Shown here one piece after another: positions 1 to 64,000 of a DNA stretch of 64,000 bases. Location of the stretch: positions 14,625 through 78,624 of the forward strand of contig OMXX01000011.1 of the NCBI GenBank assembly GCA_900315105.1, written 5' to 3'. Numbering within the stretch: position 1 is the stretch's first letter; every line of letters starts with the position of its first letter. The stretch is from an uncultured Prevotellaceae bacterium. Lineage in GTDB: Bacteria > Bacteroidota > Bacteroidia > Bacteroidales > Bacteroidaceae. Made by a program: the position numbers and the translations under genes. The notes beneath the pieces were generated by a model that saw only the letters and a list, made by a program, of their open reading frames with translations, was not told where the DNA came from and made no database searches.

Positions 1-1488
1 CATATAACGGATATCTGTATGCTGAGTCCGAAGGAAGGTCTGTTCGGTGTTTCAGAAAACAAGATCCTGCATACTACCGATGGCGGCAAGACATTCGAAA
101 GCATCCCTACCCCATTAGATTTGGCATTAAGCGGAGGAGCAAGAATTTCTAATAACAAGATACCTGTCAGCCAGGTTATGCGCATAGGTCGTTTCTATAT
201 AGTTAAACAGGAAAGCTATTTCGTTACAAGCTTCGACAATATAAACTGGCAGCGCATACCAGATGTAACGTATGCTACAATTACAGATGCCGGTACTCTT
301 ATGACCGTTTCTTCAGACAACTCCATTCAGGAGTATGATGACAAACTTAGCAGATCATGGAAGAAGAAACTGACGGATGACACCAAACCTCACTCTATTA
401 ATTCCATCTGCGTGGATATCAACTATGCATACGTAGGTTTTGATGATAAGATTTGGCGCTCTGACGGAGATACAATAAATGTATTTACTCCTTCTGACAT
501 TGACGGCAATCATATTTCATATACTACTCCTACACGAAATGAAGTTGTAACCACAACCAAGACAAAGCCTGTTGTTAAGCGTAGTGAGGAATGTGAGAAA
601 GCTGTAAACCTGTTCCTTGCGGGCAACTATACAGAAGCATTCCCTTTGCTTGAGGCATTGTCAGAGAAAGACGACAATGAGATTCTGGAGAATCTTGCAT
701 ATTGCTATGAGGAAGGAAAAGGCACACAGCAGGACTATGCCAAGGCAATACAACTTCTTGCCCGTGCAGCAAACAACGGTTCTGACTATGCCCTCCTCAA
801 TATGGGTTACTATTATCTTAATGGCTGGGCTGTAAAGAAAGATACAGTACGAGCACTTGCCCTATGGGATCGTGCAGCAGATCATGGATATGATTTTGCA
901 AATCAGAATCTCGCCAACCACTATGCTTACGAAGGCGATGTCGAGAAGACCGCAAAGTATATTGGTAAGTCCGTTGCCCTCGGCAATAAGGATGCTATGT
1001 ATAAATATGCGATGCTTTATATGGATGGTATGGGAGTGAAAAAAGACTCCATACAAGGCATAACATATTTGAAGAAGGCTGCTGATCAGGGTGTCGCAGA
1101 AGCAATGACATACATCGGAGATTCATATCTCTCAGGACGCATACTCCCGAAGAACAGTCTTCTTGGCGTTGCATATATAGAAAAGGCAATAGAAGGCGGT
1201 GACATATATGCAAAGAAATTCCTTGCCCGCTGCTATATCAAGGGTGAAGGTACAGACAGAGATAACAAGACTGGATTCAGGCTCCTCAAGGAAGCAGCTG
1301 ATGCTGGCGACGCAGAAGCATATAATGGCGTGGCAACCTGCTTTATAGAAGGTGTTGGCACACTTCCAGATCCTGACATGGCCATTCATTACCTGAAACT
1401 CGCAGAAGCTTCTGGTGATACTTCTGCCTCCCTTAAGATAAAGGAAGTTCAGAACATAGTGGCAAGAACACAGTCACAACAAAAATAA
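1..1488 (+). CDS. Propeller plus Sel1-repeat protein, 5' end outside the window
   Basis: The reading frame is open from the first base, so the true start lies upstream; the first Met in the window is at 19. Roughly the first 165 visible residues contain BNR/YCF48-like propeller strands (for example ILHTTDGGKTF). A hinge of about 25 residues follows. From about residue 190 to the end there are tandem Sel1/TPR-like helical repeats (YCYEEGKGTQQDYAKAI, YYYLNGWAVKKD, YMDGMGVKKDS, YIKGEGTDRDN). Such solenoids usually mediate protein-protein contacts. No enzymatic motif is visible. It is followed after 104 bp by the hybrid two-component regulator on the same strand, which may be coincidental. The Sel1 call is secure; the cellular role is unknown. 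Confidence 0.85.
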   Translation, partial: HITDICMLSPKEGLFGVSENKILHTTDGGKTFESIPTPLDLALSGGARISNNKIPVSQVMRIGRFYIVKQESYFVTSFDNINWQRIPDVTYATITDAGTLMTVSSDNSIQEYDDKLSRSWKKKLTDDTKPHSINSICVDINYAYVGFDDKIWRSDGDTINVFTPSDIDGNHISYTTPTRNEVVTTTKTKPVVKRSEECEKAVNLFLAGNYTEAFPLLEALSEKDDNEILENLAYCYEEGKGTQQDYAKAIQLLARAANNGSDYALLNMGYYYLNGWAVKKDTVRALALWDRAADHGYDFANQNLANHYAYEGDVEKTAKYIGKSVALGNKDAMYKYAMLYMDGMGVKKDSIQGITYLKKAADQGVAEAMTYIGDSYLSGRILPKNSLLGVAYIEKAIEGGDIYAKKFLARCYIKGEGTDRDNKTGFRLLKEAADAGDAEAYNGVATCFIEGVGTLPDPDMAIHYLKLAEASGDTSASLKIKEVQNIVARTQSQQK

Positions 1489-1592
1489 ACAGACAGCTTT
1501 CTCCCTCTTCCACAGAGGAAGTTGGAGAACAAAAAAAAATAAGTAAATGCAAACAGAAATGAGAATAACTAACCTTAAACACACTTAAATAG

Positions 1593-4500
1593 ATGTCAAA
1601 ACAAACTATTCTAACTACGTCATTCCTGGCATTGTCGCTTTGTGCCAATGCACAGTTTAATATGCTATTCACTTCTGATTCCGATTTGCCAAATAGTTTG
1701 GTAAATAAGGTGGAAGAAGACAAGAATGGCATGATATGGGTTGCTACGGAAGATGGTCTGTGCAAATACAACGGCTCAAGATTTATCACCTACCGTCACA
1801 ATCCTACGAATCCACATTCTCTCAGTCATAACTTCATACGTACAGTATGTGCTGACTCCATAGGAAATGTCATCGTTGGTACTATCAATGGTGTACAGGT
1901 ATATAACATCCAGACGGATGACTTCACCCCACGCATTTCCGCCAAAGAGATTGGCGCAAGAATGGGTAATGTGAACTCCATCCTACGACTTGCCGACGGT
2001 GAGTTCTTCATCGGTGGTACTGATGCTTTCACACTTCAGATTGACAAGAATGGTAAAATAAAGACAAAAAAGAACGCATTCACAGGCAAGACTCACGAAA
2101 TACATCGCGTAGCCCGTACCAATGACGGCTTTATATGGGTATCAAGACAGTCTGATGGCGTAATGTACGCCGACAAGAACGGAAAACTTCACCATGTGAG
2201 GAACTACGATGGTAGCGAGTATAACTTCTCAAGTCTATGTGTAGGCCGTGACGGTATCCTATATGCTGGAGATGTTGAATCCGGACTATACTACTATAAT
2301 GTCAACACCCGCCATTTCGACATTGTGAAAGGTACAGAGGGCATCATGAAGGTGCGCGATATAAAGACAATGCCTAATTCCGACAATGTTTGTATTGCAA
2401 CAGACGGAAACGGTGTGATGTTCTTCAACATGCGTACCCACCAGTTTGTTCCTTCCCATCAGTTTGACGACCCCTTTGTTGACATATCTTCACAGAAAGC
2501 ACATTCTCTCTATATCAACAATCATGGAGATATTTGGATGGCATTATATCAGAAAGGCGTGTTCATGGCATCACACAGCTCTGCTCCCTTCGGATACATT
2601 GGCCGTCGCTCACAGAAATTTGACCTAATAGGTGACCGTTGTGTAACCTCAATAATAGAGACAAAGGATAAAAAAATATGGATCAGCACAGATAATGGCG
2701 GTCTGTATGGTCTTACACCTGATTTCCAGACTTTTGCAAAATTCCGTGTAGGAACAGGCGCCAATGATCTGCCTCCAACGATTCAGGGACTCTTCTGTGA
2801 TTCACAAGGCAGACTGTGGTTTGGTTCATATAATAGAGGTTGTGGTATCGTGAACACTTCAACAGGAAAAGCGATGTATGTTCCTATTGAAGGACAGCCA
2901 GGCAGAAAGACAAGCGTATATGGATATGCAGAAGATAATCACGGAACCATCTGGGTAGCCACAATGGGACAAGGCATATTCCGCTATGATGCTTCACGCA
3001 ATATAATGACGTTCTATACGTATAGCGATGGTACACGATGGACGAACTCCATATTCTACGATTCTAATACCGACAGAATCTATACTGGTACATACGATGG
3101 TATAGTATGGTTCAAGCCAAATGATCCAAAGAAAACCATGCATCGTATGGGTGAATCGGAGATTATCTATAGTATAACACGTCTTAATAACAACACACTT
3201 GGCTTTGCAACTTCAAAAGGTGTAACGCTACTTGACACCAGCAACGACAAGCTCAGAACCATTACAAAGGAAAATGGTCTTATATATGCCGTACAGATGG
3301 GAAATGATGGACATCTATGGCTAAGTACGAGCATGGGACTCATCCGATTCAATCTGAAGGATAACACAAGTGAAACCTTTACCTCACGTGATGGACTTCA
3401 GGGAAATGAGTTCTATAAGAATGCATGCCTACGTTCTGATGATGGTCGTCTATGGTTCGGTGGTATCAACGGCATTACCTACTTCTATCCTAACCGTATT
3501 GGTGAAAGAAGTACGAAATGCACTACACGCGTAGTAACAATTCGAGCAAATGAACGATTCCTAGGTCTCAACCAGTCTATGGAATATGAACTTGAGTCTG
3601 AAGACAATACATTTACTGCAGAATTCGCAGCATTACCTCTTTACATGACTCATCGTATTGCCTATAGCTATAAACTTGACGATGGTAATTGGGAAACACT
3701 TCCTATACCACAGAACCGCGTTGTGTTCAATGGCGTATCAAGCGGAAGCCATGTACTATATACCAAAACAATAATTGACGGTCGTGATTCTGATGTAACA
3801 GAAACATACATTCACATCGCATACCCTTGGTATCTCAGATGGTGGGCTTTGTTAATCTGGCTGGCAATATTTGCTTGTGTTGTATATATGACCCTTATAG
3901 AGGTGCGTCGCCGTCGCAATCTGCATCGTAGCATACGTGAACATCGTCGTGAAGAGCAGGCAAAGGAACAGAAACTGCAGTTCTTCATGAACATTGTCCA
4001 TGATCTGCGTACTCCTATCACTCTGATTTCCACTCCGCTGCAGAAACTTCTATCAACAGACCACGAGCCTGAGCGTCAGCGTCTATACAGCACAATGAAC
4101 CGTAATGCAGACCGCCTGCTCCGCCTTACAGATCAAATCATGGATCTCCGTAAGATTGACCTTGGCAAGATGGAGCTCCATTGTACTGATGTCGCTCTAA
4201 GTCCATTTGTAAGGGGTGTGGTTGCATATACAGAGGATATTGCTCAAAGCCGTCGTCAGACACTTACGTTGAAAGACTATACCAATGGTCATGTAAACGT
4301 AATGATAGATACAGACTGCTTTGAGAAGATTCTGCTCAACCTTTTGAGCAATGCTTTGAAATATACTCCAGAGAATGGTAGTGTAACCGTAAGCATCGAC
4401 CTTGAGCCTAAGACAGACCTCAAGGCAGGCAGCAACGTCACACTCCTTCTCAAGGTTGTTGATACAGGTATCGGTATCCCTGACGATGAGAAACGGAATA

Positions 4501-5534
4501 TCTTCACACGCTTCTATCAGGTTCACACAAATGGAAAATACGTCAAGGGTACAGGCATAGGTCTTAACCTCGTAAAATCTCTTGTTGAACTTCATAAGGG
4601 AACTATCGATGTAAGCGATAACCCAGAAGGCCAGGGGGCATGCTTCTCTGTTGCCTTACCTCTCAAGACCAGTTCTACAGAAATCGCTACAGGCGAGGGA
4701 TTACCAATGCAGGAAGTACAGGAAGATGTTATTGTATCCCCAGATGCAAACGGCGGACACACAAAACTCAAGTCTCGCAAGACAATCCTCGTTGTCGATG
4801 ACGATGATGAGATACGTTCATTCCTATGCGAGGAAATGGCATCATTATATAATGTCATCGACTGTGCAGATGGAAAAACCGCATACCAAACTCTAAACAA
4901 GGAACACATTGATATCGTTATAAGCGATATCATGATGCCAGAGATTGACGGTATTGAACTATGCCGACTTATCCGTCAGAACGTTCGTATCAGTCACCTG
5001 CCAATCATTCTGCTTACGGCAAAGGGAACAGACCGTGACCGTATCGAGGGACTTCAGGCTACAGCCGACGCATACATCACGAAACCATTCAACCTTGCCC
5101 TTCTACAAACAATCGTAAGCAACCTCCTATTGCGTCAGGAAAAGCTGCGTAATACATTCAAGGGCAATGAACTTCCTACTGACCAGATTACAACTCCAGA
5201 GATTCAGTCGGCTGATGAGAAGTTGCTTGAACGTCTTGTGAAGTGTATCAACGATAATCTGGACAACCCGGATCTCACCTCTGAATATCTTGCTTCCGAG
5301 GTCGGATTGAGCCGAGTTCACCTTTACAGAAAGCTCAAGGAACTCACCAATCAGTCTGCTACGAACTATATCCGTAACATCAGACTCACGAAGGCTGCAG
5401 AACTCCTGCGACAGAAGAAATGCTCAATCTCTGAGGTCGCATATCTCGTAGGATATCGCACACCAAACCATTTCTCTACAGCATTCAAAGAGTTGTATGG
5501 AGTATCTCCTTCAGAATACGTAAAGGAGCAATAA
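1593..5534 (+). CDS. Hybrid two-component system regulator (HTCS: propeller sensor, histidine kinase, receiver, AraC HTH)
   Basis: This is a 1313-aa one-protein phosphorelay of the Bacteroidetes HTCS type. An N-terminal signal peptide (FLALSLCANAQ) is followed by a periplasmic two-propeller sensor with Reg_prop repeats (GMIWVATEDGLCKYNG, GRLWFGGINGITYF) and a Y_Y_Y-like domain. A TM helix lies near residues 750-770. The cytoplasmic part has a HisKA H-box (NIVHDLRTPITLI, His803), an HATPase with DTGIGIP and GTGIGLNLV, a receiver with VVDDDDEIRS and phospho-acceptor Asp1112 (ISDIMMPEIDG), and a C-terminal AraC helix-turn-helix from about residue 1220. The family usually senses a glycan fragment and activates a polysaccharide utilization locus. 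No susC/susD or glycosidase is adjacent, so the target is not evident. Length is typical for the family. Confidence 0.95.
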   Translation: MSKQTILTTSFLALSLCANAQFNMLFTSDSDLPNSLVNKVEEDKNGMIWVATEDGLCKYNGSRFITYRHNPTNPHSLSHNFIRTVCADSIGNVIVGTINGVQVYNIQTDDFTPRISAKEIGARMGNVNSILRLADGEFFIGGTDAFTLQIDKNGKIKTKKNAFTGKTHEIHRVARTNDGFIWVSRQSDGVMYADKNGKLHHVRNYDGSEYNFSSLCVGRDGILYAGDVESGLYYYNVNTRHFDIVKGTEGIMKVRDIKTMPNSDNVCIATDGNGVMFFNMRTHQFVPSHQFDDPFVDISSQKAHSLYINNHGDIWMALYQKGVFMASHSSAPFGYIGRRSQKFDLIGDRCVTSIIETKDKKIWISTDNGGLYGLTPDFQTFAKFRVGTGANDLPPTIQGLFCDSQGRLWFGSYNRGCGIVNTSTGKAMYVPIEGQPGRKTSVYGYAEDNHGTIWVATMGQGIFRYDASRNIMTFYTYSDGTRWTNSIFYDSNTDRIYTGTYDGIVWFKPNDPKKTMHRMGESEIIYSITRLNNNTLGFATSKGVTLLDTSNDKLRTITKENGLIYAVQMGNDGHLWLSTSMGLIRFNLKDNTSETFTSRDGLQGNEFYKNACLRSDDGRLWFGGINGITYFYPNRIGERSTKCTTRVVTIRANERFLGLNQSMEYELESEDNTFTAEFAALPLYMTHRIAYSYKLDDGNWETLPIPQNRVVFNGVSSGSHVLYTKTIIDGRDSDVTETYIHIAYPWYLRWWALLIWLAIFACVVYMTLIEVRRRRNLHRSIREHRREEQAKEQKLQFFMNIVHDLRTPITLISTPLQKLLSTDHEPERQRLYSTMNRNADRLLRLTDQIMDLRKIDLGKMELHCTDVALSPFVRGVVAYTEDIAQSRRQTLTLKDYTNGHVNVMIDTDCFEKILLNLLSNALKYTPENGSVTVSIDLEPKTDLKAGSNVTLLLKVVDTGIGIPDDEKRNIFTRFYQVHTNGKYVKGTGIGLNLVKSLVELHKGTIDVSDNPEGQGACFSVALPLKTSSTEIATGEGLPMQEVQEDVIVSPDANGGHTKLKSRKTILVVDDDDEIRSFLCEEMASLYNVIDCADGKTAYQTLNKEHIDIVISDIMMPEIDGIELCRLIRQNVRISHLPIILLTAKGTDRDRIEGLQATADAYITKPFNLALLQTIVSNLLLRQEKLRNTFKGNELPTDQITTPEIQSADEKLLERLVKCINDNLDNPDLTSEYLASEVGLSRVHLYRKLKELTNQSATNYIRNIRLTKAAELLRQKKCSISEVAYLVGYRTPNHFSTAFKELYGVSPSEYVKEQ

Positions 5535-5556
5535 ATAAATTCTATATATTATATGG

Positions 5557-5599
5557 TTGGTGCTGCCACTATTCCTATTTGGATATATGGCAGCACCAA
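5557..5599 (+). terminator. Hairpin after the HTCS gene
   Basis: A perfect 12-bp stem (TTGGTGCTGCCA at 5557-5568, complement at 5588-5599) with a 19-nt loop starts 22 bp after the HTCS stop codon. No T-run follows, so it could be a transcript 3' end protected by the stem rather than a classical intrinsic terminator. Confidence 0.6.
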
Positions 5600-5728
5600 T
5601 CTGTATTATACAGAATTCACCATCAAAGCCTTCACTATAAATGATACTCTTTTGAACACTATGGAATAATCAGGGATATTTCCCCGACAACAATAGGGAA
5701 AACTCCACGCCTGATTATAGTTTTCCCC

Positions 5729-5759
5729 TTTGGTTCATGAGAAAAAACATGTACCTTTG
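5729..5759 (+). promoter_or_regulatory. Bacteroidetes promoter for the His/Pro-rich exported protein
   Basis: A -33 box TTTG (5729-5732) is separated by 19 bp from a -7 box TACCTTTG (5752-5759), matching the Bacteroidetes consensus TTTG...TAnnTTTG. The ATG at 5816 gives a leader of about 50 nt. Confidence 0.75.
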
Positions 5760-5815
5760 CCTTCGAAATAATAAATGTCTAACGAGTCGCAAGACTCATT
5801 AAAACAGAAAAGAAT

Positions 5816-6187
5816 ATGAAGGCAACATTCAAAAGCATGATGGTAATCGGAATGATGATCCTCGGCACAGCTACAGCATTCGGAAAGTCAAACTTTAATG
5901 TTGACAAGTATAATGCAACCAAAGCTCCTTATACGATGATTGTACATAAGGACTGCAAAATCCGTCACAAGCATGACAAGTATTGCGGTAATTCATTCGT
6001 AGTAAGGATGGACAAGAAGATGGAGAAACACTTCATTGACAGTAAACACAAGTTCGACAAACGTGGAGTGTGCAAGAAATGCAGTCTCACTATCTACGAG
6101 ATTCGTTCAGTTGAGCGCGAAATGAGAAACAGTCGCCCTACCCCTCCTCCACCTCCAGCACATCGTCCACATCACCCACATCACTAA
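5816..6187 (+). CDS. Small exported His/Pro-rich protein with Cys pairs
   Basis: The 123-aa product has a clear signal peptide (hydrophobic run MMVIGMMILGTATAFG). The mature part is strongly basic and holds DCKIRHKHDKYCG and GVCKKCSLTIYEI, so four Cys in two pairs with nearby His, followed by a low-complexity tail TPPPPPAHRPHHPHH. The Cys/His arrangement could bind a metal or form disulfides in the periplasm, but I recognise no named family. It has its own promoter and is followed 52 bp later by a SIMPL-domain gene, with which it may be cotranscribed. Signal peptide and composition are directly visible; metal binding is only inferred. Confidence 0.8.
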   Translation: MKATFKSMMVIGMMILGTATAFGKSNFNVDKYNATKAPYTMIVHKDCKIRHKHDKYCGNSFVVRMDKKMEKHFIDSKHKFDKRGVCKKCSLTIYEIRSVEREMRNSRPTPPPPPAHRPHHPHH

Positions 6188-6239
6188 TTACAAATATTTC
6201 TATTCTATTGGAATTTAATTAACAAATAATTAGAAGAAC

Positions 6240-6947
6240 ATGAATACAAGTGAAAAGATTGTCCCTGCTGCAATCATTGCAATAAGTGTAGTAATAGCAG
6301 GACTCTCACTCCGTAGTGGTATCGTCACCTTCAAGGAGATGGACAGGAAGGTGTCAGTCAAGGGACTTGCTGAGCGCGAAGTCAAAGCCGACAAGGTTAC
6401 ATGGCCGCTCATCTATAAAGAGATAGGTAACGACCCGTCAGAGATGTACGACCGCCTGAGTTCAAAGAACAAGCGCGTCATTGCATTCCTAAAGTCTGCC
6501 GGTATCAAGGATTCTGACATAAGCGTCAATCCCCCTGTTATCTCCGACCGACAGGCAGACAACTACGGTAATGAGATTATGAACTATCGATACAAGGCTA
6601 CAAGCGTTATCACCGTCACCTCTTCTGAAGTTGACAAAGTTCGACAGCTCATGCGTCGACAATCAGAACTTATGAAACAGGGTATTGCCATTGTAAGCGA
6701 GGAATACGGCAACAACTCTATAACATACGAGTTCACAGGCCTTAACAAGATCAAGCCAGAGATGGTTGAAGAAGCAACCAAGAATGCACGTACAACCGCA
6801 CAGAAGTTTGCAGAAGACTCTGACAGTAGACTCGGTGGCATACGTAATGCACAACAAGGACAGTTCTCAATTGAAGACCGTGATGCCAATACTCCATATA
6901 TAAAGAAAGTCAGAGTTGTAAATACAGTAGAATATTCATTAGAATAA
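6240..6947 (+). CDS. SIMPL (DUF541) domain protein
   Basis: The 235-aa protein begins with a membrane anchor or uncleaved signal (VPAAIIAISVVIAGLSL), followed by a SIMPL/DUF541 domain: the start VSVKGLAEREVKADKVTW, the middle ISVNPPVISD with YRYKATSVITVTS, and the end KKVRVVNTVEYSLE. Members are periplasmic or membrane-attached; proposed roles (oxidative stress, signalling-molecule association) are not settled. The gene sits just after the His/Pro-rich protein and ends at a bidirectional terminator shared with the convergent nucleotidase gene. Length is normal for Bacteroidetes members. Confidence 0.85.
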   Translation: MNTSEKIVPAAIIAISVVIAGLSLRSGIVTFKEMDRKVSVKGLAEREVKADKVTWPLIYKEIGNDPSEMYDRLSSKNKRVIAFLKSAGIKDSDISVNPPVISDRQADNYGNEIMNYRYKATSVITVTSSEVDKVRQLMRRQSELMKQGIAIVSEEYGNNSITYEFTGLNKIKPEMVEEATKNARTTAQKFAEDSDSRLGGIRNAQQGQFSIEDRDANTPYIKKVRVVNTVEYSLE

Positions 6948-6972
6948 CATTAACCTTAATTCCATATATAAA

Positions 6973-7007
6973 AAGAGCGGATATTTCTATCCGCTCTTCC
7001 CTTTTTT
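6973..7007. terminator. Bidirectional intrinsic terminator
   Basis: An 11-bp perfect stem (AAGAGCGGATA at 6973-6983, complement at 6988-6998) with a TTTC loop is followed by a T-run at 7002-7007 and preceded by an A-run. It separates the convergent SIMPL and nucleotidase-like genes. Confidence 0.9.
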
Positions 7008-7518
7008 ATACAGCATGCTGCATAAGATGGTTGACTACCGATGACCAGTCACGGAAATCACCATTCTTCTTATTTAGATAGATAACCTTACTGCCGCTTT
7101 TGTGTGAATCATTAGGATATGGCTCACCCTCAACAAGATAAGAGTCAGTCATGGATGTCACATCCCTGTCCTGCGCCAGAATAAGGCGTTTATAGAATGT
7201 TCCATTCGCATTGTCGGAGTCGAAGTATTTCTTCACCCATTCCAACTTATTACTCCAAGATAGAGGATTAGCCCATGAAGCATGTGAAACGATGAACACC
7301 TCAAACTTCTGTGATAGTGTCTTAAGGGCCTCTACAGCCCCTTTGACGGGTTTTGAGTAACTGAAGATATCAGGGATGTCATCATAATTAGTTTTCTTCG
7401 CGCCATTCACTACACTTACATATTTCGGCACCTGTTCCTTTATCTTATCAGCGGATAGGGCCGACTCAAAGTCAACAAGGACATTGTCCATGTCGAAGAA
7501 TACTATTTTCTTTTTCAT
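7006..7518 (-). CDS. 5'(3')-deoxyribonucleotidase-like HAD protein (NT5C family)
   Basis: I start this at the ATG giving MKKKIVFFDMDNVLVDF (7518) because the in-frame extension upstream (to 7566) has no family similarity. The 170-aa protein has HAD motif I DMDNVLVDF (Asp9 nucleophile, Asp11) and motif II VSHASW. This family removes phosphate from (deoxy)nucleoside 5'-monophosphates. The motif IV region, normally L(I/L)DDR-like, reads DSYLVEGEPYPND, so the usual paired Asp is not evident; magnesium binding may be altered or use the nearby acidic residues. It stands alone behind its own promoter. The family is fairly clear; activity is uncertain. Confidence 0.75.
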   Translation of the reverse strand: MKKKIVFFDMDNVLVDFESALSADKIKEQVPKYVSVVNGAKKTNYDDIPDIFSYSKPVKGAVEALKTLSQKFEVFIVSHASWANPLSWSNKLEWVKKYFDSDNANGTFYKRLILAQDRDVTSMTDSYLVEGEPYPNDSHKSGSKVIYLNKKNGDFRDWSSVVNHLMQHAV

Positions 7519-7566
7519 ACTATTAGTGGTTAGATTGTTTAAATTAGTGAATTGAGGCTTCATCAA

Positions 7567-7865
7567 GCCAGACAGATATTTTAGATATAAAAGGAAATAA
7601 ATGCAATTTTTATGAAAGAGACAGAGAACTTTGTTCTAAAGAGGAATTATTCATTTCTCATGTTGCAAAGATACAAAAAAAGCTTGATTTCTCCAAATTT
7701 TTTCAAGGAAAAATCAAACTTTTTAGCAAATTAAATTAGTGTATTTTCTACGTTTTCAGCATAGTTTTATTTTAGCGAAATAAAAGAAATCTCTGTATTT
7801 CAAATACTTTTCCGTAAAATCACCTATTTAAGTGTAATTCAGACAATTAAGTACACTTTTAAGGT
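7567..7865. other. AT-rich intergenic region with two weak hairpins
   Basis: Besides the promoter at 7666-7697, this gap holds an 8-bp stem TTTTATTT/AAATAAAA (7765-7785) and a 7-bp stem AAGTGTA/TACACTT (about 7831-7859). Both lie downstream of the minus-strand DUF1593 gene and could end its transcript. I see no gene here. Confidence 0.4.
7666..7697 (-). promoter_or_regulatory. Promoter of the nucleotidase-like gene
   Basis: On the minus strand the -7 box TATCTTTG (complement of 7666-7673) and the -33 box TTTG (complement of 7694-7697) are 20 bp apart. The leader to the ATG at 7518 would be about 140 nt. Confidence 0.7.
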
Positions 7866-9275
7866 TTACTCTACATTTATAATCACTCTTGCATACGAAG
7901 TCAATGGAATCTTCCCATTGTCTGTAACTTCGCAAATGATATGTATTGTCTTGCCCTTTGCATCTTCGGGAATTCTAACCGATGTCTTTGAGCCATTAAC
8001 GTTATTGATATCAATATTGTTTTCATAGCTTGAAGCCTCTGGCTGCATCCACCAAAGGAAAGCAAGTTTATCGCCTTCAGCATCCACAGATTTAGAGGCA
8101 TCAAGAGTTACCACTTCACCAGCCTTTGCCTTAATATTAAAAGGAGAAAGCGATTTCTTGCCGTTGATAATCACGATTGGGTTTGTATTTCCCTTACCTT
8201 CCTTAGCCCATTGCATACGGGCACAGAAGTCATTCAACTCTGCAGGATAAAAACGGCGTTTATACCCTTCTGTTATGCCTCTCTGTGGCTCTTGCCAAGA
8301 AGTCCAGGCGTATGTAAGGGAGTCGGCACACATACCGAACTTATGACATCCTGCCCATCCTGCCTGTGTGGGATCTTCAGGATCGTTGAGTCCGTTAGGC
8401 ATAATATATAGGAATGAAGGAGTATCGCCCTCCACGCCCCATTTATAGTTAGGATAAATAGCACCTAATGCTCCATGCCCTTGAATAAGTTCCTGATGCT
8501 TCTTCCATTCCTGCTTTCCAAGCTCACATTGGAGTTGCCATGTTCCTTCGTCCCAGATAAACTTCAGGTCATCCTTAAATTCTCGGCGCATCCACATGTG
8601 TGAGCTATATGCACGATTCATTCGCATGGCATACACCATATCCTGATCTGTAATGGTATAGACACGAAATTTATGCAGGAAAGCCTTCAACTGCTCTGGT
8701 GTACGAGTCTGTTTTACCTTCCATATAGCCTGTGCAAGCGTATTACCACTTCCCCATGTAGCTACCCATATAGGGCGCTCATCATCCTCATCTGCAAGTT
8801 TTATAAGGAACTCACTTCCCTCTGTATCATTATCCTTGCCTATAACTCCAATACCAGCCTTATGACTGCCAGCCATACAACGTGACTTAACATATTCCAT
8901 ACTTGGCCAATAGCCAATAGTTTGCTTGCCGTTCTCTTTTTCAAGTGAAAGAAAATCCTTTTGCTTTGAACGTAGCATAAGCTTATGCACATCCTTGCCG
9001 TATGCTTCTACCACCTTGTCAAGATATTGCGCCCACTCCTCTGGATATGGATCACAGTTCCATCCCACAGTCGTCATTATCGCCTCTATCTCGAACATAT
9101 CAGCGTATGCCATAAGCCTTATTGCAGACTCCATATCATCAGGCTCGACATCACAGTCACCTATATCCGTCATAACCACGAGACGTGGTTTTAAAGGCGA
9201 ATTGTTTTCTTCAGCAAGAACATTAGCTGAGAACAACAATAATATTGCTAACAAGCAAGTTACAATTTTCTTCAT
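7866..9275 (-). CDS. Secreted DUF1593 (nucleoside-hydrolase-like) protein
   Basis: The start at 9275 gives MKKIVTCLLAILLLFSANVLAEE, a clean signal peptide; the longer frame to 9329 runs into the preceding gene. The 469-aa protein shows the DUF1593 start PRLVVMTDIGDCDVEPDDMES, with an Asp cluster reminiscent of nucleoside hydrolases (TDIG/EPDD). A Trp-rich central part (WVATWGSGNTLAQAIW) follows, then a C-terminal Ig/PKD-like domain (VTLDASKSVDAEGDKLAFLWW). Family members are secreted and often occur in polysaccharide-degradation clusters; the substrate is unknown. Its start lies 4 bp after the stop of the DUF418 gene, indicating an operon. Confidence 0.85.
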   Translation of the reverse strand: MKKIVTCLLAILLLFSANVLAEENNSPLKPRLVVMTDIGDCDVEPDDMESAIRLMAYADMFEIEAIMTTVGWNCDPYPEEWAQYLDKVVEAYGKDVHKLMLRSKQKDFLSLEKENGKQTIGYWPSMEYVKSRCMAGSHKAGIGVIGKDNDTEGSEFLIKLADEDDERPIWVATWGSGNTLAQAIWKVKQTRTPEQLKAFLHKFRVYTITDQDMVYAMRMNRAYSSHMWMRREFKDDLKFIWDEGTWQLQCELGKQEWKKHQELIQGHGALGAIYPNYKWGVEGDTPSFLYIMPNGLNDPEDPTQAGWAGCHKFGMCADSLTYAWTSWQEPQRGITEGYKRRFYPAELNDFCARMQWAKEGKGNTNPIVIINGKKSLSPFNIKAKAGEVVTLDASKSVDAEGDKLAFLWWMQPEASSYENNIDINNVNGSKTSVRIPEDAKGKTIHIICEVTDNGKIPLTSYARVIINVE

Positions 9276-9279
9276 AAGA

Positions 9280-10398
9280 TTATAATTTAATCCAAGTTGC
9301 CTTACGCCAAAGAGTCTCCATAGGTCCACGCTGATGATTCTTGTCCCATTGTTTTAGGATGATAATCTGAATGGTAATCATAACGATTCCGACAAGGAGC
9401 GACCACGTAGCACCGAGGTCATCGCAGAGCTTAAAGCCCCATCCATAGAACAAGATTGAGCCGAATACAGATTGCATGAGATAGTTTGACAGACTCATTC
9501 TTCCAAAGAAGCATACATTACCGAGAATCTTGCAGAAAGGCTTCCAACGATACCACAGAAGCACTATGGCAGACACCTCAGAGAACAATATCAGCATATT
9601 CGTAATAGGCTTTGTCCATACGCTGAACCTGCCCATATCCACGAAAGAACCAATGAGGCATAGCGGGAAACATATAATCAGCACCCATAGCCATATACGA
9701 AGGTTATTGCCCTCGTTATAGAACAGACGATGACGACCTACGAGTATTCCGAGATAGAAGAATGCAAGTGTCTGTGTCAGACGACCTGCCCACAAAGCCC
9801 AAGCCAGATTTGCCACATAAGCTATACGCACGTTTGTTATTCCTGACTCCCAGAATGAACCGTTAATGTTTGCTTCTGTTATTTTAGCACATTCAGCCCA
9901 TAGTTCATCCTCAGGAAACTTCCATCCAGACACCAAAGTGTATATCTCTACAGGTTGTGCAAGAAGGAATATGGTGATAGCCCACAGCCATCGTGTAGAT
10001 AGATAGCCGACAGGAATCATCAGCAACCCAATTGACGCATAGGATGTAAGGATATCACCATTGTAGAAGAAGATATTGATTAATCCTATGATGAATAGCA
10101 ACACCATTCGCCACGCAAAGCGCAGAGAGAAGTCCCTACCCTTCTGTTCCTGATTATCTCGCATTATAAAGAAGCTCACGCCAAAGAGCATGGCAAATAT
10201 TCCATACATCTTGCTTGAAAGCAATATCTCACACACAGAAAAGACGGTAGCATCAGTTGGCAAAGCCATAGACTTGTCATCAAGAAAGATGTTGAAGTTC
10301 TCCAGACAATGAAATATTATAATACCCATCACAGCAATACCACGCAGAGCATCAGCTATCTCAATACGTGTATTGGGAAGACCTTTTGTTTTATACAT
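9280..10398 (-). CDS. DUF418 (YeiB-like) multi-pass membrane protein
   Basis: The 372-aa protein has about ten hydrophobic segments. It begins with the family hallmark RIEIADALRGIAVMGIIIFH, contains GRMSLSNYLMQSVFGS, and ends with the DUF418 C-terminal signature GPMETLWRKATW. These proteins resemble acyltransferase-3/heparan-type membrane acyltransferases, but the substrate is not known. It is the first gene of a two-gene operon with the DUF1593 protein and has a good promoter directly upstream. Confidence 0.85.
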   Translation of the reverse strand: MYKTKGLPNTRIEIADALRGIAVMGIIIFHCLENFNIFLDDKSMALPTDATVFSVCEILLSSKMYGIFAMLFGVSFFIMRDNQEQKGRDFSLRFAWRMVLLFIIGLINIFFYNGDILTSYASIGLLMIPVGYLSTRWLWAITIFLLAQPVEIYTLVSGWKFPEDELWAECAKITEANINGSFWESGITNVRIAYVANLAWALWAGRLTQTLAFFYLGILVGRHRLFYNEGNNLRIWLWVLIICFPLCLIGSFVDMGRFSVWTKPITNMLILFSEVSAIVLLWYRWKPFCKILGNVCFFGRMSLSNYLMQSVFGSILFYGWGFKLCDDLGATWSLLVGIVMITIQIIILKQWDKNHQRGPMETLWRKATWIKL

Positions 10399-10435
10399 GC
10401 AATTATTTATTGTTTAGATTTTGATTTTCTGAATG

Positions 10436-10467
10436 CAAAGTTACTAAATAATCACGAGATATCCAAA
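10436..10467 (-). promoter_or_regulatory. Promoter of the DUF418-DUF1593 operon
   Basis: The minus strand carries -7 TAACTTTG (complement of 10436-10443) and -33 TTTG (complement of 10464-10467) with 20 bp between. The predicted leader is about 35 nt. Confidence 0.75.
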
Positions 10468-10504
10468 GAAGTAACATGAATTTTTGAAGACATAAAACGC
10501 AGAA

Positions 10505-11060
10505 TGGACGAACCATCAATCAACAAATGGTAACATAATATCAGTTACCCAAACACAGCCTCGAAGCGTTGCCAAATAATGATTATACATAATAAGACAT
10601 TTAAAGAATGTAGGGGATAGTCCCCTTATTTGGTAACAGATACTATGTTACCTTTCTTTTTTCGTGTGATACCGCCTCTATCTGGTATGATGTCAACAAA
10701 TGCAGTATAATAACAACTAAAACTGTATACCTAAATCTGGCAAAGACACCCCAGAGACAAATGGTAACATAGTATCAGTTACCAAACACACACACCGGGA
10801 AAGGTTAATTTATAATGCTTATTATATATATAAATAAAATTTATTTATATAATAAGACCTTTAGGATGTATGGGGATAGTCCCCTTATTTAGTAACAGTT
10901 ACTATGTTACCTTTCCCTTTTCGTGTGATGTCGTCTCTGTCTGGTATGATGTCAACGAATGCAGTATAATAACAACTATTACTGTAAACCAAAATCAGGG
11001 AAAGATAAAGACTCCCCGGAGACAAATGGTAACATAGTAACTGTTACCAAACACACACAC
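10505..11060. repeat. Compound fold-back region A: tandem copies of a palindromic unit
   Basis: Two diverged direct copies of about 205 bp (10592-10800 and 10854-11060), plus a partial copy at 10505-10560, are built from GGTAAC...GTTACC palindromes. Each full copy opens with the palindrome GGGGATAGTCCCC and has an inverted pair of 24-nt arms that match at 23 of 24 positions. Between the two copies is an AT-rich near-palindrome (about 10818-10856, arms CTTATTATATA.. and ..TATAATAAG). No reading frame of note is present. The layout resembles regions B (30005-30434) and C (45501-45960) although the sequences differ. Confidence 0.85.
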
Positions 11061-11069
11061 CTATACAGG

Positions 11070-11187
11070 TCCGTTCTACCTCCGTTTCAAGTCCGTTGTA
11101 AGTCCGTTCCAGAACTATAGGATCATAGGAGGTATATAGGAGTCACATAGGACTTACATAGGATTTGCTTGGGAGGAAGAATAGGAT
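11070..11187. repeat. 11-bp periodic array 1a
   Basis: TCCGTT occurs at 11070, 11081, 11092 and 11103, exactly 11 bp apart. After a short phase change, TAGGA (once TGGGA) occurs at 11126, 11137, 11148, 11159 and 11170, again 11 bp apart, then at 11182. The spacer bases differ between units, so this is not a simple tandem repeat. It lies between the DUF418 gene start and the BspA-like gene end. Confidence 0.9.
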
Positions 11188-11221
11188 AAAACAGAATGGA
11201 GATTTGAAACAGACCGCCTTT

Positions 11222-11320
11222 CCTTCGTTCATCCTTCGCTATTTGTTCGTTCATCCTTCGATTCTGGAACGAAGAACAAGCGAAGGAACTGCAATTGCAC
11301 TACGGCAGATCTACGAAACG
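11222..11320. repeat. 11-bp periodic array 1b
   Basis: TTCG occurs at 11224, 11235, 11246 and 11257; the complementary CGAA occurs at 11270, 11281 and 11314, with CGGC at 11303 keeping the same 11-bp phase. The two halves are inverted relative to each other, so the transcript of the BspA-like gene would fold into a long imperfect hairpin starting about 30 nt after its stop codon. Confidence 0.9.
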
Positions 11321-11345
11321 AGAACAGAAACAGATATTATTCCTA

Positions 11346-13949
11346 TCATCGTTCTGTCTTTATTTCCTTAAAACCTTTAAATCGTTCGTCATGCCTATAT
11401 GCATATCCTGTACCGATAGGAACATACAGAGTACAGTCGGTTAAATCAAAAAACGGATAACCGTTAATTTTTATATATTCAGGATGCTCTTCACGTAAAT
11501 GTATTTCTGTTAAATTTGCACATCCACAGAATGCCATATCTTCAATAATTGACACACTATCTGGTATTTCAATAGAAATAAGGGAAGAACAATCACAGAA
11601 AGCATTGTCGTGTATCTTCCATGTTGTGTTATGAATTTTACATTTCCTTCTCCCACGAGGACATAATATAAGTTCCGATAAATCTTTTGAATAAAGAATT
11701 CCATCTACTGTTATATAATTTGCATGTGTATCAGGAACTTTTATATTTTCCAATGATTTAAGAACTAATAAACCAGACTTAGCCATATCCTGAATGTACA
11801 TCAAACAATTGGGAATGGAAATGGAAATCATGGATGAACAACCAGTGAACGCTTTTTCCCCAATACTTGTCACACTATTCGGAATCTCAATGGTAGTAAG
11901 GGATGAACAATTAGAGAAAGCATAAGGCTCAATACATGTCACAGCATTAGGAATCTCGATGGCAGCAAGAGAGGAGCAACCCGCAAAGGCCTCGTCTCCA
12001 ATCCTCGTAACGCAATTCGGAATCTTAATACCTTTCAAGGAAGAACAATCTTTGAATATTTCGTCTTCTATACAAGTCAAATTGTTCGGAAGTGATACAA
12101 AAGTAAGAGAAGTACAACCAGTAAACACGCCTGTGTCATATGCACGTCCTACATAGTATCCTATACTTGTCACGCTGTTCGGTATCTCTATAGAAATTAG
12201 GGATATACAGTTAGCGAATGCACCTCTTTCTATTTTTGTCACGCTATTGGGAATCTCAATAGAAGCAAGGGACGAGCACCCCATAAATGCACACTTTCCT
12301 ATATTAGTTACACCATACGGAATATTAATAGAGGCAAGAGAAGAACAACCAGAGAATATATAATGCGCAATATCTGTCATTCTATTTGGAATTCTTATCG
12401 AGGTAAGGGACGAGCAACCTCTGAATGCATATACCCAAATGCTTCTCACACTATTCGGAATTTCTATAGAAGTAAGAGAGGTACAGTTCTCGAAAGCACT
12501 ACCTCCAATACTTGTCACGCTATTTGGAATCTCTATTGAAACAAGAGAAGAACAACCGCTAAATGTTAGCCGTTCAATGCTTGTCACAGTATTTGGAATC
12601 TCGATAGAGATAAGGGATGAGCAACCTGAAAAAGCATTTTCTCCTATGATTCTCACACTATTTGGAATTTCTATAGAGGTAAGAGAAGTACAGCCTGAGA
12701 ATGCACCTTCTCCTATGCTTGTCACACTATTAGGTATTTCAATTGAGGAAAGGGATGAACAACCAGAAAATACATTTTCTACAATACTTTTCACACTGTT
12801 CGGAATTTCTATAGAGGTAAGAGAAGTACAGCCTGAAAATGCACCTTTTCCTATGCTTGTCACACTATTAGGTATTTCTATAGAGGCAAGAGAAGTACAG
12901 CCAGAAAATGCACCTTTACCTATGCTTGTCACGCTATTAGGTATTTCAACTGAGGAAAGGGATGTACACTCCGAAAAAGCATTTTCTATAATGTTTCTCA
13001 CGCTATTAGGAATTTCTATAGAGGTAAGAGAAGTACAGCCAGAAAATGCACCTTTACCTATGCTTGTCACGCTACTCGGTAATTCAATTGAGGAAAGGAA
13101 TGTACAACCCGAAAATGCATTTTCAACAATGCTTTTCACACTATTCGGAATCTTACAATTACCTTGTTTTCGTGAAGGACAACAAATAAGTTTTGTAAGA
13201 TCCTTGGAATATAAAACACCATCAATTGTTGTGAAATACGGATTAGCTGTCGAAACAAATATATCAATTAAGGAAGAACAACCATAGAAAACTCCATTCC
13301 CTATACTCATCACACTATTCGGAATCTCTACAGAAGTAAGCGAAGAACAACCAGAGAATACCACACTTCCAAGGATTATCACGCTATTTGGAATCTCTAT
13401 AGAAGTAAGGGATGTACAATCATGAAATGCACCATTTCCAATGTTTGTCACACTATTTGGAATCTCTATAGAAGTAAGGGATGTACAGCCTGAGAATGTA
13501 TAATCCTCAATGCTTGACACACTGTTCGAAATCACTATCGAGCAAAGAGAAGTACAATCTTCAAATGCCTTACCTCCAATGTTTGTCACACTATCCGGAA
13601 TTTCAATGAAGGTCAAGGATGAACAATTCGAAAATGCACTATCTTCGATGTATGTCATGGTATTGGGAATTACAATGGTAGTAAGCGAAGAAATGCTCCC
13701 ATGCCATTCTCCTGATCGTTTTTCTACCACTTTATCGTTATTAAATTTCCAACGTGGAATCCTTTGACCAGGCGGGACCCAAGTTATCAAATTCGAATGG
13801 CCAACAGGAACAGCATCCCACACTTCTGCGAATGCAAATTTCCCAATGCTTGTCACTCCATCAGGTATCACGACATTTTTAACATTCATATCACAACCAA
13901 CAACTTTCTTGCCATTTTCATTAAATTCTAAGTATGAATAATCTTCCAT
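11346..13949 (-). CDS. BspA-like leucine-rich repeat (LRR_5) protein
   Basis: The 867-aa product is almost entirely 23-residue LRR_5 repeats of the type SIEIPNSVTSIGKGAFSGCTS, about thirty of them, some nearly identical at DNA level. A short N-terminal part (MEDYSYLEFNENGKKVVGCD) and a C-terminal cap (LYVPIGTGYAYRHDERFKGF) flank them. BspA-type proteins bind host or bacterial surface ligands. Here neither a signal peptide nor a T9SS C-terminal domain is visible, so export is not supported by the sequence; a start further upstream is possible but I found none with a signal peptide. Repetitive DNA makes copy-number change by recombination likely. No promoter box is obvious upstream. Confidence 0.92.
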   Translation of the reverse strand: MEDYSYLEFNENGKKVVGCDMNVKNVVIPDGVTSIGKFAFAEVWDAVPVGHSNLITWVPPGQRIPRWKFNNDKVVEKRSGEWHGSISSLTTIVIPNTMTYIEDSAFSNCSSLTFIEIPDSVTNIGGKAFEDCTSLCSIVISNSVSSIEDYTFSGCTSLTSIEIPNSVTNIGNGAFHDCTSLTSIEIPNSVIILGSVVFSGCSSLTSVEIPNSVMSIGNGVFYGCSSLIDIFVSTANPYFTTIDGVLYSKDLTKLICCPSRKQGNCKIPNSVKSIVENAFSGCTFLSSIELPSSVTSIGKGAFSGCTSLTSIEIPNSVRNIIENAFSECTSLSSVEIPNSVTSIGKGAFSGCTSLASIEIPNSVTSIGKGAFSGCTSLTSIEIPNSVKSIVENVFSGCSSLSSIEIPNSVTSIGEGAFSGCTSLTSIEIPNSVRIIGENAFSGCSSLISIEIPNTVTSIERLTFSGCSSLVSIEIPNSVTSIGGSAFENCTSLTSIEIPNSVRSIWVYAFRGCSSLTSIRIPNRMTDIAHYIFSGCSSLASINIPYGVTNIGKCAFMGCSSLASIEIPNSVTKIERGAFANCISLISIEIPNSVTSIGYYVGRAYDTGVFTGCTSLTFVSLPNNLTCIEDEIFKDCSSLKGIKIPNCVTRIGDEAFAGCSSLAAIEIPNAVTCIEPYAFSNCSSLTTIEIPNSVTSIGEKAFTGCSSMISISIPNCLMYIQDMAKSGLLVLKSLENIKVPDTHANYITVDGILYSKDLSELILCPRGRRKCKIHNTTWKIHDNAFCDCSSLISIEIPDSVSIIEDMAFCGCANLTEIHLREEHPEYIKINGYPFFDLTDCTLYVPIGTGYAYRHDERFKGFKEIKTER

Positions 13950-14000
13950 ATTGTTTGTGGTATTAATTGTATATCAAGATTTTAGTGTATTTACTTTAAA

Positions 14001-14040
14001 GTAAGAATAAAGGTATCACAACAATATCCTTTATTCCTAC
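14001..14040. terminator. Hairpin between the esterase and LRR genes
   Basis: A 13-bp stem with one mismatch (GTAAGAATAAAGG / CCTTTATTCCTAC) encloses a 14-nt loop and is followed on the plus strand by seven T. Both neighbouring genes run on the minus strand, where the stem follows the esterase stop by 50 nt without a T-run, so its function as a terminator there is only plausible. Confidence 0.45.
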
Positions 14041-14090
14041 TTTTTTTATATAAAGAGGACAAAAGATCATCAAAGATGATGGATAAACGA

Positions 14091-15245
14091 TTAATAGTTA
14101 ATCCACTTCTTCAAATCCACCTTTCCTTCAAACTTTTCAGCCTTGCGAATGCCTGCTGTATTGACAGGTTTCTCAAAGAGGAAACGGTTGATGAAGGCAA
14201 GAACCTCCGGAAATTGCTCTTCTGGCAACTGACAATGTGGATGATTTCCGTTTATAGAATAACCCATACGGTCAGCAATACCGAAACGCTCCCATACCCT
14301 CATAGCGGCATTTACAGATACGTAGCCAGACTCATCGGCAAGCCATTTGTAGTCGGTGTTACCAAGCATAAGGAAAGCACGAGGACATACGAGGGCGCAT
14401 AACTCATGATGGTCGTATGGCAACTGATAGACGCTATCGCCATGAAACTGCTCCTTGAGGCTATGTTTGAACCAATGATAGTCGGTTCTGTCAAGGTCCT
14501 CAACACCATCTATGGTATGCGATACACGCCAAGCGGCAGCACCACCACCTCCTGGCTCCTGTGCTATGGTAAGAGCTACACGAGGGTCGAAGGCACCACA
14601 GAAGAGTGCCATCTTACCGGCATACGAACATCCCGTTACACCTATATGCTTTGTGTCAATCTTTGTAACCTCTGGGCCGAGAATCTCCAAGCCGTCAATG
14701 ATACGCTGAAATCCCCATGCCCACATGCTATATGCTCCATTATCAATGAGTTCGGGATAGAGACGCACAAAACCATAGTTGGTTCGGCAGGTATCGCCAC
14801 GGAACTGTGAATAGCCATTGACCTGACGCTCATTATAATTCATACGGGCAAGCGGAAGAGGATTGAGCAGGGTATCAGGAAGGGATATACGACTACTGCC
14901 TATCAGCAAAGGATAAGGCGCAGCACCCGTCTTTGGGTACTTGATATGTGAAGAGAGCGTGAGCGATTCCTTACCAACGGTAATGGTGACGAAGAGGGTG
15001 TCGTTATCCATGCGAGCCTTGATCTGGTCACGCTTCACCTCTGGAATAATGCCAATCTCATGCTGTTGGATAAGACTTGAGATTTCGTTACGACGCTCGT
15101 TCCATTCGGTGAGATTACTTACCTCGCCACTTTTCTTTTCCCATTTAAGAGGATTTGGAAGACTATGAGATTCTGTGGTTTGGGCACAACTTACAGTTGG
15201 CATTACAATAGCCAATGTTGCTAGGAGTAATAGAATACGGTTCAT
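14091..15245 (-). CDS. CE15-like glucuronoyl esterase / alpha-beta hydrolase, exported
   Basis: A 384-aa protein with signal sequence MNRILLLLATLAIVMPTVSC; the Cys could be a lipoprotein attachment site. The serine motif is GVTGCSYAGKMA, which matches the G-C-S-x-x-G-K nucleophile elbow of CE15 glucuronoyl esterases; the following QEPGGGGAAAWR holds the usual acidic residue, and NHPHCQ supplies the catalytic His. CE15 enzymes cleave ester links between 4-O-methylglucuronic acid of xylan and lignin alcohols, which suggests work on plant cell wall. It is not in a PUL here. The assignment rests on motif spacing; a related acetyl xylan esterase function cannot be ruled out. Confidence 0.8.
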   Translation of the reverse strand: MNRILLLLATLAIVMPTVSCAQTTESHSLPNPLKWEKKSGEVSNLTEWNERRNEISSLIQQHEIGIIPEVKRDQIKARMDNDTLFVTITVGKESLTLSSHIKYPKTGAAPYPLLIGSSRISLPDTLLNPLPLARMNYNERQVNGYSQFRGDTCRTNYGFVRLYPELIDNGAYSMWAWGFQRIIDGLEILGPEVTKIDTKHIGVTGCSYAGKMALFCGAFDPRVALTIAQEPGGGGAAAWRVSHTIDGVEDLDRTDYHWFKHSLKEQFHGDSVYQLPYDHHELCALVCPRAFLMLGNTDYKWLADESGYVSVNAAMRVWERFGIADRMGYSINGNHPHCQLPEEQFPEVLAFINRFLFEKPVNTAGIRKAEKFEGKVDLKKWINY

Positions 15246-15371
15246 TTACGTCAATTGAAAATTAAAGATAGAAAATTCATTATCGAGTGTAAAATTACAA
15301 CAAAATTCTGAAACTGAGAAGATTTTTAGACGATTTATTGCAAAAAATTCTTTCAAGTCCAGAAAATACGC

Positions 15372-15379
15372 TATATTTG
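15372..15379 (+). promoter_or_regulatory. Putative -7 box of the Gfo/Idh/MocA gene
   Basis: TATATTTG fits TAnnTTTG; the -33 element is not convincing. The leader would be about 110 nt. It lies in the divergent gap (15246-15491) between the esterase and the oxidoreductase. Confidence 0.5.
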
Positions 15380-15491
15380 CATCATCTACTGATCTATTCC
15401 TTATAAAATCATCCCAGAAACAGGAAAGAGATACAGAGTTTTTTCGGAAAAAATTATTATAACAAGGATCAAAAAAAATTAAAACATCATT

Positions 15492-16463
15492 ATGAAAATC
15501 GGAATTATAGGTGCAGGATGGATTGCAGAGAAGATGGCATTATCACTTCAAGCAAAGCCTCAGGATTGCGAGGTTTACGCAATAGCATCACGCAGCATTG
15601 AAAAAGCAAGGGATTTCGCACAAAAGTGGTCAATATCTAAGGCATACGGTTCGTATGAGGAACTTGTGAGTGACAATAATGTGGATCTAATCTACATCGC
15701 AACTCCTCATTCACATCACTATGAGCATACACGCCTTGCCTTGGAGCATGGAAAGCCTTGTCTGGTGGAAAAGGCTTTTACGGCAAATGCACGTGAGGCA
15801 GAGGAACTTCTTGCTCTTGCAAAGCAGAAGGACCTATTCATCACAGAAGCTATATGGACACGTTATATGCCTCTTTCGCATAAGGTTACGGAGATAATGC
15901 AGAGTGGCATTATCGGAGAACCAAGAATCCTGACAGCCACGCTCTGCTATATGATGGAGCACAAGGAAAGGATTGTAAGACCAGAACTCTGTGGCGGTGC
16001 CCTACTCGACCTTGGAGTTTATTGTCTGAACTTCGCAAGGATGTATTTCGGTACAGACATTAAGCGCACAGTTACGAATGTGCATATCGGTCCTACGGGA
16101 ATGGATATGCATGAATGCATCTCCCTATCATACGCTGATGGTAAGATGGCAAATCTGCAATCAGGTGCTTTATGTCTTAATGACAGACAAGGTATTATAA
16201 GCGGTGTGGATGGTTATATCCGTGTTGATAACGTGAACTGTCCAGAACTTGTTGAGGTGTATCGCAATTATGAACTCGTAGCAACATACAAAAAGCCAGA
16301 GGATATGGTTACCGGTTATGAGTATCAGGTGTTTGAGTGCAAGCGTTGTATAGAGCAAGGATTGCTTGAATCCCCAATGATGCCTCATGAGGAAACCCTT
16401 TCTATCATGAAACAGATGGATGAGTTGAGAAAGGAATGGGGAGTGAGGTATCCGATGGATTAA
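15492..16463 (+). CDS. Gfo/Idh/MocA family NAD(P)-dependent oxidoreductase
   Basis: A 323-aa protein with an N-terminal Rossmann fold (KIGIIGAGWIAEKMA), the family IATPHSHHYEH loop, and VEKAFTANAREAEELL where most relatives have EKP. The C-terminal alpha/beta substrate domain begins around residue 125 (EAIWTRYMPL). Closest in appearance to the trans-1,2-dihydrobenzene-diol dehydrogenase-like branch, which act on sugars or related polyols; the substrate cannot be told from sequence. It is cytosolic (no signal) and monocistronic, and its stop codon abuts a palindromic element. Confidence 0.88.
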   Translation: MKIGIIGAGWIAEKMALSLQAKPQDCEVYAIASRSIEKARDFAQKWSISKAYGSYEELVSDNNVDLIYIATPHSHHYEHTRLALEHGKPCLVEKAFTANAREAEELLALAKQKDLFITEAIWTRYMPLSHKVTEIMQSGIIGEPRILTATLCYMMEHKERIVRPELCGGALLDLGVYCLNFARMYFGTDIKRTVTNVHIGPTGMDMHECISLSYADGKMANLQSGALCLNDRQGIISGVDGYIRVDNVNCPELVEVYRNYELVATYKKPEDMVTGYEYQVFECKRCIEQGLLESPMMPHEETLSIMKQMDELRKEWGVRYPMD

Positions 16464-16641
16464 GACCTAACCAAGCCTTCCCCAAGGGAAGGATGTTTTA
16501 TAGTAAAAAACGCTCAAATGAGTTCCTCCATGATTAGAAAGACTAACTACTCCCCCTTGAGGGGGTAAGGGGGGAGGAGCCCTGACACATACTCGGAGAT
16601 ACTCAATCTCCGACTTCCTTTGGGGAGGGACTGGGTAGGTC
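16464..16641. repeat. Palindromic element filling a convergent gene gap
   Basis: Imperfect 24-25 bp inverted arms (16464-16487 and 16617-16641, outer sequence GACCTA/TAGGTC) enclose two smaller hairpins, one around CCCCCTTGAGGGGG and one around CGGAGATACTCAATCTCCG. It begins on the base after the oxidoreductase stop and ends within the stop codon of the ProX-like gene, so it fills the gap. It may serve as the bidirectional transcript end. Its core (CCTTCCCCAAGGG) resembles that of the element at 52024-52160. Confidence 0.75.
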
Positions 16642-17164
16642 AAATATACTCATAACTATTCCCCACGATCTTCAGGTATCTCTCGAAATCCTCTCGACGG
16701 ATAACGACAGTACCCCGACAGTCATTAGGATGAAAACTGAGTGTCTCAGCATCCTTGAGACAAGCATCAAGGAAAAGATGAACATGATGCTCAGTATCAT
16801 TGATAAGTCCGAATGGAGATACACTTCCAGGTTCAAGACCGAGATATTTCATCATACGCTCAGGAGAAGCAAAGCTAAGTTTGCCACAAGAAGGCAATCC
16901 TTGTGCCTGAAGCGTAGCCTTTAAACGAGCCTCAAGGTCGTGAATGTCAAAATCATGGTCGCAATGGTAGCAGATGAGATAATGCTTGTTTCCCTTATGG
17001 TTGCGCATGAAGATATTCTTGCAATGTACACTACCATCATCCTTCCACCAACGCTTTGCCTCCTCTATGGTTTTGCCTTCTGGATGGTTATAACACTCAA
17101 AAGGAATATCGTGCTCCCGAAGATACGAGAGCACGATTTCTTGTCTTGGATATTCTGATGTCAT
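16640..17164 (-). CDS. YbaK/ProX-type aminoacyl-tRNA editing protein
   Basis: The start at 17164 (MTSEYPRQEIV) is chosen over 17215 because the longer form runs into the preceding gene. The 174-aa protein shows the prolyl-tRNA-synthetase-associated editing fold: PFECYNHPEGKTIEEA, KNIFMRNHKGNKHYLICYH, LSFASPERMMKYLGLEPGSVSPFGLIND and a C-terminal FHPNDCRGTVVI. Stand-alone ProX/YbaK proteins hydrolyse mischarged Ala- or Cys-tRNAPro in trans. It sits 4 bp downstream of the DUF5362 gene, so they are probably cotranscribed. Confidence 0.88.
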   Translation of the reverse strand: MTSEYPRQEIVLSYLREHDIPFECYNHPEGKTIEEAKRWWKDDGSVHCKNIFMRNHKGNKHYLICYHCDHDFDIHDLEARLKATLQAQGLPSCGKLSFASPERMMKYLGLEPGSVSPFGLINDTEHHVHLFLDACLKDAETLSFHPNDCRGTVVIRREDFERYLKIVGNSYEYI

Positions 17165-17168
17165 TTTA

Positions 17169-17639
17169 TTAGAACTGAGAATTGTATGAATTGTATGCAG
17201 AAAAACCTGATGCAAATCCTACGATAAAGAGGATGAAGAGAGCAACCAAATAGATTACAATAAAGGTAATGGCAACAATACCCATAAACTTCAATAGTTT
17301 TCTAAGATTATCAGAAGCTGCCTCGAGGTCTTCCTGAGAGTCATATTGGAAAGCATCTTTTACATTACGGATACCAGCAAAACAAAGTTTTATTGGATAG
17401 ATGTAAATAAGAGCTATCAGTATATAGAACAATCCCATTATTCCCATAGTTGCAGGTGAACTTGATGCTGTTATTGAAGACATAGCAAAAACCAAAACAC
17501 CACACAAGATCATCAGAACAACACCAATACACATAAGGATAGTCAGGAACTTTGCCCATTTCATTCCTGATGTGATGTTTTCTTTGATAACGTCAGATAC
17601 CTTTAACTCGTTAGAGTTTTTTTCTTCTAAATTCTCCAT
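17169..17639 (-). CDS. DUF5362-type four-helix membrane protein
   Basis: A 156-aa protein with a polar N-terminus (LEEKNSNELKVSDVIKENI) and about four TM segments (AKFLTILMCIGVVLMILCGVL, GIMGLFYILIALIYIYPI, MGIVAITFIVIYLVALFILF). The loop FAGIRNVKDAFQYDSQEDLEAASDNL is typical of the DUF5362 family. Function is unknown. It is likely cotranscribed with the tRNA-editing gene downstream, and the carboxylesterase gene ends upstream on the same strand only 28 bp away. Confidence 0.75.
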   Translation of the reverse strand: MENLEEKNSNELKVSDVIKENITSGMKWAKFLTILMCIGVVLMILCGVLVFAMSSITASSSPATMGIMGLFYILIALIYIYPIKLCFAGIRNVKDAFQYDSQEDLEAASDNLRKLLKFMGIVAITFIVIYLVALFILFIVGFASGFSAYNSYNSQF

Positions 17640-17667
17640 GTTTTTACAGATAAATAATTAAACAATA

Positions 17668-19233
17668 CTATTTTTTTGCTTGTTTTGCCCTAAATTCCTT
17701 GAGCTGTTGGAAACAGCAGTCATCAATGATTTCCTCAAGCTTACGATCTGGATTATGACGCAGATAGCAGTTATAGTCGAAAATCATCATCTCACCATTC
17801 TCTGCATTGTAAGGTTTCCAAGATGGAAGTCCTTCGGCATTAGGATTGCCTGTATGGGCGAAATTTGACCATACGGTACTCATTATATCTGCAAGTTTTT
17901 GGTCATCAGCCGTTGGATTAGGAAGATCGTTGCCAGCACGATGCAAAGTGTTGAAGACAAACTTCAACTCATGTCCGTGAACAGAGCCCTGATGAACAGG
18001 AGACTTCCAAGTGAACATATACATATAGGTAGGGGCAGGACGATTGGCTGAAATATAGTCGGCTGTGATGATTGTCTTTGGACGGAAGAGGCGGTCGGCA
18101 GAGAGCAGATCGTTTGGAGAGTGCTTTGGCCAAGCCTCGTCAAATGCCTTGATATACTCATCTGTACGATTGCCGAAGACAGGCAGTAGTTGCTGACGAG
18201 CCTCTTCCAAAGTCACAGGCTTATCGTATGTAAGGCGCTGGAGCTCATTAAATGTTGTACCGATAAGAATTGGCTTACTGTCTGAAAATGACGAAAATCC
18301 TGGTTGGAAAGGCTGTTGCATGAGAATCTCTCCATCAGGTGAAGGACCGAATCCCCACATCATAGGAGTACCAGGCTTACGTGTGCCGATGCTCTTGCCC
18401 ATAGCACGCTGTCCAGCTGCATAAAGATCCTTGTAAGGCACTTCATTTATCTTCTCTATGTTCTCATTTGAAATACCGAGTTCTGCAAGTACTGCCTTGC
18501 CCAGAGATTCACTCATTTCCTTGGTGTTCACGTTGAGGATTGTTCCACTAAGGATTATAGCTTTATGGAAGAGATCCTTAGCATCAGGCATACATAAGAG
18601 CGTACCGACCTTGCCACCGCCACCAGACTCACCGAATACCGTGACATTGTTAGGATCACCGCCAAACTGTGCAATGTTATTGCGAATCCACTTCAAGGCA
18701 GCAACAACGTCCATCATTCCGACATTGCCAGAATACTTGTACTTTGGCGAACATGCAGAGAGGTCGAGGAAACCGAGGATATTCAAACGATGATTTATGC
18801 TGACGCAGACAACATCCTTCTGTGCGAGTTTCATGCCAGGATCCCATTCTGACGTGCCAGAATCAAACCCACCACCATGAAGCCATAGCATAACAGGTTT
18901 CTTTGCCTTGCAATCGGTTGTCCATACATTCACTACGCAACAATCTTCGGACATTTCGTCCTTAGACATCTCACGTCCCATTGGCTGCATAGTCATAGGT
19001 CCCCAATGGTCGCATATCCTCACCGTATCCCATTTGTCAACAGGCATAGGCGGCATGAAACGTTCTACCTTGGCGTATGGAATACCGAGGAAACCGATAG
19101 AACCCTCATGGTTGAATCCCTGCACAAGACCGGACTCAATACGAACTACATTCTCTTTTCCCGCATTTTGTGCAAAGCAAATACTCGCACACAATAACAG
19201 AATAGATACTGAAAAAATCTTTTTACAATACAT
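17668..19233 (-). CDS. Secreted type B carboxylesterase
   Basis: A 521-aa protein with signal peptide MYCKKIFSVSILLLCASICFA. It has the carboxylesterase/cholinesterase fold: oxyanion-hole motif LWLHGGGFDSG, nucleophile elbow FGESGGGGKV (catalytic Ser), and HGSVHGHELKFVF supplying the His; the Glu/Asp is probably in TTFNELQ. Length matches the pNB-esterase family. In rumen and gut Prevotella such enzymes deacylate plant or mucin glycans, but the substrate cannot be assigned. It has its own promoter and may be followed by the DUF5362-ProX pair in one transcript. Confidence 0.9.
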   Translation of the reverse strand: MYCKKIFSVSILLLCASICFAQNAGKENVVRIESGLVQGFNHEGSIGFLGIPYAKVERFMPPMPVDKWDTVRICDHWGPMTMQPMGREMSKDEMSEDCCVVNVWTTDCKAKKPVMLWLHGGGFDSGTSEWDPGMKLAQKDVVCVSINHRLNILGFLDLSACSPKYKYSGNVGMMDVVAALKWIRNNIAQFGGDPNNVTVFGESGGGGKVGTLLCMPDAKDLFHKAIILSGTILNVNTKEMSESLGKAVLAELGISNENIEKINEVPYKDLYAAGQRAMGKSIGTRKPGTPMMWGFGPSPDGEILMQQPFQPGFSSFSDSKPILIGTTFNELQRLTYDKPVTLEEARQQLLPVFGNRTDEYIKAFDEAWPKHSPNDLLSADRLFRPKTIITADYISANRPAPTYMYMFTWKSPVHQGSVHGHELKFVFNTLHRAGNDLPNPTADDQKLADIMSTVWSNFAHTGNPNAEGLPSWKPYNAENGEMMIFDYNCYLRHNPDRKLEEIIDDCCFQQLKEFRAKQAKK

Positions 19234-19265
19234 CTTTATTAATAGGTTTGTTATATAGTTTTGCG

Positions 19266-19273
19266 CAAAGTTA
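19266..19273 (-). promoter_or_regulatory. -7 box of the carboxylesterase gene
   Basis: The minus strand reads TAACTTTG, about 33 nt upstream of the esterase ATG. The -33 box is weak. A plus-strand box for the GH43-GH28 gene lies about 95 bp away, so this is a divergent promoter region. Confidence 0.6.
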
Positions 19274-19367
19274 AGAAAAAAAACGTAATAACCCCACTTT
19301 TTTTATGCAAATGGATGTTTTTTTGCATTTTTTTCCAAAAAAATTAGGTCATACGGATATTTATTCT

Positions 19368-19375
19368 TATTTTTG
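19368..19375 (+). promoter_or_regulatory. Putative -7 box of the GH43-GH28 gene
   Basis: TATTTTTG fits TAnnTTTG and lies 47 bp before the ATG at 19423. No convincing -33 box is visible. Confidence 0.5.
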
Positions 19376-19422
19376 TGGCAAAATATCATACCAAAAACAC
19401 CAAACGAAAAAACAATACCATT

Positions 19423-21756
19423 ATGAAGATATTAAAATATACACTTATTCCTCTCTTTCTGATATCAAGTGGTATAATCGTTGCCCAGACTTCATTGCCT
19501 GGCAATCCAATCATAACCCACACGTATTGCGCAGATCCATCAGCAAGGGTGTTTGGCGATACTTTGTGGCTTTATCCGAGTCATGACAAGGATGATGCCA
19601 CGGATTTTCTTATGGATGACTTCCACGTATATAGCACAACGGACATGAAAACATGGACCGACCATGGTGTTATCTACAAGCCGTTGGAAGACGCAAAATG
19701 GGCTAAGTCCCGCACATGGGCCCCCGACTGTATAGAGCGTAACGGCAAATACTACTTCTATTATGCTACCGACACGGAGAATATAGGTGTGGCTGTAGCT
19801 GATTCGCCGGCAGGTCCATTCCATGATCCTCTAGGACATCCTCTTATCTCGAAGAATACTCCAGGAGTGGTGTGTGACCGTATGTTCATAGACGCTTGTC
19901 CGTTTATTGATGATGATGGTCAGGCCTATCTCTTCGTAGGTCAGAATACCGTGAATGTAATAAAACTCAACGAGGACATGATCTCGTTCGACGGCAAGGT
20001 TGAACAAGTGAAAGGCACTCAAGATTTCTTCGAGGCAGTATGGGTACACAAGCGCAATGGCATATACTATATGACATACGCCACAAGTCCTTTCCGTCGT
20101 GGCAAGAAACAGGAGATTGCATACTGCACAAGCAATTCTCCACTCGGTCCCTATACTTATCAGGGAGTAATTTTGCAACCCGTAAACAGCGGTACGACAC
20201 ATTGCTCTATAGTAAACTACAAGGGACAGGACTATATGTTCTACCACACATCGGATATAAGCAGAATACTTGCATCGGAGTATTACAATGCCTACCGCCG
20301 TTCTGTAAGTTGTGATTCTCTGTTCTATAACGAGGATGGAACAATCCGCCCAATCAAGAGGACAATCAACGAGAAGAAGTTCAAGTTGAATGATATCTCT
20401 GACGACCGTAGGATGAATCTCATCGCTGCAAGTACACGTAGGCCTATGTTTCCAAAGGAAGGAAAGAAGATAACAATCAATGAAGGTGCAACGCGTGCAG
20501 ACCTGCAAAAAAGCATTGACGAGTGTTCGGATGAGGGTGGCGGTATGGTTGTCATCCCTGCCGGAAAATTCGACATGGACGGACCGCTTGAATTGAAGAG
20601 CGGTGTGAATCTTCATCTCAGCGATGGCGCAACCCTAACATTTACCGACAATCCTGATGCATACCTCCCTGTGGTATTGAGCCGATATGAGGGTATAGAA
20701 GTATATTCTCGCTGTCCTATGATACATTCACACTATCAGGAGAACGTTGCTATTACGGGCGAAGGCACAGCCGTAATTGATATAAACGGCCATGAGATGG
20801 CAAAATGGGGAAAGACAACCAGCATTGAGGATGCAGGAGATTTCCTACTCGGCACAAATGGAGAAACACCTGATTTTTCCGATGTAAACCGTCTCAGGGA
20901 GATGGGCGACAAACTCGTACCTCTATCTGAGCGTATCTTCGGTGAGGGTACAAAGCTCCGTACCAGCGCCATAGAGTTCTGCTCATGCTCACGCGTTCTC
21001 ATAAGCGGCATAACTCTGAAGAACTGTCCTTTCTGGTGCATCCATCCACTTTATTGCGAGGATGTTATTATCAATAACGTAAAGATTGACTCAAACTACC
21101 CTAACAACGACGGAATAAGTCCGGAGTCAAGCAAGAGGGTTGTCATTGAAAACTGCGAATTCAACACAGGCGACGATGCCGTTGCGGTGAAGTCCGGACG
21201 CGATGCCGACGGCAGACGCATAGGTCGTCCGGCAGAGGATATTGTAATCCGCAACTGTAAAATGAAGACCAGAGGCAATGGCGTATGTATCGGATCAGAA
21301 ATCAGCGGAGGCGTGAAGAACATTTTCATGAGCGACATTGAGATTAATGATGTAAAGAACGGTATTCTCTTCAAGTCGAATCTTGACCGTGGAGGCTATA
21401 TCGAGAATGTATATGTCAACGGAATCAACATTAAGTCGGTTGCCGGGGCAGCTTTACGCTTCGAGACAAACTATCTGCATTATCGTGGCGGTAACTTCCC
21501 TACCCGATACACGAACTTCCGCATCAACAACGTCAACGTTGAAAAATCGACAGAGTTCGGCATCTTCTATGAAGGTAACGAGGAAGAACGAATCACAGAT
21601 GTCAAGGTAACAAACTTCAATGTGGAAAATGCCAAATGGCCTTATTACCTGCACAATACGAAGAACTGCACGTTTATAAACTGTAAAGTGAATAATCAGC
21701 CTATACCAGAGGCTCCAGAAGACAGTAAGGTCAAACGCACATGCGATGTGTGGTAA
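19423..21756 (+). CDS. Fused glycoside hydrolase: GH43 then GH28 (pectin/arabinan side chains)
   Basis: The start at 19423 gives signal peptide MKILKYTLIPLFLISSGIIVAQ; the frame upstream to 19375 lacks one. Of 777 residues, about 30-330 form a GH43 five-blade propeller: base Asp38 (YCADPSARVFG), WAPDCIERNGKYYFYY, FIDACPFIDDDGQAYLF, acid Glu204 (DFFEAVWVHKRNGIYY) and His260 (HCSIVNYKG). From about 350 a GH28 beta-helix follows: SIDECSDEGGGMVVIPAGKF, NNDGISPE (Asp563), TGDDAVAVKSG (Asp584/585), RGNGVCIGSE and ILFKSN. GH28 normally has GHG where Asn619 sits here, so one catalytic-site residue differs. Together the domains suggest attack on decorated pectin. No PUL genes adjoin it. Confidence 0.9.
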   Translation: MKILKYTLIPLFLISSGIIVAQTSLPGNPIITHTYCADPSARVFGDTLWLYPSHDKDDATDFLMDDFHVYSTTDMKTWTDHGVIYKPLEDAKWAKSRTWAPDCIERNGKYYFYYATDTENIGVAVADSPAGPFHDPLGHPLISKNTPGVVCDRMFIDACPFIDDDGQAYLFVGQNTVNVIKLNEDMISFDGKVEQVKGTQDFFEAVWVHKRNGIYYMTYATSPFRRGKKQEIAYCTSNSPLGPYTYQGVILQPVNSGTTHCSIVNYKGQDYMFYHTSDISRILASEYYNAYRRSVSCDSLFYNEDGTIRPIKRTINEKKFKLNDISDDRRMNLIAASTRRPMFPKEGKKITINEGATRADLQKSIDECSDEGGGMVVIPAGKFDMDGPLELKSGVNLHLSDGATLTFTDNPDAYLPVVLSRYEGIEVYSRCPMIHSHYQENVAITGEGTAVIDINGHEMAKWGKTTSIEDAGDFLLGTNGETPDFSDVNRLREMGDKLVPLSERIFGEGTKLRTSAIEFCSCSRVLISGITLKNCPFWCIHPLYCEDVIINNVKIDSNYPNNDGISPESSKRVVIENCEFNTGDDAVAVKSGRDADGRRIGRPAEDIVIRNCKMKTRGNGVCIGSEISGGVKNIFMSDIEINDVKNGILFKSNLDRGGYIENVYVNGINIKSVAGAALRFETNYLHYRGGNFPTRYTNFRINNVNVEKSTEFGIFYEGNEEERITDVKVTNFNVENAKWPYYLHNTKNCTFINCKVNNQPIPEAPEDSKVKRTCDVW

Positions 21757-21778
21757 AGAAAACAACAATAACATTCGG

Positions 21779-21816
21779 CAACCTTTCCTAACATAAATTA
21801 GGAAGGGTTGTTTTTT
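21779..21816 (+). terminator. Intrinsic terminator after GH43-GH28
   Basis: A 13-bp stem with one G-U pair (CAACCTTTCCTAA at 21779-21791, TTAGGAAGGGTTG at 21798-21810) is followed by six T. Confidence 0.9.
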
Positions 21817-21929
21817 CTTTGTATATTTTAACTGAATGTCTCTCAATAAATGGAAAATCATTACGTTAATTATAGAAAGTATTTAAGATAACAAATAAAT
21901 TTGCATATATTCAAAACTAAAAAGCAATT

Positions 21930-22451
21930 ATGAAAAAGATCATTTTTTCTGTGATTCTTTGTGCTGTGGCATTCGTAGCCAAGGCACAGGTAGAAAGTGT
22001 TGATTTCAAGACAAACTTCCGTGGTGACTTGGGTGTTGGTGTAGGTATTTCAGCAGACCTCAATAACAATTTCGAGTTCTCACCAAGTGCTAATCTCTCT
22101 TTCTGGGATTGTGGTACTCACATCGACTTTGAAGCAGATTTCCATTATAATATAGATCTCGGTCATAAATTCACATTATATCCTATCGCTGGTGCCGTTC
22201 TCTGCTATGCAAACCTCAAGGACCATATCGATGATCCACACCACCATCACCACCATCCTGTAGACGATAAAGACTATTACGATGGACATCTCAACTTTGG
22301 TATAAACGTTGGTTGCGGTCTCAAGTATGACATTAATCCTAAAATCGCAGGATTCGTTGAGACAAAATATCAATGGATAAACAATGATGATGACTACTGT
22401 TATGACTATAACGATGCCTTCCTTTCTCTCGGTATCAAAGTCACACTATAA
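21930..22451 (+). CDS. Small outer-membrane beta-barrel protein with a His6 loop
   Basis: A 173-aa protein with signal peptide MKKIIFSVILCAVAFVAKAQ and alternating amphipathic strands typical of OmpA/OmpW-like eight-strand barrels (GDLGVGVGISADLNNNFEFS, FGINVGCGLKYDIN, FVETKYQW), ending in an aromatic/hydrophobic strand (FLSLGIKVTL). One predicted loop contains DPHHHHHHPVDD, a genomic run of six His encoded by mixed CAC/CAT codons. The run could bind transition metals; this is inference. The gene is flanked by terminators on both sides and is monocistronic. Confidence 0.8.
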   Translation: MKKIIFSVILCAVAFVAKAQVESVDFKTNFRGDLGVGVGISADLNNNFEFSPSANLSFWDCGTHIDFEADFHYNIDLGHKFTLYPIAGAVLCYANLKDHIDDPHHHHHHPVDDKDYYDGHLNFGINVGCGLKYDINPKIAGFVETKYQWINNDDDYCYDYNDAFLSLGIKVTL

Positions 22452-22472
22452 TTAAAGGATTAGAAACAATAC

Positions 22473-22508
22473 AATAAGGAGTACAGTTTTCCTGTGCTCC
22501 TTATTTTT
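22473..22508 (+). terminator. Intrinsic terminator after the barrel gene
   Basis: A 14-bp stem with one mismatch (AATAAGGAGTACAG at 22473-22486, CTGTGCTCCTTATT at 22492-22505) and a five-base loop run into a T-tract. Confidence 0.9.
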
Positions 22509-22544
22509 ATTATAGCTGATTCTCCTAACCAAACTCGATGAACC

Positions 22545-22640
22545 TCCGCTCTAAAATATACCCTCCACCGACTTTGCACCGACTTTGCACCGACTTTGGT
22601 ACGGAGGAAGAGCGAAGGATCATAGGAGGAAGAACGGCAG
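22545..22640. repeat. 11-bp periodic array 2
   Basis: CG dinucleotides occur in phase at 22569, 22580, 22591, 22602, 22613 and 22635, with AG at the 22624 position. The first three units are identical (CACCGACTTTG), then the array changes to purine-rich CGGAGG and CGAAGG units. It lies 3' of the barrel gene's terminator and upstream of the clpS promoter. The rest of the gap to 22878 is AT-rich without further structure that I can see. Confidence 0.9.
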
Positions 22641-22798
22641 CAAAGCTATGTTTTTTATTACGGATTAAATTTTATCAAGAACATTGATAATCAGGCAGAA
22701 AAACGTACAAAAAGTCAATTTTTACTTACTTTTTATTACTATTTCACAAATATATAAGAAAAATCGTAAAAAAACTTTTTTATTTCGATTAATTTATA

Positions 22799-22806
22799 TA
22801 TTTTTG
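22799..22806 (+). promoter_or_regulatory. Putative -7 box of clpS-clpA
   Basis: TATTTTTG fits TAnnTTTG, giving a leader of about 68 nt to the clpS ATG at 22879. No clear -33 box. Confidence 0.5.
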
Positions 22807-22878
22807 CATTCAACAAATCAATAACTCATTTCCCCGCCTTAACCCTTTGAGGCGGAATAAGATGATTCGAAAACAAAC

Positions 22879-23187
22879 ATGAGTACACATACAAGAACAA
22901 TCCGTAGTAAACATACACAGTTCAAGTTAAAGGAACCACCCATGTATAATGTCATCATGCACAATGATGATGTTACGACTATGGACTTTGTTGTTTACGT
23001 TCTTGTAAGAATTTTCAGGAAAAGTGAAGAGGATGCTGAAACATTAATGCTAAAGGTTCATAATGAAGGAAGCGCAGTCGTCGGCACTTATTCCCAAGAC
23101 ATAGCACAAAGCAAGGCAAACTACACCATGAATCTCGCCAAGGCAAACAATTATCCACTAAAACTTACAATCGAAGAAACAAGATGA
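22879..23187 (+). CDS. clpS: ClpS adaptor protein
   Basis: A 102-aa protein with the ClpS core: MYNVIMHNDDVTTMDFVVYV, where the HNDD-TTM segment forms the N-degron pocket, followed by AETLMLKVHNEGSAVVGTY. ClpS delivers N-end-rule substrates to ClpAP. Its stop overlaps the clpA start by 4 bases (ATGA), so translation is coupled. The first 20 residues are a basic extension before the folded domain, as is common. Confidence 0.95.
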   Translation: MSTHTRTIRSKHTQFKLKEPPMYNVIMHNDDVTTMDFVVYVLVRIFRKSEEDAETLMLKVHNEGSAVVGTYSQDIAQSKANYTMNLAKANNYPLKLTIEETR

Positions 23188-25682
23188 TACATCCTATATA
23201 CGACATAGAAACCAATTATTTCACCGAAAGCCTAAATCGAGCACTTCAAGTTGCTTTAGATGACGCTACTAAATTCCGCTCAGAATTCATCACTCCTGAG
23301 CATCTTCTGTATGCCATTTCCTATCAGGCGGCATTTATGTCGTTCTGTGAGATAGCAGACGTGGATATCGATGAAATGCACAACGAACTGTTCGGTTATA
23401 TAATAAGCATCGATGCTGTTCCTGATGATGAGGAATACATTCCTATGCTGTCAACAAATCTCCACGAGATTGTTCAGCGTATGCAGTATTTCGCTATGTC
23501 GAAGACAAAAAAGCATATCGAGGAACTCAGCCAGACGGAAATTACAGCAGACTCTTTGCAGCACGGCACCATCCTTGAAGTAATGTATATGCTTAATGAA
23601 CTTAAGCATAGCATGGCTCAATATATACTGAACAAGTATATCACCTTCAAAAAAGACTGGTTCAAGAACATCAACCTTTTCTATAGCCAATATGAGGAAA
23701 CACCTGAAGCTGAAAGCATTGAGGATGAAGCTGAAGATGAAACCGCAGAGGCAAATAAGCCACAGGTACATGCAGAGGCTTATATCAACGGCAAGAAGGT
23801 TGATTTATCAGGCACAGCCATATACGACAAACTTATGGCAAGTGCAAATAGATTGCTCGGTTCACTACAGTCGATGGAAATCCATAAGCAGGATGAGCCT
23901 CAGAGTCAACCTCAGCAGAAGAAAGAGCCTTGGGAACAGTATCTCACCTGCATAAGCGAGGAATATGTAAACAGAAAGCCTCTTATCGGGCGACAGAAGG
24001 AACTTGAGCATACCATCCGCATACTTTGCCGTAAGGACAAGAACAACCCTATCTTCATAGGCGAACCTGGTGTTGGCAAAACCGCCCTCATATATGGTCT
24101 TGCAAAGATGATTGCAGAAGGCAATGTGCCTGAATCCATATCCGACAAGGTGATATATGGCATGGATATGGCTTCACTTGTTGCCGGAGCAAGCTATCAC
24201 GGAGAGTTCGAGAGGCGTGTCAAGGAAGTTCTCGACGGAGCAAAGGCAAAAGGTAATGCCATTCTCTACATAGACGAGATTCATACCATCTGTGATACTG
24301 GTGGCGGCAATAGCTCTATGAATGCAGCAGAGATGCTGAAACCTTATCTTGAGGATGGCAGCATACGATTCATAGGTTCTACCACATATCAGGACTATAA
24401 CAAGTCGTTTGCCAAGCACAAGGCAATAGCACGACGATTCGGACAGATTGATATCAAGGAGCCTTCTGTAGATGAGACCATTCAGATTGTCTCTGCCCTA
24501 CTCCCTATCTACGAGAAGCACCACGGTGTGAAGTATGATGAGGAAGCTGTGAAATATGCCGTTGAGCAGAGTGATGCCCGCATATGCGACCGTTTCCTTC
24601 CCGACAAGGCTATTGACATAATCGATGAGGCTGGTGCTTATCTGCAACAGAATCCGCTCCTTAATAAGAACGGAGAGCCTAAAGCTGCACGCTATCAGAA
24701 GGTTAGTAAGGATATAATAAAAAAGATTCTCATTGAAGTTTGTCGTATTGACGCTAACGCACTTGCAAGCGAGAATAATGATGCTCTGAAGAATCTCGAC
24801 AAGCGCATTAGCAGCGATATCTATGGTCAGGATGAGGCTATCAAGAAAGTGGTACGTGCCGTTATGATGTCAAAAGCTGGACTTATAGAGCCCGACAAAC
24901 CTATCGCCTCCCTACTCTTCGTGGGGCCTACTGGCGTAGGTAAGACTGAGGTGTGCAAGGTATTGGCACGTGAACTTGGCGTTGAACTCATACGCTTTGA
25001 TATGAGTGAATATACCGAGAAACATACCATCTCTAAGCTCATAGGCTCTCCTGCCGGATATGTAGGTTATGAGGAAGGGGGCTTGTTGACTGATGCAATC
25101 CGCAAAACTCCTAATTGCGTCCTACTCCTTGACGAGATAGAGAAAGCACACACAGATATTTACAATATCTTGCTTCAAGTAATGGATTATGCCCGACTTA
25201 CCGACAACAAAGGCAATAAGGCAGACTTCCGTAACGTGATTCTCATCATGACATCAAATGCAGGAGCACAGTTTGCGGGACAGGCTGGTATCGGCTTCGG
25301 AGGTGGACTCAGCAAGGGACAGGCAATGCTCCAGACGGTAAAGAAAACCTTCAAACCTGAGTTCCTCAACCGTCTATCTGGTACTGTCGTATTCAATGAG
25401 ATGGACAAGACTATGGCAACTCTCATCCTCGACAAGAAACTCAGTCAGCTCTCACAGCGGCTTGTAGCCAAGAATGTGACCATGACACTCACTCCACAGG
25501 CATACAAATTTCTTCTTAACAAGGGATTCACCAAGCAATATGGAGCCCGCGAAATAGACAGAGTAATTCAGCAATATCTCACGCCAATACTCATGGAAGA
25601 GATACTCTTCGGCAAGTTGAAGAAAGGCGGCGAAGCAAAAATTGTCGTTGAAGATGACAATCAATTAAAAATTGGCAATTAG
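23184..25682 (+). CDS. clpA: ClpA ATPase/unfoldase subunit of Clp protease
   Basis: An 832-aa AAA+ unfoldase. The N-domain (residues 1-150) is followed by an acidic, low-complexity linker (EAESIEDEAEDETAEANK). The D1 ATPase has Walker A GEPGVGKTAL and Walker B ILYIDEIHT; the D2 ATPase has Walker A GPTGVGKTEV, Walker B LLLDEIEKAH, and a sensor region near LNRLSGTVVF. The segment around FKPEFLNR is standard for ClpA. It feeds unfolded substrates into ClpP, which is not in the window. It is translationally coupled to clpS. Confidence 0.95.
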   Translation: MIHPIYDIETNYFTESLNRALQVALDDATKFRSEFITPEHLLYAISYQAAFMSFCEIADVDIDEMHNELFGYIISIDAVPDDEEYIPMLSTNLHEIVQRMQYFAMSKTKKHIEELSQTEITADSLQHGTILEVMYMLNELKHSMAQYILNKYITFKKDWFKNINLFYSQYEETPEAESIEDEAEDETAEANKPQVHAEAYINGKKVDLSGTAIYDKLMASANRLLGSLQSMEIHKQDEPQSQPQQKKEPWEQYLTCISEEYVNRKPLIGRQKELEHTIRILCRKDKNNPIFIGEPGVGKTALIYGLAKMIAEGNVPESISDKVIYGMDMASLVAGASYHGEFERRVKEVLDGAKAKGNAILYIDEIHTICDTGGGNSSMNAAEMLKPYLEDGSIRFIGSTTYQDYNKSFAKHKAIARRFGQIDIKEPSVDETIQIVSALLPIYEKHHGVKYDEEAVKYAVEQSDARICDRFLPDKAIDIIDEAGAYLQQNPLLNKNGEPKAARYQKVSKDIIKKILIEVCRIDANALASENNDALKNLDKRISSDIYGQDEAIKKVVRAVMMSKAGLIEPDKPIASLLFVGPTGVGKTEVCKVLARELGVELIRFDMSEYTEKHTISKLIGSPAGYVGYEEGGLLTDAIRKTPNCVLLLDEIEKAHTDIYNILLQVMDYARLTDNKGNKADFRNVILIMTSNAGAQFAGQAGIGFGGGLSKGQAMLQTVKKTFKPEFLNRLSGTVVFNEMDKTMATLILDKKLSQLSQRLVAKNVTMTLTPQAYKFLLNKGFTKQYGAREIDRVIQQYLTPILMEEILFGKLKKGGEAKIVVEDDNQLKIGN

Positions 25683-25741
25683 AGAATTGACTTACTTTAG
25701 CTCGTTGAGCTTTAGCAGATAAAAATTCACTCCCCAAACAG

Positions 25742-25780
25742 AAGAGGCCTGCACGATGTGCAAGCCTCTTTTACTTTTTT
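25742..25780. terminator. Bidirectional terminator between clpA and the DUF2339 gene
   Basis: A 13-bp stem with one mismatch (AAGAGGCCTGCAC / GTGCAAGCCTCTT) is followed by T-rich sequence; it separates convergent genes. Confidence 0.85.
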
Positions 25781-25815
25781 ATTGAATAGCCTTATATAAT
25801 TATCTCCAACCATTT

Positions 25816-28608
25816 TCAATGGATAACTTCATTCTTATCATCAGATACACCTAATGAACTACCCTTTTCCAAACGGAAATATATGTAACTGATAAGGAAC
25901 AGTAGAATGCCGGCAACTAGGAAACTGACAGGACGATAGAAAGCATTGTCAAACACAATGTCGAAAAACAGCAACTTTGCCACACACAACATCGTCAGCA
26001 CCAAGCCATAGAGACGCATTCCCTTGAACTTAAAGCGGAATCCTGCCACAATAAACGCAATCGCAAGCAATATACCTGCCAGCGAAACGAGATAGGAAAC
26101 GGCAGAGAATCGATGCAAGATGACAACCAATGCCCAAGTGAATTTTCCACCATTATAAATACTTATCCAATGCTCTGGCCAATAGCGCATCAAGCCATTT
26201 ACTCGTTTCAGGTTGCTGACAGCCAACATAAGCGTCAATACCACGAGCAAGAAGGTTATTACAAGCTCTGTGCCTTCAATCGTAATACCGAAGAAGAGCG
26301 GTTCGTGACAAGATAGGAGCAGGAACGTGCCAATCATCAGTAGTACTTCATGAGCTCCGTTACAGATATGGTGAGAAAGCGGTTCCTGCTCGCCGCTGTG
26401 CGGATTGTAAGCGAAGCGGAATACCCCGCAAGCCAGGACAAACAATGCACATAATGCCCAACATTCCACTTTGTTCAGGATATCTATCTCATCAAGCTTA
26501 AGGATAAAGAGTAGTACCAACGCCGCCAGACAGAGTTTGTCGTTCTGCGTATAATGGTGCACCGTCCAATAGATGAACCAAGCCAAACCTGCCAGATAAA
26601 GGCACCAAGCAAATATATCTTGACCGAGAGAATCCCCTGAAAATACATACATATTGAAAGCAAACAGAGCATACGAGAGCATCTTCAGTTTGCGTTCTGC
26701 ACATACATTTGCAAGTGTGAAAAGCATTAGCGATGCCACAAGACCTATAATCGGGCCACCATAGGCACTCGGTATCGAGATAAAGGAAATATTCCAATCA
26801 TAAAACAACCTGACTGGCAAAACCAAGAAACACAGACCTGTACACAGCAATATGAAGTTTTGATGGTTCAGAAGGAACCATTTTCTCTCAGAAATACCCG
26901 GTAGTACTTTGAATATCAAGACAAAGCAGTATGCACAAAGCAACAGATAGCAGCAACCTGCATCAATCCAATGACCAATGTACAATGCGATGATTCCCCA
27001 AGCACAACAACCATGAAGAATCTCCTTTTCTGCCTCTATACGGCGACGCAACACCCATGCGCCGAATCCCAACAGCGTTGCCCAATATACAAATACGTTG
27101 CCCTTCAGATTATACACCAAGTCTGCATTCTGTCCTTTTGCATCAATGTGAGGAATCTGTAGAGCAGAGACACTTGCCAACGAATAAAAGAATAGATAGA
27201 CATAGCCCAGATATCTGAATTCCTTTCTGTCGAAATAACATCCAATGCCAAAAGCCACCAGAGCAGGAACCCAATGTATGCCGCACCAATTGGTATAGAA
27301 CTCTCCGAAATTAAGTTCCGGCACATATAATGCCGTGAAACCCACCATAATGATAATCAGACACTTTTCTGCAAAACTGCCCGAGAAGCGGAACTTTTTC
27401 ATATACAGCGCACACAAACCAATTAACGTGCCGCTCAAAAGGATGCCCCAAGCCCAGTGATTGTCTAAGACAGGATACCCGAGGTGTTCAAGAAACAGTA
27501 TAGGTACAGAAATAATATCAATATTGCTGAACCCTATGGCACAACACATAAGAACCACAAGCGAAAGCGCGGTAGGCACAATAAGAATCTCCTTCTTCTC
27601 CACCTCGCGGCTGTAAATAATAATCTGTCCTGTCAATACAGCTGCTGTGGTAAGAAAGATAACAAACAGCGGGAAATTTTTGTCTTCGTATGCTGCGGTC
27701 ATCAGCCACATAACCAGCGGATACTGTATGAGCAACCATGCATCTTTCTTGTAGATACGGGTTACATTAGCCATAAACAAAGCCCCTACGCTGACGATAT
27801 ATACCCACAAACCGAGGGACGAGTCACACCATCGCTGCACAGTCATATATGCAGCCATCAGGATGCCGACATAGCAGATGTAGCAGAAAATCCGCGACTT
27901 ATATCGGCTCAATGCCGTCATCGCAGCAATCCAAACGACGATACACCCCATCAATCCCACTTCTGGAAGAACTTCGAGTGCGAAATGCGACACCAATGCG
28001 GTAATATAGCATCCCGCCGCACCACAACCTGCCAACGCAGCAAAGAAATTATAATAACGGTTTTCCAGCTTCATCTTCCACATGCCCAGCCCCGTGATTC
28101 CCAAACTTCCAACAGCCATCAGAACAGCCTTCATCATGTTGGTAAGATGAGGTTGAATCAAACTGCCGAACAAAACCAATGCAAAGATTATCAGCGCAGA
28201 ACCAGCCACAGGAATAATCATCTTACCAATCCTCGACTCCAAAGATTTTGCTTCTTTCACAGGCTCTTCAGAGAGAGGTTCTACAGTAGAGGTTTCCACC
28301 TGTACGTCTTCCGTTTCAACATCCACAGATACGACATCTGAAACAACAGGCTCTATAATAACAGGTTCTGTGCCAATCGGCTCTGCAGGAATAGGCTCAG
28401 CAGAAACAGGTTCTGCAACAACCTTTTCATGAACGAATTCATCGGCAACAACCTCCTCTTCGACCATCGCAACCTCGGGTGTCTCAACAGGAACAAATTC
28501 CGGCTCATGACCACTCAACAAGGCCACCTTCTGCTGAAGGTCTGCCACTTGCGCTTCCAGTTCGCTGACGCGTTCCTCTAAGCTATACTTTTGCTCTGAT
28601 GTCTGCAT
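25816..28608 (-). CDS. DUF2339 giant polytopic membrane protein
   Basis: The 930-aa product opens with a coiled coil (YSLEERVSELEAQVADLQQKV). A Val/Glu/Pro-rich linker with repeats of the type AEPVSAEPIPAEPIGTEP follows. From about residue 130 it is an almost continuous series of hydrophobic helices (more than 20), starting with the family signature ESRIGKMIIPVAGSALIIFALVL. This is the DUF2339 layout. Function is unknown; size and topology suggest a transporter-like or scaffold role in the inner membrane, but nothing catalytic is visible. It is monocistronic. Confidence 0.88.
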   Translation of the reverse strand: MQTSEQKYSLEERVSELEAQVADLQQKVALLSGHEPEFVPVETPEVAMVEEEVVADEFVHEKVVAEPVSAEPIPAEPIGTEPVIIEPVVSDVVSVDVETEDVQVETSTVEPLSEEPVKEAKSLESRIGKMIIPVAGSALIIFALVLFGSLIQPHLTNMMKAVLMAVGSLGITGLGMWKMKLENRYYNFFAALAGCGAAGCYITALVSHFALEVLPEVGLMGCIVVWIAAMTALSRYKSRIFCYICYVGILMAAYMTVQRWCDSSLGLWVYIVSVGALFMANVTRIYKKDAWLLIQYPLVMWLMTAAYEDKNFPLFVIFLTTAAVLTGQIIIYSREVEKKEILIVPTALSLVVLMCCAIGFSNIDIISVPILFLEHLGYPVLDNHWAWGILLSGTLIGLCALYMKKFRFSGSFAEKCLIIIMVGFTALYVPELNFGEFYTNWCGIHWVPALVAFGIGCYFDRKEFRYLGYVYLFFYSLASVSALQIPHIDAKGQNADLVYNLKGNVFVYWATLLGFGAWVLRRRIEAEKEILHGCCAWGIIALYIGHWIDAGCCYLLLCAYCFVLIFKVLPGISERKWFLLNHQNFILLCTGLCFLVLPVRLFYDWNISFISIPSAYGGPIIGLVASLMLFTLANVCAERKLKMLSYALFAFNMYVFSGDSLGQDIFAWCLYLAGLAWFIYWTVHHYTQNDKLCLAALVLLFILKLDEIDILNKVECWALCALFVLACGVFRFAYNPHSGEQEPLSHHICNGAHEVLLMIGTFLLLSCHEPLFFGITIEGTELVITFLLVVLTLMLAVSNLKRVNGLMRYWPEHWISIYNGGKFTWALVVILHRFSAVSYLVSLAGILLAIAFIVAGFRFKFKGMRLYGLVLTMLCVAKLLFFDIVFDNAFYRPVSFLVAGILLFLISYIYFRLEKGSSLGVSDDKNEVIH

Positions 28609-28694
28609 TATAATATTTTACGAAAATTGGATATAATATAATTATTTGTAGATTTAGGGATTAGCAAATTAAAAATTGCCATGATAATCGAGCA

Positions 28695-28702
28695 CAAAAT
28701 TA
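28695..28702 (-). promoter_or_regulatory. Putative -7 box of the DUF2339 gene
   Basis: The minus strand reads TAATTTTG, 86 nt before the ATG. No clear -33 box. Confidence 0.4.
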
Positions 28703-29080
28703 CATAATTTATCTGTAATGCGAATGATTTTTGCAATTTTTTTGATGCTTTTATGGTAAAAAGATCTTCAAGCCCATAATAATATTGTTGTCCGTTAAAA
28801 GCAAATACATTGCAAAGACAATAAATCTCATATTCTGCATTGAATTTGAATTGAAGCTGCAACTGTGCTACATCAAAATAGAAACGAGATTGAAGAACTG
28901 CTTAGCCATTATCACAAAATTAAAAAAGTTTTTTGCATTTCTTCCAAACAATTAATGCGGACTTGCTTTAGCTTGGTGAACATTAATTTCTTTTCAGATA
29001 AATCGCATTAATCCGTTCCCATTTCCTAGTCCCCCCATGCAGGGGAATTTATAGGGTCTTTGTAATCCCTTTTTAGGGAA

Positions 29081-29175
29081 CGGATCTAGAACGGATTCAG
29101 AACGGACTTACAACGGACTTGAAACGGAGCTAGAGCGAAGGCAGAACGAAGGCATAGCGAAGGATCAACGAAAGC
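29081..29175. repeat. 11-bp periodic array 3 (nine units in exact register)
   Basis: CG occurs at 29081, 29092, 29103, 29114, 29125, 29136, 29147, 29158 and 29169: nine consecutive steps of exactly 11 bp. The units drift from CGGATCT/CGGATTC/CGGACTT through CGGAGCT to CGAAGGC, CGAAGGA and CGAAAGC. It lies 55 bp 3' of the flavin reductase gene (minus strand). In that gene's sense direction the units are pyrimidine-rich TTCG/TCCGTT. The rest of the gap 28863-29080 is AT-rich with small palindromes such as CCCTTTTTAGGG. Confidence 0.95.
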
Positions 29176-29190
29176 ACATATAAGTTTCCC

Positions 29191-29218
29191 CCCAATCGGT
29201 CATTTGTCCGATTGGGGT
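29191..29218 (-). terminator. Hairpin after the flavin reductase gene
   Basis: A perfect 10-bp stem (CCCCAATCGG / CCGATTGGGG) with an 8-nt loop begins 6 nt after the stop codon on the minus strand. There is no T-run after it in that direction. Confidence 0.65.
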
Positions 29219-29224
29219 TGAAAA

Positions 29225-29788
29225 TTACTTTATCTGTTTGCCGTCAGAGAAGGCCTTACCAACGGTCTTGCCCAACTGGATATAGTTGTGGTGAACTGGG
29301 TCAAAGGTTATAAGCCCCATCTTCTCCACATCAGGATTACCATCAGTAGCAAGGTATTTCTCATCGCAAAGGATGTTCACAATCTCAGCCACAAGGAAGT
29401 AACCAGTTTCAGACTCGTCTATCTTCTGCTTAACACGACACTCTAATGTCATAGGGAGATTCTTGAACACAGGAGCATTCACATTAGGAGCTTTCTCGAT
29501 TGTCCAGCCAGTCTTTTCCATCTTGTCGGCAACATTCCTGCCACTCACGATACCAACATAGTCAGAGGCAACCAGCGTATCAACAGTAGCAAACGAAACG
29601 GTGAGGTCAGAATTGTCCTTGAGATTATCCGTAGTAGCATGAGAACCAAGTGAGATGATGATTTCATGCATATCCCATTGTCCGCCCCACGCAGCATTCA
29701 TAGCGTTTGGCTTACCATCCTTGTCATAAGTACCGATAATCAGTACTGGTTGTGGAAGAATCCACGGCTTTGATCCGAGATTTTTCAT
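29225..29788 (-). CDS. Flavin reductase family (FMN-binding split barrel) protein
   Basis: The start at 29788 gives MKNLGSKPWILPQPVLIIGTYD, which matches the family N-terminus; the longer frame to 29854 is leader sequence. The 187-aa protein shows PNAMNAAWGGQW and SHATTDNLKDNSDLTVSFA, typical of the FMN-binding split-barrel flavin reductases of anaerobes. It probably binds FMN noncovalently as a dimer and transfers electrons from NAD(P)H. The physiological partner is unknown. The gene is preceded by an unusual 215-nt leader with a 31-bp direct repeat. Confidence 0.9.
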   Translation of the reverse strand: MKNLGSKPWILPQPVLIIGTYDKDGKPNAMNAAWGGQWDMHEIIISLGSHATTDNLKDNSDLTVSFATVDTLVASDYVGIVSGRNVADKMEKTGWTIEKAPNVNAPVFKNLPMTLECRVKQKIDESETGYFLVAEIVNILCDEKYLATDGNPDVEKMGLITFDPVHHNYIQLGKTVGKAFSDGKQIK

Positions 29789-29895
29789 AATTGTAATTGG
29801 TTTAAGTAGTTTATGAGATTCGTGAAGAACATTAGCAGAGAGAATTGTATTCAACGTTCATCACGACTTCGTTTCTTGAGTAATAACGTGTATAT

Positions 29896-30004
29896 CAGAG
29901 TGGCGCACGTCTCTGATTTCTGAGTGACTACGTGCATTGCACCTCGCACGAAAGAAATAGTGAGTATCGCTTGCAGAGCGGCGCACGTCTCTGATTTCTG
30001 AGTG
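29896..30004. repeat. 31-bp direct repeat in the flavin reductase leader
   Basis: The 31-bp sequences at 29896-29926 and 29974-30004 differ at one base. Each contains an inner inverted pair CAGAG...CTCTG and so forms a small hairpin around GCGCACGT. The second copy abuts the -7 box of the gene's promoter, so both would be transcribed in the 5' UTR. It could be a regulatory hairpin pair or a trace of a duplication. Confidence 0.85.
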
Positions 30005-30037
30005 CAAAGGTAAGAAAAAAAATTTCGGAACTGCAAG
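30005..30037 (-). promoter_or_regulatory. Promoter of the flavin reductase gene
   Basis: Minus strand -7 TACCTTTG (30005-30012) and -33 CTTG (30034-30037) are 21 bp apart. The mirror arm carries the same pair: TTG at 30403-30405 and TAACTTTG at 30427-30434. Confidence 0.7.
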
Positions 30038-30434
30038 GAAAATGTGAAAAAAAGCATGTTAGGTAGCAAATTTTTTTTTCAACGCACATAATCATCTGAC
30101 AATCAAAGATATAATTTTCGGAAAGTTGTTTACGGAAACCACGACCTAACATATAACAGTTATGTTAGGTATGGGAATAGGTATGTTATCTAAAAATTCA
30201 AATAATATATAATATAATTTTTATATTATATATTATTTGCCCAAAAATTTCAACTATCCCTCTCCCCCATCTAACATAACTGTTATATGTTAGGTTGCTT
30301 TCAATGGAAATTCTTTTCCGAAAATATTTCCCTGACAATCAACACATTACGTATGCCAGAATATATTTTTTGCTACCTAACATGTGTTTTTTCTTGTTTT
30401 CCTTGCAGTTCCGAAAAATAAAGTCGTAACTTTG
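30005..30434. repeat. Fold-back element B with a promoter at each end
   Basis: The whole 430-bp region is an inverted repeat with arms of about 190 bp. The outer arms are diverged but alignable (both contain TTTCGGAACTGCAAGGAAAA and ATGTTAGGTAGCAAA). A 25-bp segment is perfectly inverted (30144-30168 with 30271-30295) and is itself palindromic. The centre is a 19-bp perfect AT stem (30199-30217/30221-30239, loop TTT). Mirror-image promoters point outward: minus-strand TACCTTTG (complement of 30005-30012) towards the flavin reductase, and plus-strand TAACTTTG (30427-30434) towards the 3' end of pyrD. Confidence 0.9.
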
Positions 30435-30486
30435 CACACGCAAGGTACAAGCAGAAATCACGAATCACCCCAAGCAAATGCCCATC

Positions 30487-30590
30487 CTTCGTTCTGACTT
30501 CGCTTTACCTCCGTTATGCCTCCGTTGTGGCTTCGCTATTATAGCAGAGGATTAGCAGAGAAACAACAAAAGCATAACGACGGCACAAGG
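30487..30590. repeat. 11-bp periodic array 4
   Basis: CG occurs at 30490, 30501, 30512, 30523 and 30534; GCAG units at 30544 and 30555 keep the spacing, and CG returns in phase at 30578 (four steps of 11 from 30534). It starts about 30 bp 3' of pyrD. In pyrD sense the order is pyrimidine-rich (CTCTGCT) then purine-rich (AACGGAGG, CGAAGG). Confidence 0.9.
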
Positions 30591-30608
30591 TAGGTTCTAG
30601 ATTGCAAG

Positions 30609-31514
30609 TTATAGAACTCCGATGATCTCCTGTACGGATTTACAGCCGTGAGCATCAAGCCATGAGTCAATTCCGTCCTTCACCTTCTTGGTTACAGCTG
30701 GATCAAGGAAATTGGCAGTTCCAATCTCTATGGCAGTAGCACCAGCCATAAGGAACTCGATAGCATCATTTGCGGTAGAGATACCTCCAAGACCGATTAC
30801 AGGAATGTGAACAGACTTTGCCACCTGATATACCATGCGGAGAGCAACAGGCTTGACAGCAGGACCACTCAAACCGCCAGTACCGATAGAGAGGTTGAAG
30901 CAACGCTTCTCAATGTCGATACTTGTTCCCATGAGAGTGTTTATGAGAGAAACGGCATCTGCACCTTCTGCTTCAACAGCGCGAGCTATCTCCGTGATAT
31001 CTGTAACGTTAGGTGACAGTTTCACGATGAGAGTCTTGTTGTATGCCTTACGAACTTCGCGCACTATGCTCGCAGCACCATTTGCCGTAACGCCAAACGC
31101 CATTCCACCGGTCTTGACGTTAGGACATGAGATATTGAGTTCGATGGCAGGAATCTTATCCAAAGCATCAATGCGGGCAGCACATTCTGCATAGTTCTCA
31201 GGAGAATTACCGCTGACATTGACAATCATATTAGTGTCGATATCCTTGATTTGCGGATAGATATTGTTGCAGAAATAGCTCACGCCCTTGTTCTGAAGTC
31301 CAACGCAGTTAAGCATTCCCTGTGCAGTTTCAGCCATACGAGGATACGGATTACCCTCACGAGCCTGAAGAGTAGTACCCTTGACAATGATACCGCCGAT
31401 TTCATCGAGAGGAACGAAATCCTGAAACTCTATGCCATAGCCGAATGTTCCAGATGCTGTCATCACAGGATTCTTCATCCTGAGATTACCGATATTTACT
31501 TTTAAATCTGCCAT
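30609..31514 (-). CDS. pyrD: Dihydroorotate dehydrogenase, catalytic subunit (class 1B)
   Basis: The 301-aa TIM-barrel flavoprotein shows [17 protein letters not shown] at the N-terminus, [16 protein letters not shown] with the class 1 catalytic Cys region, [10 protein letters not shown], and the FMN phosphate site [20 protein letters not shown]. With PyrK it oxidises dihydroorotate to orotate using NAD+ in pyrimidine synthesis. It overlaps pyrK by 13 bp, so it is the second gene of the operon. Confidence 0.97.
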
Positions 31515-32278
31515 TTCAGTTTCTTAATGTTTATTACTGGACCTTCCTTACATACACACACATGACCGTCGATGGTGTCTTCAACACAGCAGAGACAAGC
31601 ACCTACACCGCATGCCATCTTGTTCTCAAGACTTACCTCACACTCAATGCCAGCATTTGAAGCATAACGAGCCACAGCCATCATCATAGGTTTAGGACCG
31701 CAAGTGCTTATCATGTCGAATATCTCGTTTGAAAGCACAGAATGATTGGTTACAAAGCCTTTCTCGCCCTCTGAACCGTCTTCCGTTGTGATGAACACAC
31801 GTCCGATTTTCCTGTATTCATCGAGCATAAGCAAGTCTTTCTTGCTACGAGCACCAAGCAGGAACACAGGCTCACCGCCCATTTCCTTAATCTTACGACC
31901 AAGATACAGAAGAGGAGCCACACCTACGCCACCACCTACAAGAAGATGCTTCTTCTCAGGGGATGAAGGCATTGTGAAGCCATTGCCCAAAGGCAGGACG
32001 ATATTCACCTTTGCACCGACAGTAAGAGTGCCAAGTTGACGTGTACCATCGCCTATACAGGCGATAAGCAAGTGCAGGGTATTGTCCTTACGGTCAACGT
32101 CATTGATGGAAATAGGACGACGCAGGAAGGTTGTCTTTGAGCCGTCAACCTGAATTTCTACAAATTGTCCAGGAATCATCTCAGGGAGTGGATTCTCATC
32201 AGTAAGTTTCAGAAGAACATACTTTTCATTTATATGTTCTACCGATTTCACCGTAAGGTCTAAACAGTATTTTTTCAT
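31502..32278 (-). CDS. pyrK: Dihydroorotate dehydrogenase electron-transfer subunit
   Basis: The 258-aa ferredoxin-reductase-like protein has the FAD-binding motif [12 protein letters not shown], the NAD site [17 protein letters not shown], and the C-terminal [2Fe-2S] cluster motif [20 protein letters not shown] with four Cys. It passes electrons from PyrD's FMN to NAD+. First gene of the pyrK-pyrD operon. Confidence 0.96.
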
Positions 32279-32307
32279 TTTATTGTAGTACGATATTTAT
32301 TTGACTG

Positions 32308-32315
32308 CAAAGTTA
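32308..32315 (-). promoter_or_regulatory. -7 box of pyrK-pyrD
   Basis: The minus strand reads TAACTTTG, 29 bp before the pyrK ATG. The -33 box is poor. It is divergent from the gluQ promoter. Confidence 0.55.
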
Positions 32316-32411
32316 AACAAATATCCTTAAAGTAACGAAGAAATAATATATAAATAGGTGAAATTTCTCTTTTTTTCTCGGTTCAATCGAGGTTTTCAGC
32401 ACATTTTTTAT

Positions 32412-32419
32412 TATCTTTG
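32412..32419 (+). promoter_or_regulatory. -7 box of gluQ, implying a very short leader
   Basis: TATCTTTG ends only 7 bp before the ATG at 32427. A TTTTC -33-like box lies at 32393-32397. If this box is used, the mRNA would have a leader of a few nucleotides or none. Confidence 0.6.
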
Positions 32420-32426
32420 CAATCAA

Positions 32427-33431
32427 ATGGAAGTTTTCGATAAGCCAAAAGAAATCAGTCGCAATCACATACAGGCGAGTACGCAAGGAGAGGCAAAAGG
32501 TCGCTTTGCCCCCTCTCCATCAGGTCGCATGCACTTGGGTAATGTGTATGCCGCCTTGCTTTCTTGGCTATCGATAAAGAAGAAAGGTGGTTCGTGGGTA
32601 CTCAGAATTGAAGACCTTGATCCGCAAAGATGCAAACTCGAATACGCCCTTCAACTAGAAGATGACCTTCGATGGCTTGGACTTGACTGGGATGAAGGCG
32701 GTACGGAGAATAGAGGCAACTGCGGTCCTTATCTTCAAAGTCAGCGTTCTGAGATATATGAGGAATATCTGAACAGGCTGAATAAAACCGGTCTCACCTA
32801 CCTTTGCACCTGTACACGTGCCGACATAATGGCAACACAAGCACCTCACGAATCTGACGGAAGAATTGTTTACAAAGGTACGTGCAGGCCTAACTATATC
32901 CCTAACGGGAAGCCATCAGAAACATTGGTAGTTTCTATGAAAAATGCCGCAACAAGGCTCTATGTGCCTGACAAGGATATAATCTTTACGGATGGGCATT
33001 ATGGCGAACAGAGCGTGAATCTTGCCACCCATTGTGGGGATTTCGTGCTTCGCAGAAAAGATGGCGCATGGGCTTATCAGCTTGCCGTTGTGGTGGATGA
33101 CGCCCTAATGGGTATAACGGAAGTGGTAAGAGGCAGGGATTTGCTCTTGTCTGCATCGCAGCAGATATATCTCTACGATATGCTTTCGCTACAGACACCT
33201 GATTTCATCCATTTCCCATTGCTTTGCAACAATGAAAGACAAAGATTAAGCAAACGCGATAAAAGCTTGGATATGTGTATTTTACGTTCAACACATACAC
33301 CTGAGCAGATAATCGGTGAAATCGCATATTATGCAGGACAGACAGACCGCCCCGAACCGATGAATGCGGAAGAATTGCTCAAAATCTTCACGTGGGAGAA
33401 AGTTCCGGTAAATGATATTACCATCGGTTGA
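32427..33431 (+). CDS. gluQ: Glutamyl-Q tRNA(Asp) synthetase-like protein
   Basis: The start at 32427 (MEVFDKPKEIS) is chosen because the longer frame from 32358 crosses the promoter. At 334 aa it has the length of GluQ (YadB) and lacks the anticodon-binding domain of full GltX. It shows APSPSGRMHLGN (HIGH-like motif), RIEDLDPQR, the zinc ligands CTC and YKGTC, and the KMSKS-like RLSKRDKSLD. GluQ activates Glu without tRNA and attaches it to queuosine-34 of tRNAAsp. It is monocistronic. The class is secure; the GluQ subtype rests mainly on length and the Zn motif. Confidence 0.9.
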   Translation: MEVFDKPKEISRNHIQASTQGEAKGRFAPSPSGRMHLGNVYAALLSWLSIKKKGGSWVLRIEDLDPQRCKLEYALQLEDDLRWLGLDWDEGGTENRGNCGPYLQSQRSEIYEEYLNRLNKTGLTYLCTCTRADIMATQAPHESDGRIVYKGTCRPNYIPNGKPSETLVVSMKNAATRLYVPDKDIIFTDGHYGEQSVNLATHCGDFVLRRKDGAWAYQLAVVVDDALMGITEVVRGRDLLLSASQQIYLYDMLSLQTPDFIHFPLLCNNERQRLSKRDKSLDMCILRSTHTPEQIIGEIAYYAGQTDRPEPMNAEELLKIFTWEKVPVNDITIG

Positions 33432-33469
33432 TGATTAATATCATTTCATAGTCAGATTATACCCCACAA

Positions 33470-33497
33470 AAAAATCCCCCAATTGAGGGGGATTTTT
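33470..33497. terminator. Bidirectional terminator between gluQ and the ABC-F gene
   Basis: A perfect 11-bp stem AAAAATCCCCC / GGGGGATTTTT with a 6-nt loop has A- and T-runs on both sides. Confidence 0.93.
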
Positions 33498-33506
33498 GTT
33501 ATAGGT

Positions 33507-35132
<1,626 letters not shown>

Positions 35133-35174
35133 TTATACGAAGTACTCTGAAGTACATTTTCCTGAATTCGGGTG

Positions 35175-35182
35175 CAAAGTTA
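35175..35182 (-). promoter_or_regulatory. -7 box of the ABC-F gene
   Basis: The minus strand reads TAACTTTG directly after the stop codon of the DUF1460 gene (35183), 52 bp before the ABC-F ATG. Confidence 0.6.
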
Positions 35183-36046
35183 CTAATTTTTTTTCAATTC
35201 CACAACTCTACAGAGCCTAATTCCAATCTGAGACGGGTGTTTTTCCATATATTTCTGTAAAACCATAGGTTCTATAACCACTTTTTTATGAATAGACGAT
35301 GCATTCATGAGATGAAGACCGTCTTTTTGCCATACGGCAATACCGATATGCGAAGTGTCGAGTCCCTTCTTCTTGGTGAGAATGGCAATGATGTCACCGT
35401 CCTTGATTGTCTGACGGAGAATATTAGAGTTATTGATGTTCTTCTTAGGAATATAGCGGAAATAATTACCTGTGATGACACTTTCCATTTCCTTTATACC
35501 TTCCAGCCATTCTGGATGAGCGGCAAGCATGGCATAATCCTTTACATGCTTTGTCATATAGTCAACCTTCACATGCTGAACTGCCGTGAAAGGCATATAT
35601 TGGCTCTCCACCTTGGTTACGAATCCCATGCGGACGTTATCTTCTATCCAAAAAGTGAAATAGTGAAGACGACGTGTGTATTCCACCTTACCATTGCGGT
35701 AGCGGATCTGCTGGAGCTGATTTTCAAAGTCTGTGAATTTCGTCTCGCCACGCTGAGCACATAGTGTAAGCGCAAGCACATTCTCAACGAATGTAGTACA
35801 ATCGAGTTCACGGGTATTGACAACGAGTTTCTCCTCTTCCGTGTTGCGGTCAAGGGTGTGCGCAACGTAAGGAACGTTAAGAAACTGTTTTCCGAAATGA
35901 AGCATAAGGTTGGAATCCTTAGGCAGTTTAGCCGCATCGGAAAGCAATCGCTCAATGCACACCATATCCTTCCTTGGTTGATAGGCAGATGCTGCCATTG
36001 AGAACATCATGCAAAACAGCAGAATAACAATTGATCTTATCTTCAT
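35183..36046 (-). CDS. DUF1460 (amidase-like) exported protein
   Basis: A 287-aa protein with signal peptide MKIRSIVILLFCMMFSMAASA. The family core NTRELDCTTFVENVLALTL carries the presumed catalytic Cys, and DTSHIGIAVWQKDGLHLMNAS supplies the His, in an NlpC/P60-like papain arrangement. DUF1460 proteins are described as N-acetylmuramoyl-L-alanine amidase-like cell-wall enzymes. It is the last gene of the four-gene operon 38856 to 35183 on the minus strand, 24 bp after the DUF4421 gene. Confidence 0.88.
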   Translation of the reverse strand: MKIRSIVILLFCMMFSMAASAYQPRKDMVCIERLLSDAAKLPKDSNLMLHFGKQFLNVPYVAHTLDRNTEEEKLVVNTRELDCTTFVENVLALTLCAQRGETKFTDFENQLQQIRYRNGKVEYTRRLHYFTFWIEDNVRMGFVTKVESQYMPFTAVQHVKVDYMTKHVKDYAMLAAHPEWLEGIKEMESVITGNYFRYIPKKNINNSNILRQTIKDGDIIAILTKKKGLDTSHIGIAVWQKDGLHLMNASSIHKKVVIEPMVLQKYMEKHPSQIGIRLCRVVELKKN

Positions 36047-36070
36047 AATTCGCGTTATTTTGATTAGTAT

Positions 36071-37228
36071 TTATTTTTTTCTCCAGAAGTTATAGCCCAC
36101 ATAGATATTGAGCTGTCCGAATATATTATCAGCACGGAGCTTGTCCTGATGATAGTGGTAGGTATGGTAAATGGCACTTGCTCCGGCAAACCATTTTGCA
36201 TTGTTCCATACCAGTCCGAGGCGTACCGTACCATCAAAGGTGAAGTTATTGATTTTGAAATCCTTAACCATATTCTCAAGCGATGGATTGTATGTATCTC
36301 CTTGTGACCACATATAAGACAAAGAACCTAACATCTGGGCTCCGAAGAGCCAGTTCTTGGCAAACACCCAGTTGTATCCGTATCCTACTGACAGAGGCAC
36401 GCTTCGATAACTCATCTTATTGAACACCAAGGCTGAGTCATTGATCATATATCGCTCATCGCCCTTGACCCTTTTCTTCACCTGCTTCTTAAAAGCCGCC
36501 CAATCCATCGATACGCTGCATCGGTTGTAGCCTGTTCCGAATATCCAAGAGCCAGCATTCTTAAGCTGTCGGTTGGTTTGGTTGAAGGCTGCCTGATGCG
36601 AGTATTTTCGTTTGTTCAGGACATAATACGCATTGACTGACCTGATGTTGATATCGAGACCATCTATCTCCATGCCTTCCAGCATATCGGTGGCATCATG
36701 TTCGCCATTCTGCATTGACCGTAGCGTATAACCGTCGCCGAGCTTTCGGTAAACGAGGTCAACGGCTATTGCAGGCGTATATAACGTTGTATTAATATCA
36801 ATATGCTTAGAGCTCAGATTAATAGTATTCACATTGAATACATATCCAAAGAAAAGCCATCTCCAACCCAGAAAAGGTCCCAGTTTCAGTTTTCTGGAAG
36901 GAGCAAACGAAACCACATGTTCATCCTCACCTTCTATAGTGAAATAGTCATCGGTAAGGGTTGTCTGCGCCATAACAGTGAAGTTATATAGTTGTGGCTC
37001 GATATACATTGTGTCCGGCTCTGCAGTAAAGAAACCGAAAACGTTTTTGCAAGCCCTGCCAAACCAACATCCTTTCTTCTTCTCTGGTTGTAAGGCATCC
37101 GATACCGCTGCATCAGCAACGATTTCATCGGAACCTGGGGTGTCATAAACAGAAACGCTGTCTGTCTGTGCATAAACACCAAGTGTCATACACATTAATA
37201 TATATATAGCAAACCCGCGTCTCTTCAT
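36071..37228 (-). CDS. DUF4421 outer-membrane-type protein
   Basis: A 385-aa protein with signal peptide MKRRGFAIYILMCMTLGVYAQ. It contains the DUF4421 landmarks LKLGPFLGWRWLFFGYVFNV, YTPAIAVDLVYRK and a run of amphipathic strands up to NIYVGYNFWRKK, consistent with an outer-membrane beta-barrel. Function is unknown. Spacing of 24 bp on both sides places it in the envelope operon between the oxidoreductase and DUF1460 genes. Confidence 0.85.
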   Translation of the reverse strand: MKRRGFAIYILMCMTLGVYAQTDSVSVYDTPGSDEIVADAAVSDALQPEKKKGCWFGRACKNVFGFFTAEPDTMYIEPQLYNFTVMAQTTLTDDYFTIEGEDEHVVSFAPSRKLKLGPFLGWRWLFFGYVFNVNTINLSSKHIDINTTLYTPAIAVDLVYRKLGDGYTLRSMQNGEHDATDMLEGMEIDGLDINIRSVNAYYVLNKRKYSHQAAFNQTNRQLKNAGSWIFGTGYNRCSVSMDWAAFKKQVKKRVKGDERYMINDSALVFNKMSYRSVPLSVGYGYNWVFAKNWLFGAQMLGSLSYMWSQGDTYNPSLENMVKDFKINNFTFDGTVRLGLVWNNAKWFAGASAIYHTYHYHQDKLRADNIFGQLNIYVGYNFWRKK

Positions 37229-37252
37229 TTATATATAAAACACAATCTCTTT

Positions 37253-38236
37253 TTAGAATTTCCCAAGAATCCTATCCATAACCCAATTGGTCGGCGTTGC
37301 AGATACGCTTGTACACTTACAATGAGCTGTACCTTGCAAAGTCTCTACAACATTCTGGATGAGTGGCAGCTGCACACACTTAGGATTGGGAACTGTTATC
37401 TTCTGATTACCACTTGATGTGATAAGCTCTATCGGCTGATAGTCGAATATGGAGAATGACACCATACCTTTATCACCGATGACCTCTATTCGGTCTTCTC
37501 TTGCAGATTCGTGTCCTACGAAGCACCACGAACCACTACCAGGAAGTCCACTTTCAAAACGGAAGCAGGCACTTACCGTATCTTCTGCCGTATAGAGTTT
37601 TCCCCTGTTGGCTGAATACCCTTCCGCATGGGTAATGACACCGAACATATACTGGAGCATATCCAACTGATGAGGCGCAAGATCATAGAAATAGCCACCT
37701 CCTGCAATATCCGGCTGTAATCGCCAAGGGCGCTTTTCCTTTGAATCATAGTCAAGTTCGCGTGGTGGGACGGAGAATCGTATCTGCACATTGATAACCT
37801 CTCCTATCCTACCCGACTCCACCATGTTCTTCACCTCAAGGAAATAAGGGAGGTATCGACGATAGTATGCCACGAAGCATGGAACACCTGTAATCTGGCT
37901 CACATGATTCACACGGGCACAATCATCATAGGAAGCCGCAAGCGGTTTCTCCACATAGACAGGCTTGCCCGCGTGCATTGCCATGATGGCATAGGTAGCA
38001 TGGGATGATGGAGGCGTTGCGATATAGACGGCATTCACATTGGGATCATCAACAAGAGCCTGGGCATCTGTGTACCACTTGGCAATGTCGTGACGCTCTG
38101 CATAGGAGCGTGCCTTCTGCGCATTACGGCTCATCACCGCTACTACACGCGAGCCCGGCACTTCGTTGAATGCCGGGCCACTTTTTATCTCTGTCACCTC
38201 ACCGCAACCGATGAAGCCCCAGTTTATCTGTTTCAT
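37253..38236 (-). CDS. Gfo/Idh/MocA family oxidoreductase
   Basis: A 327-aa protein with Rossmann motif WGFIGCGEVTEIKSG, IATPPSSHATYAI and the classical EKP motif YVEKPLAASYDDC; the C-terminal domain shows GGYFYDLAPHQLDMLQY. NAD(P)-dependent sugar or inositol oxidoreductase of unknown substrate. Its ATG overlaps the stop of the OmpH-like gene by one base, indicating translational coupling, an odd partner for a cytosolic enzyme. It is only distantly similar to the Gfo/Idh/MocA protein at 15492. Confidence 0.9.
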   Translation of the reverse strand: MKQINWGFIGCGEVTEIKSGPAFNEVPGSRVVAVMSRNAQKARSYAERHDIAKWYTDAQALVDDPNVNAVYIATPPSSHATYAIMAMHAGKPVYVEKPLAASYDDCARVNHVSQITGVPCFVAYYRRYLPYFLEVKNMVESGRIGEVINVQIRFSVPPRELDYDSKEKRPWRLQPDIAGGGYFYDLAPHQLDMLQYMFGVITHAEGYSANRGKLYTAEDTVSACFRFESGLPGSGSWCFVGHESAREDRIEVIGDKGMVSFSIFDYQPIELITSSGNQKITVPNPKCVQLPLIQNVVETLQGTAHCKCTSVSATPTNWVMDRILGKF

Positions 38237-38856
38237 TACTTTTTCTTCTCGTCCTTAGAAGATGCCTTTGAAAGGTCTGTCTTCTTGTAAGCCTTGTTAA
38301 GACCTGCAACCACCTGAGTAGTGATGTCAAGAGCCTTATCACCGTATAGGATGTTGTCACCCTGCTTTGTTAGAATGAGAGAGTACTTCTTGTCCTTGTT
38401 ATATACAGCGAGAAAATGCTGAATAGAGTCGCGGAGAGCCTTGTTGAACTTCTCTGTCTCGCCCTGGAACTCAGCACCGAGACGCTGCTGAAGACCTTCA
38501 AGGTCTGCCTGCTGCTTCTGAAGACCTGCCTGAATCTGGCGAGCCTGCTGCTCTGTATAGGCATTCTGCTGAAGCTTCTGCTGGAAATTAGCAGCCGCAT
38601 TCTGAAGAGCGTTTCCCTTCTGCTGAAGTGTTGACTGGATATTCTGACTCTTCTTCTCGAGGATGAGAGTATAGTCCTTGCAGAACTGGTACTGGCTCAT
38701 AATAGAGTCAACCTCAACAAAACCGATTTTAAGTTCTACAGGAGCTGTCTGTGAAGAGGCTGCTGCCTCTGGCTGCTGGTTAGACTTATCGCATGATGTG
38801 AATGATACGGCGAGAGCTGCTACAGCCATAGCCGATGTGAAAACCTTCTTATTCAT
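38236..38856 (-). CDS. OmpH/Skp-like periplasmic chaperone lipoprotein
   Basis: A 206-aa protein beginning MNKKVFTSAMAVAALAVSFTSC, a probable lipoprotein signal (Cys after FTS). The mature part starts with a Gln/Ala/Ser-rich linker, then IGFVEVDSIMSQYQF and a long Gln-rich coiled coil (residues about 70-150), ending with the OmpH closing strand YSLILTKQGDNILYGDKALDIT. Skp/OmpH family proteins hold unfolded outer-membrane proteins. It is the first gene of the four-gene envelope operon. Confidence 0.9.
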   Translation of the reverse strand: MNKKVFTSAMAVAALAVSFTSCDKSNQQPEAAASSQTAPVELKIGFVEVDSIMSQYQFCKDYTLILEKKSQNIQSTLQQKGNALQNAAANFQQKLQQNAYTEQQARQIQAGLQKQQADLEGLQQRLGAEFQGETEKFNKALRDSIQHFLAVYNKDKKYSLILTKQGDNILYGDKALDITTQVVAGLNKAYKKTDLSKASSKDEKKK

Positions 38857-38895
38857 TTCTTTTTTATATCTGTTTTTGTTCTGATTGCATTAATT

Positions 38896-39018
38896 TTAGG
38901 TAAAAAATGAGGTGATTTGGAAATATTTCAGTACTTTTGCATGCTGATATTCCATTTCAGGTGCTTCTTCGCACCAGAAAACAAGAGTGTGTAGCTCGAA
39001 GAACTGCGCCCGTTTCAT
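38896..39018 (-). CDS. Candidate 40-aa leader ORF upstream of the OmpH-like gene
   Basis: Directly after the minus-strand -7 box TATCTTTG (complement of 39030-39037) an ATG at 39018 opens a 40-codon frame ending in TAA at 38896, 40 bp before the OmpH-like ATG. The peptide reads MKRAQFFELHTLVFWCEEAP then continues EMEYQHAK... with a normal amino-acid mix. It would be the first frame on the operon's mRNA. It could be a small protein, a leader peptide or chance; nothing in the sequence decides this. Confidence 0.35.
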   Translation of the reverse strand: MKRAQFFELHTLVFWCEEAPEMEYQHAKVLKYFQITSFFT

Positions 39019-39029
39019 GTTTTCGGGTG

Positions 39030-39037
39030 CAAAGATA
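39030..39037 (-). promoter_or_regulatory. -7 box of the OmpH-like envelope operon
   Basis: The minus strand reads TATCTTTG, giving a leader of about 170 nt that would contain the 40-codon frame at 38896-39018. A plus-strand TACTTTTG at 38932-38939 may serve pepD. Confidence 0.6.
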
Positions 39038-39076
39038 AGAAAAATATTCGTAAATCATACATAATTATTATTAATA

Positions 39077-40528
39077 ATGAATAAAAATAAATTAAATCCT
39101 GCATGTGTGTTTGAGCAATTTGCAAAAATCAACACTATTCCCCGCCCTTCAAAGCATGAGGAGAAGATGATTGCATTTCTGAAAGAATTTGGTGAGAGCC
39201 GTGGTCTTGAGACTATCGTTGACGAAACTGGCAACGTACTTATCCGCAAAAATGCGACTCCTGGCTATGAGAACAGGGAGACTATCATCCTTCAGAGCCA
39301 CATGGATATGGTATGTGAAAAACTGCCAGAATGCACTATTGATTTCAACAACGATCCTATAGAGACATATATTGATGGAGAATGGCTCCGTGCAAAGGGC
39401 ACCACACTTGGTGCTGACGATGGTATCGGTATCGCAATGGAACTTGCCTTGCTTGATTCTAACGACATAGAGCATGGTCCTATCGAATGCGTTTTCACTC
39501 GTGACGAAGAGACAGGCCTGACAGGTGCCGAGGGCATGAAGGCTGGTTTTATGACAGGTTCTATGCTTATCAATCTCGACTCTGAGGATGAGGGACAGAT
39601 ATTCGTGTCATGTGCTGGAGGCAAGCGAACTCAGGCTATTTTCAGACCGAAATACGAGGAGAATGTAAATGGTGTCTTCTATATGAAGATTGGCGTGAAC
39701 TCACTCACAGGCGGTCATTCAGGCGATGACATCAACAAAAAACGCGCAAATGCCGTTAAGTTGCTTGTACGCTTCATATATCAGGAAATGGAGAAGGGAA
39801 CGGTTCGTCTTGGCACACTCAAGGCAGGCGGTCTTCATAATGCTATTCCCCGTGACGGCGAGATGACTATTGCTGTTCCTTTTGCCCAGAAAGAGCAGAT
39901 ACGTGCAGATTTCAATATTTTCGTATCTGACGTTGAAGAGGAATTCCATGTTACAGAACCAAGTATCAATATGTATATGGAATCAACTGAGGCAGAGTCT
40001 CTTATGACTGAAGATGACAGCCGTAGAATCATCCTTGCACTTCAAGGCGTTGATAATGGAATTATGTCAATGTGTCAGGATCAGGCTATCGAATGGCTTG
40101 TAGAGACCTCAAGCAACCTTGCAAGTGCGAAGACACAGGAAGACGGTTCTGTCATCGTTACCACTTCACAGCGCTCAAACGTGATGTCTGCTTTGGATAA
40201 CATGTGTGCTACGGTTCGTGCCGTATTCCAATTAGCAGGTGCAGAGGTAGATACAGGCGAGGGCTATCCTGCATGGAAGATGAATCCTAACAGTCGTTTG
40301 ACAAAGATTGTCGTTGATACCTACAAAGAACTTTTCGATAAGGAGCCAAAGGTTCTCGGAATTCATGCAGGACTGGAATGCGGTCTCTTTGCCGAGCGAT
40401 ATCCGAACCTCGACATGGTGAGCATGGGTCCAACGCTTCGCGGAGTACATTCACCTGACGAGCGTCTGCTCATCCTAACCGTAGATATGGTTTGGCGACA
40501 TCTGCTTGAGATACTAAAGAAAGCGTAG
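39077..40528 (+). CDS. pepD: Aminoacyl-histidine dipeptidase (M20C, PepD-like)
   Basis: The 483-aa cytosolic metallopeptidase shows ILQSHMDMVCEK (zinc His and the downstream Asp), TTLGADDGIGIAMEL (bridging Asp), TRDEETGLTGAEGMK (catalytic and zinc Glu), LDSEDEGQIFVSCAGG and HAGLECGLF near the C-terminus with the last zinc ligand. It hydrolyses Xaa-His and other dipeptides, consistent with an amino-acid-fermenting gut anaerobe. Start chosen at the first ATG. It is followed by an 11-bp periodic array. Confidence 0.95.
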   Translation: MNKNKLNPACVFEQFAKINTIPRPSKHEEKMIAFLKEFGESRGLETIVDETGNVLIRKNATPGYENRETIILQSHMDMVCEKLPECTIDFNNDPIETYIDGEWLRAKGTTLGADDGIGIAMELALLDSNDIEHGPIECVFTRDEETGLTGAEGMKAGFMTGSMLINLDSEDEGQIFVSCAGGKRTQAIFRPKYEENVNGVFYMKIGVNSLTGGHSGDDINKKRANAVKLLVRFIYQEMEKGTVRLGTLKAGGLHNAIPRDGEMTIAVPFAQKEQIRADFNIFVSDVEEEFHVTEPSINMYMESTEAESLMTEDDSRRIILALQGVDNGIMSMCQDQAIEWLVETSSNLASAKTQEDGSVIVTTSQRSNVMSALDNMCATVRAVFQLAGAEVDTGEGYPAWKMNPNSRLTKIVVDTYKELFDKEPKVLGIHAGLECGLFAERYPNLDMVSMGPTLRGVHSPDERLLILTVDMVWRHLLEILKKA

Positions 40529-40536
40529 AGGGTGAT

Positions 40537-40665
40537 TCCGTTGCAGGTCCGTTACAAGTCCGTTGTAAATCCGTTATAAGTCCAATAATCCTCTGCTATT
40601 CCTCTGCTACTATAGCGGAGAAATAGCAGACAACAAACAGAGGCATAGCAGAGGATTAACGGCAG
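40537..40665. repeat. 11-bp periodic array 5 (twelve positions in register)
   Basis: CG occurs at 40539, 40550, 40561 and 40572 (TCCGTT units); the register continues through CCAAT (40583) and CTCTGCT units (40594, 40605), returns as CG at 40616, then CA in GCAG/ACAG units at 40627, 40638 and 40649, and CG again at 40660. That is twelve steps of exactly 11 bp with changing content. The CCTCTGCTAT units pair with later ATAGCAGAGG, so the pepD 3' transcript would form a hairpin. It starts 11 bp after the pepD stop codon. Confidence 0.95.
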
Positions 40666-40755
40666 ATTCGCGACAAATCATTGATGATTGTTGATTATTT
40701 CGAAGAAAAAACAACATTTTTCAATTCGAAACTTTCTTTTCTCAATAATTATTCA

Positions 40756-40763
40756 TACCTTTG
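40756..40763 (+). promoter_or_regulatory. -7 box upstream of the ThiE-like gene
   Basis: TACCTTTG, with TTTC at 40733-40736 as a possible -33 box 19 bp upstream. A second candidate box, TAATTTTG, is at 40801-40808. A 15-codon frame lies between the first box and the gene. Confidence 0.65.
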
Positions 40764-40774
40764 CATCCGAATAT

Positions 40775-40822
40775 ATGAAAAAGTGCATTAGTTTTTTGGC
40801 TAATTTTGCACAAAGAAATTAG
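40775..40822 (+). CDS. Candidate 15-aa leader peptide
   Basis: An ATG 12 bp after the -7 box opens MKKCISFLANFAQRN and stops at TAG, 9 bp before the ThiE-like ATG. Short frames like this can be translational leaders. No regulatory codon run is evident, so the call is tentative. Confidence 0.25.
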   Translation: MKKCISFLANFAQRN

Positions 40823-40831
40823 ACACAAAGG

Positions 40832-41437
40832 ATGAAACTGGTCATATTAACCCAACCCAAATTCTTTGTTGAGGAGGACAAGATAATAACTGCCCTTTTC
40901 GATGAAGGTATGGATATACTTCACTTACAAAAGCCGGATTCTGAACCGGTTTACTGCGAGCGACTGCTTTCCCTATTGCCAAACGACTGCTATTCCAAGA
41001 TACGTGTGCATGAACATTACTATCTCAAGCAGGAATTTGACCTTAAAGGTATTCATATCGACAATCCTGACACACCGACACCAGAAGCTTTCAAGCGACA
41101 TGTAACACGCAGCACATATCGCATCAGCGACCTGAAAGAGATGAAGAAAACGTGTGACTATGTTTGTCTTCACTCGCTGTTCGACAGCCTCCATAACGAT
41201 GTCAAGGCTTCTCTCAGCATTCAGGAGATGGAATTGGCTCGCGATAAAGGTCTTATAGACAAGCACGTATACGCCTTGGGCGGAATGAGCATCGACAATA
41301 TCAAGATGGCCAAGGAACTAGGTTTCGGCGGTGTTTGTATATGCGGAGACCTTTGGAATCGTTTCAGCATTCAGCATGAACTGAACTTCAAGGAACTGAT
41401 TGAGCATTTCCGCAAGCTGCGCAAAGCGGTAAACTGA
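40832..41437 (+). CDS. Thiamine-phosphate synthase-like protein (ThiE/TenI superfamily)
   Basis: A 201-aa TIM-barrel protein with MKLVILTQPKFF, MDILHLQKP, KIRVHEHY, IHIDNPDTPTP, CLHSLFDS, VYALGGMSIDNIKMAKELGF and GGVCICGDLW. Compared with ThiE, the usual HLGQ(E/D)D is absent (IHIDNPD) and the pyrophosphate-binding Arg/Lys pattern is altered, so it may be a TenI-type paralogue rather than an active thiamine-phosphate synthase. No THI-box riboswitch is visible upstream, and no other thiamine gene adjoins. It is 49 bp before prs and may be cotranscribed with it. Confidence 0.75.
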   Translation: MKLVILTQPKFFVEEDKIITALFDEGMDILHLQKPDSEPVYCERLLSLLPNDCYSKIRVHEHYYLKQEFDLKGIHIDNPDTPTPEAFKRHVTRSTYRISDLKEMKKTCDYVCLHSLFDSLHNDVKASLSIQEMELARDKGLIDKHVYALGGMSIDNIKMAKELGFGGVCICGDLWNRFSIQHELNFKELIEHFRKLRKAVN

Positions 41438-41486
41438 TCAGACAGTAAAGATTAAAGAAACTATAATTATAAATCATAAAATCTCA

Positions 41487-42425
41487 ATGACAGACAAAGA
41501 TTCCTTTATGGTATTTTCAGGCACAGCTACTCGCTACCTCGCAGAGAAGATTTGTGCCAGTCTTGGTTGCAAACTCGGCAATCTACAGATAACGAAGTTC
41601 TCTGACGGTGAGTTTGCTGTTTCATACGAGGAGAGCATCCGTGGCCGCGATGTGTTCCTCGTACAGAGCACATTCCCAAGCTCTGACAATCTCATGGAGC
41701 TTCTGCTTATGATTGATGCAGCAAAGCGTGCCTCTGCCCGTCAGATTATCGCCGTAATGCCTTATTTCGGCTGGGCTCGTCAGGATCGTAAGGACAAACC
41801 ACGTGTCAGCATCGGTGCAAAGCTCGTGGCAGATCTTCTGAGCGTAGCAGGCATTGACCGTCTTATCACCATGGATCTTCATGCTGACCAGATTCAGGGA
41901 TTCTTCGACGTACCTGTTGACCATCTCTATGGCTCAGGCGTCATTCTCCCTTATATCGAGAACCTGAAGCTCGAGAACCTCGTAATCGCAAGTCCAGACG
42001 TTGGTGGAGCTAAGCGTGCAAAGTCATTCGCCAAGTATCTTGACTGCCCTCTCGTGCTCTGCAACAAGACACGTGCTCGTGCCAATGTTATCGAGAGCAT
42101 GCAGATTATCGGTGACGTAAAGGGCAAGGATGTTGTCATTGTTGACGATATGGTAGATACAGCCGGCACAATCACTAAGGCAGCCGACATAATGATGGAA
42201 GCAGGTGCCCGCACAGTACGTGCATGCGCAAGCCATTGTGTAATGTCAGGTCCTGCAAGTGAGCGTGTACAGGAATCTGCCCTTGAGGAGATTGTATTTA
42301 CTGATTCTATCCCTTACGCTAATCGTTGCGCAAAGGTTAAGCAGCTCAGCGTTGCCGATATGTTTGCCGAGACTATCCGTCGCGTCATCAACAATGAAAG
42401 CATAAGCAACCAGTACCTCATATAA
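41487..42425 (+). CDS. prs: Ribose-phosphate pyrophosphokinase (PRPP synthetase)
   Basis: The 312-aa enzyme has SDGEFAVSYEESIRGRDVFL, the flexible-loop Arg region PYFGWARQDRKDKPRVSIG, the metal-binding TMDLHADQIQGFF and the PRPP loop VVIVDDMVDTAGTITKAA. It makes PRPP from ribose-5-phosphate and ATP for nucleotide, His and Trp synthesis. Length and motifs are canonical. Confidence 0.97.
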   Translation: MTDKDSFMVFSGTATRYLAEKICASLGCKLGNLQITKFSDGEFAVSYEESIRGRDVFLVQSTFPSSDNLMELLLMIDAAKRASARQIIAVMPYFGWARQDRKDKPRVSIGAKLVADLLSVAGIDRLITMDLHADQIQGFFDVPVDHLYGSGVILPYIENLKLENLVIASPDVGGAKRAKSFAKYLDCPLVLCNKTRARANVIESMQIIGDVKGKDVVIVDDMVDTAGTITKAADIMMEAGARTVRACASHCVMSGPASERVQESALEEIVFTDSIPYANRCAKVKQLSVADMFAETIRRVINNESISNQYLI

Positions 42426-42427
42426 TT

Positions 42428-42543
42428 AAGTGAAAAGTTAAAAGTTAAGAGTGAAGAATTTGAATTACATTGATTGCGAAAAGACGATTGACGGCCTTTA
42501 ACTGCAAGACAAACTCAAATTCTTCACTCTTCACTTTTCACTT
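42428..42543. repeat. Heptad inverted repeat between prs and uvrA
   Basis: The left arm (42428-42463) is a 7-bp-periodic array (GTGAAAA, GTTAAAA, GTTAAGA, GTGAAGA, ATTTGA); the right arm (42515-42543) is its inverted complement but one heptad shorter (29 against 36 nt). The stem ends 7 bp before the uvrA ATG, so it could act as the prs transcript end or mask uvrA translation initiation. Confidence 0.85.
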
Positions 42544-42550
42544 CCCTGAT

Positions 42551-45385
42551 ATGCTAAAGGAAAAAGAGAAGTTTATTGAGATTAAGGGCGCTCGCGTCAA
42601 CAACCTCAAGAATATAAGTCTAAATATCCCACGCAACTGCTTGGTAGCCATTTCTGGCGTAAGCGGTTCTGGTAAGTCCTCCCTGGCCTTCGACACCCTG
42701 TATGCCGAAGGTCAGCGTCGCTATGTAGAAAGCCTTTCCTCATACGCCCGTCAGTTTCTTGGCCGTATGAGCAAGCCTGAGTGCGATTTCATCAAGGGCC
42801 TTCCACCTGCCATTGCCATTGAGCAAAAGGTAGTGAGTCGAAATCCACGCTCTACCGTAGGTACATCGACAGAGATATACGAGTATCTCCGACTTCTCTT
42901 TGCCCGTGCCGGACATATCTTCTCTCCTATCAGCAACGAGGAGGTGAAGAAACACACGCCTGAGGATGTCGTAGCAAAGATGCTGGAGTTCACTCCAGGC
43001 ACTCGTTTCATGGTACTTGCACCATTGCAGATACCTAAAGGCAGAACACTCAAGCGTCAGCTCGAAATGGAGCAGCAACAGGGATATTCTCGTCTATTCG
43101 TCAATAATGAAGTTATTAATATTGACGACTATTTAGAGACCATTGCCATTGACACGACTGAAGCGAAAGGCATATATATCGTCATAGACCGTATGTCGTG
43201 CGACAACTCGCAGGACACGATATCACGACTTACGGATTCAGCAGAGACAGCCTTCTATGAGGGTGGCGGTTCATGCTGCCTTTATTTCCTTCCTGCCGGA
43301 CTCATCTACGAGTTCTCAACACGCCTTGAGGCCGACGGAATGACTTTTGAAGAGAAATCCGACCAGCTCTTCGCCTTCAACTCTCCAGTAGGTGTATGTC
43401 CTACCTGTCAGGGATTCGGAAGCATAATCGGCATTGACGAGCATCTTGTCATTCCTGATTCATCTCTCAGCGTATATGACGGCTGCGTGAAATGCTGGCA
43501 TGGCGATAAGATGGGCGAATGGCGAACAGAATTCATCCGTCATGCAGAGAGAGACAACTTCCCTATCTTCACACCATACTTCGAACTGTCACAGAAACAC
43601 AAAGACTGGCTTTGGCATGGTTTGCCTTCTGATCGCGGAGAATGGCGTCCTTGCATCGATACTTTCTTCCAGATGGTAAAGGAGAATCAGTATAAGATTC
43701 AATACCGCGTCATGCTGTCAAGATTCCGTGGTAAGACCGTCTGTCCTGAGTGCCACGGAGCACGTCTTCGCAAGGAAGCAAACTATGTAAGAGTTGGTGG
43801 AAAGACAATAACCGATTTGGTTACAATGCCAATATCAAGATTAAAGGAATGGTTTGACCATCTTGAGTTAAACGCCCATGACACAGAGGTTTCCAAACGA
43901 TTGCTTACTGAGATAAATTCACGTCTCGGATTCCTTCTCGACGTAGGATTAGGCTATCTCACTCTCAACCGTCCAAGCAACTCCCTCTCAGGTGGTGAGA
44001 GCCAGCGTATCAACCTCACAACATCCCTCGGCTCTTCTCTTGTAGGCTCTCTCTACATTCTCGATGAGCCTTCTATCGGTATGCATTCAAGAGATACCGA
44101 GCGCCTTATCTCCGTACTGAAGAAACTTCGTGATATTGGCAATACGGTCGTTGTCGTTGAGCATGACGAGGACATCCTTCGCGCAGCCGACTATCTGATA
44201 GACATAGGTCCTGATGCCGGAACTCATGGCGGTAATGTAGTATTCCAAGGTTCTCTCCAACACCTAACACCCAACACCCAACACCCATCATGCTATACCC
44301 TCGACTACCTCAACGGTACAAGGAAGATTGACGTACCGACATCACGCCGTTCATGGAATCGCAAGATTAGCATCATAGGTGCCCGAATGAACAATCTCAA
44401 GGGCATTGACGTGGATTTCCCTCTCAACTGCATGACCGTTGTTACCGGCGTCAGCGGTTCGGGTAAGTCTTCGTTGGTGAAAGGCATCCTCTACCCTACT
44501 CTCAAGCGCCATCTTGACGAGGTTTGCGATGCTCCTGGCGAGTTCAAGGCTCTTGAAGGCGATTGGAAGGACATTCACCATGTGGAGATGGTTGACCAGA
44601 ACCCTATTGGAAAATCAACGCGAAGCAATCCTGCAACCTATATCAAGGCCTACGACTACATCCGCCAACTCTTTGCCGACCAGCCACTTGCAAAGCAGAT
44701 GGGCATCACGGCTCAGCATTTCTCATTCAATACCGACGGCGGACGATGTGAGGAATGTAAAGGAGCGGGTGTCGTTACTGTTGAGATGCAGTTCATGGCA
44801 GATCTTGTACTTACCTGCGAATCATGCCACGGCGAACGTTTCAAGCGCGAGGTACTCGATGTGAGATACGAGGGCAAGAACATCAACGATATCCTTGCCA
44901 TGACCGTTGACGAGGCAATTGAATTCTTTGAGGAAAAATATGCTTGGAAGGACTCAAATCGCAATAATCTCAAGGCTATCATTGCTCGTCTGAAGCCTTT
45001 ACAGGAAGTGGGACTTGGATATGTTCAGCTCGGACAGGCATCGTCAACCCTTTCGGGAGGTGAGAATCAGCGTGTCAAACTTGCCTACTACATCTCTCAG
45101 GAGAAGCAGGACGCAACGTTGTTTATATTCGACGAGCCAACCACAGGACTTCATTTCCACGACATCAAGCGTCTGCTACATGCCTTTGATGCCCTTATCG
45201 AACGTGGTCATTCCGTTCTTATTGTTGAGCATAACATGGATGTCATCAAATGTGCCGACCATATCATCGATATAGGTCCAGAAGGAGGTGAGGAAGGCGG
45301 TCGTATTGTCTGCACCGGCACACCAGAGGAAATAATCAAGTGCGAGGCATCACACACCGCACGTTTTCTGAAAGAGAAACTTTAG
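42551..45385 (+). CDS. uvrA: UvrA, excinuclease ABC subunit A
   Basis: The start at 42551 (MLKEKEKFIEI) matches the family; the upstream frame from 42470 only translates the heptad repeat. The 944-aa protein has Walker A GVSGSGKSS (36-44), YVESLSSYARQFLGRM, zinc-finger Cys clusters (CPTCQGFG, CPECHGARL, CEECKGAG...CESCHG), ABC signature NSLSGGESQRINL, and a second Walker A near residue 633 with LSGGENQRVKLA. It recognises damaged DNA for nucleotide excision repair. In the linker around residues 570-580 the codons are made of a heptad repeat (44259-44286), giving QHLTPNTQHPSCYT. Confidence 0.97.
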   Translation: MLKEKEKFIEIKGARVNNLKNISLNIPRNCLVAISGVSGSGKSSLAFDTLYAEGQRRYVESLSSYARQFLGRMSKPECDFIKGLPPAIAIEQKVVSRNPRSTVGTSTEIYEYLRLLFARAGHIFSPISNEEVKKHTPEDVVAKMLEFTPGTRFMVLAPLQIPKGRTLKRQLEMEQQQGYSRLFVNNEVINIDDYLETIAIDTTEAKGIYIVIDRMSCDNSQDTISRLTDSAETAFYEGGGSCCLYFLPAGLIYEFSTRLEADGMTFEEKSDQLFAFNSPVGVCPTCQGFGSIIGIDEHLVIPDSSLSVYDGCVKCWHGDKMGEWRTEFIRHAERDNFPIFTPYFELSQKHKDWLWHGLPSDRGEWRPCIDTFFQMVKENQYKIQYRVMLSRFRGKTVCPECHGARLRKEANYVRVGGKTITDLVTMPISRLKEWFDHLELNAHDTEVSKRLLTEINSRLGFLLDVGLGYLTLNRPSNSLSGGESQRINLTTSLGSSLVGSLYILDEPSIGMHSRDTERLISVLKKLRDIGNTVVVVEHDEDILRAADYLIDIGPDAGTHGGNVVFQGSLQHLTPNTQHPSCYTLDYLNGTRKIDVPTSRRSWNRKISIIGARMNNLKGIDVDFPLNCMTVVTGVSGSGKSSLVKGILYPTLKRHLDEVCDAPGEFKALEGDWKDIHHVEMVDQNPIGKSTRSNPATYIKAYDYIRQLFADQPLAKQMGITAQHFSFNTDGGRCEECKGAGVVTVEMQFMADLVLTCESCHGERFKREVLDVRYEGKNINDILAMTVDEAIEFFEEKYAWKDSNRNNLKAIIARLKPLQEVGLGYVQLGQASSTLSGGENQRVKLAYYISQEKQDATLFIFDEPTTGLHFHDIKRLLHAFDALIERGHSVLIVEHNMDVIKCADHIIDIGPEGGEEGGRIVCTGTPEEIIKCEASHTARFLKEKL
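44259..44286. repeat. Heptad repeat inside the uvrA coding sequence
   Basis: Four 7-bp units, AACACCT then three AACACCC, in the linker between the two UvrA ABC halves. The 28-bp length is not a multiple of three, so surrounding bases must have changed too; the reading frame is intact. Confidence 0.85.
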
Positions 45386-45431
45386 CTCACTCCTTCATCC
45401 AATCATTTTCCCATTCAGGAATGGGATTTGC

Positions 45432-45472
45432 AACGGACTTACAACGGATTTACAACGGATTTACAACGGATT
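45432..45472. repeat. 11-bp periodic array 6
   Basis: Four units CAACGGACTTA, CAACGGATTTA, CAACGGATTTA, CAACGGATTTA with CG at 45434, 45445, 45456 and 45467. It lies about 48 bp 3' of uvrA and next to fold-back element C. Confidence 0.92.
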
Positions 45473-45500
45473 TATATTATCTATGGCCCTTTATACGATG

Positions 45501-45960
45501 CAAAGTTACAACATTTTCAGGAAAAGCCGACACAAAACATGGAAAAAAACGTGATTGCTTTCCCAAAAAAGCATTTCGTTTTCATAACGTACTGACATTC
45601 AGCAATATATTTTCGGAATACATTTCTCTCAAGCATTCCTTCAAATTTCCGTCATTAGTCATTAGTCATTTTCGTCATTAAGCGAGTTGATGACGGGCGG
45701 AAATCGGCTATATAGTAAAATATATTTATATATTTTACTATATAGAGGCAAAAATCCCCCCACTCACTTTCCTTAATGACGAAAATGACTAATGACTAAT
45801 GACGGACTTAATGACGGGACTTAATGACAAGCACAAATACGCTTCCGAAATTATTCTCCTGTATATCAGCGTGTTATAACGACAATTTTGATTTTCTTGT
45901 AAAAATACGTATCTTTTTCCATATTTCTTTGCAGAATCAAGAAAATTTGTTGTACCTTTG
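45501..45960. repeat. Fold-back element C with a promoter at each end
   Basis: A 460-bp nested inverted repeat. The centre is a 17-bp perfect AT stem (45708-45724/45729-45745, loop TTTA). Outside it lies a 35-bp perfect inverted pair (45648-45682 with 45772-45806) made of 7-bp GTCATTA units. The outer arms of about 115 bp are diverged but alignable (both have TACAACA...TTTTC, ATGGAAAAA...ACGT and TTTCGGAA). The minus strand at 45501-45508 reads TAACTTTG, pointing at uvrA's 3' end, and the plus strand at 45953-45960 reads TACCTTTG, driving the zinc-ribbon gene. Confidence 0.92.
45928..45960 (+). promoter_or_regulatory. Promoter of the 39-aa zinc-ribbon gene
   Basis: TTTG (45928-45931) and TACCTTTG (45953-45960) are separated by 21 bp; the ATG follows after 52 bp. 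Confidence 0.75.
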
Positions 45961-46012
45961 CAATCAGAATCAGTAACGCAACGGTCAAATACATCCTCAA
46001 ACAGTATTATCT

Positions 46013-46132
46013 ATGAAACCTAACGAATTTGAAAACGAATCAGGACTATGCCCTTATTGCGGTAGCGAGGACATACAGGTGCTTTGCGACGGTACTTACA
46101 GATGCCTTGAATGCGGAATGATGTGGAGATAG
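46013..46132 (+). CDS. 39-aa zinc-ribbon protein
   Basis: A complete short frame MKPNEFENESGLCPYCGS, then EDIQVLCDGTYRCLECGMMWR and TAG. The CPYC and CLEC pairs 19 residues apart form a zinc-ribbon as in TFIIB-type or RNA-polymerase-associated ribbons. A good promoter lies 52 bp upstream, supporting a real gene. It is too short for anything but a structural or nucleic-acid/protein-binding role. Its stop is 18 bp from the convergent DUF2207 gene end. Confidence 0.8.
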   Translation: MKPNEFENESGLCPYCGSEDIQVLCDGTYRCLECGMMWR

Positions 46133-46150
46133 CCGATAAAGACGAAAGCC

Positions 46151-48046
46151 TTACCAGCTACCGCCGCCACCGCCTCCTCCGCCGCCACCGGAGAAGCCAC
46201 CGCCACTATGCCCTCCTCCATGGGAAGAGCTATGAGAACATGACGAAACGTGACTGCGGACAGTATCATTCACGCTGCTAACCAAGTGATTGGTAAAGTT
46301 TGTTCCGTTATATATTCCGGCGGTAGTGTACCAATCAGGCTTCTCTACGGTAATGGTCTTGAACTTCCTTGCCCACGTATTTGCAAGTCCGAAGACCATA
46401 GCGTAAGGCAGGACGCGATAGAAATACTTCGCATCCTCCATCTGCAAACGCTCAAGGTTATCCTTCTCTGCCGTCTCAATAAACTCCTTGAAACCAAGCA
46501 GACGTCCCATCATGTCAATACGATAGTCTGTATTCAGTTTGAACCGTCCGCCAAGCTCCACGGTAAGGAAATTGGCAAGGAAGAACAGGAATATCTCCCA
46601 ATCAGCCATTGGAGAACCGTAATCCGTACATTGGCTATACAGCAAGGCCACCATAGCCATTATGGTGAACTTCATGAGAAAGATTATAACACGCTTAAAG
46701 GCTGAGGAATAGATGTCAGAATCACTTCCCGACAGACGCAATGACAACCCCAACCATGCAGGTAAAAGCCATTCCGTACCAGCCACAAATAACTCATCAA
46801 ACGTAAAGTACTGAACGATATTCGTAGCAATAGTGAGCGTACCGAACAATAGCAACGGAATGTACATATACACCCAAGAATCTGTCTTGACGAGGTTCTT
46901 CCTACCATCCTCGCTAAACACTTTCTTTAGTGCCGACTTCACCCCATTCATTTCAGAGGATTTATCGCCCAACTGACTGAGCCTCACCGTAGTCTTGCCT
47001 TTGGGGAAGAACAGCTCCATTAATTTTTTCTGATACGTCGGAGCATCCTCGGGCAGATTCTTAAGTTTCGTAAGCACTATCTTCTTGTTCTTATTCTCGT
47101 CAATCTTCAGATAGCCCTGCTCGGCAAGCCATGGGATAAGCGATGAAATATCACCTTCATCAGCACTATTGTCAATAATGACACCAACCTCCGCACTTGA
47201 AATACCCTCTGGAGGATAGAACTCAATCGTCTTTACCACGTTACGACCTCTGTCTATCGTCAATGCCCGGAAGACGATGACGAGAATACACACTACGGTC
47301 AAAGCAAGCCATAGGTAATGCCAGAAATACTGCACCTTCTCCACACCCTCGTAATACCCTTCAGGAAGTTCCATATAGGCTGTAATGGCATGGTTCGGCT
47401 GTATAGAGTCGCACATACCGGCTATGTATGTCGTAGTTGCCTCATATTCTATAGGTATGATATTGCTCTCACTTCCATAACTTCCGCTATACCATCTCAG
47501 ATTATCCACCGCTTTCTGAGGCAATGGTTTCTCAAATTCAATTCTGAAGTCAAAATGCCTTATATCCTCCTTGAAATCAGCTCCGAGAATGGTGTGAAAC
47601 AGGATGTCCTTGGTCGCTACACGGTCATCCGGATACTTGAACTTATAGCTTATCACATAGGTATTTATGCCCTTAACCATTCTGTCGGCATCACCTATCT
47701 GAATGATATAATTGTCCATTTCCTCTTTCTGCTCATGAACAGGGCCGCCTGTCACCTCCACATCGTCAATATCCACGATGTAAGGGAACTCCTCCCTACT
47801 CTTCTCCCCCGAAGAATTCGTCACATCATGCCAGAGACTGAACTTCATGGGAATGAAGCGATAGAATCCATGGCGAGGTTCAAGGAAGTTGATGACAAAT
47901 GTCTCCTTCACATCCCACACGTTATTCTTGTGAACGTAAGCCTCATACTTTACATTCTCATAATAAAAACCGCCTAGGTCGGCAAATGCACAGACACTCA
48001 CCAACAACAAGGCAAAGGAGAACAGCAATCTATGTAGCCTATGCAT
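46151..48046 (-). CDS. DUF2207 membrane protein with Gly-rich tail
   Basis: The start at 48046 (MHRLHRLLFSFALLLVSVCAFA) gives a signal peptide; the longer frame to 48151 runs into lemA. The 631-aa protein has an N-terminal extracytoplasmic DUF2207 domain (YEAYVHKNNVWDVKETFVI, HGFYRFIPM), a TM helix near HYLWLALTVVCILVIVF, a cytoplasmic part (EVGVIIDNSADEGDISSLIPWL), further TM segments, and a C-terminal Ser/His/Gly tail ending in a run of Gly and SW. The DUF2207-LemA pair is widespread and its function is unknown. It overlaps lemA by 8 bp. Confidence 0.9.
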   Translation of the reverse strand: MHRLHRLLFSFALLLVSVCAFADLGGFYYENVKYEAYVHKNNVWDVKETFVINFLEPRHGFYRFIPMKFSLWHDVTNSSGEKSREEFPYIVDIDDVEVTGGPVHEQKEEMDNYIIQIGDADRMVKGINTYVISYKFKYPDDRVATKDILFHTILGADFKEDIRHFDFRIEFEKPLPQKAVDNLRWYSGSYGSESNIIPIEYEATTTYIAGMCDSIQPNHAITAYMELPEGYYEGVEKVQYFWHYLWLALTVVCILVIVFRALTIDRGRNVVKTIEFYPPEGISSAEVGVIIDNSADEGDISSLIPWLAEQGYLKIDENKNKKIVLTKLKNLPEDAPTYQKKLMELFFPKGKTTVRLSQLGDKSSEMNGVKSALKKVFSEDGRKNLVKTDSWVYMYIPLLLFGTLTIATNIVQYFTFDELFVAGTEWLLPAWLGLSLRLSGSDSDIYSSAFKRVIIFLMKFTIMAMVALLYSQCTDYGSPMADWEIFLFFLANFLTVELGGRFKLNTDYRIDMMGRLLGFKEFIETAEKDNLERLQMEDAKYFYRVLPYAMVFGLANTWARKFKTITVEKPDWYTTAGIYNGTNFTNHLVSSVNDTVRSHVSSCSHSSSHGGGHSGGGFSGGGGGGGGGGSW

Positions 48047-48581
48047 TTGGCACCTCCCTCTCCGCAACATTCTGAATCTCATACATCTTCTTTGACTTGA
48101 ATCCGAAGATATTGGCAATGATGTTATAAGGAAACATCTGGCACTTGTCATTATACATCCTCACGCTACCGTTATAGTAACGTCGAGCAAACGCAATATC
48201 ATCCTCAACCTTCACAATACGTTTATGCAGATCAAGGAAATTCTCACTTGCCTTGAGTTCCGGGTATTTCTCCGCAATCACAAGAATACGGCTCAGAGCC
48301 TCGCCAATGCGCATCTCACCCTCAATCTGACCGTCGATATCACTTGTAGCCACACCTGCACGACGCTTGGTAAGTTCCTCAAGCGTGTCAGCCTCATGTT
48401 TGGCATACGCCTTGACTGTATCCACGAGATTCGGGATAAGGTCAAAACGCTGTTTGAGATACACGTCCATTGTAGAAAAAGCCTCCTTCACTTTGTTTGA
48501 AAGCTGAACAAGACTGTTATAAACGAAGATACAGGAAACGACAATCAGCGCTACTGCAACAATAAATATAATGTTTGTCAT
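48039..48581 (-). CDS. lemA: LemA family protein
   Basis: A 180-aa protein with an N-terminal membrane anchor (NIIFIVAVALIVVSCIFVYNS) and the LemA helical core VKEAFSTMDVYLKQRFDLIPNLVDTV, EDDIAFARRYYNGSVRMYND, ending KMYEIQNVAEREVPNA. LemA proteins are membrane-anchored helical bundles of unknown biochemical role. First gene of a two-gene operon with the DUF2207 protein. Confidence 0.93.
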   Translation of the reverse strand: MTNIIFIVAVALIVVSCIFVYNSLVQLSNKVKEAFSTMDVYLKQRFDLIPNLVDTVKAYAKHEADTLEELTKRRAGVATSDIDGQIEGEMRIGEALSRILVIAEKYPELKASENFLDLHKRIVKVEDDIAFARRYYNGSVRMYNDKCQMFPYNIIANIFGFKSKKMYEIQNVAEREVPNA

Positions 48582-48669
48582 AATGATATTTTTTCTATGT
48601 TGTATTTGTGACTTTTGTCCTCTTTTATAAAAACTTACAGATTAACGGAAAAGACTGTAAAATCCAATG

Positions 48670-48701
48670 CAAATTTACATTATTTCTTTAATATCTGCAA
48701 A
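48670..48701 (-). promoter_or_regulatory. Promoter of the lemA operon
   Basis: Minus strand -7 TAAATTTG (48670-48677) and -33 TTTG (48698-48701) are 20 bp apart. Confidence 0.65.
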
Positions 48702-48803
48702 TTTTGAGCAAGAAATAACAGAATCTGATCAACTGGAATCCGATGCAACAACGCAATAACTCCGTAGATCTGCCACTATGCCATTGCTGTATCTAGGCTT
48801 ATT

Positions 48804-48870
48804 CTCCGTTCCAGAATCGAAGGAAGAGCGAAGGAACAACGAAGGAAGAGCAACGAAAGAACGTAGGAAC
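48804..48870. repeat. 11-bp periodic array 7
   Basis: CG at 48807, 48818, 48829 and 48840, CA at 48851 and CG at 48862, all 11 bp apart. The first unit is TCCGTT, the rest CGAAGGAA-type. It starts 10 bp 3' of the PP2C-like gene stop (minus strand). Confidence 0.9.
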
Positions 48871-48872
48871 GG

Positions 48873-49670
48873 CTATAATTCTATGCGGATATATGTTCTG
48901 TCATCGAAAGACTTATAGCCTTGCATAACTCCTTTCGTTGCCTTATAAAGGTCGATACAAAGAGGATCATTAGTGATTATATGCTCTAATTCTCTCTCAC
49001 TTTCGGTTAAAGTTCCTTTCAAAACAGGATAACCGTCAGATGCAAGGACAACCTCCTTGGCATCAGCAACGGAAACAACGTGAATGAGACTTTCGGGAAT
49101 ATCCATTCCATTAATCACGGCATAGTCACGATTCTGTCTCTCGCAACAGCTTCGCAACTCGTTTTTGATACAATCACGGCCAATATCTTTGATACGTAAT
49201 TCATCAACTGTCGCCCTACCCTCTTCAAGCAACTTGTGAATATATTTTGAACGCTTTTCCGCATTCACTTCTTCCTCTGGCTTGGGATATTCATAGAGTA
49301 CACCATCAATAAGACACAGGCAGTCACCAACAAACCACACTTCTTGTTTCTTTACGTTCAGCACCACGGCACTTGCAGCCATAAGGTTATTATCAGCCTT
49401 CACGGGCTTCTGTGAATAATAGGCAGAAACGGCCTCTGCTGTCAATCGGCAGAAGTCTGTAATCGTAGAGTCTGGAGTTAGGTTTTCTGATATTACGCGA
49501 GACACGATTTGCATGCACAACCTGCCATTGCTGACATCAGGGGAATATCTGACATCTGCCTTAGAGGTACTACCGTCAATAACAGCTATGAAATCATCTG
49601 TCACGACGATTCCGTCCTCGCACGTCTCCTGACTTTGCTTTCCTATTATCTGGCTTTCTACGATTCTCAT
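48873..49670 (-). CDS. PP2C-like Ser/Thr phosphatase
   Basis: The start at 49670 (MRIVESQIIGKQSQETCEDG) is preferred; frames further upstream only retranslate ygiQ. The 265-aa protein shows PP2C motifs: an Asp pair (CEDGIVVTDDFIAVIDGST), EVWFVGDCLCLIDG, VVLASDGYPVL and a C-terminal DDRTYIRIEL. The usual metal-binding Asp positions are present, though the domain is diverged. It overlaps ygiQ's 3' end by 77 bp, an unusually long overlap. Its substrate is unknown. Confidence 0.78.
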   Translation of the reverse strand: MRIVESQIIGKQSQETCEDGIVVTDDFIAVIDGSTSKADVRYSPDVSNGRLCMQIVSRVISENLTPDSTITDFCRLTAEAVSAYYSQKPVKADNNLMAASAVVLNVKKQEVWFVGDCLCLIDGVLYEYPKPEEEVNAEKRSKYIHKLLEEGRATVDELRIKDIGRDCIKNELRSCCERQNRDYAVINGMDIPESLIHVVSVADAKEVVLASDGYPVLKGTLTESERELEHIITNDPLCIDLYKATKGVMQGYKSFDDRTYIRIEL

Positions 49671-51609
49671 TCTGGAAATTTGGGTTATATGATTTTGGTT
49701 TGTTGCGCTCAGGTTTTCTATTATCTCGTGGAAATTCACGAGAAGAGTTTCTCGCGTTATCACGACTATGCTCACGCCTATCAGGAACAGGCACCTGACC
49801 AAGAAGTTCCTTTATCAAATCCGCTCTTCCGATACGGCGTAGCGACTGCTCTATATTACGTCTTTCCTCTGGTTTGTACCAGAAGAAGAACTGCCTTTGG
49901 GCAAGTTTGTCCTTTGGCGTCTTAGCAGAAAAGACCGGCTCAAGAGTGTAAGGATCATATCCGCTATACCACGTCTCTGTACTTACGGTCATTGGAGTAG
50001 GCGTAAAGTCTTGAACCTGTTCAAGTTGGAAGTCCAGTCGCTTAGTCTTGATTGCTAGATCAGCCATATCTTCCTCATGACATCCTGGATGTGAGGAAAT
50101 GAAATACGGAATGAGCTGTTGTCGCAAGCCCTCCTCACGGTTTATCTTATCAAATACACGCTTGAACTCTTCAAATAACTTGAAAGAAGGCTTTCTCATA
50201 AGTTTCAGCACAGCATCGGATGTGTGTTCTGGAGCAACCTTCAATCTGCCACTCACATGATTGCAGATAAGCTCACGAGTATATTCCCTTGCTGCCTGAT
50301 TGGATTTCTCGTCCTTACTGTGATGAAGCAGGAGGTCATATCTCACACCAGAGCCAATGAAGCTCTTCTTCACCTCTGGCAAGGCATCCACAGAACGGTA
50401 GATATCAAGCAGAGCAGAATGGTCGGTATCAAGATTCGGACAAATCTCAGGATTGACGCACGAAGGACGCTTGCACTTGGCACAAGCCTTCAGGTTACGT
50501 CCGTGCATTCCGTACATATTGGCAGAAGGACCGCCAAGATCAGAGAGATATCCCTTGAAATCAGGAAGTTTTACCACCTCCTTGACCTCTTTCATGATAC
50601 TCTCCTTTGAACGGCACGCTATGAACTTTCCCTGATGGGCAGAGATAGTACAGAAAGCACAACCTCCAAAACATCCTCTGTGCATGTTTACCGAAAACTT
50701 GATCATATCATATGCAGGAATCCTCTTGCCCTTGTATTTCGGATGCGGTACACGCATATAAGGCAGATCAAAAGAAGCATCTATCTCCTCGGTAGTCATT
50801 GGAGGATAAGGAGGATTAACCACCACATAACGACCATCCACGCCTTGGATAAGTCGCTGAGCATGAACCTTATTACTCTCTTCCTCTATATGACGGAAAT
50901 TATCAGCCTCTGCCCTCTTGTCACGAAGACATTCCTCATGGCTATGAAGCACAATATCATCCTCGGTAATACCACCAGGAATTTCTTCTTTTCTGCATAG
51001 GAAAACAGTCTGGGGAAGTTCGGTAATTTCACTTATTTTCCTTCCTCTGTCCAACTGCTCAGCAATGGCAAGAATGGTCTTCTCGCCCATTCCATAGGAA
51101 ATGATATCACCGGCACTATCACAAAGAATACACTTGCGCAGACGGTCTTCCCAATAGTCATAATGAGTAAGTCTTCTAAGAGAAGCCTCAATACCTCCTA
51201 ATACAATAGGAACATCGGGAAACAACTGACGGAGAATCTTGGAATATACGATTGTAGGGTACTCTGGGCGACAGTCATGACGGCCGTCAGGTGAATAGGC
51301 ATCCTCCGAGCGCAGACGCTTGTTGGCTGTATATTTATTGACCATAGAGTCCATACAGCCTGGGGATATGCCGAAGAAAAGTCTTGGCCGTCCCAGTTTC
51401 TTGAAGTCACGGAAATCCCCGTGCCAGTCAGGTTGTGGCACGATTGCCACGCGATAACCGGCAGCCTCAAGGGTACGACCTATCACGGCAGCACCAAATG
51501 ATGGATGATCCACATAGGCGTCGCCGGAGAAGAGTATTACATCAAGTTCATTCCACCCTCTTAACTCACACTCTTTTTTTGTCGTTGGCAGAAAATCTGT
51601 CAGTTGCAT
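49594..51609 (-). CDS. ygiQ: YgiQ family radical SAM protein
   Basis: The 671-aa protein has the YgiQ N-terminal domain (FLPTTKKECELRGW, DVILFSGDAYVDHPSFG) and the radical-SAM cluster motif CFGGCAFC (Cys313, 317, 320) with DLGGPSANMYGM and a second Cys group (CAKCKRPSCVNPEICPN). The C-terminus is a basic, disordered tail rich in Arg/Asn/Lys, suggesting RNA contact. The reaction of YgiQ is not known. Its last 77 bp overlap the PP2C-like gene. Confidence 0.93.
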   Translation of the reverse strand: MQLTDFLPTTKKECELRGWNELDVILFSGDAYVDHPSFGAAVIGRTLEAAGYRVAIVPQPDWHGDFRDFKKLGRPRLFFGISPGCMDSMVNKYTANKRLRSEDAYSPDGRHDCRPEYPTIVYSKILRQLFPDVPIVLGGIEASLRRLTHYDYWEDRLRKCILCDSAGDIISYGMGEKTILAIAEQLDRGRKISEITELPQTVFLCRKEEIPGGITEDDIVLHSHEECLRDKRAEADNFRHIEEESNKVHAQRLIQGVDGRYVVVNPPYPPMTTEEIDASFDLPYMRVPHPKYKGKRIPAYDMIKFSVNMHRGCFGGCAFCTISAHQGKFIACRSKESIMKEVKEVVKLPDFKGYLSDLGGPSANMYGMHGRNLKACAKCKRPSCVNPEICPNLDTDHSALLDIYRSVDALPEVKKSFIGSGVRYDLLLHHSKDEKSNQAAREYTRELICNHVSGRLKVAPEHTSDAVLKLMRKPSFKLFEEFKRVFDKINREEGLRQQLIPYFISSHPGCHEEDMADLAIKTKRLDFQLEQVQDFTPTPMTVSTETWYSGYDPYTLEPVFSAKTPKDKLAQRQFFFWYKPEERRNIEQSLRRIGRADLIKELLGQVPVPDRREHSRDNARNSSREFPRDNRKPERNKPKSYNPNFQNENRRKPDNRKAKSGDVRGRNRRDR

Positions 51610-51613
51610 TTAC

Positions 51614-51689
51614 TTAAAGTTTAAAGTGTAAAGTATAAAGCGTAATGTGGATAGTTTCCTTTCCTCTTCTGCTTTATACCTTCTACTTT
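51614..51689. repeat. Heptad array and inverted copy in the ygiQ leader
   Basis: Five heptads TTAAAGT, TTAAAGT, GTAAAGT, ATAAAGC, GTAATGT (51614-51648) begin 4 bp upstream of the ygiQ ATG. A diverged inverted copy (GCTTTATACC..CTACTTTT, 51671-51690) follows, so the leader can fold back. Confidence 0.8.
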
Positions 51690-51690
51690 T

Positions 51691-52005
51691 TTATACATTT
51701 GCCTCCTCCGTTGGCGCATCAAACTTTGTGTCAGCGTAGAGTAAAATGAGATTATGAAGACCGAGTGCCTTCATATCCTTATGATATATTACATCAAAAC
51801 AGAGGTCAAGAAGAGCCTTGTCTGATGTACCTACAGAATCAAGAAGCGAACGGATGTTCAGTTTCAGTTTGTCGAGAACCTGCTCATCCACAATACCATT
51901 ACTATCAATCAATCCACTAAGGAGTGAATACTTATGTAAAGTCTCAAGATGCTCTTTCGAAACCTCGATAGAGCGAGTACCTGATGCATTTGCCTGTATT
52001 TTCAT
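51691..52005 (-). CDS. Conserved-looking hypothetical protein, 104 aa
   Basis: I do not recognise the family. The product is mostly helical, starts MKIQANASGTRSIEVSKEHL and contains LHKYSLLSGLIDSNGIVDEQ and LLDLCFDVIYHKDM. There is no signal peptide or TM segment. It precedes ygiQ on the same strand with 82 bp between, holding heptad repeats. Codon use is like that of its neighbours, so I consider it a real gene. Confidence 0.65.
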   Translation of the reverse strand: MKIQANASGTRSIEVSKEHLETLHKYSLLSGLIDSNGIVDEQVLDKLKLNIRSLLDSVGTSDKALLDLCFDVIYHKDMKALGLHNLILLYADTKFDAPTEEANV

Positions 52006-52023
52006 ATCTATAAAATTTAACAG

Positions 52024-52160
52024 CCCCTCACCTACCCTACGGGCATCCTCTACCCAAGGGGCGAGGGGGAAATTAGTATTTCTAATAATATTCTTTTAAG
52101 CGAACTAAGGTTACTTTTCCCTCGCCCCTTGGGGAGAGGGTGTCCGAAGGACGGGTGAAG
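52024..52160. repeat. Palindromic element with CCCCAAGGGG core
   Basis: Inverted arms of about 45 bp (52024-52071 and 52116-52160) around a 44-bp AT-rich centre; the strongest part is CCCAAGGGGCGAGGG with its complement. It fills the gap between two minus-strand genes and is related in type to the element at 16464-16641. Confidence 0.8.
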
Positions 52161-52166
52161 AACCTT

Positions 52167-54677
52167 CTACTCCAGCAGGAACTTCAGTACACTTCGCATA
52201 CACAGTCCTCTCTGTTCCTCTGTTCTGATACACTCCAGAGGGAATCCCATAACGAAGCTTCGACGTTCCTTACATGCTATTGCAGCCGTACTGCCATCAG
52301 CATAGAGCATAGCGGGGAAAGCTGTTCCGAGAGGTTGTAGCACGTCAGAAGAGGTTGAGGCATAGTGATCCGCATTCAATGCCCTATAGACATCAAAGTC
52401 CACTCCCATGCCTGTAACAACCTGTGCGCTATCCGACTGATCCTTATACTTACGCACATAGTCGGTATAGAGAACTTCTGCCAAGAAGGTAGAATCGGCA
52501 GGCGCCTGATTGTCAGATCCCACATAAGAGCCACTCACAAGAAGCGCACCATTGAAATATCTCAGTTCCGACCTCATCATAGGAGAAATAGAAGGATATC
52601 TTTTCAATGAGTAGCCGTCATTACGCTCATTACCGAGAATCAAATCTAGAAGCCTGTATTTAGACAATATAACATCGCCCATACCTATACACTCAGATGA
52701 ACAACTCGCCACGCTGTATTTCTTCATTGTAGCTATAGCACGAACATGCTCTGTGGTATAATTGAAGTCGTTACCTGCAAGGAAAGGCAGTTGACTGGTC
52801 CAACATGCCGTTCTGCCGTATGACAAGCCTGGGTCTTCTGCCATATCAAACCCAGTAGCCAGTCCCATGTCATTATACTTAACCGCTGGTCCTGCAAGCC
52901 TATGGAAACCGTTAACGACAAGCAACTGTCTGCCTCCAGGATGCCATACACAGGCAAGTTCCTCGGATGGCAAGCTCTGTCCGCCACTATTGGCAGCTGC
53001 TACCTTGAAACGAAACACCTTGTCTGCCACTAAATTCACGGTAGTCTTTCTTTCCCTTACAACAGTTCCATTGTCAAAATCACCATCGCCTGATGCTGTA
53101 TAAACTATATATGAGTCGGGCTTTGCCGAGGTTTCAAGAGAATCCACGGTCTCTTCCCATGAAAGAACTGCCCTACCGTATGAATCTACAAGAACCCTAA
53201 AACGATGCGGAGCAAGTGGTTGGATTACAGCTTTTCTATTATGCTTAGCAGCCAGATATCTCACTACACTCTTATATACAGAGCGTGAGAGCGTAAACTT
53301 GAAATTAGGATCATGTCCCAACAGCATATCTGCCAGATTCTCATGCGAGAACATCTCAAGGATTGCAGCAGGGATTCCCGGAATACGGGTTTCCGCATAG
53401 TTCTTGTCCCAAATGCCTCTCGTATTCCATCGACCATACTTATACGTAATATCCTTATTAATCTGGGAAAGCATTTGTTCTACGAAATCATACGATATCA
53501 TTCTGGACTCTCCGTCAGACAAACGGCAGTCGTTGAAATCCGTAGTGCAGATGCCCAAAGTACCAACAATACTCCTGTCCATGTGATAGCCGGCATCACT
53601 ATGTACGGCAAGGCTCATTTCCAATGGAACTCCCTTACCTTCCTTTTCCGGAGCAAACATAGAACCTCCCGCTAACCAGTTTGTCATCATCGGACGGACA
53701 TTAATATCGTCAGCATAGTCATCGGTTCCCTGTCGTGAACTATAAACATTATAAGGTGCTCCAGACCATTGAGCATTATATCTCGCACCCTCAAGACAAC
53801 GTGGCAAACCACTCACAGAACCGCCACGCTCCACATTTCCCATACCACCGCCAAAGCGAACGGCATCTGTGGTAACAACGCCCTTCATACTCGAAACATT
53901 GTCAACAGTAACGTAATTGTCATCATCACAGCCGAAATCAAAAGTTCCGAGATATACCCAGGTACTGCCACCCATTGTCTGGTTGACTGTGAAATGCGTC
54001 TTCACTCCTTTGTGGACTACGGTATAATGAGCATCAGGAATGCTATTCTGCAATGTTTGGTAAGAGACATACACGGCATATCTGCCCGGCATAGGCAGAT
54101 AAGGTGAATATTTTGCTATTGAAGAAGCCTTTTTCCTCCTTACCTTCGACCATCGGGCAGTTCCTTTTATGAAAGGCGCATCACTTTCCTGTATCACATC
54201 AGCAGGCATACCGAAGCCCGGTTCAGAAGATTTCATCCACTTACCCTGCTCCTTATATCCAAGCAACGTCTGGTCATTATCCACAACAGTCTCTATATTC
54301 TGCCAGTCACGCTCACGAGGTGTCCACACCACGGCACCGGCATTCTCAAGCATAGGAATGATATACGGAATTACGAAAGTCTGGGAAAAAAGATCCTCGT
54401 TAGTACCGAAAAGATTCACTCTCTGCCATTTCCAGTTTCCCTGTGCAGGATTGTAAACTCTTCCATGACTTGCCCATATAGACAAATGCCGTCCATCAAG
54501 ACCGTTATCTATTCTGTTTGGCCTTGAGACATTCTTCACCCATGGCAATCCGTAATAATCAGAATCATCAAAGTAACTCTGAGCATTCGCATTGCTATAT
54601 GCAAAAAACGTCAACAGTCCACAGACTATTGGCATGACATGTTTACTATTCCAATATTTCCTGTTGAGAAATCCCAC
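52167..54677 (-). CDS. Secreted golvesin-like / amidase-like multidomain protein
   Basis: The 836-aa frame starts with GTG at 54677, right after the acyltransferase stop, giving KYWNSKHVMPIVCGLLTFFAYSNANAQ as signal peptide; the ATG at 54635 would leave a signal without positive charges, so GTG is preferred. Residues about 170-290 form a golvesin-C-like domain (PGRYAVYVSYQTLQN, VTTDAVRFGGG). Next is a region resembling amidase_3 (LAVHSDAGYH, ETRIPGIPAAILEMFSHEN) and then an FnIII-type domain (SYIVYTASGDGDF...FRFKVAAANSGGQS). Such proteins are often annotated xanthan lyase-like; activity here is unproven. Third gene of a minus-strand operon. Confidence 0.8.
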   Translation of the reverse strand: MGFLNRKYWNSKHVMPIVCGLLTFFAYSNANAQSYFDDSDYYGLPWVKNVSRPNRIDNGLDGRHLSIWASHGRVYNPAQGNWKWQRVNLFGTNEDLFSQTFVIPYIIPMLENAGAVVWTPRERDWQNIETVVDNDQTLLGYKEQGKWMKSSEPGFGMPADVIQESDAPFIKGTARWSKVRRKKASSIAKYSPYLPMPGRYAVYVSYQTLQNSIPDAHYTVVHKGVKTHFTVNQTMGGSTWVYLGTFDFGCDDDNYVTVDNVSSMKGVVTTDAVRFGGGMGNVERGGSVSGLPRCLEGARYNAQWSGAPYNVYSSRQGTDDYADDINVRPMMTNWLAGGSMFAPEKEGKGVPLEMSLAVHSDAGYHMDRSIVGTLGICTTDFNDCRLSDGESRMISYDFVEQMLSQINKDITYKYGRWNTRGIWDKNYAETRIPGIPAAILEMFSHENLADMLLGHDPNFKFTLSRSVYKSVVRYLAAKHNRKAVIQPLAPHRFRVLVDSYGRAVLSWEETVDSLETSAKPDSYIVYTASGDGDFDNGTVVRERKTTVNLVADKVFRFKVAAANSGGQSLPSEELACVWHPGGRQLLVVNGFHRLAGPAVKYNDMGLATGFDMAEDPGLSYGRTACWTSQLPFLAGNDFNYTTEHVRAIATMKKYSVASCSSECIGMGDVILSKYRLLDLILGNERNDGYSLKRYPSISPMMRSELRYFNGALLVSGSYVGSDNQAPADSTFLAEVLYTDYVRKYKDQSDSAQVVTGMGVDFDVYRALNADHYASTSSDVLQPLGTAFPAMLYADGSTAAIACKERRSFVMGFPLECIRTEEQRGLCMRSVLKFLLE

Positions 54678-54680
54678 AAT

Positions 54681-55226
54681 CTATAATACAAACTGTTCCG
54701 GCTTCTTGCCTTTGAAATCCTTAAAATATGATTTTATTTCCTGCATATCCGTCTCTATATTCCCCGAAGGAATGAACGAGCGGGTGCAACGTATCAGTTT
54801 CCTTTCATAATCCAGTCCATAGAGCAGCACAGGGATTTGTGCATTCAAGGCAATATAGTAGAAGCCTTTCTTCCATTCAGAATTTGCCTTTCGAGTACCT
54901 TCCGGAGTAATAGCCAGATGAAACGTCTTTTCTTTCTTTGCTATCTCTGCAAGAGACTCTGTCATGGACATTTTTTCCTGTCGGAAAACAGGAATTCCTC
55001 CCATTTTGCGGAATATAGAACCAAGTGGCCAGAAGAACCATTCCTTCTTCATTAGGAAATTAGAAGAAAGTCCCTCGGCCTGGTTATACAGTTGTCCATA
55101 GAAAAAATCCCAATTGCTCGTATGGGGTGCTAGACATATAATATATTTGTCAGGATGCTCAACCGTAACTTCCTTCTTCCATCCAAGACGACGGTATAGC
55201 AGCCAACCAAAGAATTTCTTAAGCAT
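54681..55226 (-). CDS. 1-acyl-glycerol-3-phosphate acyltransferase-like (PlsC family)
   Basis: The 181-aa protein has the HX4D acyltransferase motif APHTSNWDFFYG, MKKEWFFWPLGSIFRKMGGI and the glycerol-phosphate-binding block ITPEGTRKANSEWKKGF. It belongs to the short PlsC-like branch of Bacteroidetes and probably acylates a lipid headgroup at the inner membrane. It follows the 91-aa gene by 10 bp and is followed 4 bp later by the golvesin-like gene. Confidence 0.88.
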   Translation of the reverse strand: MLKKFFGWLLYRRLGWKKEVTVEHPDKYIICLAPHTSNWDFFYGQLYNQAEGLSSNFLMKKEWFFWPLGSIFRKMGGIPVFRQEKMSMTESLAEIAKKEKTFHLAITPEGTRKANSEWKKGFYYIALNAQIPVLLYGLDYERKLIRCTRSFIPSGNIETDMQEIKSYFKDFKGKKPEQFVL

Positions 55227-55236
55227 TTATCTTTTA

Positions 55237-55512
55237 TTAGAGCATATTTCCAATCTCATCAACTACATTGTTAATATCCTTATTGAAGGAATCAACAAGA
55301 ACACGGTAGTATTTCTTTGCATTCATACCTGGCTCTGGGTGAGAGACACGCATTATGTAATCCGAGTGCAACCTAAGTATGCTTTTCAGAAGTGCATTCA
55401 CATTGTCCCCTGAATCAGGACGCTTGGTATAGGTAGAAACAGCTATGCATTCAGCGAACAACTCGCTACATACAAAATTTATTTCTTTTTTAAGGTTTCT
55501 CTTGTTTGCCAT
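55237..55512 (-). CDS. Small helical protein, 91 aa
   Basis: I do not recognise a named family. The sequence (KRNLKKEINFVCSELFAEC, VNALLKSILRLHSDYIMRVSHPEPGMNAKKYY) is helical and soluble. First gene of the operon 55512 to 52167, with a promoter 29 bp upstream. Similar short proteins are, as far as I recall, common in Bacteroidetes. Confidence 0.75.
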   Translation of the reverse strand: MANKRNLKKEINFVCSELFAECIAVSTYTKRPDSGDNVNALLKSILRLHSDYIMRVSHPEPGMNAKKYYRVLVDSFNKDINNVVDEIGNML

Positions 55513-55540
55513 AATTATATAAGATTAAGGATTTGATGTT

Positions 55541-55570
55541 CAAAGGTAACAAATTTATGCGAAAAACAAG
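55541..55570 (-). promoter_or_regulatory. Promoter of the operon 55512 to 52167
   Basis: Minus strand -7 TACCTTTG (55541-55548) with CTTG (55567-55570) 18 bp upstream. Confidence 0.65.
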
Positions 55571-55641
55571 AAAAACGCCAAAGAAAATAAAAAAAAAATC
55601 GAAAAAAGATGGAATTATTAGCATTTTTCGCTAAAAATTAG

Positions 55642-55649
55642 TATTTTTG
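55642..55649 (+). promoter_or_regulatory. -7 box of pfp
   Basis: TATTTTTG, with a TTTTC-like -33 element about 15-20 bp upstream; the leader to the ATG at 55713 is about 60 nt. Confidence 0.55.
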
Positions 55650-55712
55650 CACTAATTTTTATAGTATAGTATCGATATTTTTCAACCAAAATTATATCAT
55701 TCAAAGAAAATT

Positions 55713-57356
55713 ATGGAAAAAAGTGCATTACAGATTGCACGTGCAGCCTACCAGCCAAAGCTTCCTAAGGCTTTGCGTGGCGCACTCAAGGTAGTAGAGG
55801 GTGAACCTACTCAGTCAGTTGCAGATCAGGAAGAAGTACAGAATCTCTTCCCTAACACTTACGGTATGCCATACATCAAATTCGAGCCTACAGAAGGCAA
55901 GATGGCTACTGCTGCAATAAACGTAGGTGTAATCCTTTCAGGCGGTCAGGCTCCTGGCGGTCATAACGTGATCTCTGGTCTTTTCGACGGTATCAAGAAG
56001 CTCAACCCAGCTAACAAGCTCTATGGCTTCATCCTCGGTCCTGGTGGTCTCGTTGACCACAACTATATGGAACTTACTTCTGAGATTATCGACGAGTACC
56101 GCAACACTGGTGGTTTTGACATCATCGGTTCTGGCCGTACAAAACTCGAGAAGAAGGAGCAGTTCGACAAGGGTCTTGAGATTCTTCAGGCTCTCGATAT
56201 CAAGGCACTCGTAATCATCGGTGGTGACGACTCTAACACCAACGCTTGCGTACTCGCAGAGTACTATGCAGCTATCAAGGCTGGCGTACAGGTAATCGGT
56301 TGTCCTAAGACTATCGACGGTGACCTTAAGAACGAGGCTATCGAGGCTTCATTCGGTTTCGACACAGCTACAAAGGTTTACTCAGAGGTTATCGGCAACA
56401 TCATGCGCGACTGTAACTCTGCAAAGAAGTACTGGCACTTCATCAAGCTGATGGGCCGTTCTGCTTCTCACGTAACTCTCGAGTGCGCTCTTCAGACTCA
56501 TCCAAACATAACCCTTATTGGTGAGGAGGTTGAGGCTAAGAACCAGACTCTCGACGATATCGTAACATACATTGCAGAGGTTGTAACCGATCGTGCTAAC
56601 CTCGGTCTCAACTATGGTGTTGTACTCGTACCAGAAGGTCTTATCGAGTTCATCCCAGCAATCAAGAAGCTTATTGCAGAGCTCAACGATATGCTCGCTG
56701 CAAATCAGGCAGACTTCGACATGGTTGCTGACGACAAGAAGATTGACTACGTTCTCAAGCACCTTTCTGACGAGAATGCCGCTATCTTCAAGTCACTTCC
56801 TCTCTCTGTTTCTCGTCAGCTTGCTCTTGAGCGTGACCCACACGGAAACGTACAGGTATCTCTCATTGAGACAGAGCAGCTCCTCGCAGAGATGGTTTCT
56901 AAGAAGCTCGCAGAGTGGAAGAAGGATGGTATCTTCACAGGTAAGTTCGCTACACAGCACCACTTCTTCGGTTACGAGGGACGTTGTGCAGCTCCATCTA
57001 ACTGGGATGCAGACTACTGCTACTCACTCGGTTTCAACGCTTCTATGCTGATTGCAGCTGGTAAGACAGGTTACATGTCTTCTATCAAGAACACATTCAA
57101 GCCTGCTGACAAGTGGATTGCAGGTGGTATTCCTATCACAGCAATGATGAACATGGAGAAGCGTTCAGGTGAGATGAAGCCAGTTATCAGAAAGGCTCTC
57201 GTAGAGCTCTCTGGCAAGCCTTACAAGTACTTCGTACGTCATCGTACAGAGTGGGCTCGCAACACCAGCTTCGTTTACCCTGGTCCTATCCAGTACTTCG
57301 GCCCAGCAGAGGTTTGTGACCGTCCTACATTGACTCTCACACTCGAGCAGGAATAA
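55713..57356 (+). CDS. pfp: Pyrophosphate-dependent phosphofructokinase (long form)
   Basis: The 547-aa enzyme shows VILSGGQAPGGHNVISGLFD, FILGPGGLVDHN, the catalytic VIIGGDDSNTNA and PKTIDGDLKN. The Asp of GGDD marks PPi rather than ATP dependence. It phosphorylates fructose-6-phosphate reversibly using PPi and is the usual glycolytic PFK of these anaerobes. Codons are strongly biased (CTC, CGT, GGT, AAG, AAC), unlike most neighbours, consistent with high expression. Monocistronic, with a heptad hairpin terminator. Confidence 0.97.
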   Translation: MEKSALQIARAAYQPKLPKALRGALKVVEGEPTQSVADQEEVQNLFPNTYGMPYIKFEPTEGKMATAAINVGVILSGGQAPGGHNVISGLFDGIKKLNPANKLYGFILGPGGLVDHNYMELTSEIIDEYRNTGGFDIIGSGRTKLEKKEQFDKGLEILQALDIKALVIIGGDDSNTNACVLAEYYAAIKAGVQVIGCPKTIDGDLKNEAIEASFGFDTATKVYSEVIGNIMRDCNSAKKYWHFIKLMGRSASHVTLECALQTHPNITLIGEEVEAKNQTLDDIVTYIAEVVTDRANLGLNYGVVLVPEGLIEFIPAIKKLIAELNDMLAANQADFDMVADDKKIDYVLKHLSDENAAIFKSLPLSVSRQLALERDPHGNVQVSLIETEQLLAEMVSKKLAEWKKDGIFTGKFATQHHFFGYEGRCAAPSNWDADYCYSLGFNASMLIAAGKTGYMSSIKNTFKPADKWIAGGIPITAMMNMEKRSGEMKPVIRKALVELSGKPYKYFVRHRTEWARNTSFVYPGPIQYFGPAEVCDRPTLTLTLEQE

Positions 57357-57375
57357 TCCGAAATAATTTGAATTG

Positions 57376-57440
57376 AGTGAAAAGTGAAGAGTTCGAGAGT
57401 GCTGCAATGGTTTTCTCGCTCTACACTTTTCACTTTTTCT
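57376..57440 (+). terminator. pfp terminator built from heptad repeats
   Basis: An 11-bp perfect stem AGTGAAAAGTG / CACTTTTCACT (57376-57386 and 57424-57434) with a partly paired interior is followed by a T-rich run. The left arm is a heptad array (GTGAAAA, GTGAAGA, GTTCGAG) of the same type as that before uvrA. Confidence 0.8.
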
Positions 57441-57460
57441 TTTTATAATTACCAGAGATA

Positions 57461-57500
57461 CTAGTAATACTAGAGTCACTAGTACAACTAGAACACTAAC
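57461..57500. repeat. 9-bp CTAG array before the lysozyme gene
   Basis: CTAG occurs at 57461, 57470, 57479 and 57488, exactly 9 bp apart, with CTAA at 57496. The array ends 4 bp before the GH25 ATG and so covers its ribosome-binding region. Confidence 0.85.
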
Positions 57501-57503
57501 AGA

Positions 57504-58298
57504 ATGGCAAGAAAACACTCCAAGAAGGCTCCAAGAAAGGCTCTCCCATGCAAGTTGTGGTGGGGAATCGGTTCTGTAGTCACTCTTGTATATATTGCCA
57601 TTTTCTACTATTTCTTCGTAGGTCCTACAGGTTTCCGATGGCGTGCCCTCTATGGCGATGCACAATATCCTGAAGGCTACGAGATACAAGGAATAGACAT
57701 CTCCCACTATCAAGGCGACATTGACTGGGCAAAACTTCAGAAAGCAATAATCAATAAATGTCCTGTGCGTTTCGTGATAGTGAAGTCAACAGAAGGCCGT
57801 TCGATAGTTGACGAGAACTTCGCCTATAACTTTAATCAGGCACGCGAATACGGTTTCATACGCGGTGCCTATCATTTCTGGAGCATAAGGTCAAATGCCC
57901 GCGATCAGGCTTATTTCTTCCTTAACAAAGTAAAACTGCAACCAGGTGACCTCCCACCTGTCTTAGACGTGGAGTTAAAACGTAAGGACCAGTCCGTAGA
58001 AGACTTCCAACGCGACATACTTACGTGGCTTCATATCGTGGAAGACCATTACCACGTAAAACCAATCATATACACGAGCTATAAGTTCAAGATGACCAAT
58101 CTCGCAGACAAGAGATTCGACAACTACCCATACTGGATTTCCCACTATTACGTTGACAAGATGCAGTATAAAGGCGAATGGAAATTCTGGCAGTACACAG
58201 ACGTGGGTTCACTTCCCGGTATTGACGGATACGTAGATCTAAACATCTACAATGGCTCTTTCTACGACTTAAAACAACTGTGCATTCAAGAAGAATAG
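57504..58298 (+). CDS. GH25 lysozyme, membrane-anchored
   Basis: The 264-aa protein has a basic N-terminus (ARKHSKKAPRKALPCK), one TM helix (GSVVTLVYIAIFYYFFVG) and a GH25 barrel: GIDISHYQGDIDW, VIVKSTEGRSI, GAYHFWSIRS, catalytic PPVLDVELKRKD (Asp and Glu of DVE), YTSYKF and FWQYTDVGSLPGIDGYVDLN. GH25 enzymes cut the beta-1,4 MurNAc-GlcNAc bond of peptidoglycan. With a single N-terminal anchor the catalytic domain faces the periplasm, so a role in wall turnover or interbacterial competition is possible. Confidence 0.93.
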   Translation: MARKHSKKAPRKALPCKLWWGIGSVVTLVYIAIFYYFFVGPTGFRWRALYGDAQYPEGYEIQGIDISHYQGDIDWAKLQKAIINKCPVRFVIVKSTEGRSIVDENFAYNFNQAREYGFIRGAYHFWSIRSNARDQAYFFLNKVKLQPGDLPPVLDVELKRKDQSVEDFQRDILTWLHIVEDHYHVKPIIYTSYKFKMTNLADKRFDNYPYWISHYYVDKMQYKGEWKFWQYTDVGSLPGIDGYVDLNIYNGSFYDLKQLCIQEE

Positions 58299-58372
58299 CA
58301 CACAGACGACCCAAAACAAGGTCGTTATAATCGCAAATATTTCGTTCATGACAGAACGAAGCTATAACACGA

Positions 58373-58409
58373 AATGAGATGGGGTGACGAAATGCCACCC
58401 CATCTCATT
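58373..58409. terminator. Bidirectional hairpin between lysozyme and DUF4301 genes
   Basis: A perfect 14-bp stem (AATGAGATGGGGTG at 58373-58386, complement at 58396-58409) with a 9-nt loop separates convergent genes. Confidence 0.85.
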
Positions 58410-58418
58410 ATATATTAT

Positions 58419-58453
58419 ACACTTTATACTTTACACTTTACTCTTTACTCTTT
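58419..58453. repeat. Heptad array 3' of the DUF4301 gene
   Basis: Five heptads ACACTTT, ATACTTT, ACACTTT, ACTCTTT, ACTCTTT, ending 13 bp from the DUF4301 stop. Confidence 0.85.
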
Positions 58454-58466
58454 ACATCCCTCCCAA

Positions 58467-59984
58467 TCACTGATGCTGCTCACGCAACAGATCATTGACT
58501 GTCTTTACAGGATTGAAAGTGCCGAGAGGAACCTCAACAAAGACGGTGTTCCAATCGCTCATAGCACCATTCCAGAGACCAGGGAGCTCAAGAGCCTTGA
58601 GTTCCTTACCGTTCTTAGACTTGCTTGAAATGAAACCTGTGGTGCGATCTACATAATCCGGAAGGTTGAAGGCATTACCTTTATAGTCCTTAACTGCACA
58701 GACGAGGTCAACAGGATTGAAATGAGTGCCCTCTGTGAAGTATTTCATATAAGTAGCGTTGTTCTTGTCAATCTGTGAAGACTCAAGAATCTGCAAAGAA
58801 TAAGTACCATCCTGATTATATGCAAGGAACGGACCACCACCAGGCTCTCCTACATTCTTCACAACGCCAGCTACACGCATTGGGCGGTTCAGTTTCTTCT
58901 TCAAATAGATAACAAGTTCTGCATCCTCAAGTTCCTTCAAGTCTGCCTTTACGCAACAAAGCTCACGCTTAACGAAACGAGCAATATCAACAAGCTGTTC
59001 GTGAGTATATTTGCCAGAATCGAGAAGTTCAAGATATTCAAATACCTTCTTCTGCAAAGAGATGAGCACACCAGCGATAACCTGCTTCCACTCAACGGTT
59101 TCATGTTTCAGGCGGTCAGGCACCACATTATCAATATTCTTGACGAAAATGATATCAGCGGATATTTCGTTAAGGTTTTCAATCAAAGCACCATGACCAC
59201 CAGGACGGAACAAGAGACTTCCGTCAGAATTACGGAATGGAGTATTATCAGGATTAGCCGCAACTGTATCTGTGCTTGGTTTCTGCTCAGAGAAAGAAAT
59301 GTCGAATTTCACACCGAACTTCTTCTCGTAGCCTTCTGCCTTCTCAGCCACCTTCTGCTTGAAAAAGCCCATGTGCTCGTGAGAAACGGTGAAATGAACG
59401 TTTGCCTTTCCTGCAGAAGCCGCATACATAGCACCCTCTACGAGATGCTCCTCCATAGGAGTACGTGAACCATCGGCATACTTATGGAACAGCAACATGC
59501 CCTTTGGTAACTGACCATAGTTCAAGCCGTCAGCATCAAGCATACCTTTTGCCACAGCCTTGTAATCACCATCGGCAATAAGTTCCTTTACGCCCTTACC
59601 CTTCTGCTGCTTGAGAAGAGCGTCAAGCGAATCGTAGAATGCAAACTTCTCGATATTATCGAAATATTTCTTCTCGAAATCAGTTGTAGGAACATCATAG
59701 TCAGCATCGACAAATGCAAAGACATCCTTAAACATACGTGATGCAGCACCAGAGGCAGGCACGAACTTTACAATCTTTCGTCCCTCAGCCTTGTAGTCGT
59801 TCCATATCTGAACATATTTCTTTACCTCCTCGGTTGTAGGAGCTAAAATACCTTTACCAATAGCAGCCGGACCTTCAAGTTTAAGAAATGGAAAACCGGT
59901 TTTGAACTCATTAAGCTGTTGTTCGAGTTTTTCTGCAGTGATGCCCTTGGCAGCCAACTGCTTCAGATCTTTTTCTGTCAACAT
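58467..59984 (-). CDS. DUF4301 family protein
   Basis: The 505-aa cytosolic protein opens MLTEKDLKQLAAKGITAEKLEQ and contains the family landmark VKFVPASGAASRMFKD, followed by GAMYAASAGKANVHFTVSHEH, LFRPGGHGALIENLN and GEPGGGPFLAYN. The ASGAASRM and PGGHGALIENL segments recall nucleotide-sugar pyrophosphorylases, but the function is not established. Monocistronic with its own promoter. Confidence 0.9.
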   Translation of the reverse strand: MLTEKDLKQLAAKGITAEKLEQQLNEFKTGFPFLKLEGPAAIGKGILAPTTEEVKKYVQIWNDYKAEGRKIVKFVPASGAASRMFKDVFAFVDADYDVPTTDFEKKYFDNIEKFAFYDSLDALLKQQKGKGVKELIADGDYKAVAKGMLDADGLNYGQLPKGMLLFHKYADGSRTPMEEHLVEGAMYAASAGKANVHFTVSHEHMGFFKQKVAEKAEGYEKKFGVKFDISFSEQKPSTDTVAANPDNTPFRNSDGSLLFRPGGHGALIENLNEISADIIFVKNIDNVVPDRLKHETVEWKQVIAGVLISLQKKVFEYLELLDSGKYTHEQLVDIARFVKRELCCVKADLKELEDAELVIYLKKKLNRPMRVAGVVKNVGEPGGGPFLAYNQDGTYSLQILESSQIDKNNATYMKYFTEGTHFNPVDLVCAVKDYKGNAFNLPDYVDRTTGFISSKSKNGKELKALELPGLWNGAMSDWNTVFVEVPLGTFNPVKTVNDLLREQHQ

Positions 59985-60026
59985 AGATATATCTTAGGTT
60001 TTGTATTATACAGGATATTATCGCCG

Positions 60027-60058
60027 CAAAGGTAATGTTTTTATTTGTTTTTTGCAAG
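60027..60058 (-). promoter_or_regulatory. Promoter of the DUF4301 gene
   Basis: Minus strand -7 TACCTTTG (60027-60034) and CTTG (60055-60058) are 20 bp apart. Confidence 0.65.
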
Positions 60059-60127
60059 ATTATCTTCCAACTTTTTTGCCAAACAGTTAAATAAAGTTAA
60101 TATCACAATAAATAGCGAAATGTTTGA

Positions 60128-60157
60128 TTTGTATTTGGACAAAAAAATGTAACTTTG
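60128..60157 (+). promoter_or_regulatory. Promoter of the stand-alone sorting-domain gene
   Basis: TTTG (60128-60131) and TAACTTTG (60150-60157), 18 bp apart; ATG 30 bp downstream. Confidence 0.65.
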
Positions 60158-60187
60158 TCAACAAATAACAATTAAGACGTTAGGCTT

Positions 60188-60496
60188 ATGACTAAAAATA
60201 TAATCTCCATAGCGTTTGCAGCACTTGCAATATTCGGCTCTGCTACTACAGCGGATGCAGCTCCTCTTATGGAACTTATTGAGGTTGAACAGCAGAACGC
60301 ACAGATTACGTTGTCAGATAACGTTCTCCACATCACAGGTGGAGCTGGTCAGGTACTTGAGATCTACAACGTAGCAGGTGTAAGACTTTCAACCACGAAG
60401 ATTGACAGTCAGGAAAAGCGCGTAGAGCTTAATCTCACAAAAGGCTGCTATATAGTCAAAGTGGGAAAGACCGTACGTAAAATTTCATTGAGATAA
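60188..60496 (+). CDS. Stand-alone T9SS type A sorting-domain-like protein
   Basis: The 102-aa protein is a signal peptide (KNIISIAFAALAIFGSATTADA) and about 20 linker residues followed only by a domain resembling the type IX secretion C-terminal signal: LEIYNVAGVRLSTTKIDS, then VELNLTKGCYIVKVGK and a basic end VRKISLR. Normal substrates carry a large passenger before this domain; here there is none. It could be a remnant, a decoy, or a regulator that occupies the T9SS machinery. It has its own promoter and terminator. The domain call rests on the IYNVxG and L..G.YIVKV pattern. Confidence 0.75.
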   Translation: MTKNIISIAFAALAIFGSATTADAAPLMELIEVEQQNAQITLSDNVLHITGGAGQVLEIYNVAGVRLSTTKIDSQEKRVELNLTKGCYIVKVGKTVRKISLR

Positions 60497-60524
60497 TCTA
60501 TCAAATTGACAAGATAAAAGTCCT

Positions 60525-60568
60525 ATGACCAGTGGTATCAGGAAATGGTGCTATCTGGTCATTTTTTT
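60525..60568 (+). terminator. Intrinsic terminator after the sorting-domain gene
   Basis: ATGACCAG / CTGGTCAT stem (60525-60532 and 60555-60562) followed by a T-run to 60568. Confidence 0.85.
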
Positions 60569-60607
60569 GAAACGTCAGAATAACAGAGCTTTATCGTATT
60601 AGAACAA

Positions 60608-62143
60608 ATGAGGAAACACTTATTAATGCTTTATTCTCTCAGCCTAATGTTCATGATCCAGTCATGTACAAAAGAAAAGGTCGTAGAGCATCCGTATGCT
60701 GGACTTTCCTCTGAATACTACGAATCCTTCTCTGACAGGACCATGAAGGCCAACCATCAGGAGATAGTGGATTATATTATGAATATTGTAGGAGCTGACC
60801 ATGAAAATATGAAAGCTGACCGCTATACGCGAGCTCACTACAAATTCTTCTCCACATCACCATCCGCTTTCCTTTGGATTAACCGACAAGGCATCTCTCC
60901 ACAGGCAGACACACTTCTTGCCTGTCTTGATTCATGCGAGCGCGACGGATTTGAGAAACGTCAGTTCGGCGTAGAATATATACGCAATGATATTGAGACA
61001 TTAAAGAAGCTGTCATTCGAAGCAGGAGGAAAGAACAGCGTCAACAGAGTGTTAGCCCGACTGGAATACAACCTGACCAAGGCATTCCTACGCTATGCCG
61101 TCGGCCAGAGATATGGCTTTACAGACCCATACGACCTGTTTAACCGTCTGGATGTGCACGATTCAACTCCAAAACGAGTAACATACCGTCAGCTCTTCGA
61201 CGACTCCACACACGTATGCGGACGACAGACTTTCTATGGCGCAATTAACGCGATAAAGCACGACAGCGTAGGTATATACCTCGCCAAGGCTATGGATCAT
61301 TCGCCTATCTACAACAAGATTAAGGCATGTCTGAAGAATGATTCCATCAAGCGCGAGCTGATTCTCGTAAACCTTGAGCGCGCCCGTTGGAAATCCACTG
61401 ATGCACCTTATCTTCATGATGAATATCTGATAATAGACATCCCAGCCTTCCACCTTTGGGCGATGCGCGACAACCGTCTTGCCATTGACATGAAGATAGG
61501 ATGCGGTCAGAGGAAGACAAAGACCCCTCTGCTTCACAGCAAGATAAAGCGCATGGAACTCAATCCACAATGGACAATTCCATGGAGCATCCGAAAGAAG
61601 GAAATCAACGGACAGGGTGGAAATGCGGACTATTTCAATCGCAATAAATACTTCGCCCGAAACAAGAAGACGGGAGAAAAGCTTAGAGGTGCAGACATAA
61701 CCAACCGTATTATAATGTCCCCCGACTGGTCGATAGTACAGGAGGGAGGAGAAGGCAACTCGCTCGGACGTATCATCTTCCGTTTCGACAATAATTTCTC
61801 TATCTTCGTACACGACACATCGTCACGTGGAGTCTTCAACCGACAGACACGAAGCGTGTCACACGGATGCATAAGAGTAGAAAAGCCATACGAGCTTGCC
61901 TGCTATATGCTTCGCGACAAAGACCCCGAAATGGCTGAGAAGATACAATACTCCATGGAGGTTGACATGTCAGACCCAAAACGTGACAGAAGGAAACTTG
62001 TAGGGTACAAGAATGTTGACCCGCAAGTACCTATATTCATCGTTTATTACACACTGTTCCCCGTACCTGAAGGAGACATCAAGAGTTTTCCTGACATTTA
62101 CGGATATGACAGTATTATAGCTAAAGCCCTCAGATCTATATGA
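60608..62143 (+). CDS. L,D-transpeptidase (YcbB/LdtD-like) lipoprotein
   Basis: The 511-aa protein begins with a lipoprotein signal (LYSLSLMFMIQSC, Cys20). An N-terminal helical scaffold with a YcbB-like region (FRDD-type helices, LARLEYNLTKAFLRY) leads to a YkuD catalytic domain: DEYLIIDIPAFHLWA, the mid-block MELNPQWTIPWSIRKKE and the active site SVSHGCIRVEKP (His419, Cys421). It forms 3-3 peptidoglycan crosslinks or attaches proteins to peptidoglycan. Its stop overlaps the sigma-factor ATG by 4 bases, tying wall crosslinking to an ECF regulator. Confidence 0.92.
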   Translation: MRKHLLMLYSLSLMFMIQSCTKEKVVEHPYAGLSSEYYESFSDRTMKANHQEIVDYIMNIVGADHENMKADRYTRAHYKFFSTSPSAFLWINRQGISPQADTLLACLDSCERDGFEKRQFGVEYIRNDIETLKKLSFEAGGKNSVNRVLARLEYNLTKAFLRYAVGQRYGFTDPYDLFNRLDVHDSTPKRVTYRQLFDDSTHVCGRQTFYGAINAIKHDSVGIYLAKAMDHSPIYNKIKACLKNDSIKRELILVNLERARWKSTDAPYLHDEYLIIDIPAFHLWAMRDNRLAIDMKIGCGQRKTKTPLLHSKIKRMELNPQWTIPWSIRKKEINGQGGNADYFNRNKYFARNKKTGEKLRGADITNRIIMSPDWSIVQEGGEGNSLGRIIFRFDNNFSIFVHDTSSRGVFNRQTRSVSHGCIRVEKPYELACYMLRDKDPEMAEKIQYSMEVDMSDPKRDRRKLVGYKNVDPQVPIFIVYYTLFPVPEGDIKSFPDIYGYDSIIAKALRSI

Positions 62144-62637
62144 CAGAGAAAGAAGTCAGATTCTCCAAGATAGTGAACCAGTATAGTGAACAGCTATACT
62201 GGAAGGCGCGTCAAATTGTAATCCGACACGAGGATGCAGACGATGTAGTGCAAAATGCATTCCTCAAGGCATGGTCACGCTTCGATGATTTTCGAGGTGA
62301 TGCCAATATATATACATGGATATACCGAATTACCGTCAATGAAGCCATAGATTTCCTCAGAAGAAAGCACGAACAAGTGTCGCCCGACGGTGAGATGAGG
62401 ATTGCCGACAATCAGTTTGCAGATGACTATTTCGATGGAAACGAGACACAGAAACTGCTTTACGAGGCAATGGAAACTCTTCCCGAAGCACAACGCGCAA
62501 CATTCTCTTTGCGCTATTTCGATGATATGCCCTACTCTGAGATTTCAAAGATACTAGGAACGACAGAAGGCGGTCTTAAAGCGAATTATCACCTCGCAGT
62601 AAAGAAAATTAAAGAATTTTTTCAACGAAAGAATTAA
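62140..62637 (+). CDS. ECF RNA polymerase sigma factor
   Basis: The 165-aa sigma factor has region 2 (DADDVVQNAFLKAWSRFDDF, TWIYRITVNEAIDFLRR) and region 4 (TLPEAQRATFSLRYFDDMPY, SEISKILGTTEGGLKANYHLAVKKI). It is translationally coupled to the L,D-transpeptidase gene and followed by a TM protein and a Spy/CpxP-like protein, the layout of an envelope-stress regulon. Confidence 0.94.
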   Translation: MTEKEVRFSKIVNQYSEQLYWKARQIVIRHEDADDVVQNAFLKAWSRFDDFRGDANIYTWIYRITVNEAIDFLRRKHEQVSPDGEMRIADNQFADDYFDGNETQKLLYEAMETLPEAQRATFSLRYFDDMPYSEISKILGTTEGGLKANYHLAVKKIKEFFQRKN

Positions 62638-62684
62638 ACTTTTGCAATTATCATTCGTCAAAGCATTAGAAAGGAAAAAATATT

Positions 62685-63062
62685 ATGAATAACGATTTTA
62701 ACGACATATTCGACAAGGAGCAATTAAAGCAGAATCCGTTCAAGGTTCCTGAAGGATATTTTGATACGCTTAACACGCGCATCATGGATAACGTTGCAAG
62801 GCAGGCATCAGCAGAGAAGAGCGAAAAGCCAGCACAGGCAAAGAGTGTCCGTATGCATGTGCTACGTTGGGCTGCTGCATGTGCTTGTGTGCTCGTAATC
62901 GGAGTAAGTGCCGTATTATTCACATTCAAGGATACAGACACTTTAGAAGCGCCTGCAACCACACAACAAAGTTCTTTCACAAGTGATGATGCTTTCAATC
63001 AGGCAGCAGACTATACAATGCTCGATAATCACGACATGTATCAGATGCTGGCAGAAGAATAA
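62685..63062 (+). CDS. Single-TM protein, probable anti-sigma partner
   Basis: The 125-aa product has an N-terminal cytoplasmic part with the Bacteroidetes motif NPFKVPEGYFDTLNTRIMDN, one TM helix (RWAAACACVLVIGVSAVLFTF) and a short acidic periplasmic tail (SSFTSDDAFNQAADY). Position directly after the sigma gene and topology suggest an anti-sigma role, but no ZAS motif is present. Function is inferred from context. Confidence 0.75.
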   Translation: MNNDFNDIFDKEQLKQNPFKVPEGYFDTLNTRIMDNVARQASAEKSEKPAQAKSVRMHVLRWAAACACVLVIGVSAVLFTFKDTDTLEAPATTQQSSFTSDDAFNQAADYTMLDNHDMYQMLAEE

Positions 63063-63089
63063 GACAATCACCCCCTTAAATCATAAGAA

Positions 63090-63593
63090 ATGAAATATAT
63101 AATTACACTTTTCTTAGCTCTTGTGATGGTTCTTCCATTGCCCGCACAGAATAATGATTCGAGGCAAGATGAACGCACGGAAGGTCGCAGGGATGAGCAA
63201 AAGAAATTTGACCCAGAACGCTATCAACGTGAACTAGAGGCTTGCATCATCCGCGAGGCTGGTCTCACGAAGCAAGAGGCTCAGAGATTCTTTCCACTCT
63301 ACCGTGAGATGCTTAAGAAGCAGCGTGCTATATATATGAAGAAGAACGTATTCGACAAAGCTGCATACAACGACAACAAGGCTGCGGAAGCTGTCATTCT
63401 CGCATACGATGAGCGTGAATTGTCTATTAAGAAACTTCAGTTACAATATCACAAGCAGTTCATCAAAGTGATGCCTGCAACAAAGGTTCTCAAATTCATC
63501 CGCGCAGAAGAACGCTTCAATCGCAATATGATGCGTAACTTCTCAAGACCAAGACCACCACAGCCACAACCACATCATCCAAGAAACAAATAA
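63090..63593 (+). CDS. Spy/CpxP-like periplasmic protein
   Basis: The 167-aa protein has signal peptide MKYIITLFLALVMVLPLPAQ and a helical, highly charged mature part: EACIIREAGLTKQEAQRFFPLYREM and KQFIKVMPATKVLKFIRAEE, the LTxxQ/Spy-type pattern, ending in PRPPQPQPHHPRNK. Spy/CpxP proteins are periplasmic chaperones or stress sensors. Last gene of the operon 60608-63593 with a terminator 3 bp after it. Confidence 0.8.
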   Translation: MKYIITLFLALVMVLPLPAQNNDSRQDERTEGRRDEQKKFDPERYQRELEACIIREAGLTKQEAQRFFPLYREMLKKQRAIYMKKNVFDKAAYNDNKAAEAVILAYDERELSIKKLQLQYHKQFIKVMPATKVLKFIRAEERFNRNMMRNFSRPRPPQPQPHHPRNK

Positions 63594-63595
63594 CG

Positions 63596-63630
63596 AAAGC
63601 TCGGCATCTCGCCGGGCTTTATTCTTTTCC
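63596..63630 (+). terminator. Intrinsic terminator of the transpeptidase-sigma operon
   Basis: AAAGCTCGGC / GCCGGGCTTT (one G-U pair) with a 5-nt loop, followed by a T-rich run. Confidence 0.88.
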
Positions 63631-63971
63631 CAACTTTCGCAAGTTGAAGTTTTCATAAGCCCTCTACTTACTTATACTACAAAATGTGAAAAAAACAAGG
63701 GGAAATGGCAACTTTTTTTTCATTTTTTTTCTGAAGGCCTAAAATTCAATAACGCACACTCATTCTCACCTTCCCTCCACAGATATCTGTACCTGATATT
63801 AGCATTTGTTGTCACCTCAAAGCATGCCCAAAATCAATTGAAATATTTGTAATAATTGAAATGCAGTAGATGGTGTCTGACTATGTACAATTAGTGGGAA
63901 ATGTCTTGTACTGAAATAGGTTGACTCCCATAAAGGCTTAAATGTTAAAATTTTAATATCATTTAAGAATT
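63631..63971. other. Gene-free region with a possible insertion-sequence end
   Basis: No complete gene or promoter of good quality is visible. TGTACTG at 63907-63913 followed by AAATAGGTTGAC looks like the left terminal repeat of an IS3-family (IS150-like) element, and a new frame begins at 63972. This is weak because the element would lie mostly outside the window. Confidence 0.3.
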
Positions 63972-64000
63972 ATGAGTAGACAAAAATTCAGTCGCGCCTT
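63972..64000 (+). CDS. Start of a gene cut by the window edge
   Basis: ATG at 63972 opens MSRQKFSRA and runs off the end. Too short to identify; a transposase first frame is possible from the upstream sequence. Confidence 0.3.

Follow-up and report, generated by a model that had tools for sequence, protein, structure and literature searches.

Intergenic arrays in the window

The window, the whole stretch of DNA that was analyzed, comprises 64,000 nucleotides of contig OMXX01000011.1 from an uncultured rumen bacterium of the Prevotellaceae, placed by GTDB in the Bacteroidaceae. Seven of its intergenic regions, counted as eight stretches, carry arrays of 11-bp units (Table 1). The CG recurring every 11 bp, on which the first-pass annotation was built, was confirmed: 50 of the 53 CG steps fell in the main 11-bp phase of their own stretch (4/4, 9/10, 7/7, 9/9, 6/7, 6/6, 4/4, and 5/6, stretch by stretch). 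Long runs were found as well, but not of up to 12 steps as claimed; the longest were nine consecutive CGs at 29081-29175 and nine of 11 slots at 11195-11320. A common phase within each array had also been proposed. It was unbroken across the inversion in block 2 and across the strand flip at 40537-40665, and a single CG carries it across the flip at 30487-30590.

Table 1. Positions, strands, and composition of the 11-bp arrays in the window
Feature	Position	Strand	Description
Array block 1a	11070..11113	+	Four TCCGTT units, 11 bp apart; CG at 11072, 11083, 11094, 11105
Array block 1b	11116..11165	+	TAGGA x4 in phase (11126, 11137, 11148, 11159)
Array block 2	11195..11320	.	TTCG units, then CGAA units; 9/10 CG in one phase, 11215 to 11314
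Array	22545..22640	+	CACCGACTTTG x3 exact, degenerate units either side; 7/7 CG in phase
Array, nine units	29081..29175	-	Minus-strand reading: CTTTCG/CCTTCG, then TCCGTT; 9/9 CG in phase
Array	30487..30590	-	CTCTGCT units, then CGAA/ACGGA units (strand flip); 6/7 CG in phase
Array	40537..40665	+	TCCGTT x4, CCTCTGCT x2, then reverse-complement units; 6/6 CG in phase
Array of ACGGATTTACA units	45424..45474	+	Tandem Repeats Finder; one-armed; after UvrA-like gene
Array	48804..48870	-	CTTCG units, then GGAACG; 5/6 CG in phase; Tandem Repeats Finder 48813-48869

Six of the seven regions yielded an 11-bp array, a 22-bp array, or both in Tandem Repeats Finder, including 11124-11163 (period 11) in block 1b, where a fifth TAGGA stands 8 bp ahead of the phased four, and 22566-22598 in the array at 22545. 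The array at 30487 was absent from its list; the lag method picked up 30486-30539. This array follows a dihydroorotate dehydrogenase gene and the one at 40537 an M20 peptidase gene, and the array at 48804 lies 3 bp past a gene end. By eye, several window arrays start no more than tens of bases from a stop codon, and some of them follow directly on a terminator-like hairpin. The lag method also caught AT-rich pieces of another kind at 38846-38886 and 55580-55614, with zero and one phased TCC/GGA, respectively.

The 11-bp period in window and relatives

Nine lag-11 arrays were found in the 10.6 kb of intergenic DNA of the window, whereas 10 dinucleotide-shuffled versions averaged 0.0; the peak is absent from shuffled sequence. 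The 52.7 kb of coding DNA contained none. With the first gene calls, intergenic DNA of the window had no arrays at lag 10 or lag 12; with re-trained calls, the counts were 10 at lag 11, one at lag 10, and none at lag 12. The whole-genome periodicity check was made on relatives of the window organism. The intergenic lag spectrum of G001C1 showed 27 arrays at 11, 19 at 22, one at 10, and three at 12. Intergenic TCC-TCC distances (864 kb, window plus close relatives) peaked at 11 (316), 22 (233), 33 (175), 44 (104), and 55 (69) over a background of ~50, and coding DNA of the same sources had no such peaks at 11 or its multiples. Only 5 of 101 arrays fell within coding calls, so nearly all are intergenic. 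The sharp peak at 11 and its multiples, nearly confined to DNA between genes, is what the first-pass annotation had anticipated for relatives. Eleven bases amount to roughly one helical turn of DNA. Period-7 arrays are also abundant in these genomes.

Unit anatomy and spacing

Each unit pairs a core of 6 bp with a more loosely conserved spacer of 5 bp. Adjacent units mismatched at 22-26% in core positions 4-6 versus 45-58% in positions 7-11, and GC by unit position ranged from 0.0 to 1.0, positions 1-3 being fixed by selection of the sample. Across 29 distinct copies of a single element class, located by their centre only, all 87 left-arm units had TCC (87/87), and unit position 8 held 0.35-0.47 bits. 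Inside one genome, cores vary from array to array (TCCGTT, TCCATC, TCCTAT, TCCAAT, ACCATT). Related genomes have period-11 or -22 arrays built on different cores, some of them lineage-specific (TCCNNN in G001-G006, AAGGTA in G036 and G062), and some other genomes have cores of ~10 bp at 22 or 44 bp. The description of the core as CG-centred is accordingly true of the window arrays but not of the family, whose commonest constant in relatives is TCC/GGA, not CG; the last three cores of the first list above, which lack CG, recur in many arrays of relatives.

Once three TCCs stood in phase, the next came at 11 bp in 84 of the 154 instances, against one at 10 bp and none at 12 bp. The 224 adjacent unit pairs displayed 744 substitutions and one shift. 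As a neutral comparison, array-free orthologous gaps (12 orthologous pairs) gave 155 substitutions to 48 indels, a ratio that predicts about 230 indels for the arrays. Given that frame-shifting indels and periods 10 and 12 are nearly absent despite so many substitutions, the spacing of the arrays appears to be under selection, with most letter changes tolerated. Ordinary gain and loss of units combined with selection on spacing suffices, so a copying process counting 11, the other option raised at first, is not needed. The original interpretation of an exact period with drifting letters as a sign of selection is supported by these data. Spacing that is kept while letters drift is a rare and clean sign of selection on helix geometry.

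Turnover and distribution

Orthologous gaps with an array on at least one side provided 35 comparisons. Both sides had an array in 10 and one side only in 25, of which 10 concern a single AT-rich piece. Arrays kept between species gained or lost units in steps of 11, the point that the first-pass annotation had suggested checking. There was no clean filled/empty site pair among the orthologous gaps inspected. A shorter version of the 30487 array, below the lag threshold, was present in L003, and the array was mostly lost in L001. At the place of the 40537 array, L001 and L005 have other arrays, L003, L004, and L006 have array-like inverted sequence below threshold, and L002 has nothing array-like. 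The gaps of L001, L002, and L003 orthologous to that of the 45424 array also have arrays.

The TCC type is patchy: any match at all occurred in 17 of the 101 family genomes and in 13 of the 119 from the order. It was commoner in convergent gaps (14/47 versus 35/285, Fisher p 0.0035, post hoc); when every lag-11/22 array was counted, divergent gaps were densest. Spacing of arrays along the chromosome showed no clear regularity.

Comparison with known systems

The arrays are not CRISPR arrays, which have 20-50-bp repeats and unique spacers, since the unit is 11 bp and the core 6 bp. Nor do they behave like simple minisatellites made by slippage with free unit length, as lags 10 and 12 are near zero compared with 11. 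In the centromere-like parC of plasmid R1 and in plasmid iterons, direct repeats of 11 or 22 bp place protein on one DNA face. Unlike these, the arrays studied here are many and chromosomal (51 of the TCC type within 864 kb) and occur in varied gene contexts. Eukaryotic foldback elements have inverted arms of short tandem repeats, and inverted arms built of tandem units are found here as well, although a large share of the arrays is one-armed. Porphyromonas gingivalis, another member of the Bacteroidales, harbors the BrickBuilt elements. According to PMC4596501, these are likewise always intergenic and made of tandem units, number 19 copies in one strain, are tied to assembly gaps, and have a 23-nt unit whose consensus is degenerate in a few places and a leader and tail with GAGACC ends. 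The arrays described here differ in their 11-bp unit, drifting letters, and often inverted arms, and no lag-23 array was detected in the window, G001C1, or G005C1. A dinucleotide periodicity of ~11 bp in bacterial intergenic DNA, described in PMC516772, PMC4132750, and PMC7537859, has the same period and, in E. coli, is also concentrated between genes, but is a genome-wide bias, whereas here discrete arrays hold 6-bp cores in exact register. BIME/REP sequences of E. coli are similarly intergenic, dispersed, partly palindromic, and present in many copies, and are linked to cleavage by gyrase, whose motif is long, degenerate, and periodic (PMC6379681). The arrays described here differ in having an 11-bp unit with drifting letters. 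A literature search found no description of such 11-bp intergenic arrays.

Candidate gyrase sites

As the best explanation, to which we assign a probability of a little under 0.4, we propose that the arrays are helix-phased sites between genes that act at the DNA level and are putative strong gyrase sites, like the BIMEs of E. coli. An array would be read from one helix face, and 11-bp units would put successive cores on nearly the same face of DNA with an in-cell helical repeat close to 11 bp. Arrays grow and shrink by whole units, and selection, as the substitution statistics indicate, purges spacing changes and spares most letter changes. The most likely reader would be a protein wrapping or polymerising along DNA, with DNA gyrase as first candidate. 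Periodic arms would then wrap on the GyrA C-terminal domains, the unit matching the cleavage consensus would serve as G-segment, and supercoiling from neighbouring genes would be relieved at the arrays, as at BIMEs.

The E. coli gyrase motif spans 130 bp and is symmetric with a 10.75-bp GC rhythm (PMC6379681); for the gyrases of three species, E. coli included, PMC12324340 gives the consensus GNANGNNCNTNC and a GC rhythm of 10-11 bp. The published consensus (-4G/-2A/+1G/+4C/+6T/+8C) was fixed before counting and ranked among 64 palindromic patterns. Matches at five or more of the six positions numbered 70 in 8.5 kb of arrays, compared with 288 in a further 129 kb of intergenic sequence, which placed the consensus first of the 64; exact matches numbered 11 and 2, respectively. 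In the window, exact matches lie at 11098-11109, inside block 1a, and at 29100-29111, in the one-armed array at 29081. A permutation null devised afterwards, in which unit columns were permuted 2000 times with period and composition kept, gave arrays with a consensus hit of 39/96 versus 12.6 expected in the main set (0/2000 permutations), 10/13 versus 2.3 in G062 plus G036 (0/2000), 7/12 versus 2.4 in six other genomes (3/2000), and 11/20 versus 4.5 in a sample not chosen by TCC (1/2000); G012 was left out of these sets. In the four sets, the consensus ranked 2, 2, 2, and 1 of 64. When total hits were counted instead of arrays with a hit, 200 of the 2000 permutations did at least as well as the six other genomes. 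With other gaps from the same loci as the reference, the ranks of the consensus out of 64 were 2 (G062), 2 (G036), 6 (G093), 4 (G027), 17 (G012), and, for the family sample, 5. Arrays of at least five units, with 57-139 overlapping matches per genome, have the periodic composition of ~10.5-11 bp over ~47 bp on one or both sides of a centre; many arrays are shorter. The excess of TCC-type arrays in convergent gaps, a post hoc result, also favours gyrase.

Several observations speak against gyrase. No hit at five or more of six positions was present in 57 of the 96 arrays, and most arrays are without a near-exact site. Removal of the commonest unit family reduced the excess to 22 hits versus 10.0 and the exact matches to one. 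Exact hits did not mark the middle of symmetric arms; their offsets from array centres ranged from -60 to +80 bp. The related patterns A.G.A, C.A.G, and T.G.A scored nearly as high, T.G.A even higher in the main clade, so the signal could stem from a broader palindromic preference for GGA/TCC. One set of elements, class A, has a fixed architecture of ~125 bp whose odd dyad and 13-bp step at the centre do not correspond to gyrase geometry. Furthermore, gyrase is universal, yet TCC-type arrays are patchy, arrays turn over fast (present on both sides in only 10 of 35 comparisons), and many are one-armed (25/96). The high density of lag-11/22 arrays in divergent gaps and the lack of clear regularity along the chromosome also count against gyrase.

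Alternative explanations

Another DNA-binding protein touching one face per turn, of nucleoid, filament-forming, or segregation type and with specificity differing by lineage, is a less probable candidate. Any same-face binder suits the core-plus-spacer anatomy and the period lock; the lineage-dependent cores suit such a protein, and the 22-bp spacing resembles that of plasmid iterons, the 11-bp spacing that of parC. Core changes from array to array inside one genome are, however, hard to square with a single sequence-specific protein, and this reading does not predict the gyrase consensus signal. We consider it improbable that the arrays are selfish or passively spread elements, foldback or MITE-like with arms of 11-bp repeats and no host function. 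The class A architecture, its centre pattern with 17-28 matches per genome, a fixed unit order recurring at several places in G004, and the excess of one-sided gap comparisons would agree with such spread, for which BrickBuilt, an intergenic MITE with a minisatellite, is a precedent (PMC4596501). Yet the information content of class A elements revealed no shared ends beyond the arms, an invariant core with free spacers is unexpected of decaying copies, a search with one class A element gave no match among 50,697 phage and 72,556 plasmid records, and a class A pattern was absent from viral contigs.

RNA folding, terminators, and free slippage fit the arrays less well. Hairpins in transcript ends or leaders, with arms paired in A-form, are very unlikely. 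A-form has 11 bp per turn, which spacings of 11, 22, and 44 match exactly; in 20 of the 96 arrays each of the two arms has three or more units, and the folding z falls below -2 in 22 of the 52 TCC-type arrays. Against pairing stand the one-armed arrays, the six TCC-type arrays in divergent gaps, and the agreement of hairpin partners (0.60), barely above non-partners (0.54) and below neighbours within an arm (0.69, 0.74). Sense energy was favoured in 16 of 30 arrays (p 0.73), implying no strand-specific folding relative to the gene, as a structured RNA or terminator would have, and Rfam at gathering score returned nothing in the window and only two tRNAs in ten loci. We regard it as equally hard to believe that these are neutral slippage minisatellites in which 11 is accidental. 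Slippage does make periods, unit number changes by whole units, period-7 arrays are abundant too, and G062 contains near-perfect unit copies; but an indel followed by slippage would give periods 10 and 12, both almost absent, the single shift contrasts with the number of indels predicted, and 11n spacing also occurs in lineages with unrelated cores. A role as transcription terminators, including Rho loading sites with regular YC steps, is highly improbable. The closeness of window arrays to stop codons and hairpins, and, for 19 of the 30 arrays in tandem gaps, a coding strand with more TCC than GGA, point that way; GGA exceeded TCC in 10 of 30, arrays occur in divergent gaps, and only 18 of 30 in tandem gaps are nearer to the stop than to the next start.

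Implications

If gyrase does read the arrays, strong gyrase sites could be predicted from sequence alone for a major group of gut and rumen bacteria, and it would become directly testable whether topological domains are encoded in bacterial intergenic DNA. A wider and doubtful version holds that the arrays may form an intergenic positional code, across genomes of the organism's family and some beyond, in which only 11n-bp spacing is conserved, the core is lineage-specific, and gyrase wrapping is placed to set topological units, perhaps every 10-20 kb. If another protein reads them, it would be an unrecognised chromosome organiser. Whichever the reader, arrays differ between close relatives and are possible markers. 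Some arrays break assemblies.

Spacing and Composition of the Arrays

Each intergenic stretch in which the first-pass annotation had recognized a CG-centered core returning every 11 bp did contain an array, i.e. a run of 11-bp units consisting of a 6-bp core and a looser 5-bp spacer, and the dominant 11-bp phase of the respective stretch accounted for 50 of the 53 CG steps. Tandem Repeats Finder detected units of 11 and/or 22 bp in all but one of the seven named regions, and the seventh was found by self-match at a fixed distance (lag). Nine intergenic arrays were detected in the window at lag 11 versus 0.0 in dinucleotide shuffles, and coding DNA had none. The phase shared by cores and their complements was also evident, as TTCG/TCCG switched to CGAA/CGGA without loss of the CG phase, most clearly at 11195-11320 and 40537-40665. 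The gene predictions come from a home-made caller that overlooked two genes in one run, one for a leucine-rich-repeat protein (11346-13949) and one for ClpS (22879-23187). The former encodes a BspA-type protein and contains 69-bp coding repeats.

The arrays are locked in their spacing, built of core plus spacer, restricted to intergenic DNA, and changed by whole units. Of 154 seeds, each made of three phased TCC and free of conditioning on what follows, 84 were continued by a TCC at 11 bp, 1 by a TCC at 10 bp, and 8 by a TCC at 7 or 8 bp, and 61 had none within 7-15 bp. Adjacent units mismatched at 22-26% for positions 4-6 and at 45-58% for positions 7-11, and 224 adjacent pairs held 744 differences. 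In array-free orthologous gaps, 155 substitutions stood against 48 indel events (12 pairs), a ratio from which about 230 indels would be predicted in the arrays; this contrast of spacing and letters is an upper bound because detection favors intact phase.

Abundance in Related Genomes

Relatives were found with the M20-peptidase protein of the window (39077-40528), whose best matches, full-length and 94-96% identical, were in loci L001-L006 of genomes G001-G006. These assemblies are labeled Prevotellaceae or Bacteroidales, and several bear names of the kind given to rumen metagenome genomes (RUG); the window therefore most probably stems from an uncultured Prevotellaceae bacterium of the rumen. 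Five TCC at 11-bp spacing gave 57-139 overlapping matches per genome in these relatives, whereas the reversed control pattern gave 2-11; seven other Prevotella-type genomes searched alongside had 0-4 matches. Arrays of lag 11 or 22 were then counted in 864 kb, comprising the window and contigs of G001-G005, where 96 were intergenic and 5 coding. In 51 arrays, three or more TCC or GGA were in phase, corresponding to about one such array per 17 kb. Fewer than three were present in 44 of the 96, leaving 52 (51 with other margins), and some of these 44 are due to AT-rich chance. The sharp 11-bp peak anticipated from the window persisted at this scale. Intergenic TCC-TCC distances peaked at 11 and at its multiples 22, 33, 44, and 55. 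A shoulder at 12 was absent, and distance 10 (77) was somewhat above distances 9 (46) and 13 (51). The intergenic lag spectrum consisted of two peak families, 7 (14, 21, 28) and 11 (22, 33, 44). Arrays were spaced more evenly than random on two contigs (6 and 3% of the null at or below) and less evenly on a third (93% of the null at or below).

Class A Elements

One class of elements, class A, has a fixed architecture of about 125 bp: the center TCCATCG-TTT-CGATGGA is flanked by three TCCAT units per side, beyond which lie units of the TCCGAAGATAC and TCCGCTCTTCC types. The center pattern matched 17-28 times per genome, a few places perhaps being counted on both strands. A search by the center alone gave 29 distinct copies. 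All 87 of their left-arm units carried TCC, 76 of the 87 right-arm units carried GGA, and unit position 8 was nearly free. Because dispersed copies are conserved with an 11-bp rhythm, these data point to contact with one face of the helix. We infer that the arrays are read by something on one face of supercoiled DNA.

Comparison between Species

In the gap after a UvrA-like gene, an ACGGA-type array was kept in the window, L001, L002, and L003, with 5 or 6 units (counted by eye), many substitutions, and all units in phase. The idea that arrays change between strains in steps of 11 agreed with another gap, in which G001 and G002 shared the right arm and the left arms differed by about three units. 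In the gap after the M20 peptidase gene, arrays above threshold were present only in L001 and L005, with other cores; L003, L004, and L006 had array-like inverted sequence below threshold, and L002 had none. Among 149 orthologous gap comparisons, 114 were array-free on both sides, 10 had an array on both, and 25 had one on a single side. An AT-rich piece at window 38846-38886 made up 11 of the 35 array-bearing comparisons (1 on both sides, 10 one-sided). Away from the post-UvrA gap and similar cases, array turnover is fast, and persistence at orthologous places is weak, a point that weighs slightly toward selfish elements and away from the gyrase reading discussed below.

Gene Setting and Other Identities

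An array of lag 11 or 22 was found in 18/52 (-+, divergent), 16/47 (+-, convergent), 34/154 (--), and 13/79 (++) gaps. When at least three phased TCC/GGA were required and AT-rich pieces excluded, a filter chosen post hoc, the +- gaps were highest (14/47), followed by -- (20/154), -+ (6/52), and ++ (9/79). Rho loading or another 3'-end function had been suggested by the impression that arrays in the window lie just after stop codons, but it was weakened by arrays in divergent gaps and rejected. Hairpin pairing as the selected property was likewise weak: outside the core, the class A arms pair poorly, with a partner identity of 0.60 versus 0.54 for non-partners. Gapless palindromy relative to random gaps exceeded the 95% level in 20 of 96 arrays, and folding of the arrays revealed no strand preference. 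Rfam returned two tRNAs and otherwise no match. A CRISPR-like array was ruled out by the unit, which is far too short. An origin from phages or plasmids was rejected on absent class A matches: the one element examined, at L105:1470-1620, matched nothing in phage or plasmid collections, and one class A pattern found nothing in viral contigs.

Arrays in Other Lineages

Period-11 arrays with their own cores occurred in other genomes of the family of G001, which we take to be the Bacteroidaceae (order Bacteroidales), namely AAGGTA-type arrays in G062 and G036. G093 and G027 had period-11 arrays of the CTAAAGGAGGA and CTAAGCTGCTC types; all four genomes, as well as G098, G068, G037, G012, and G008, were picked by TCC-pattern match, and their cores are therefore biased to TCC. 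A family sample was chosen independently of the pattern (33 of 40 loci kept, those of ≤10 kb being dropped; 630 kb). Here, lag 22 was the commonest intergenic lag (18 arrays in 12 loci; 2 in coding DNA), and lags 44, 11, 23, and 20 gave 11, 1, 0, and 2 intergenic arrays. Lag 21 gave 10 arrays, with 9 in coding DNA. An order-level sample (32 of 40 loci kept, those of <5 kb being dropped), which may include family members, had 5 intergenic arrays of lag 11 and 1 of lag 22 versus 8, 6, and 6 of lags 7, 8, and 16. Spacing at 22 bp thus seems most pronounced among the family loci sampled. Lag-11 arrays were absent from 100 kb of E. coli K-12.

Four loci from the family of G001 (L175, L200, L203, and L208) had intergenic cores of ~10 bp every 22 or 44 bp with variable spacers, and some of these cores were palindromic, e.g. 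CAACATGTTG. In L151 and L153 (G062) and likewise in L154, L155, and L157 (G036), near-perfect 11-bp arrays (TCCAAGGTACG, TCCTACGACGT, and others) lay next to runs of N or where a contig ends. Because of this location, such arrays seem to break short-read assemblies.

Gyrase as a Candidate Reader

Gyrase was chosen as a candidate because it has a long published motif (PMC6379681, PMC12324340) that is symmetric and degenerate and has a period of 10-11 bp. The cleavage consensus (six positions), as given in PMC12324340, was fixed first and counted only afterward. Arrays contained 70 matches versus 21.7 in plain shuffles, a first count for which stricter nulls were used later. Compared with other gaps (70 versus 288 matches), the consensus was enriched 3.7-fold, which placed it at the top of the 64 palindromic patterns sharing its layout, and it still ranked first after the commonest unit family was removed. 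Exact matches numbered 11 in arrays and 2 in other gaps. The number of arrays with a match exceeded a column-permutation null in four sets (ranks 2, 2, 2, and 1 of 64); by number of matches, the consensus failed against this null in six other genomes (200 of 2000 permutations). Ranked against other gaps in G062, G036, G093, G027, G012, and the family sample, it was at 2, 2, 6, 4, 17, and 5, G012 being outside the column-permutation sets. Counting against gyrase, a near-exact site was absent from most arrays, existing sites were off-center, related patterns scored nearly as well, and the class A dyad was wrong. For these reasons, the gyrase step of the mechanism, as judged from sequence, is a tentative proposal to which we give a probability of roughly 0.4.

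Relation to Other Repeats

No description of such arrays was found in the open full-text literature of one library. The nearest published cases were BrickBuilt of P. gingivalis (PMC4596501), whose unit is 23 nt, and the dinucleotide periodicity of 11 bp in bacterial intergenic DNA (PMC516772, PMC7537859). Against the background of known kinds, i.e. intergenic dispersed repeats and periodic DNA sites, what we regard as new is the period lock. A gap of contig G002C2 near 94.9 kb carried ACGTGAGTTCGA and TCGAACTCACGT, and L006 carried ACGTGAGTTCGA near 15.5 kb. Because both resemble the termini given for the P. gingivalis elements MITE239/MITE700 in PMC4596501, related MITEs are suggested to be present in the clade of G002 and L006.

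A second type of intergenic array has period 7 (14, 21, 28), is AT-rich, and often lies at or near a stop codon or the next start; period-7 and 11-bp arrays numbered 31 and 27 in contig G001C1 and 31 and 19 in G005C1.

Period-7 arrays and nested inverted repeats of the window
Feature	Position	Arms of AT-rich palindrome
Period-7 array	42428-42457	
Period-7 array	42521-42543	
Period-7 array	45651-45670	
Period-7 array	45784-45803	
Period-7 array	51614-51645	
Period-7 array	58407-58455	
Nested inverted repeat, first	30002-30437	30199-30217/30221-30239
Nested inverted repeat, second	45648-45822	45708-45725/45728-45745

The window also harbors two large nested inverted repeats, each around a perfect AT-rich palindrome and with outer arms of the TAACATATAACAGTTATGTTA or GTCATTAGTCATTA type. 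At the place of the second, L003 kept the AT-rich palindrome and had different outer arms.
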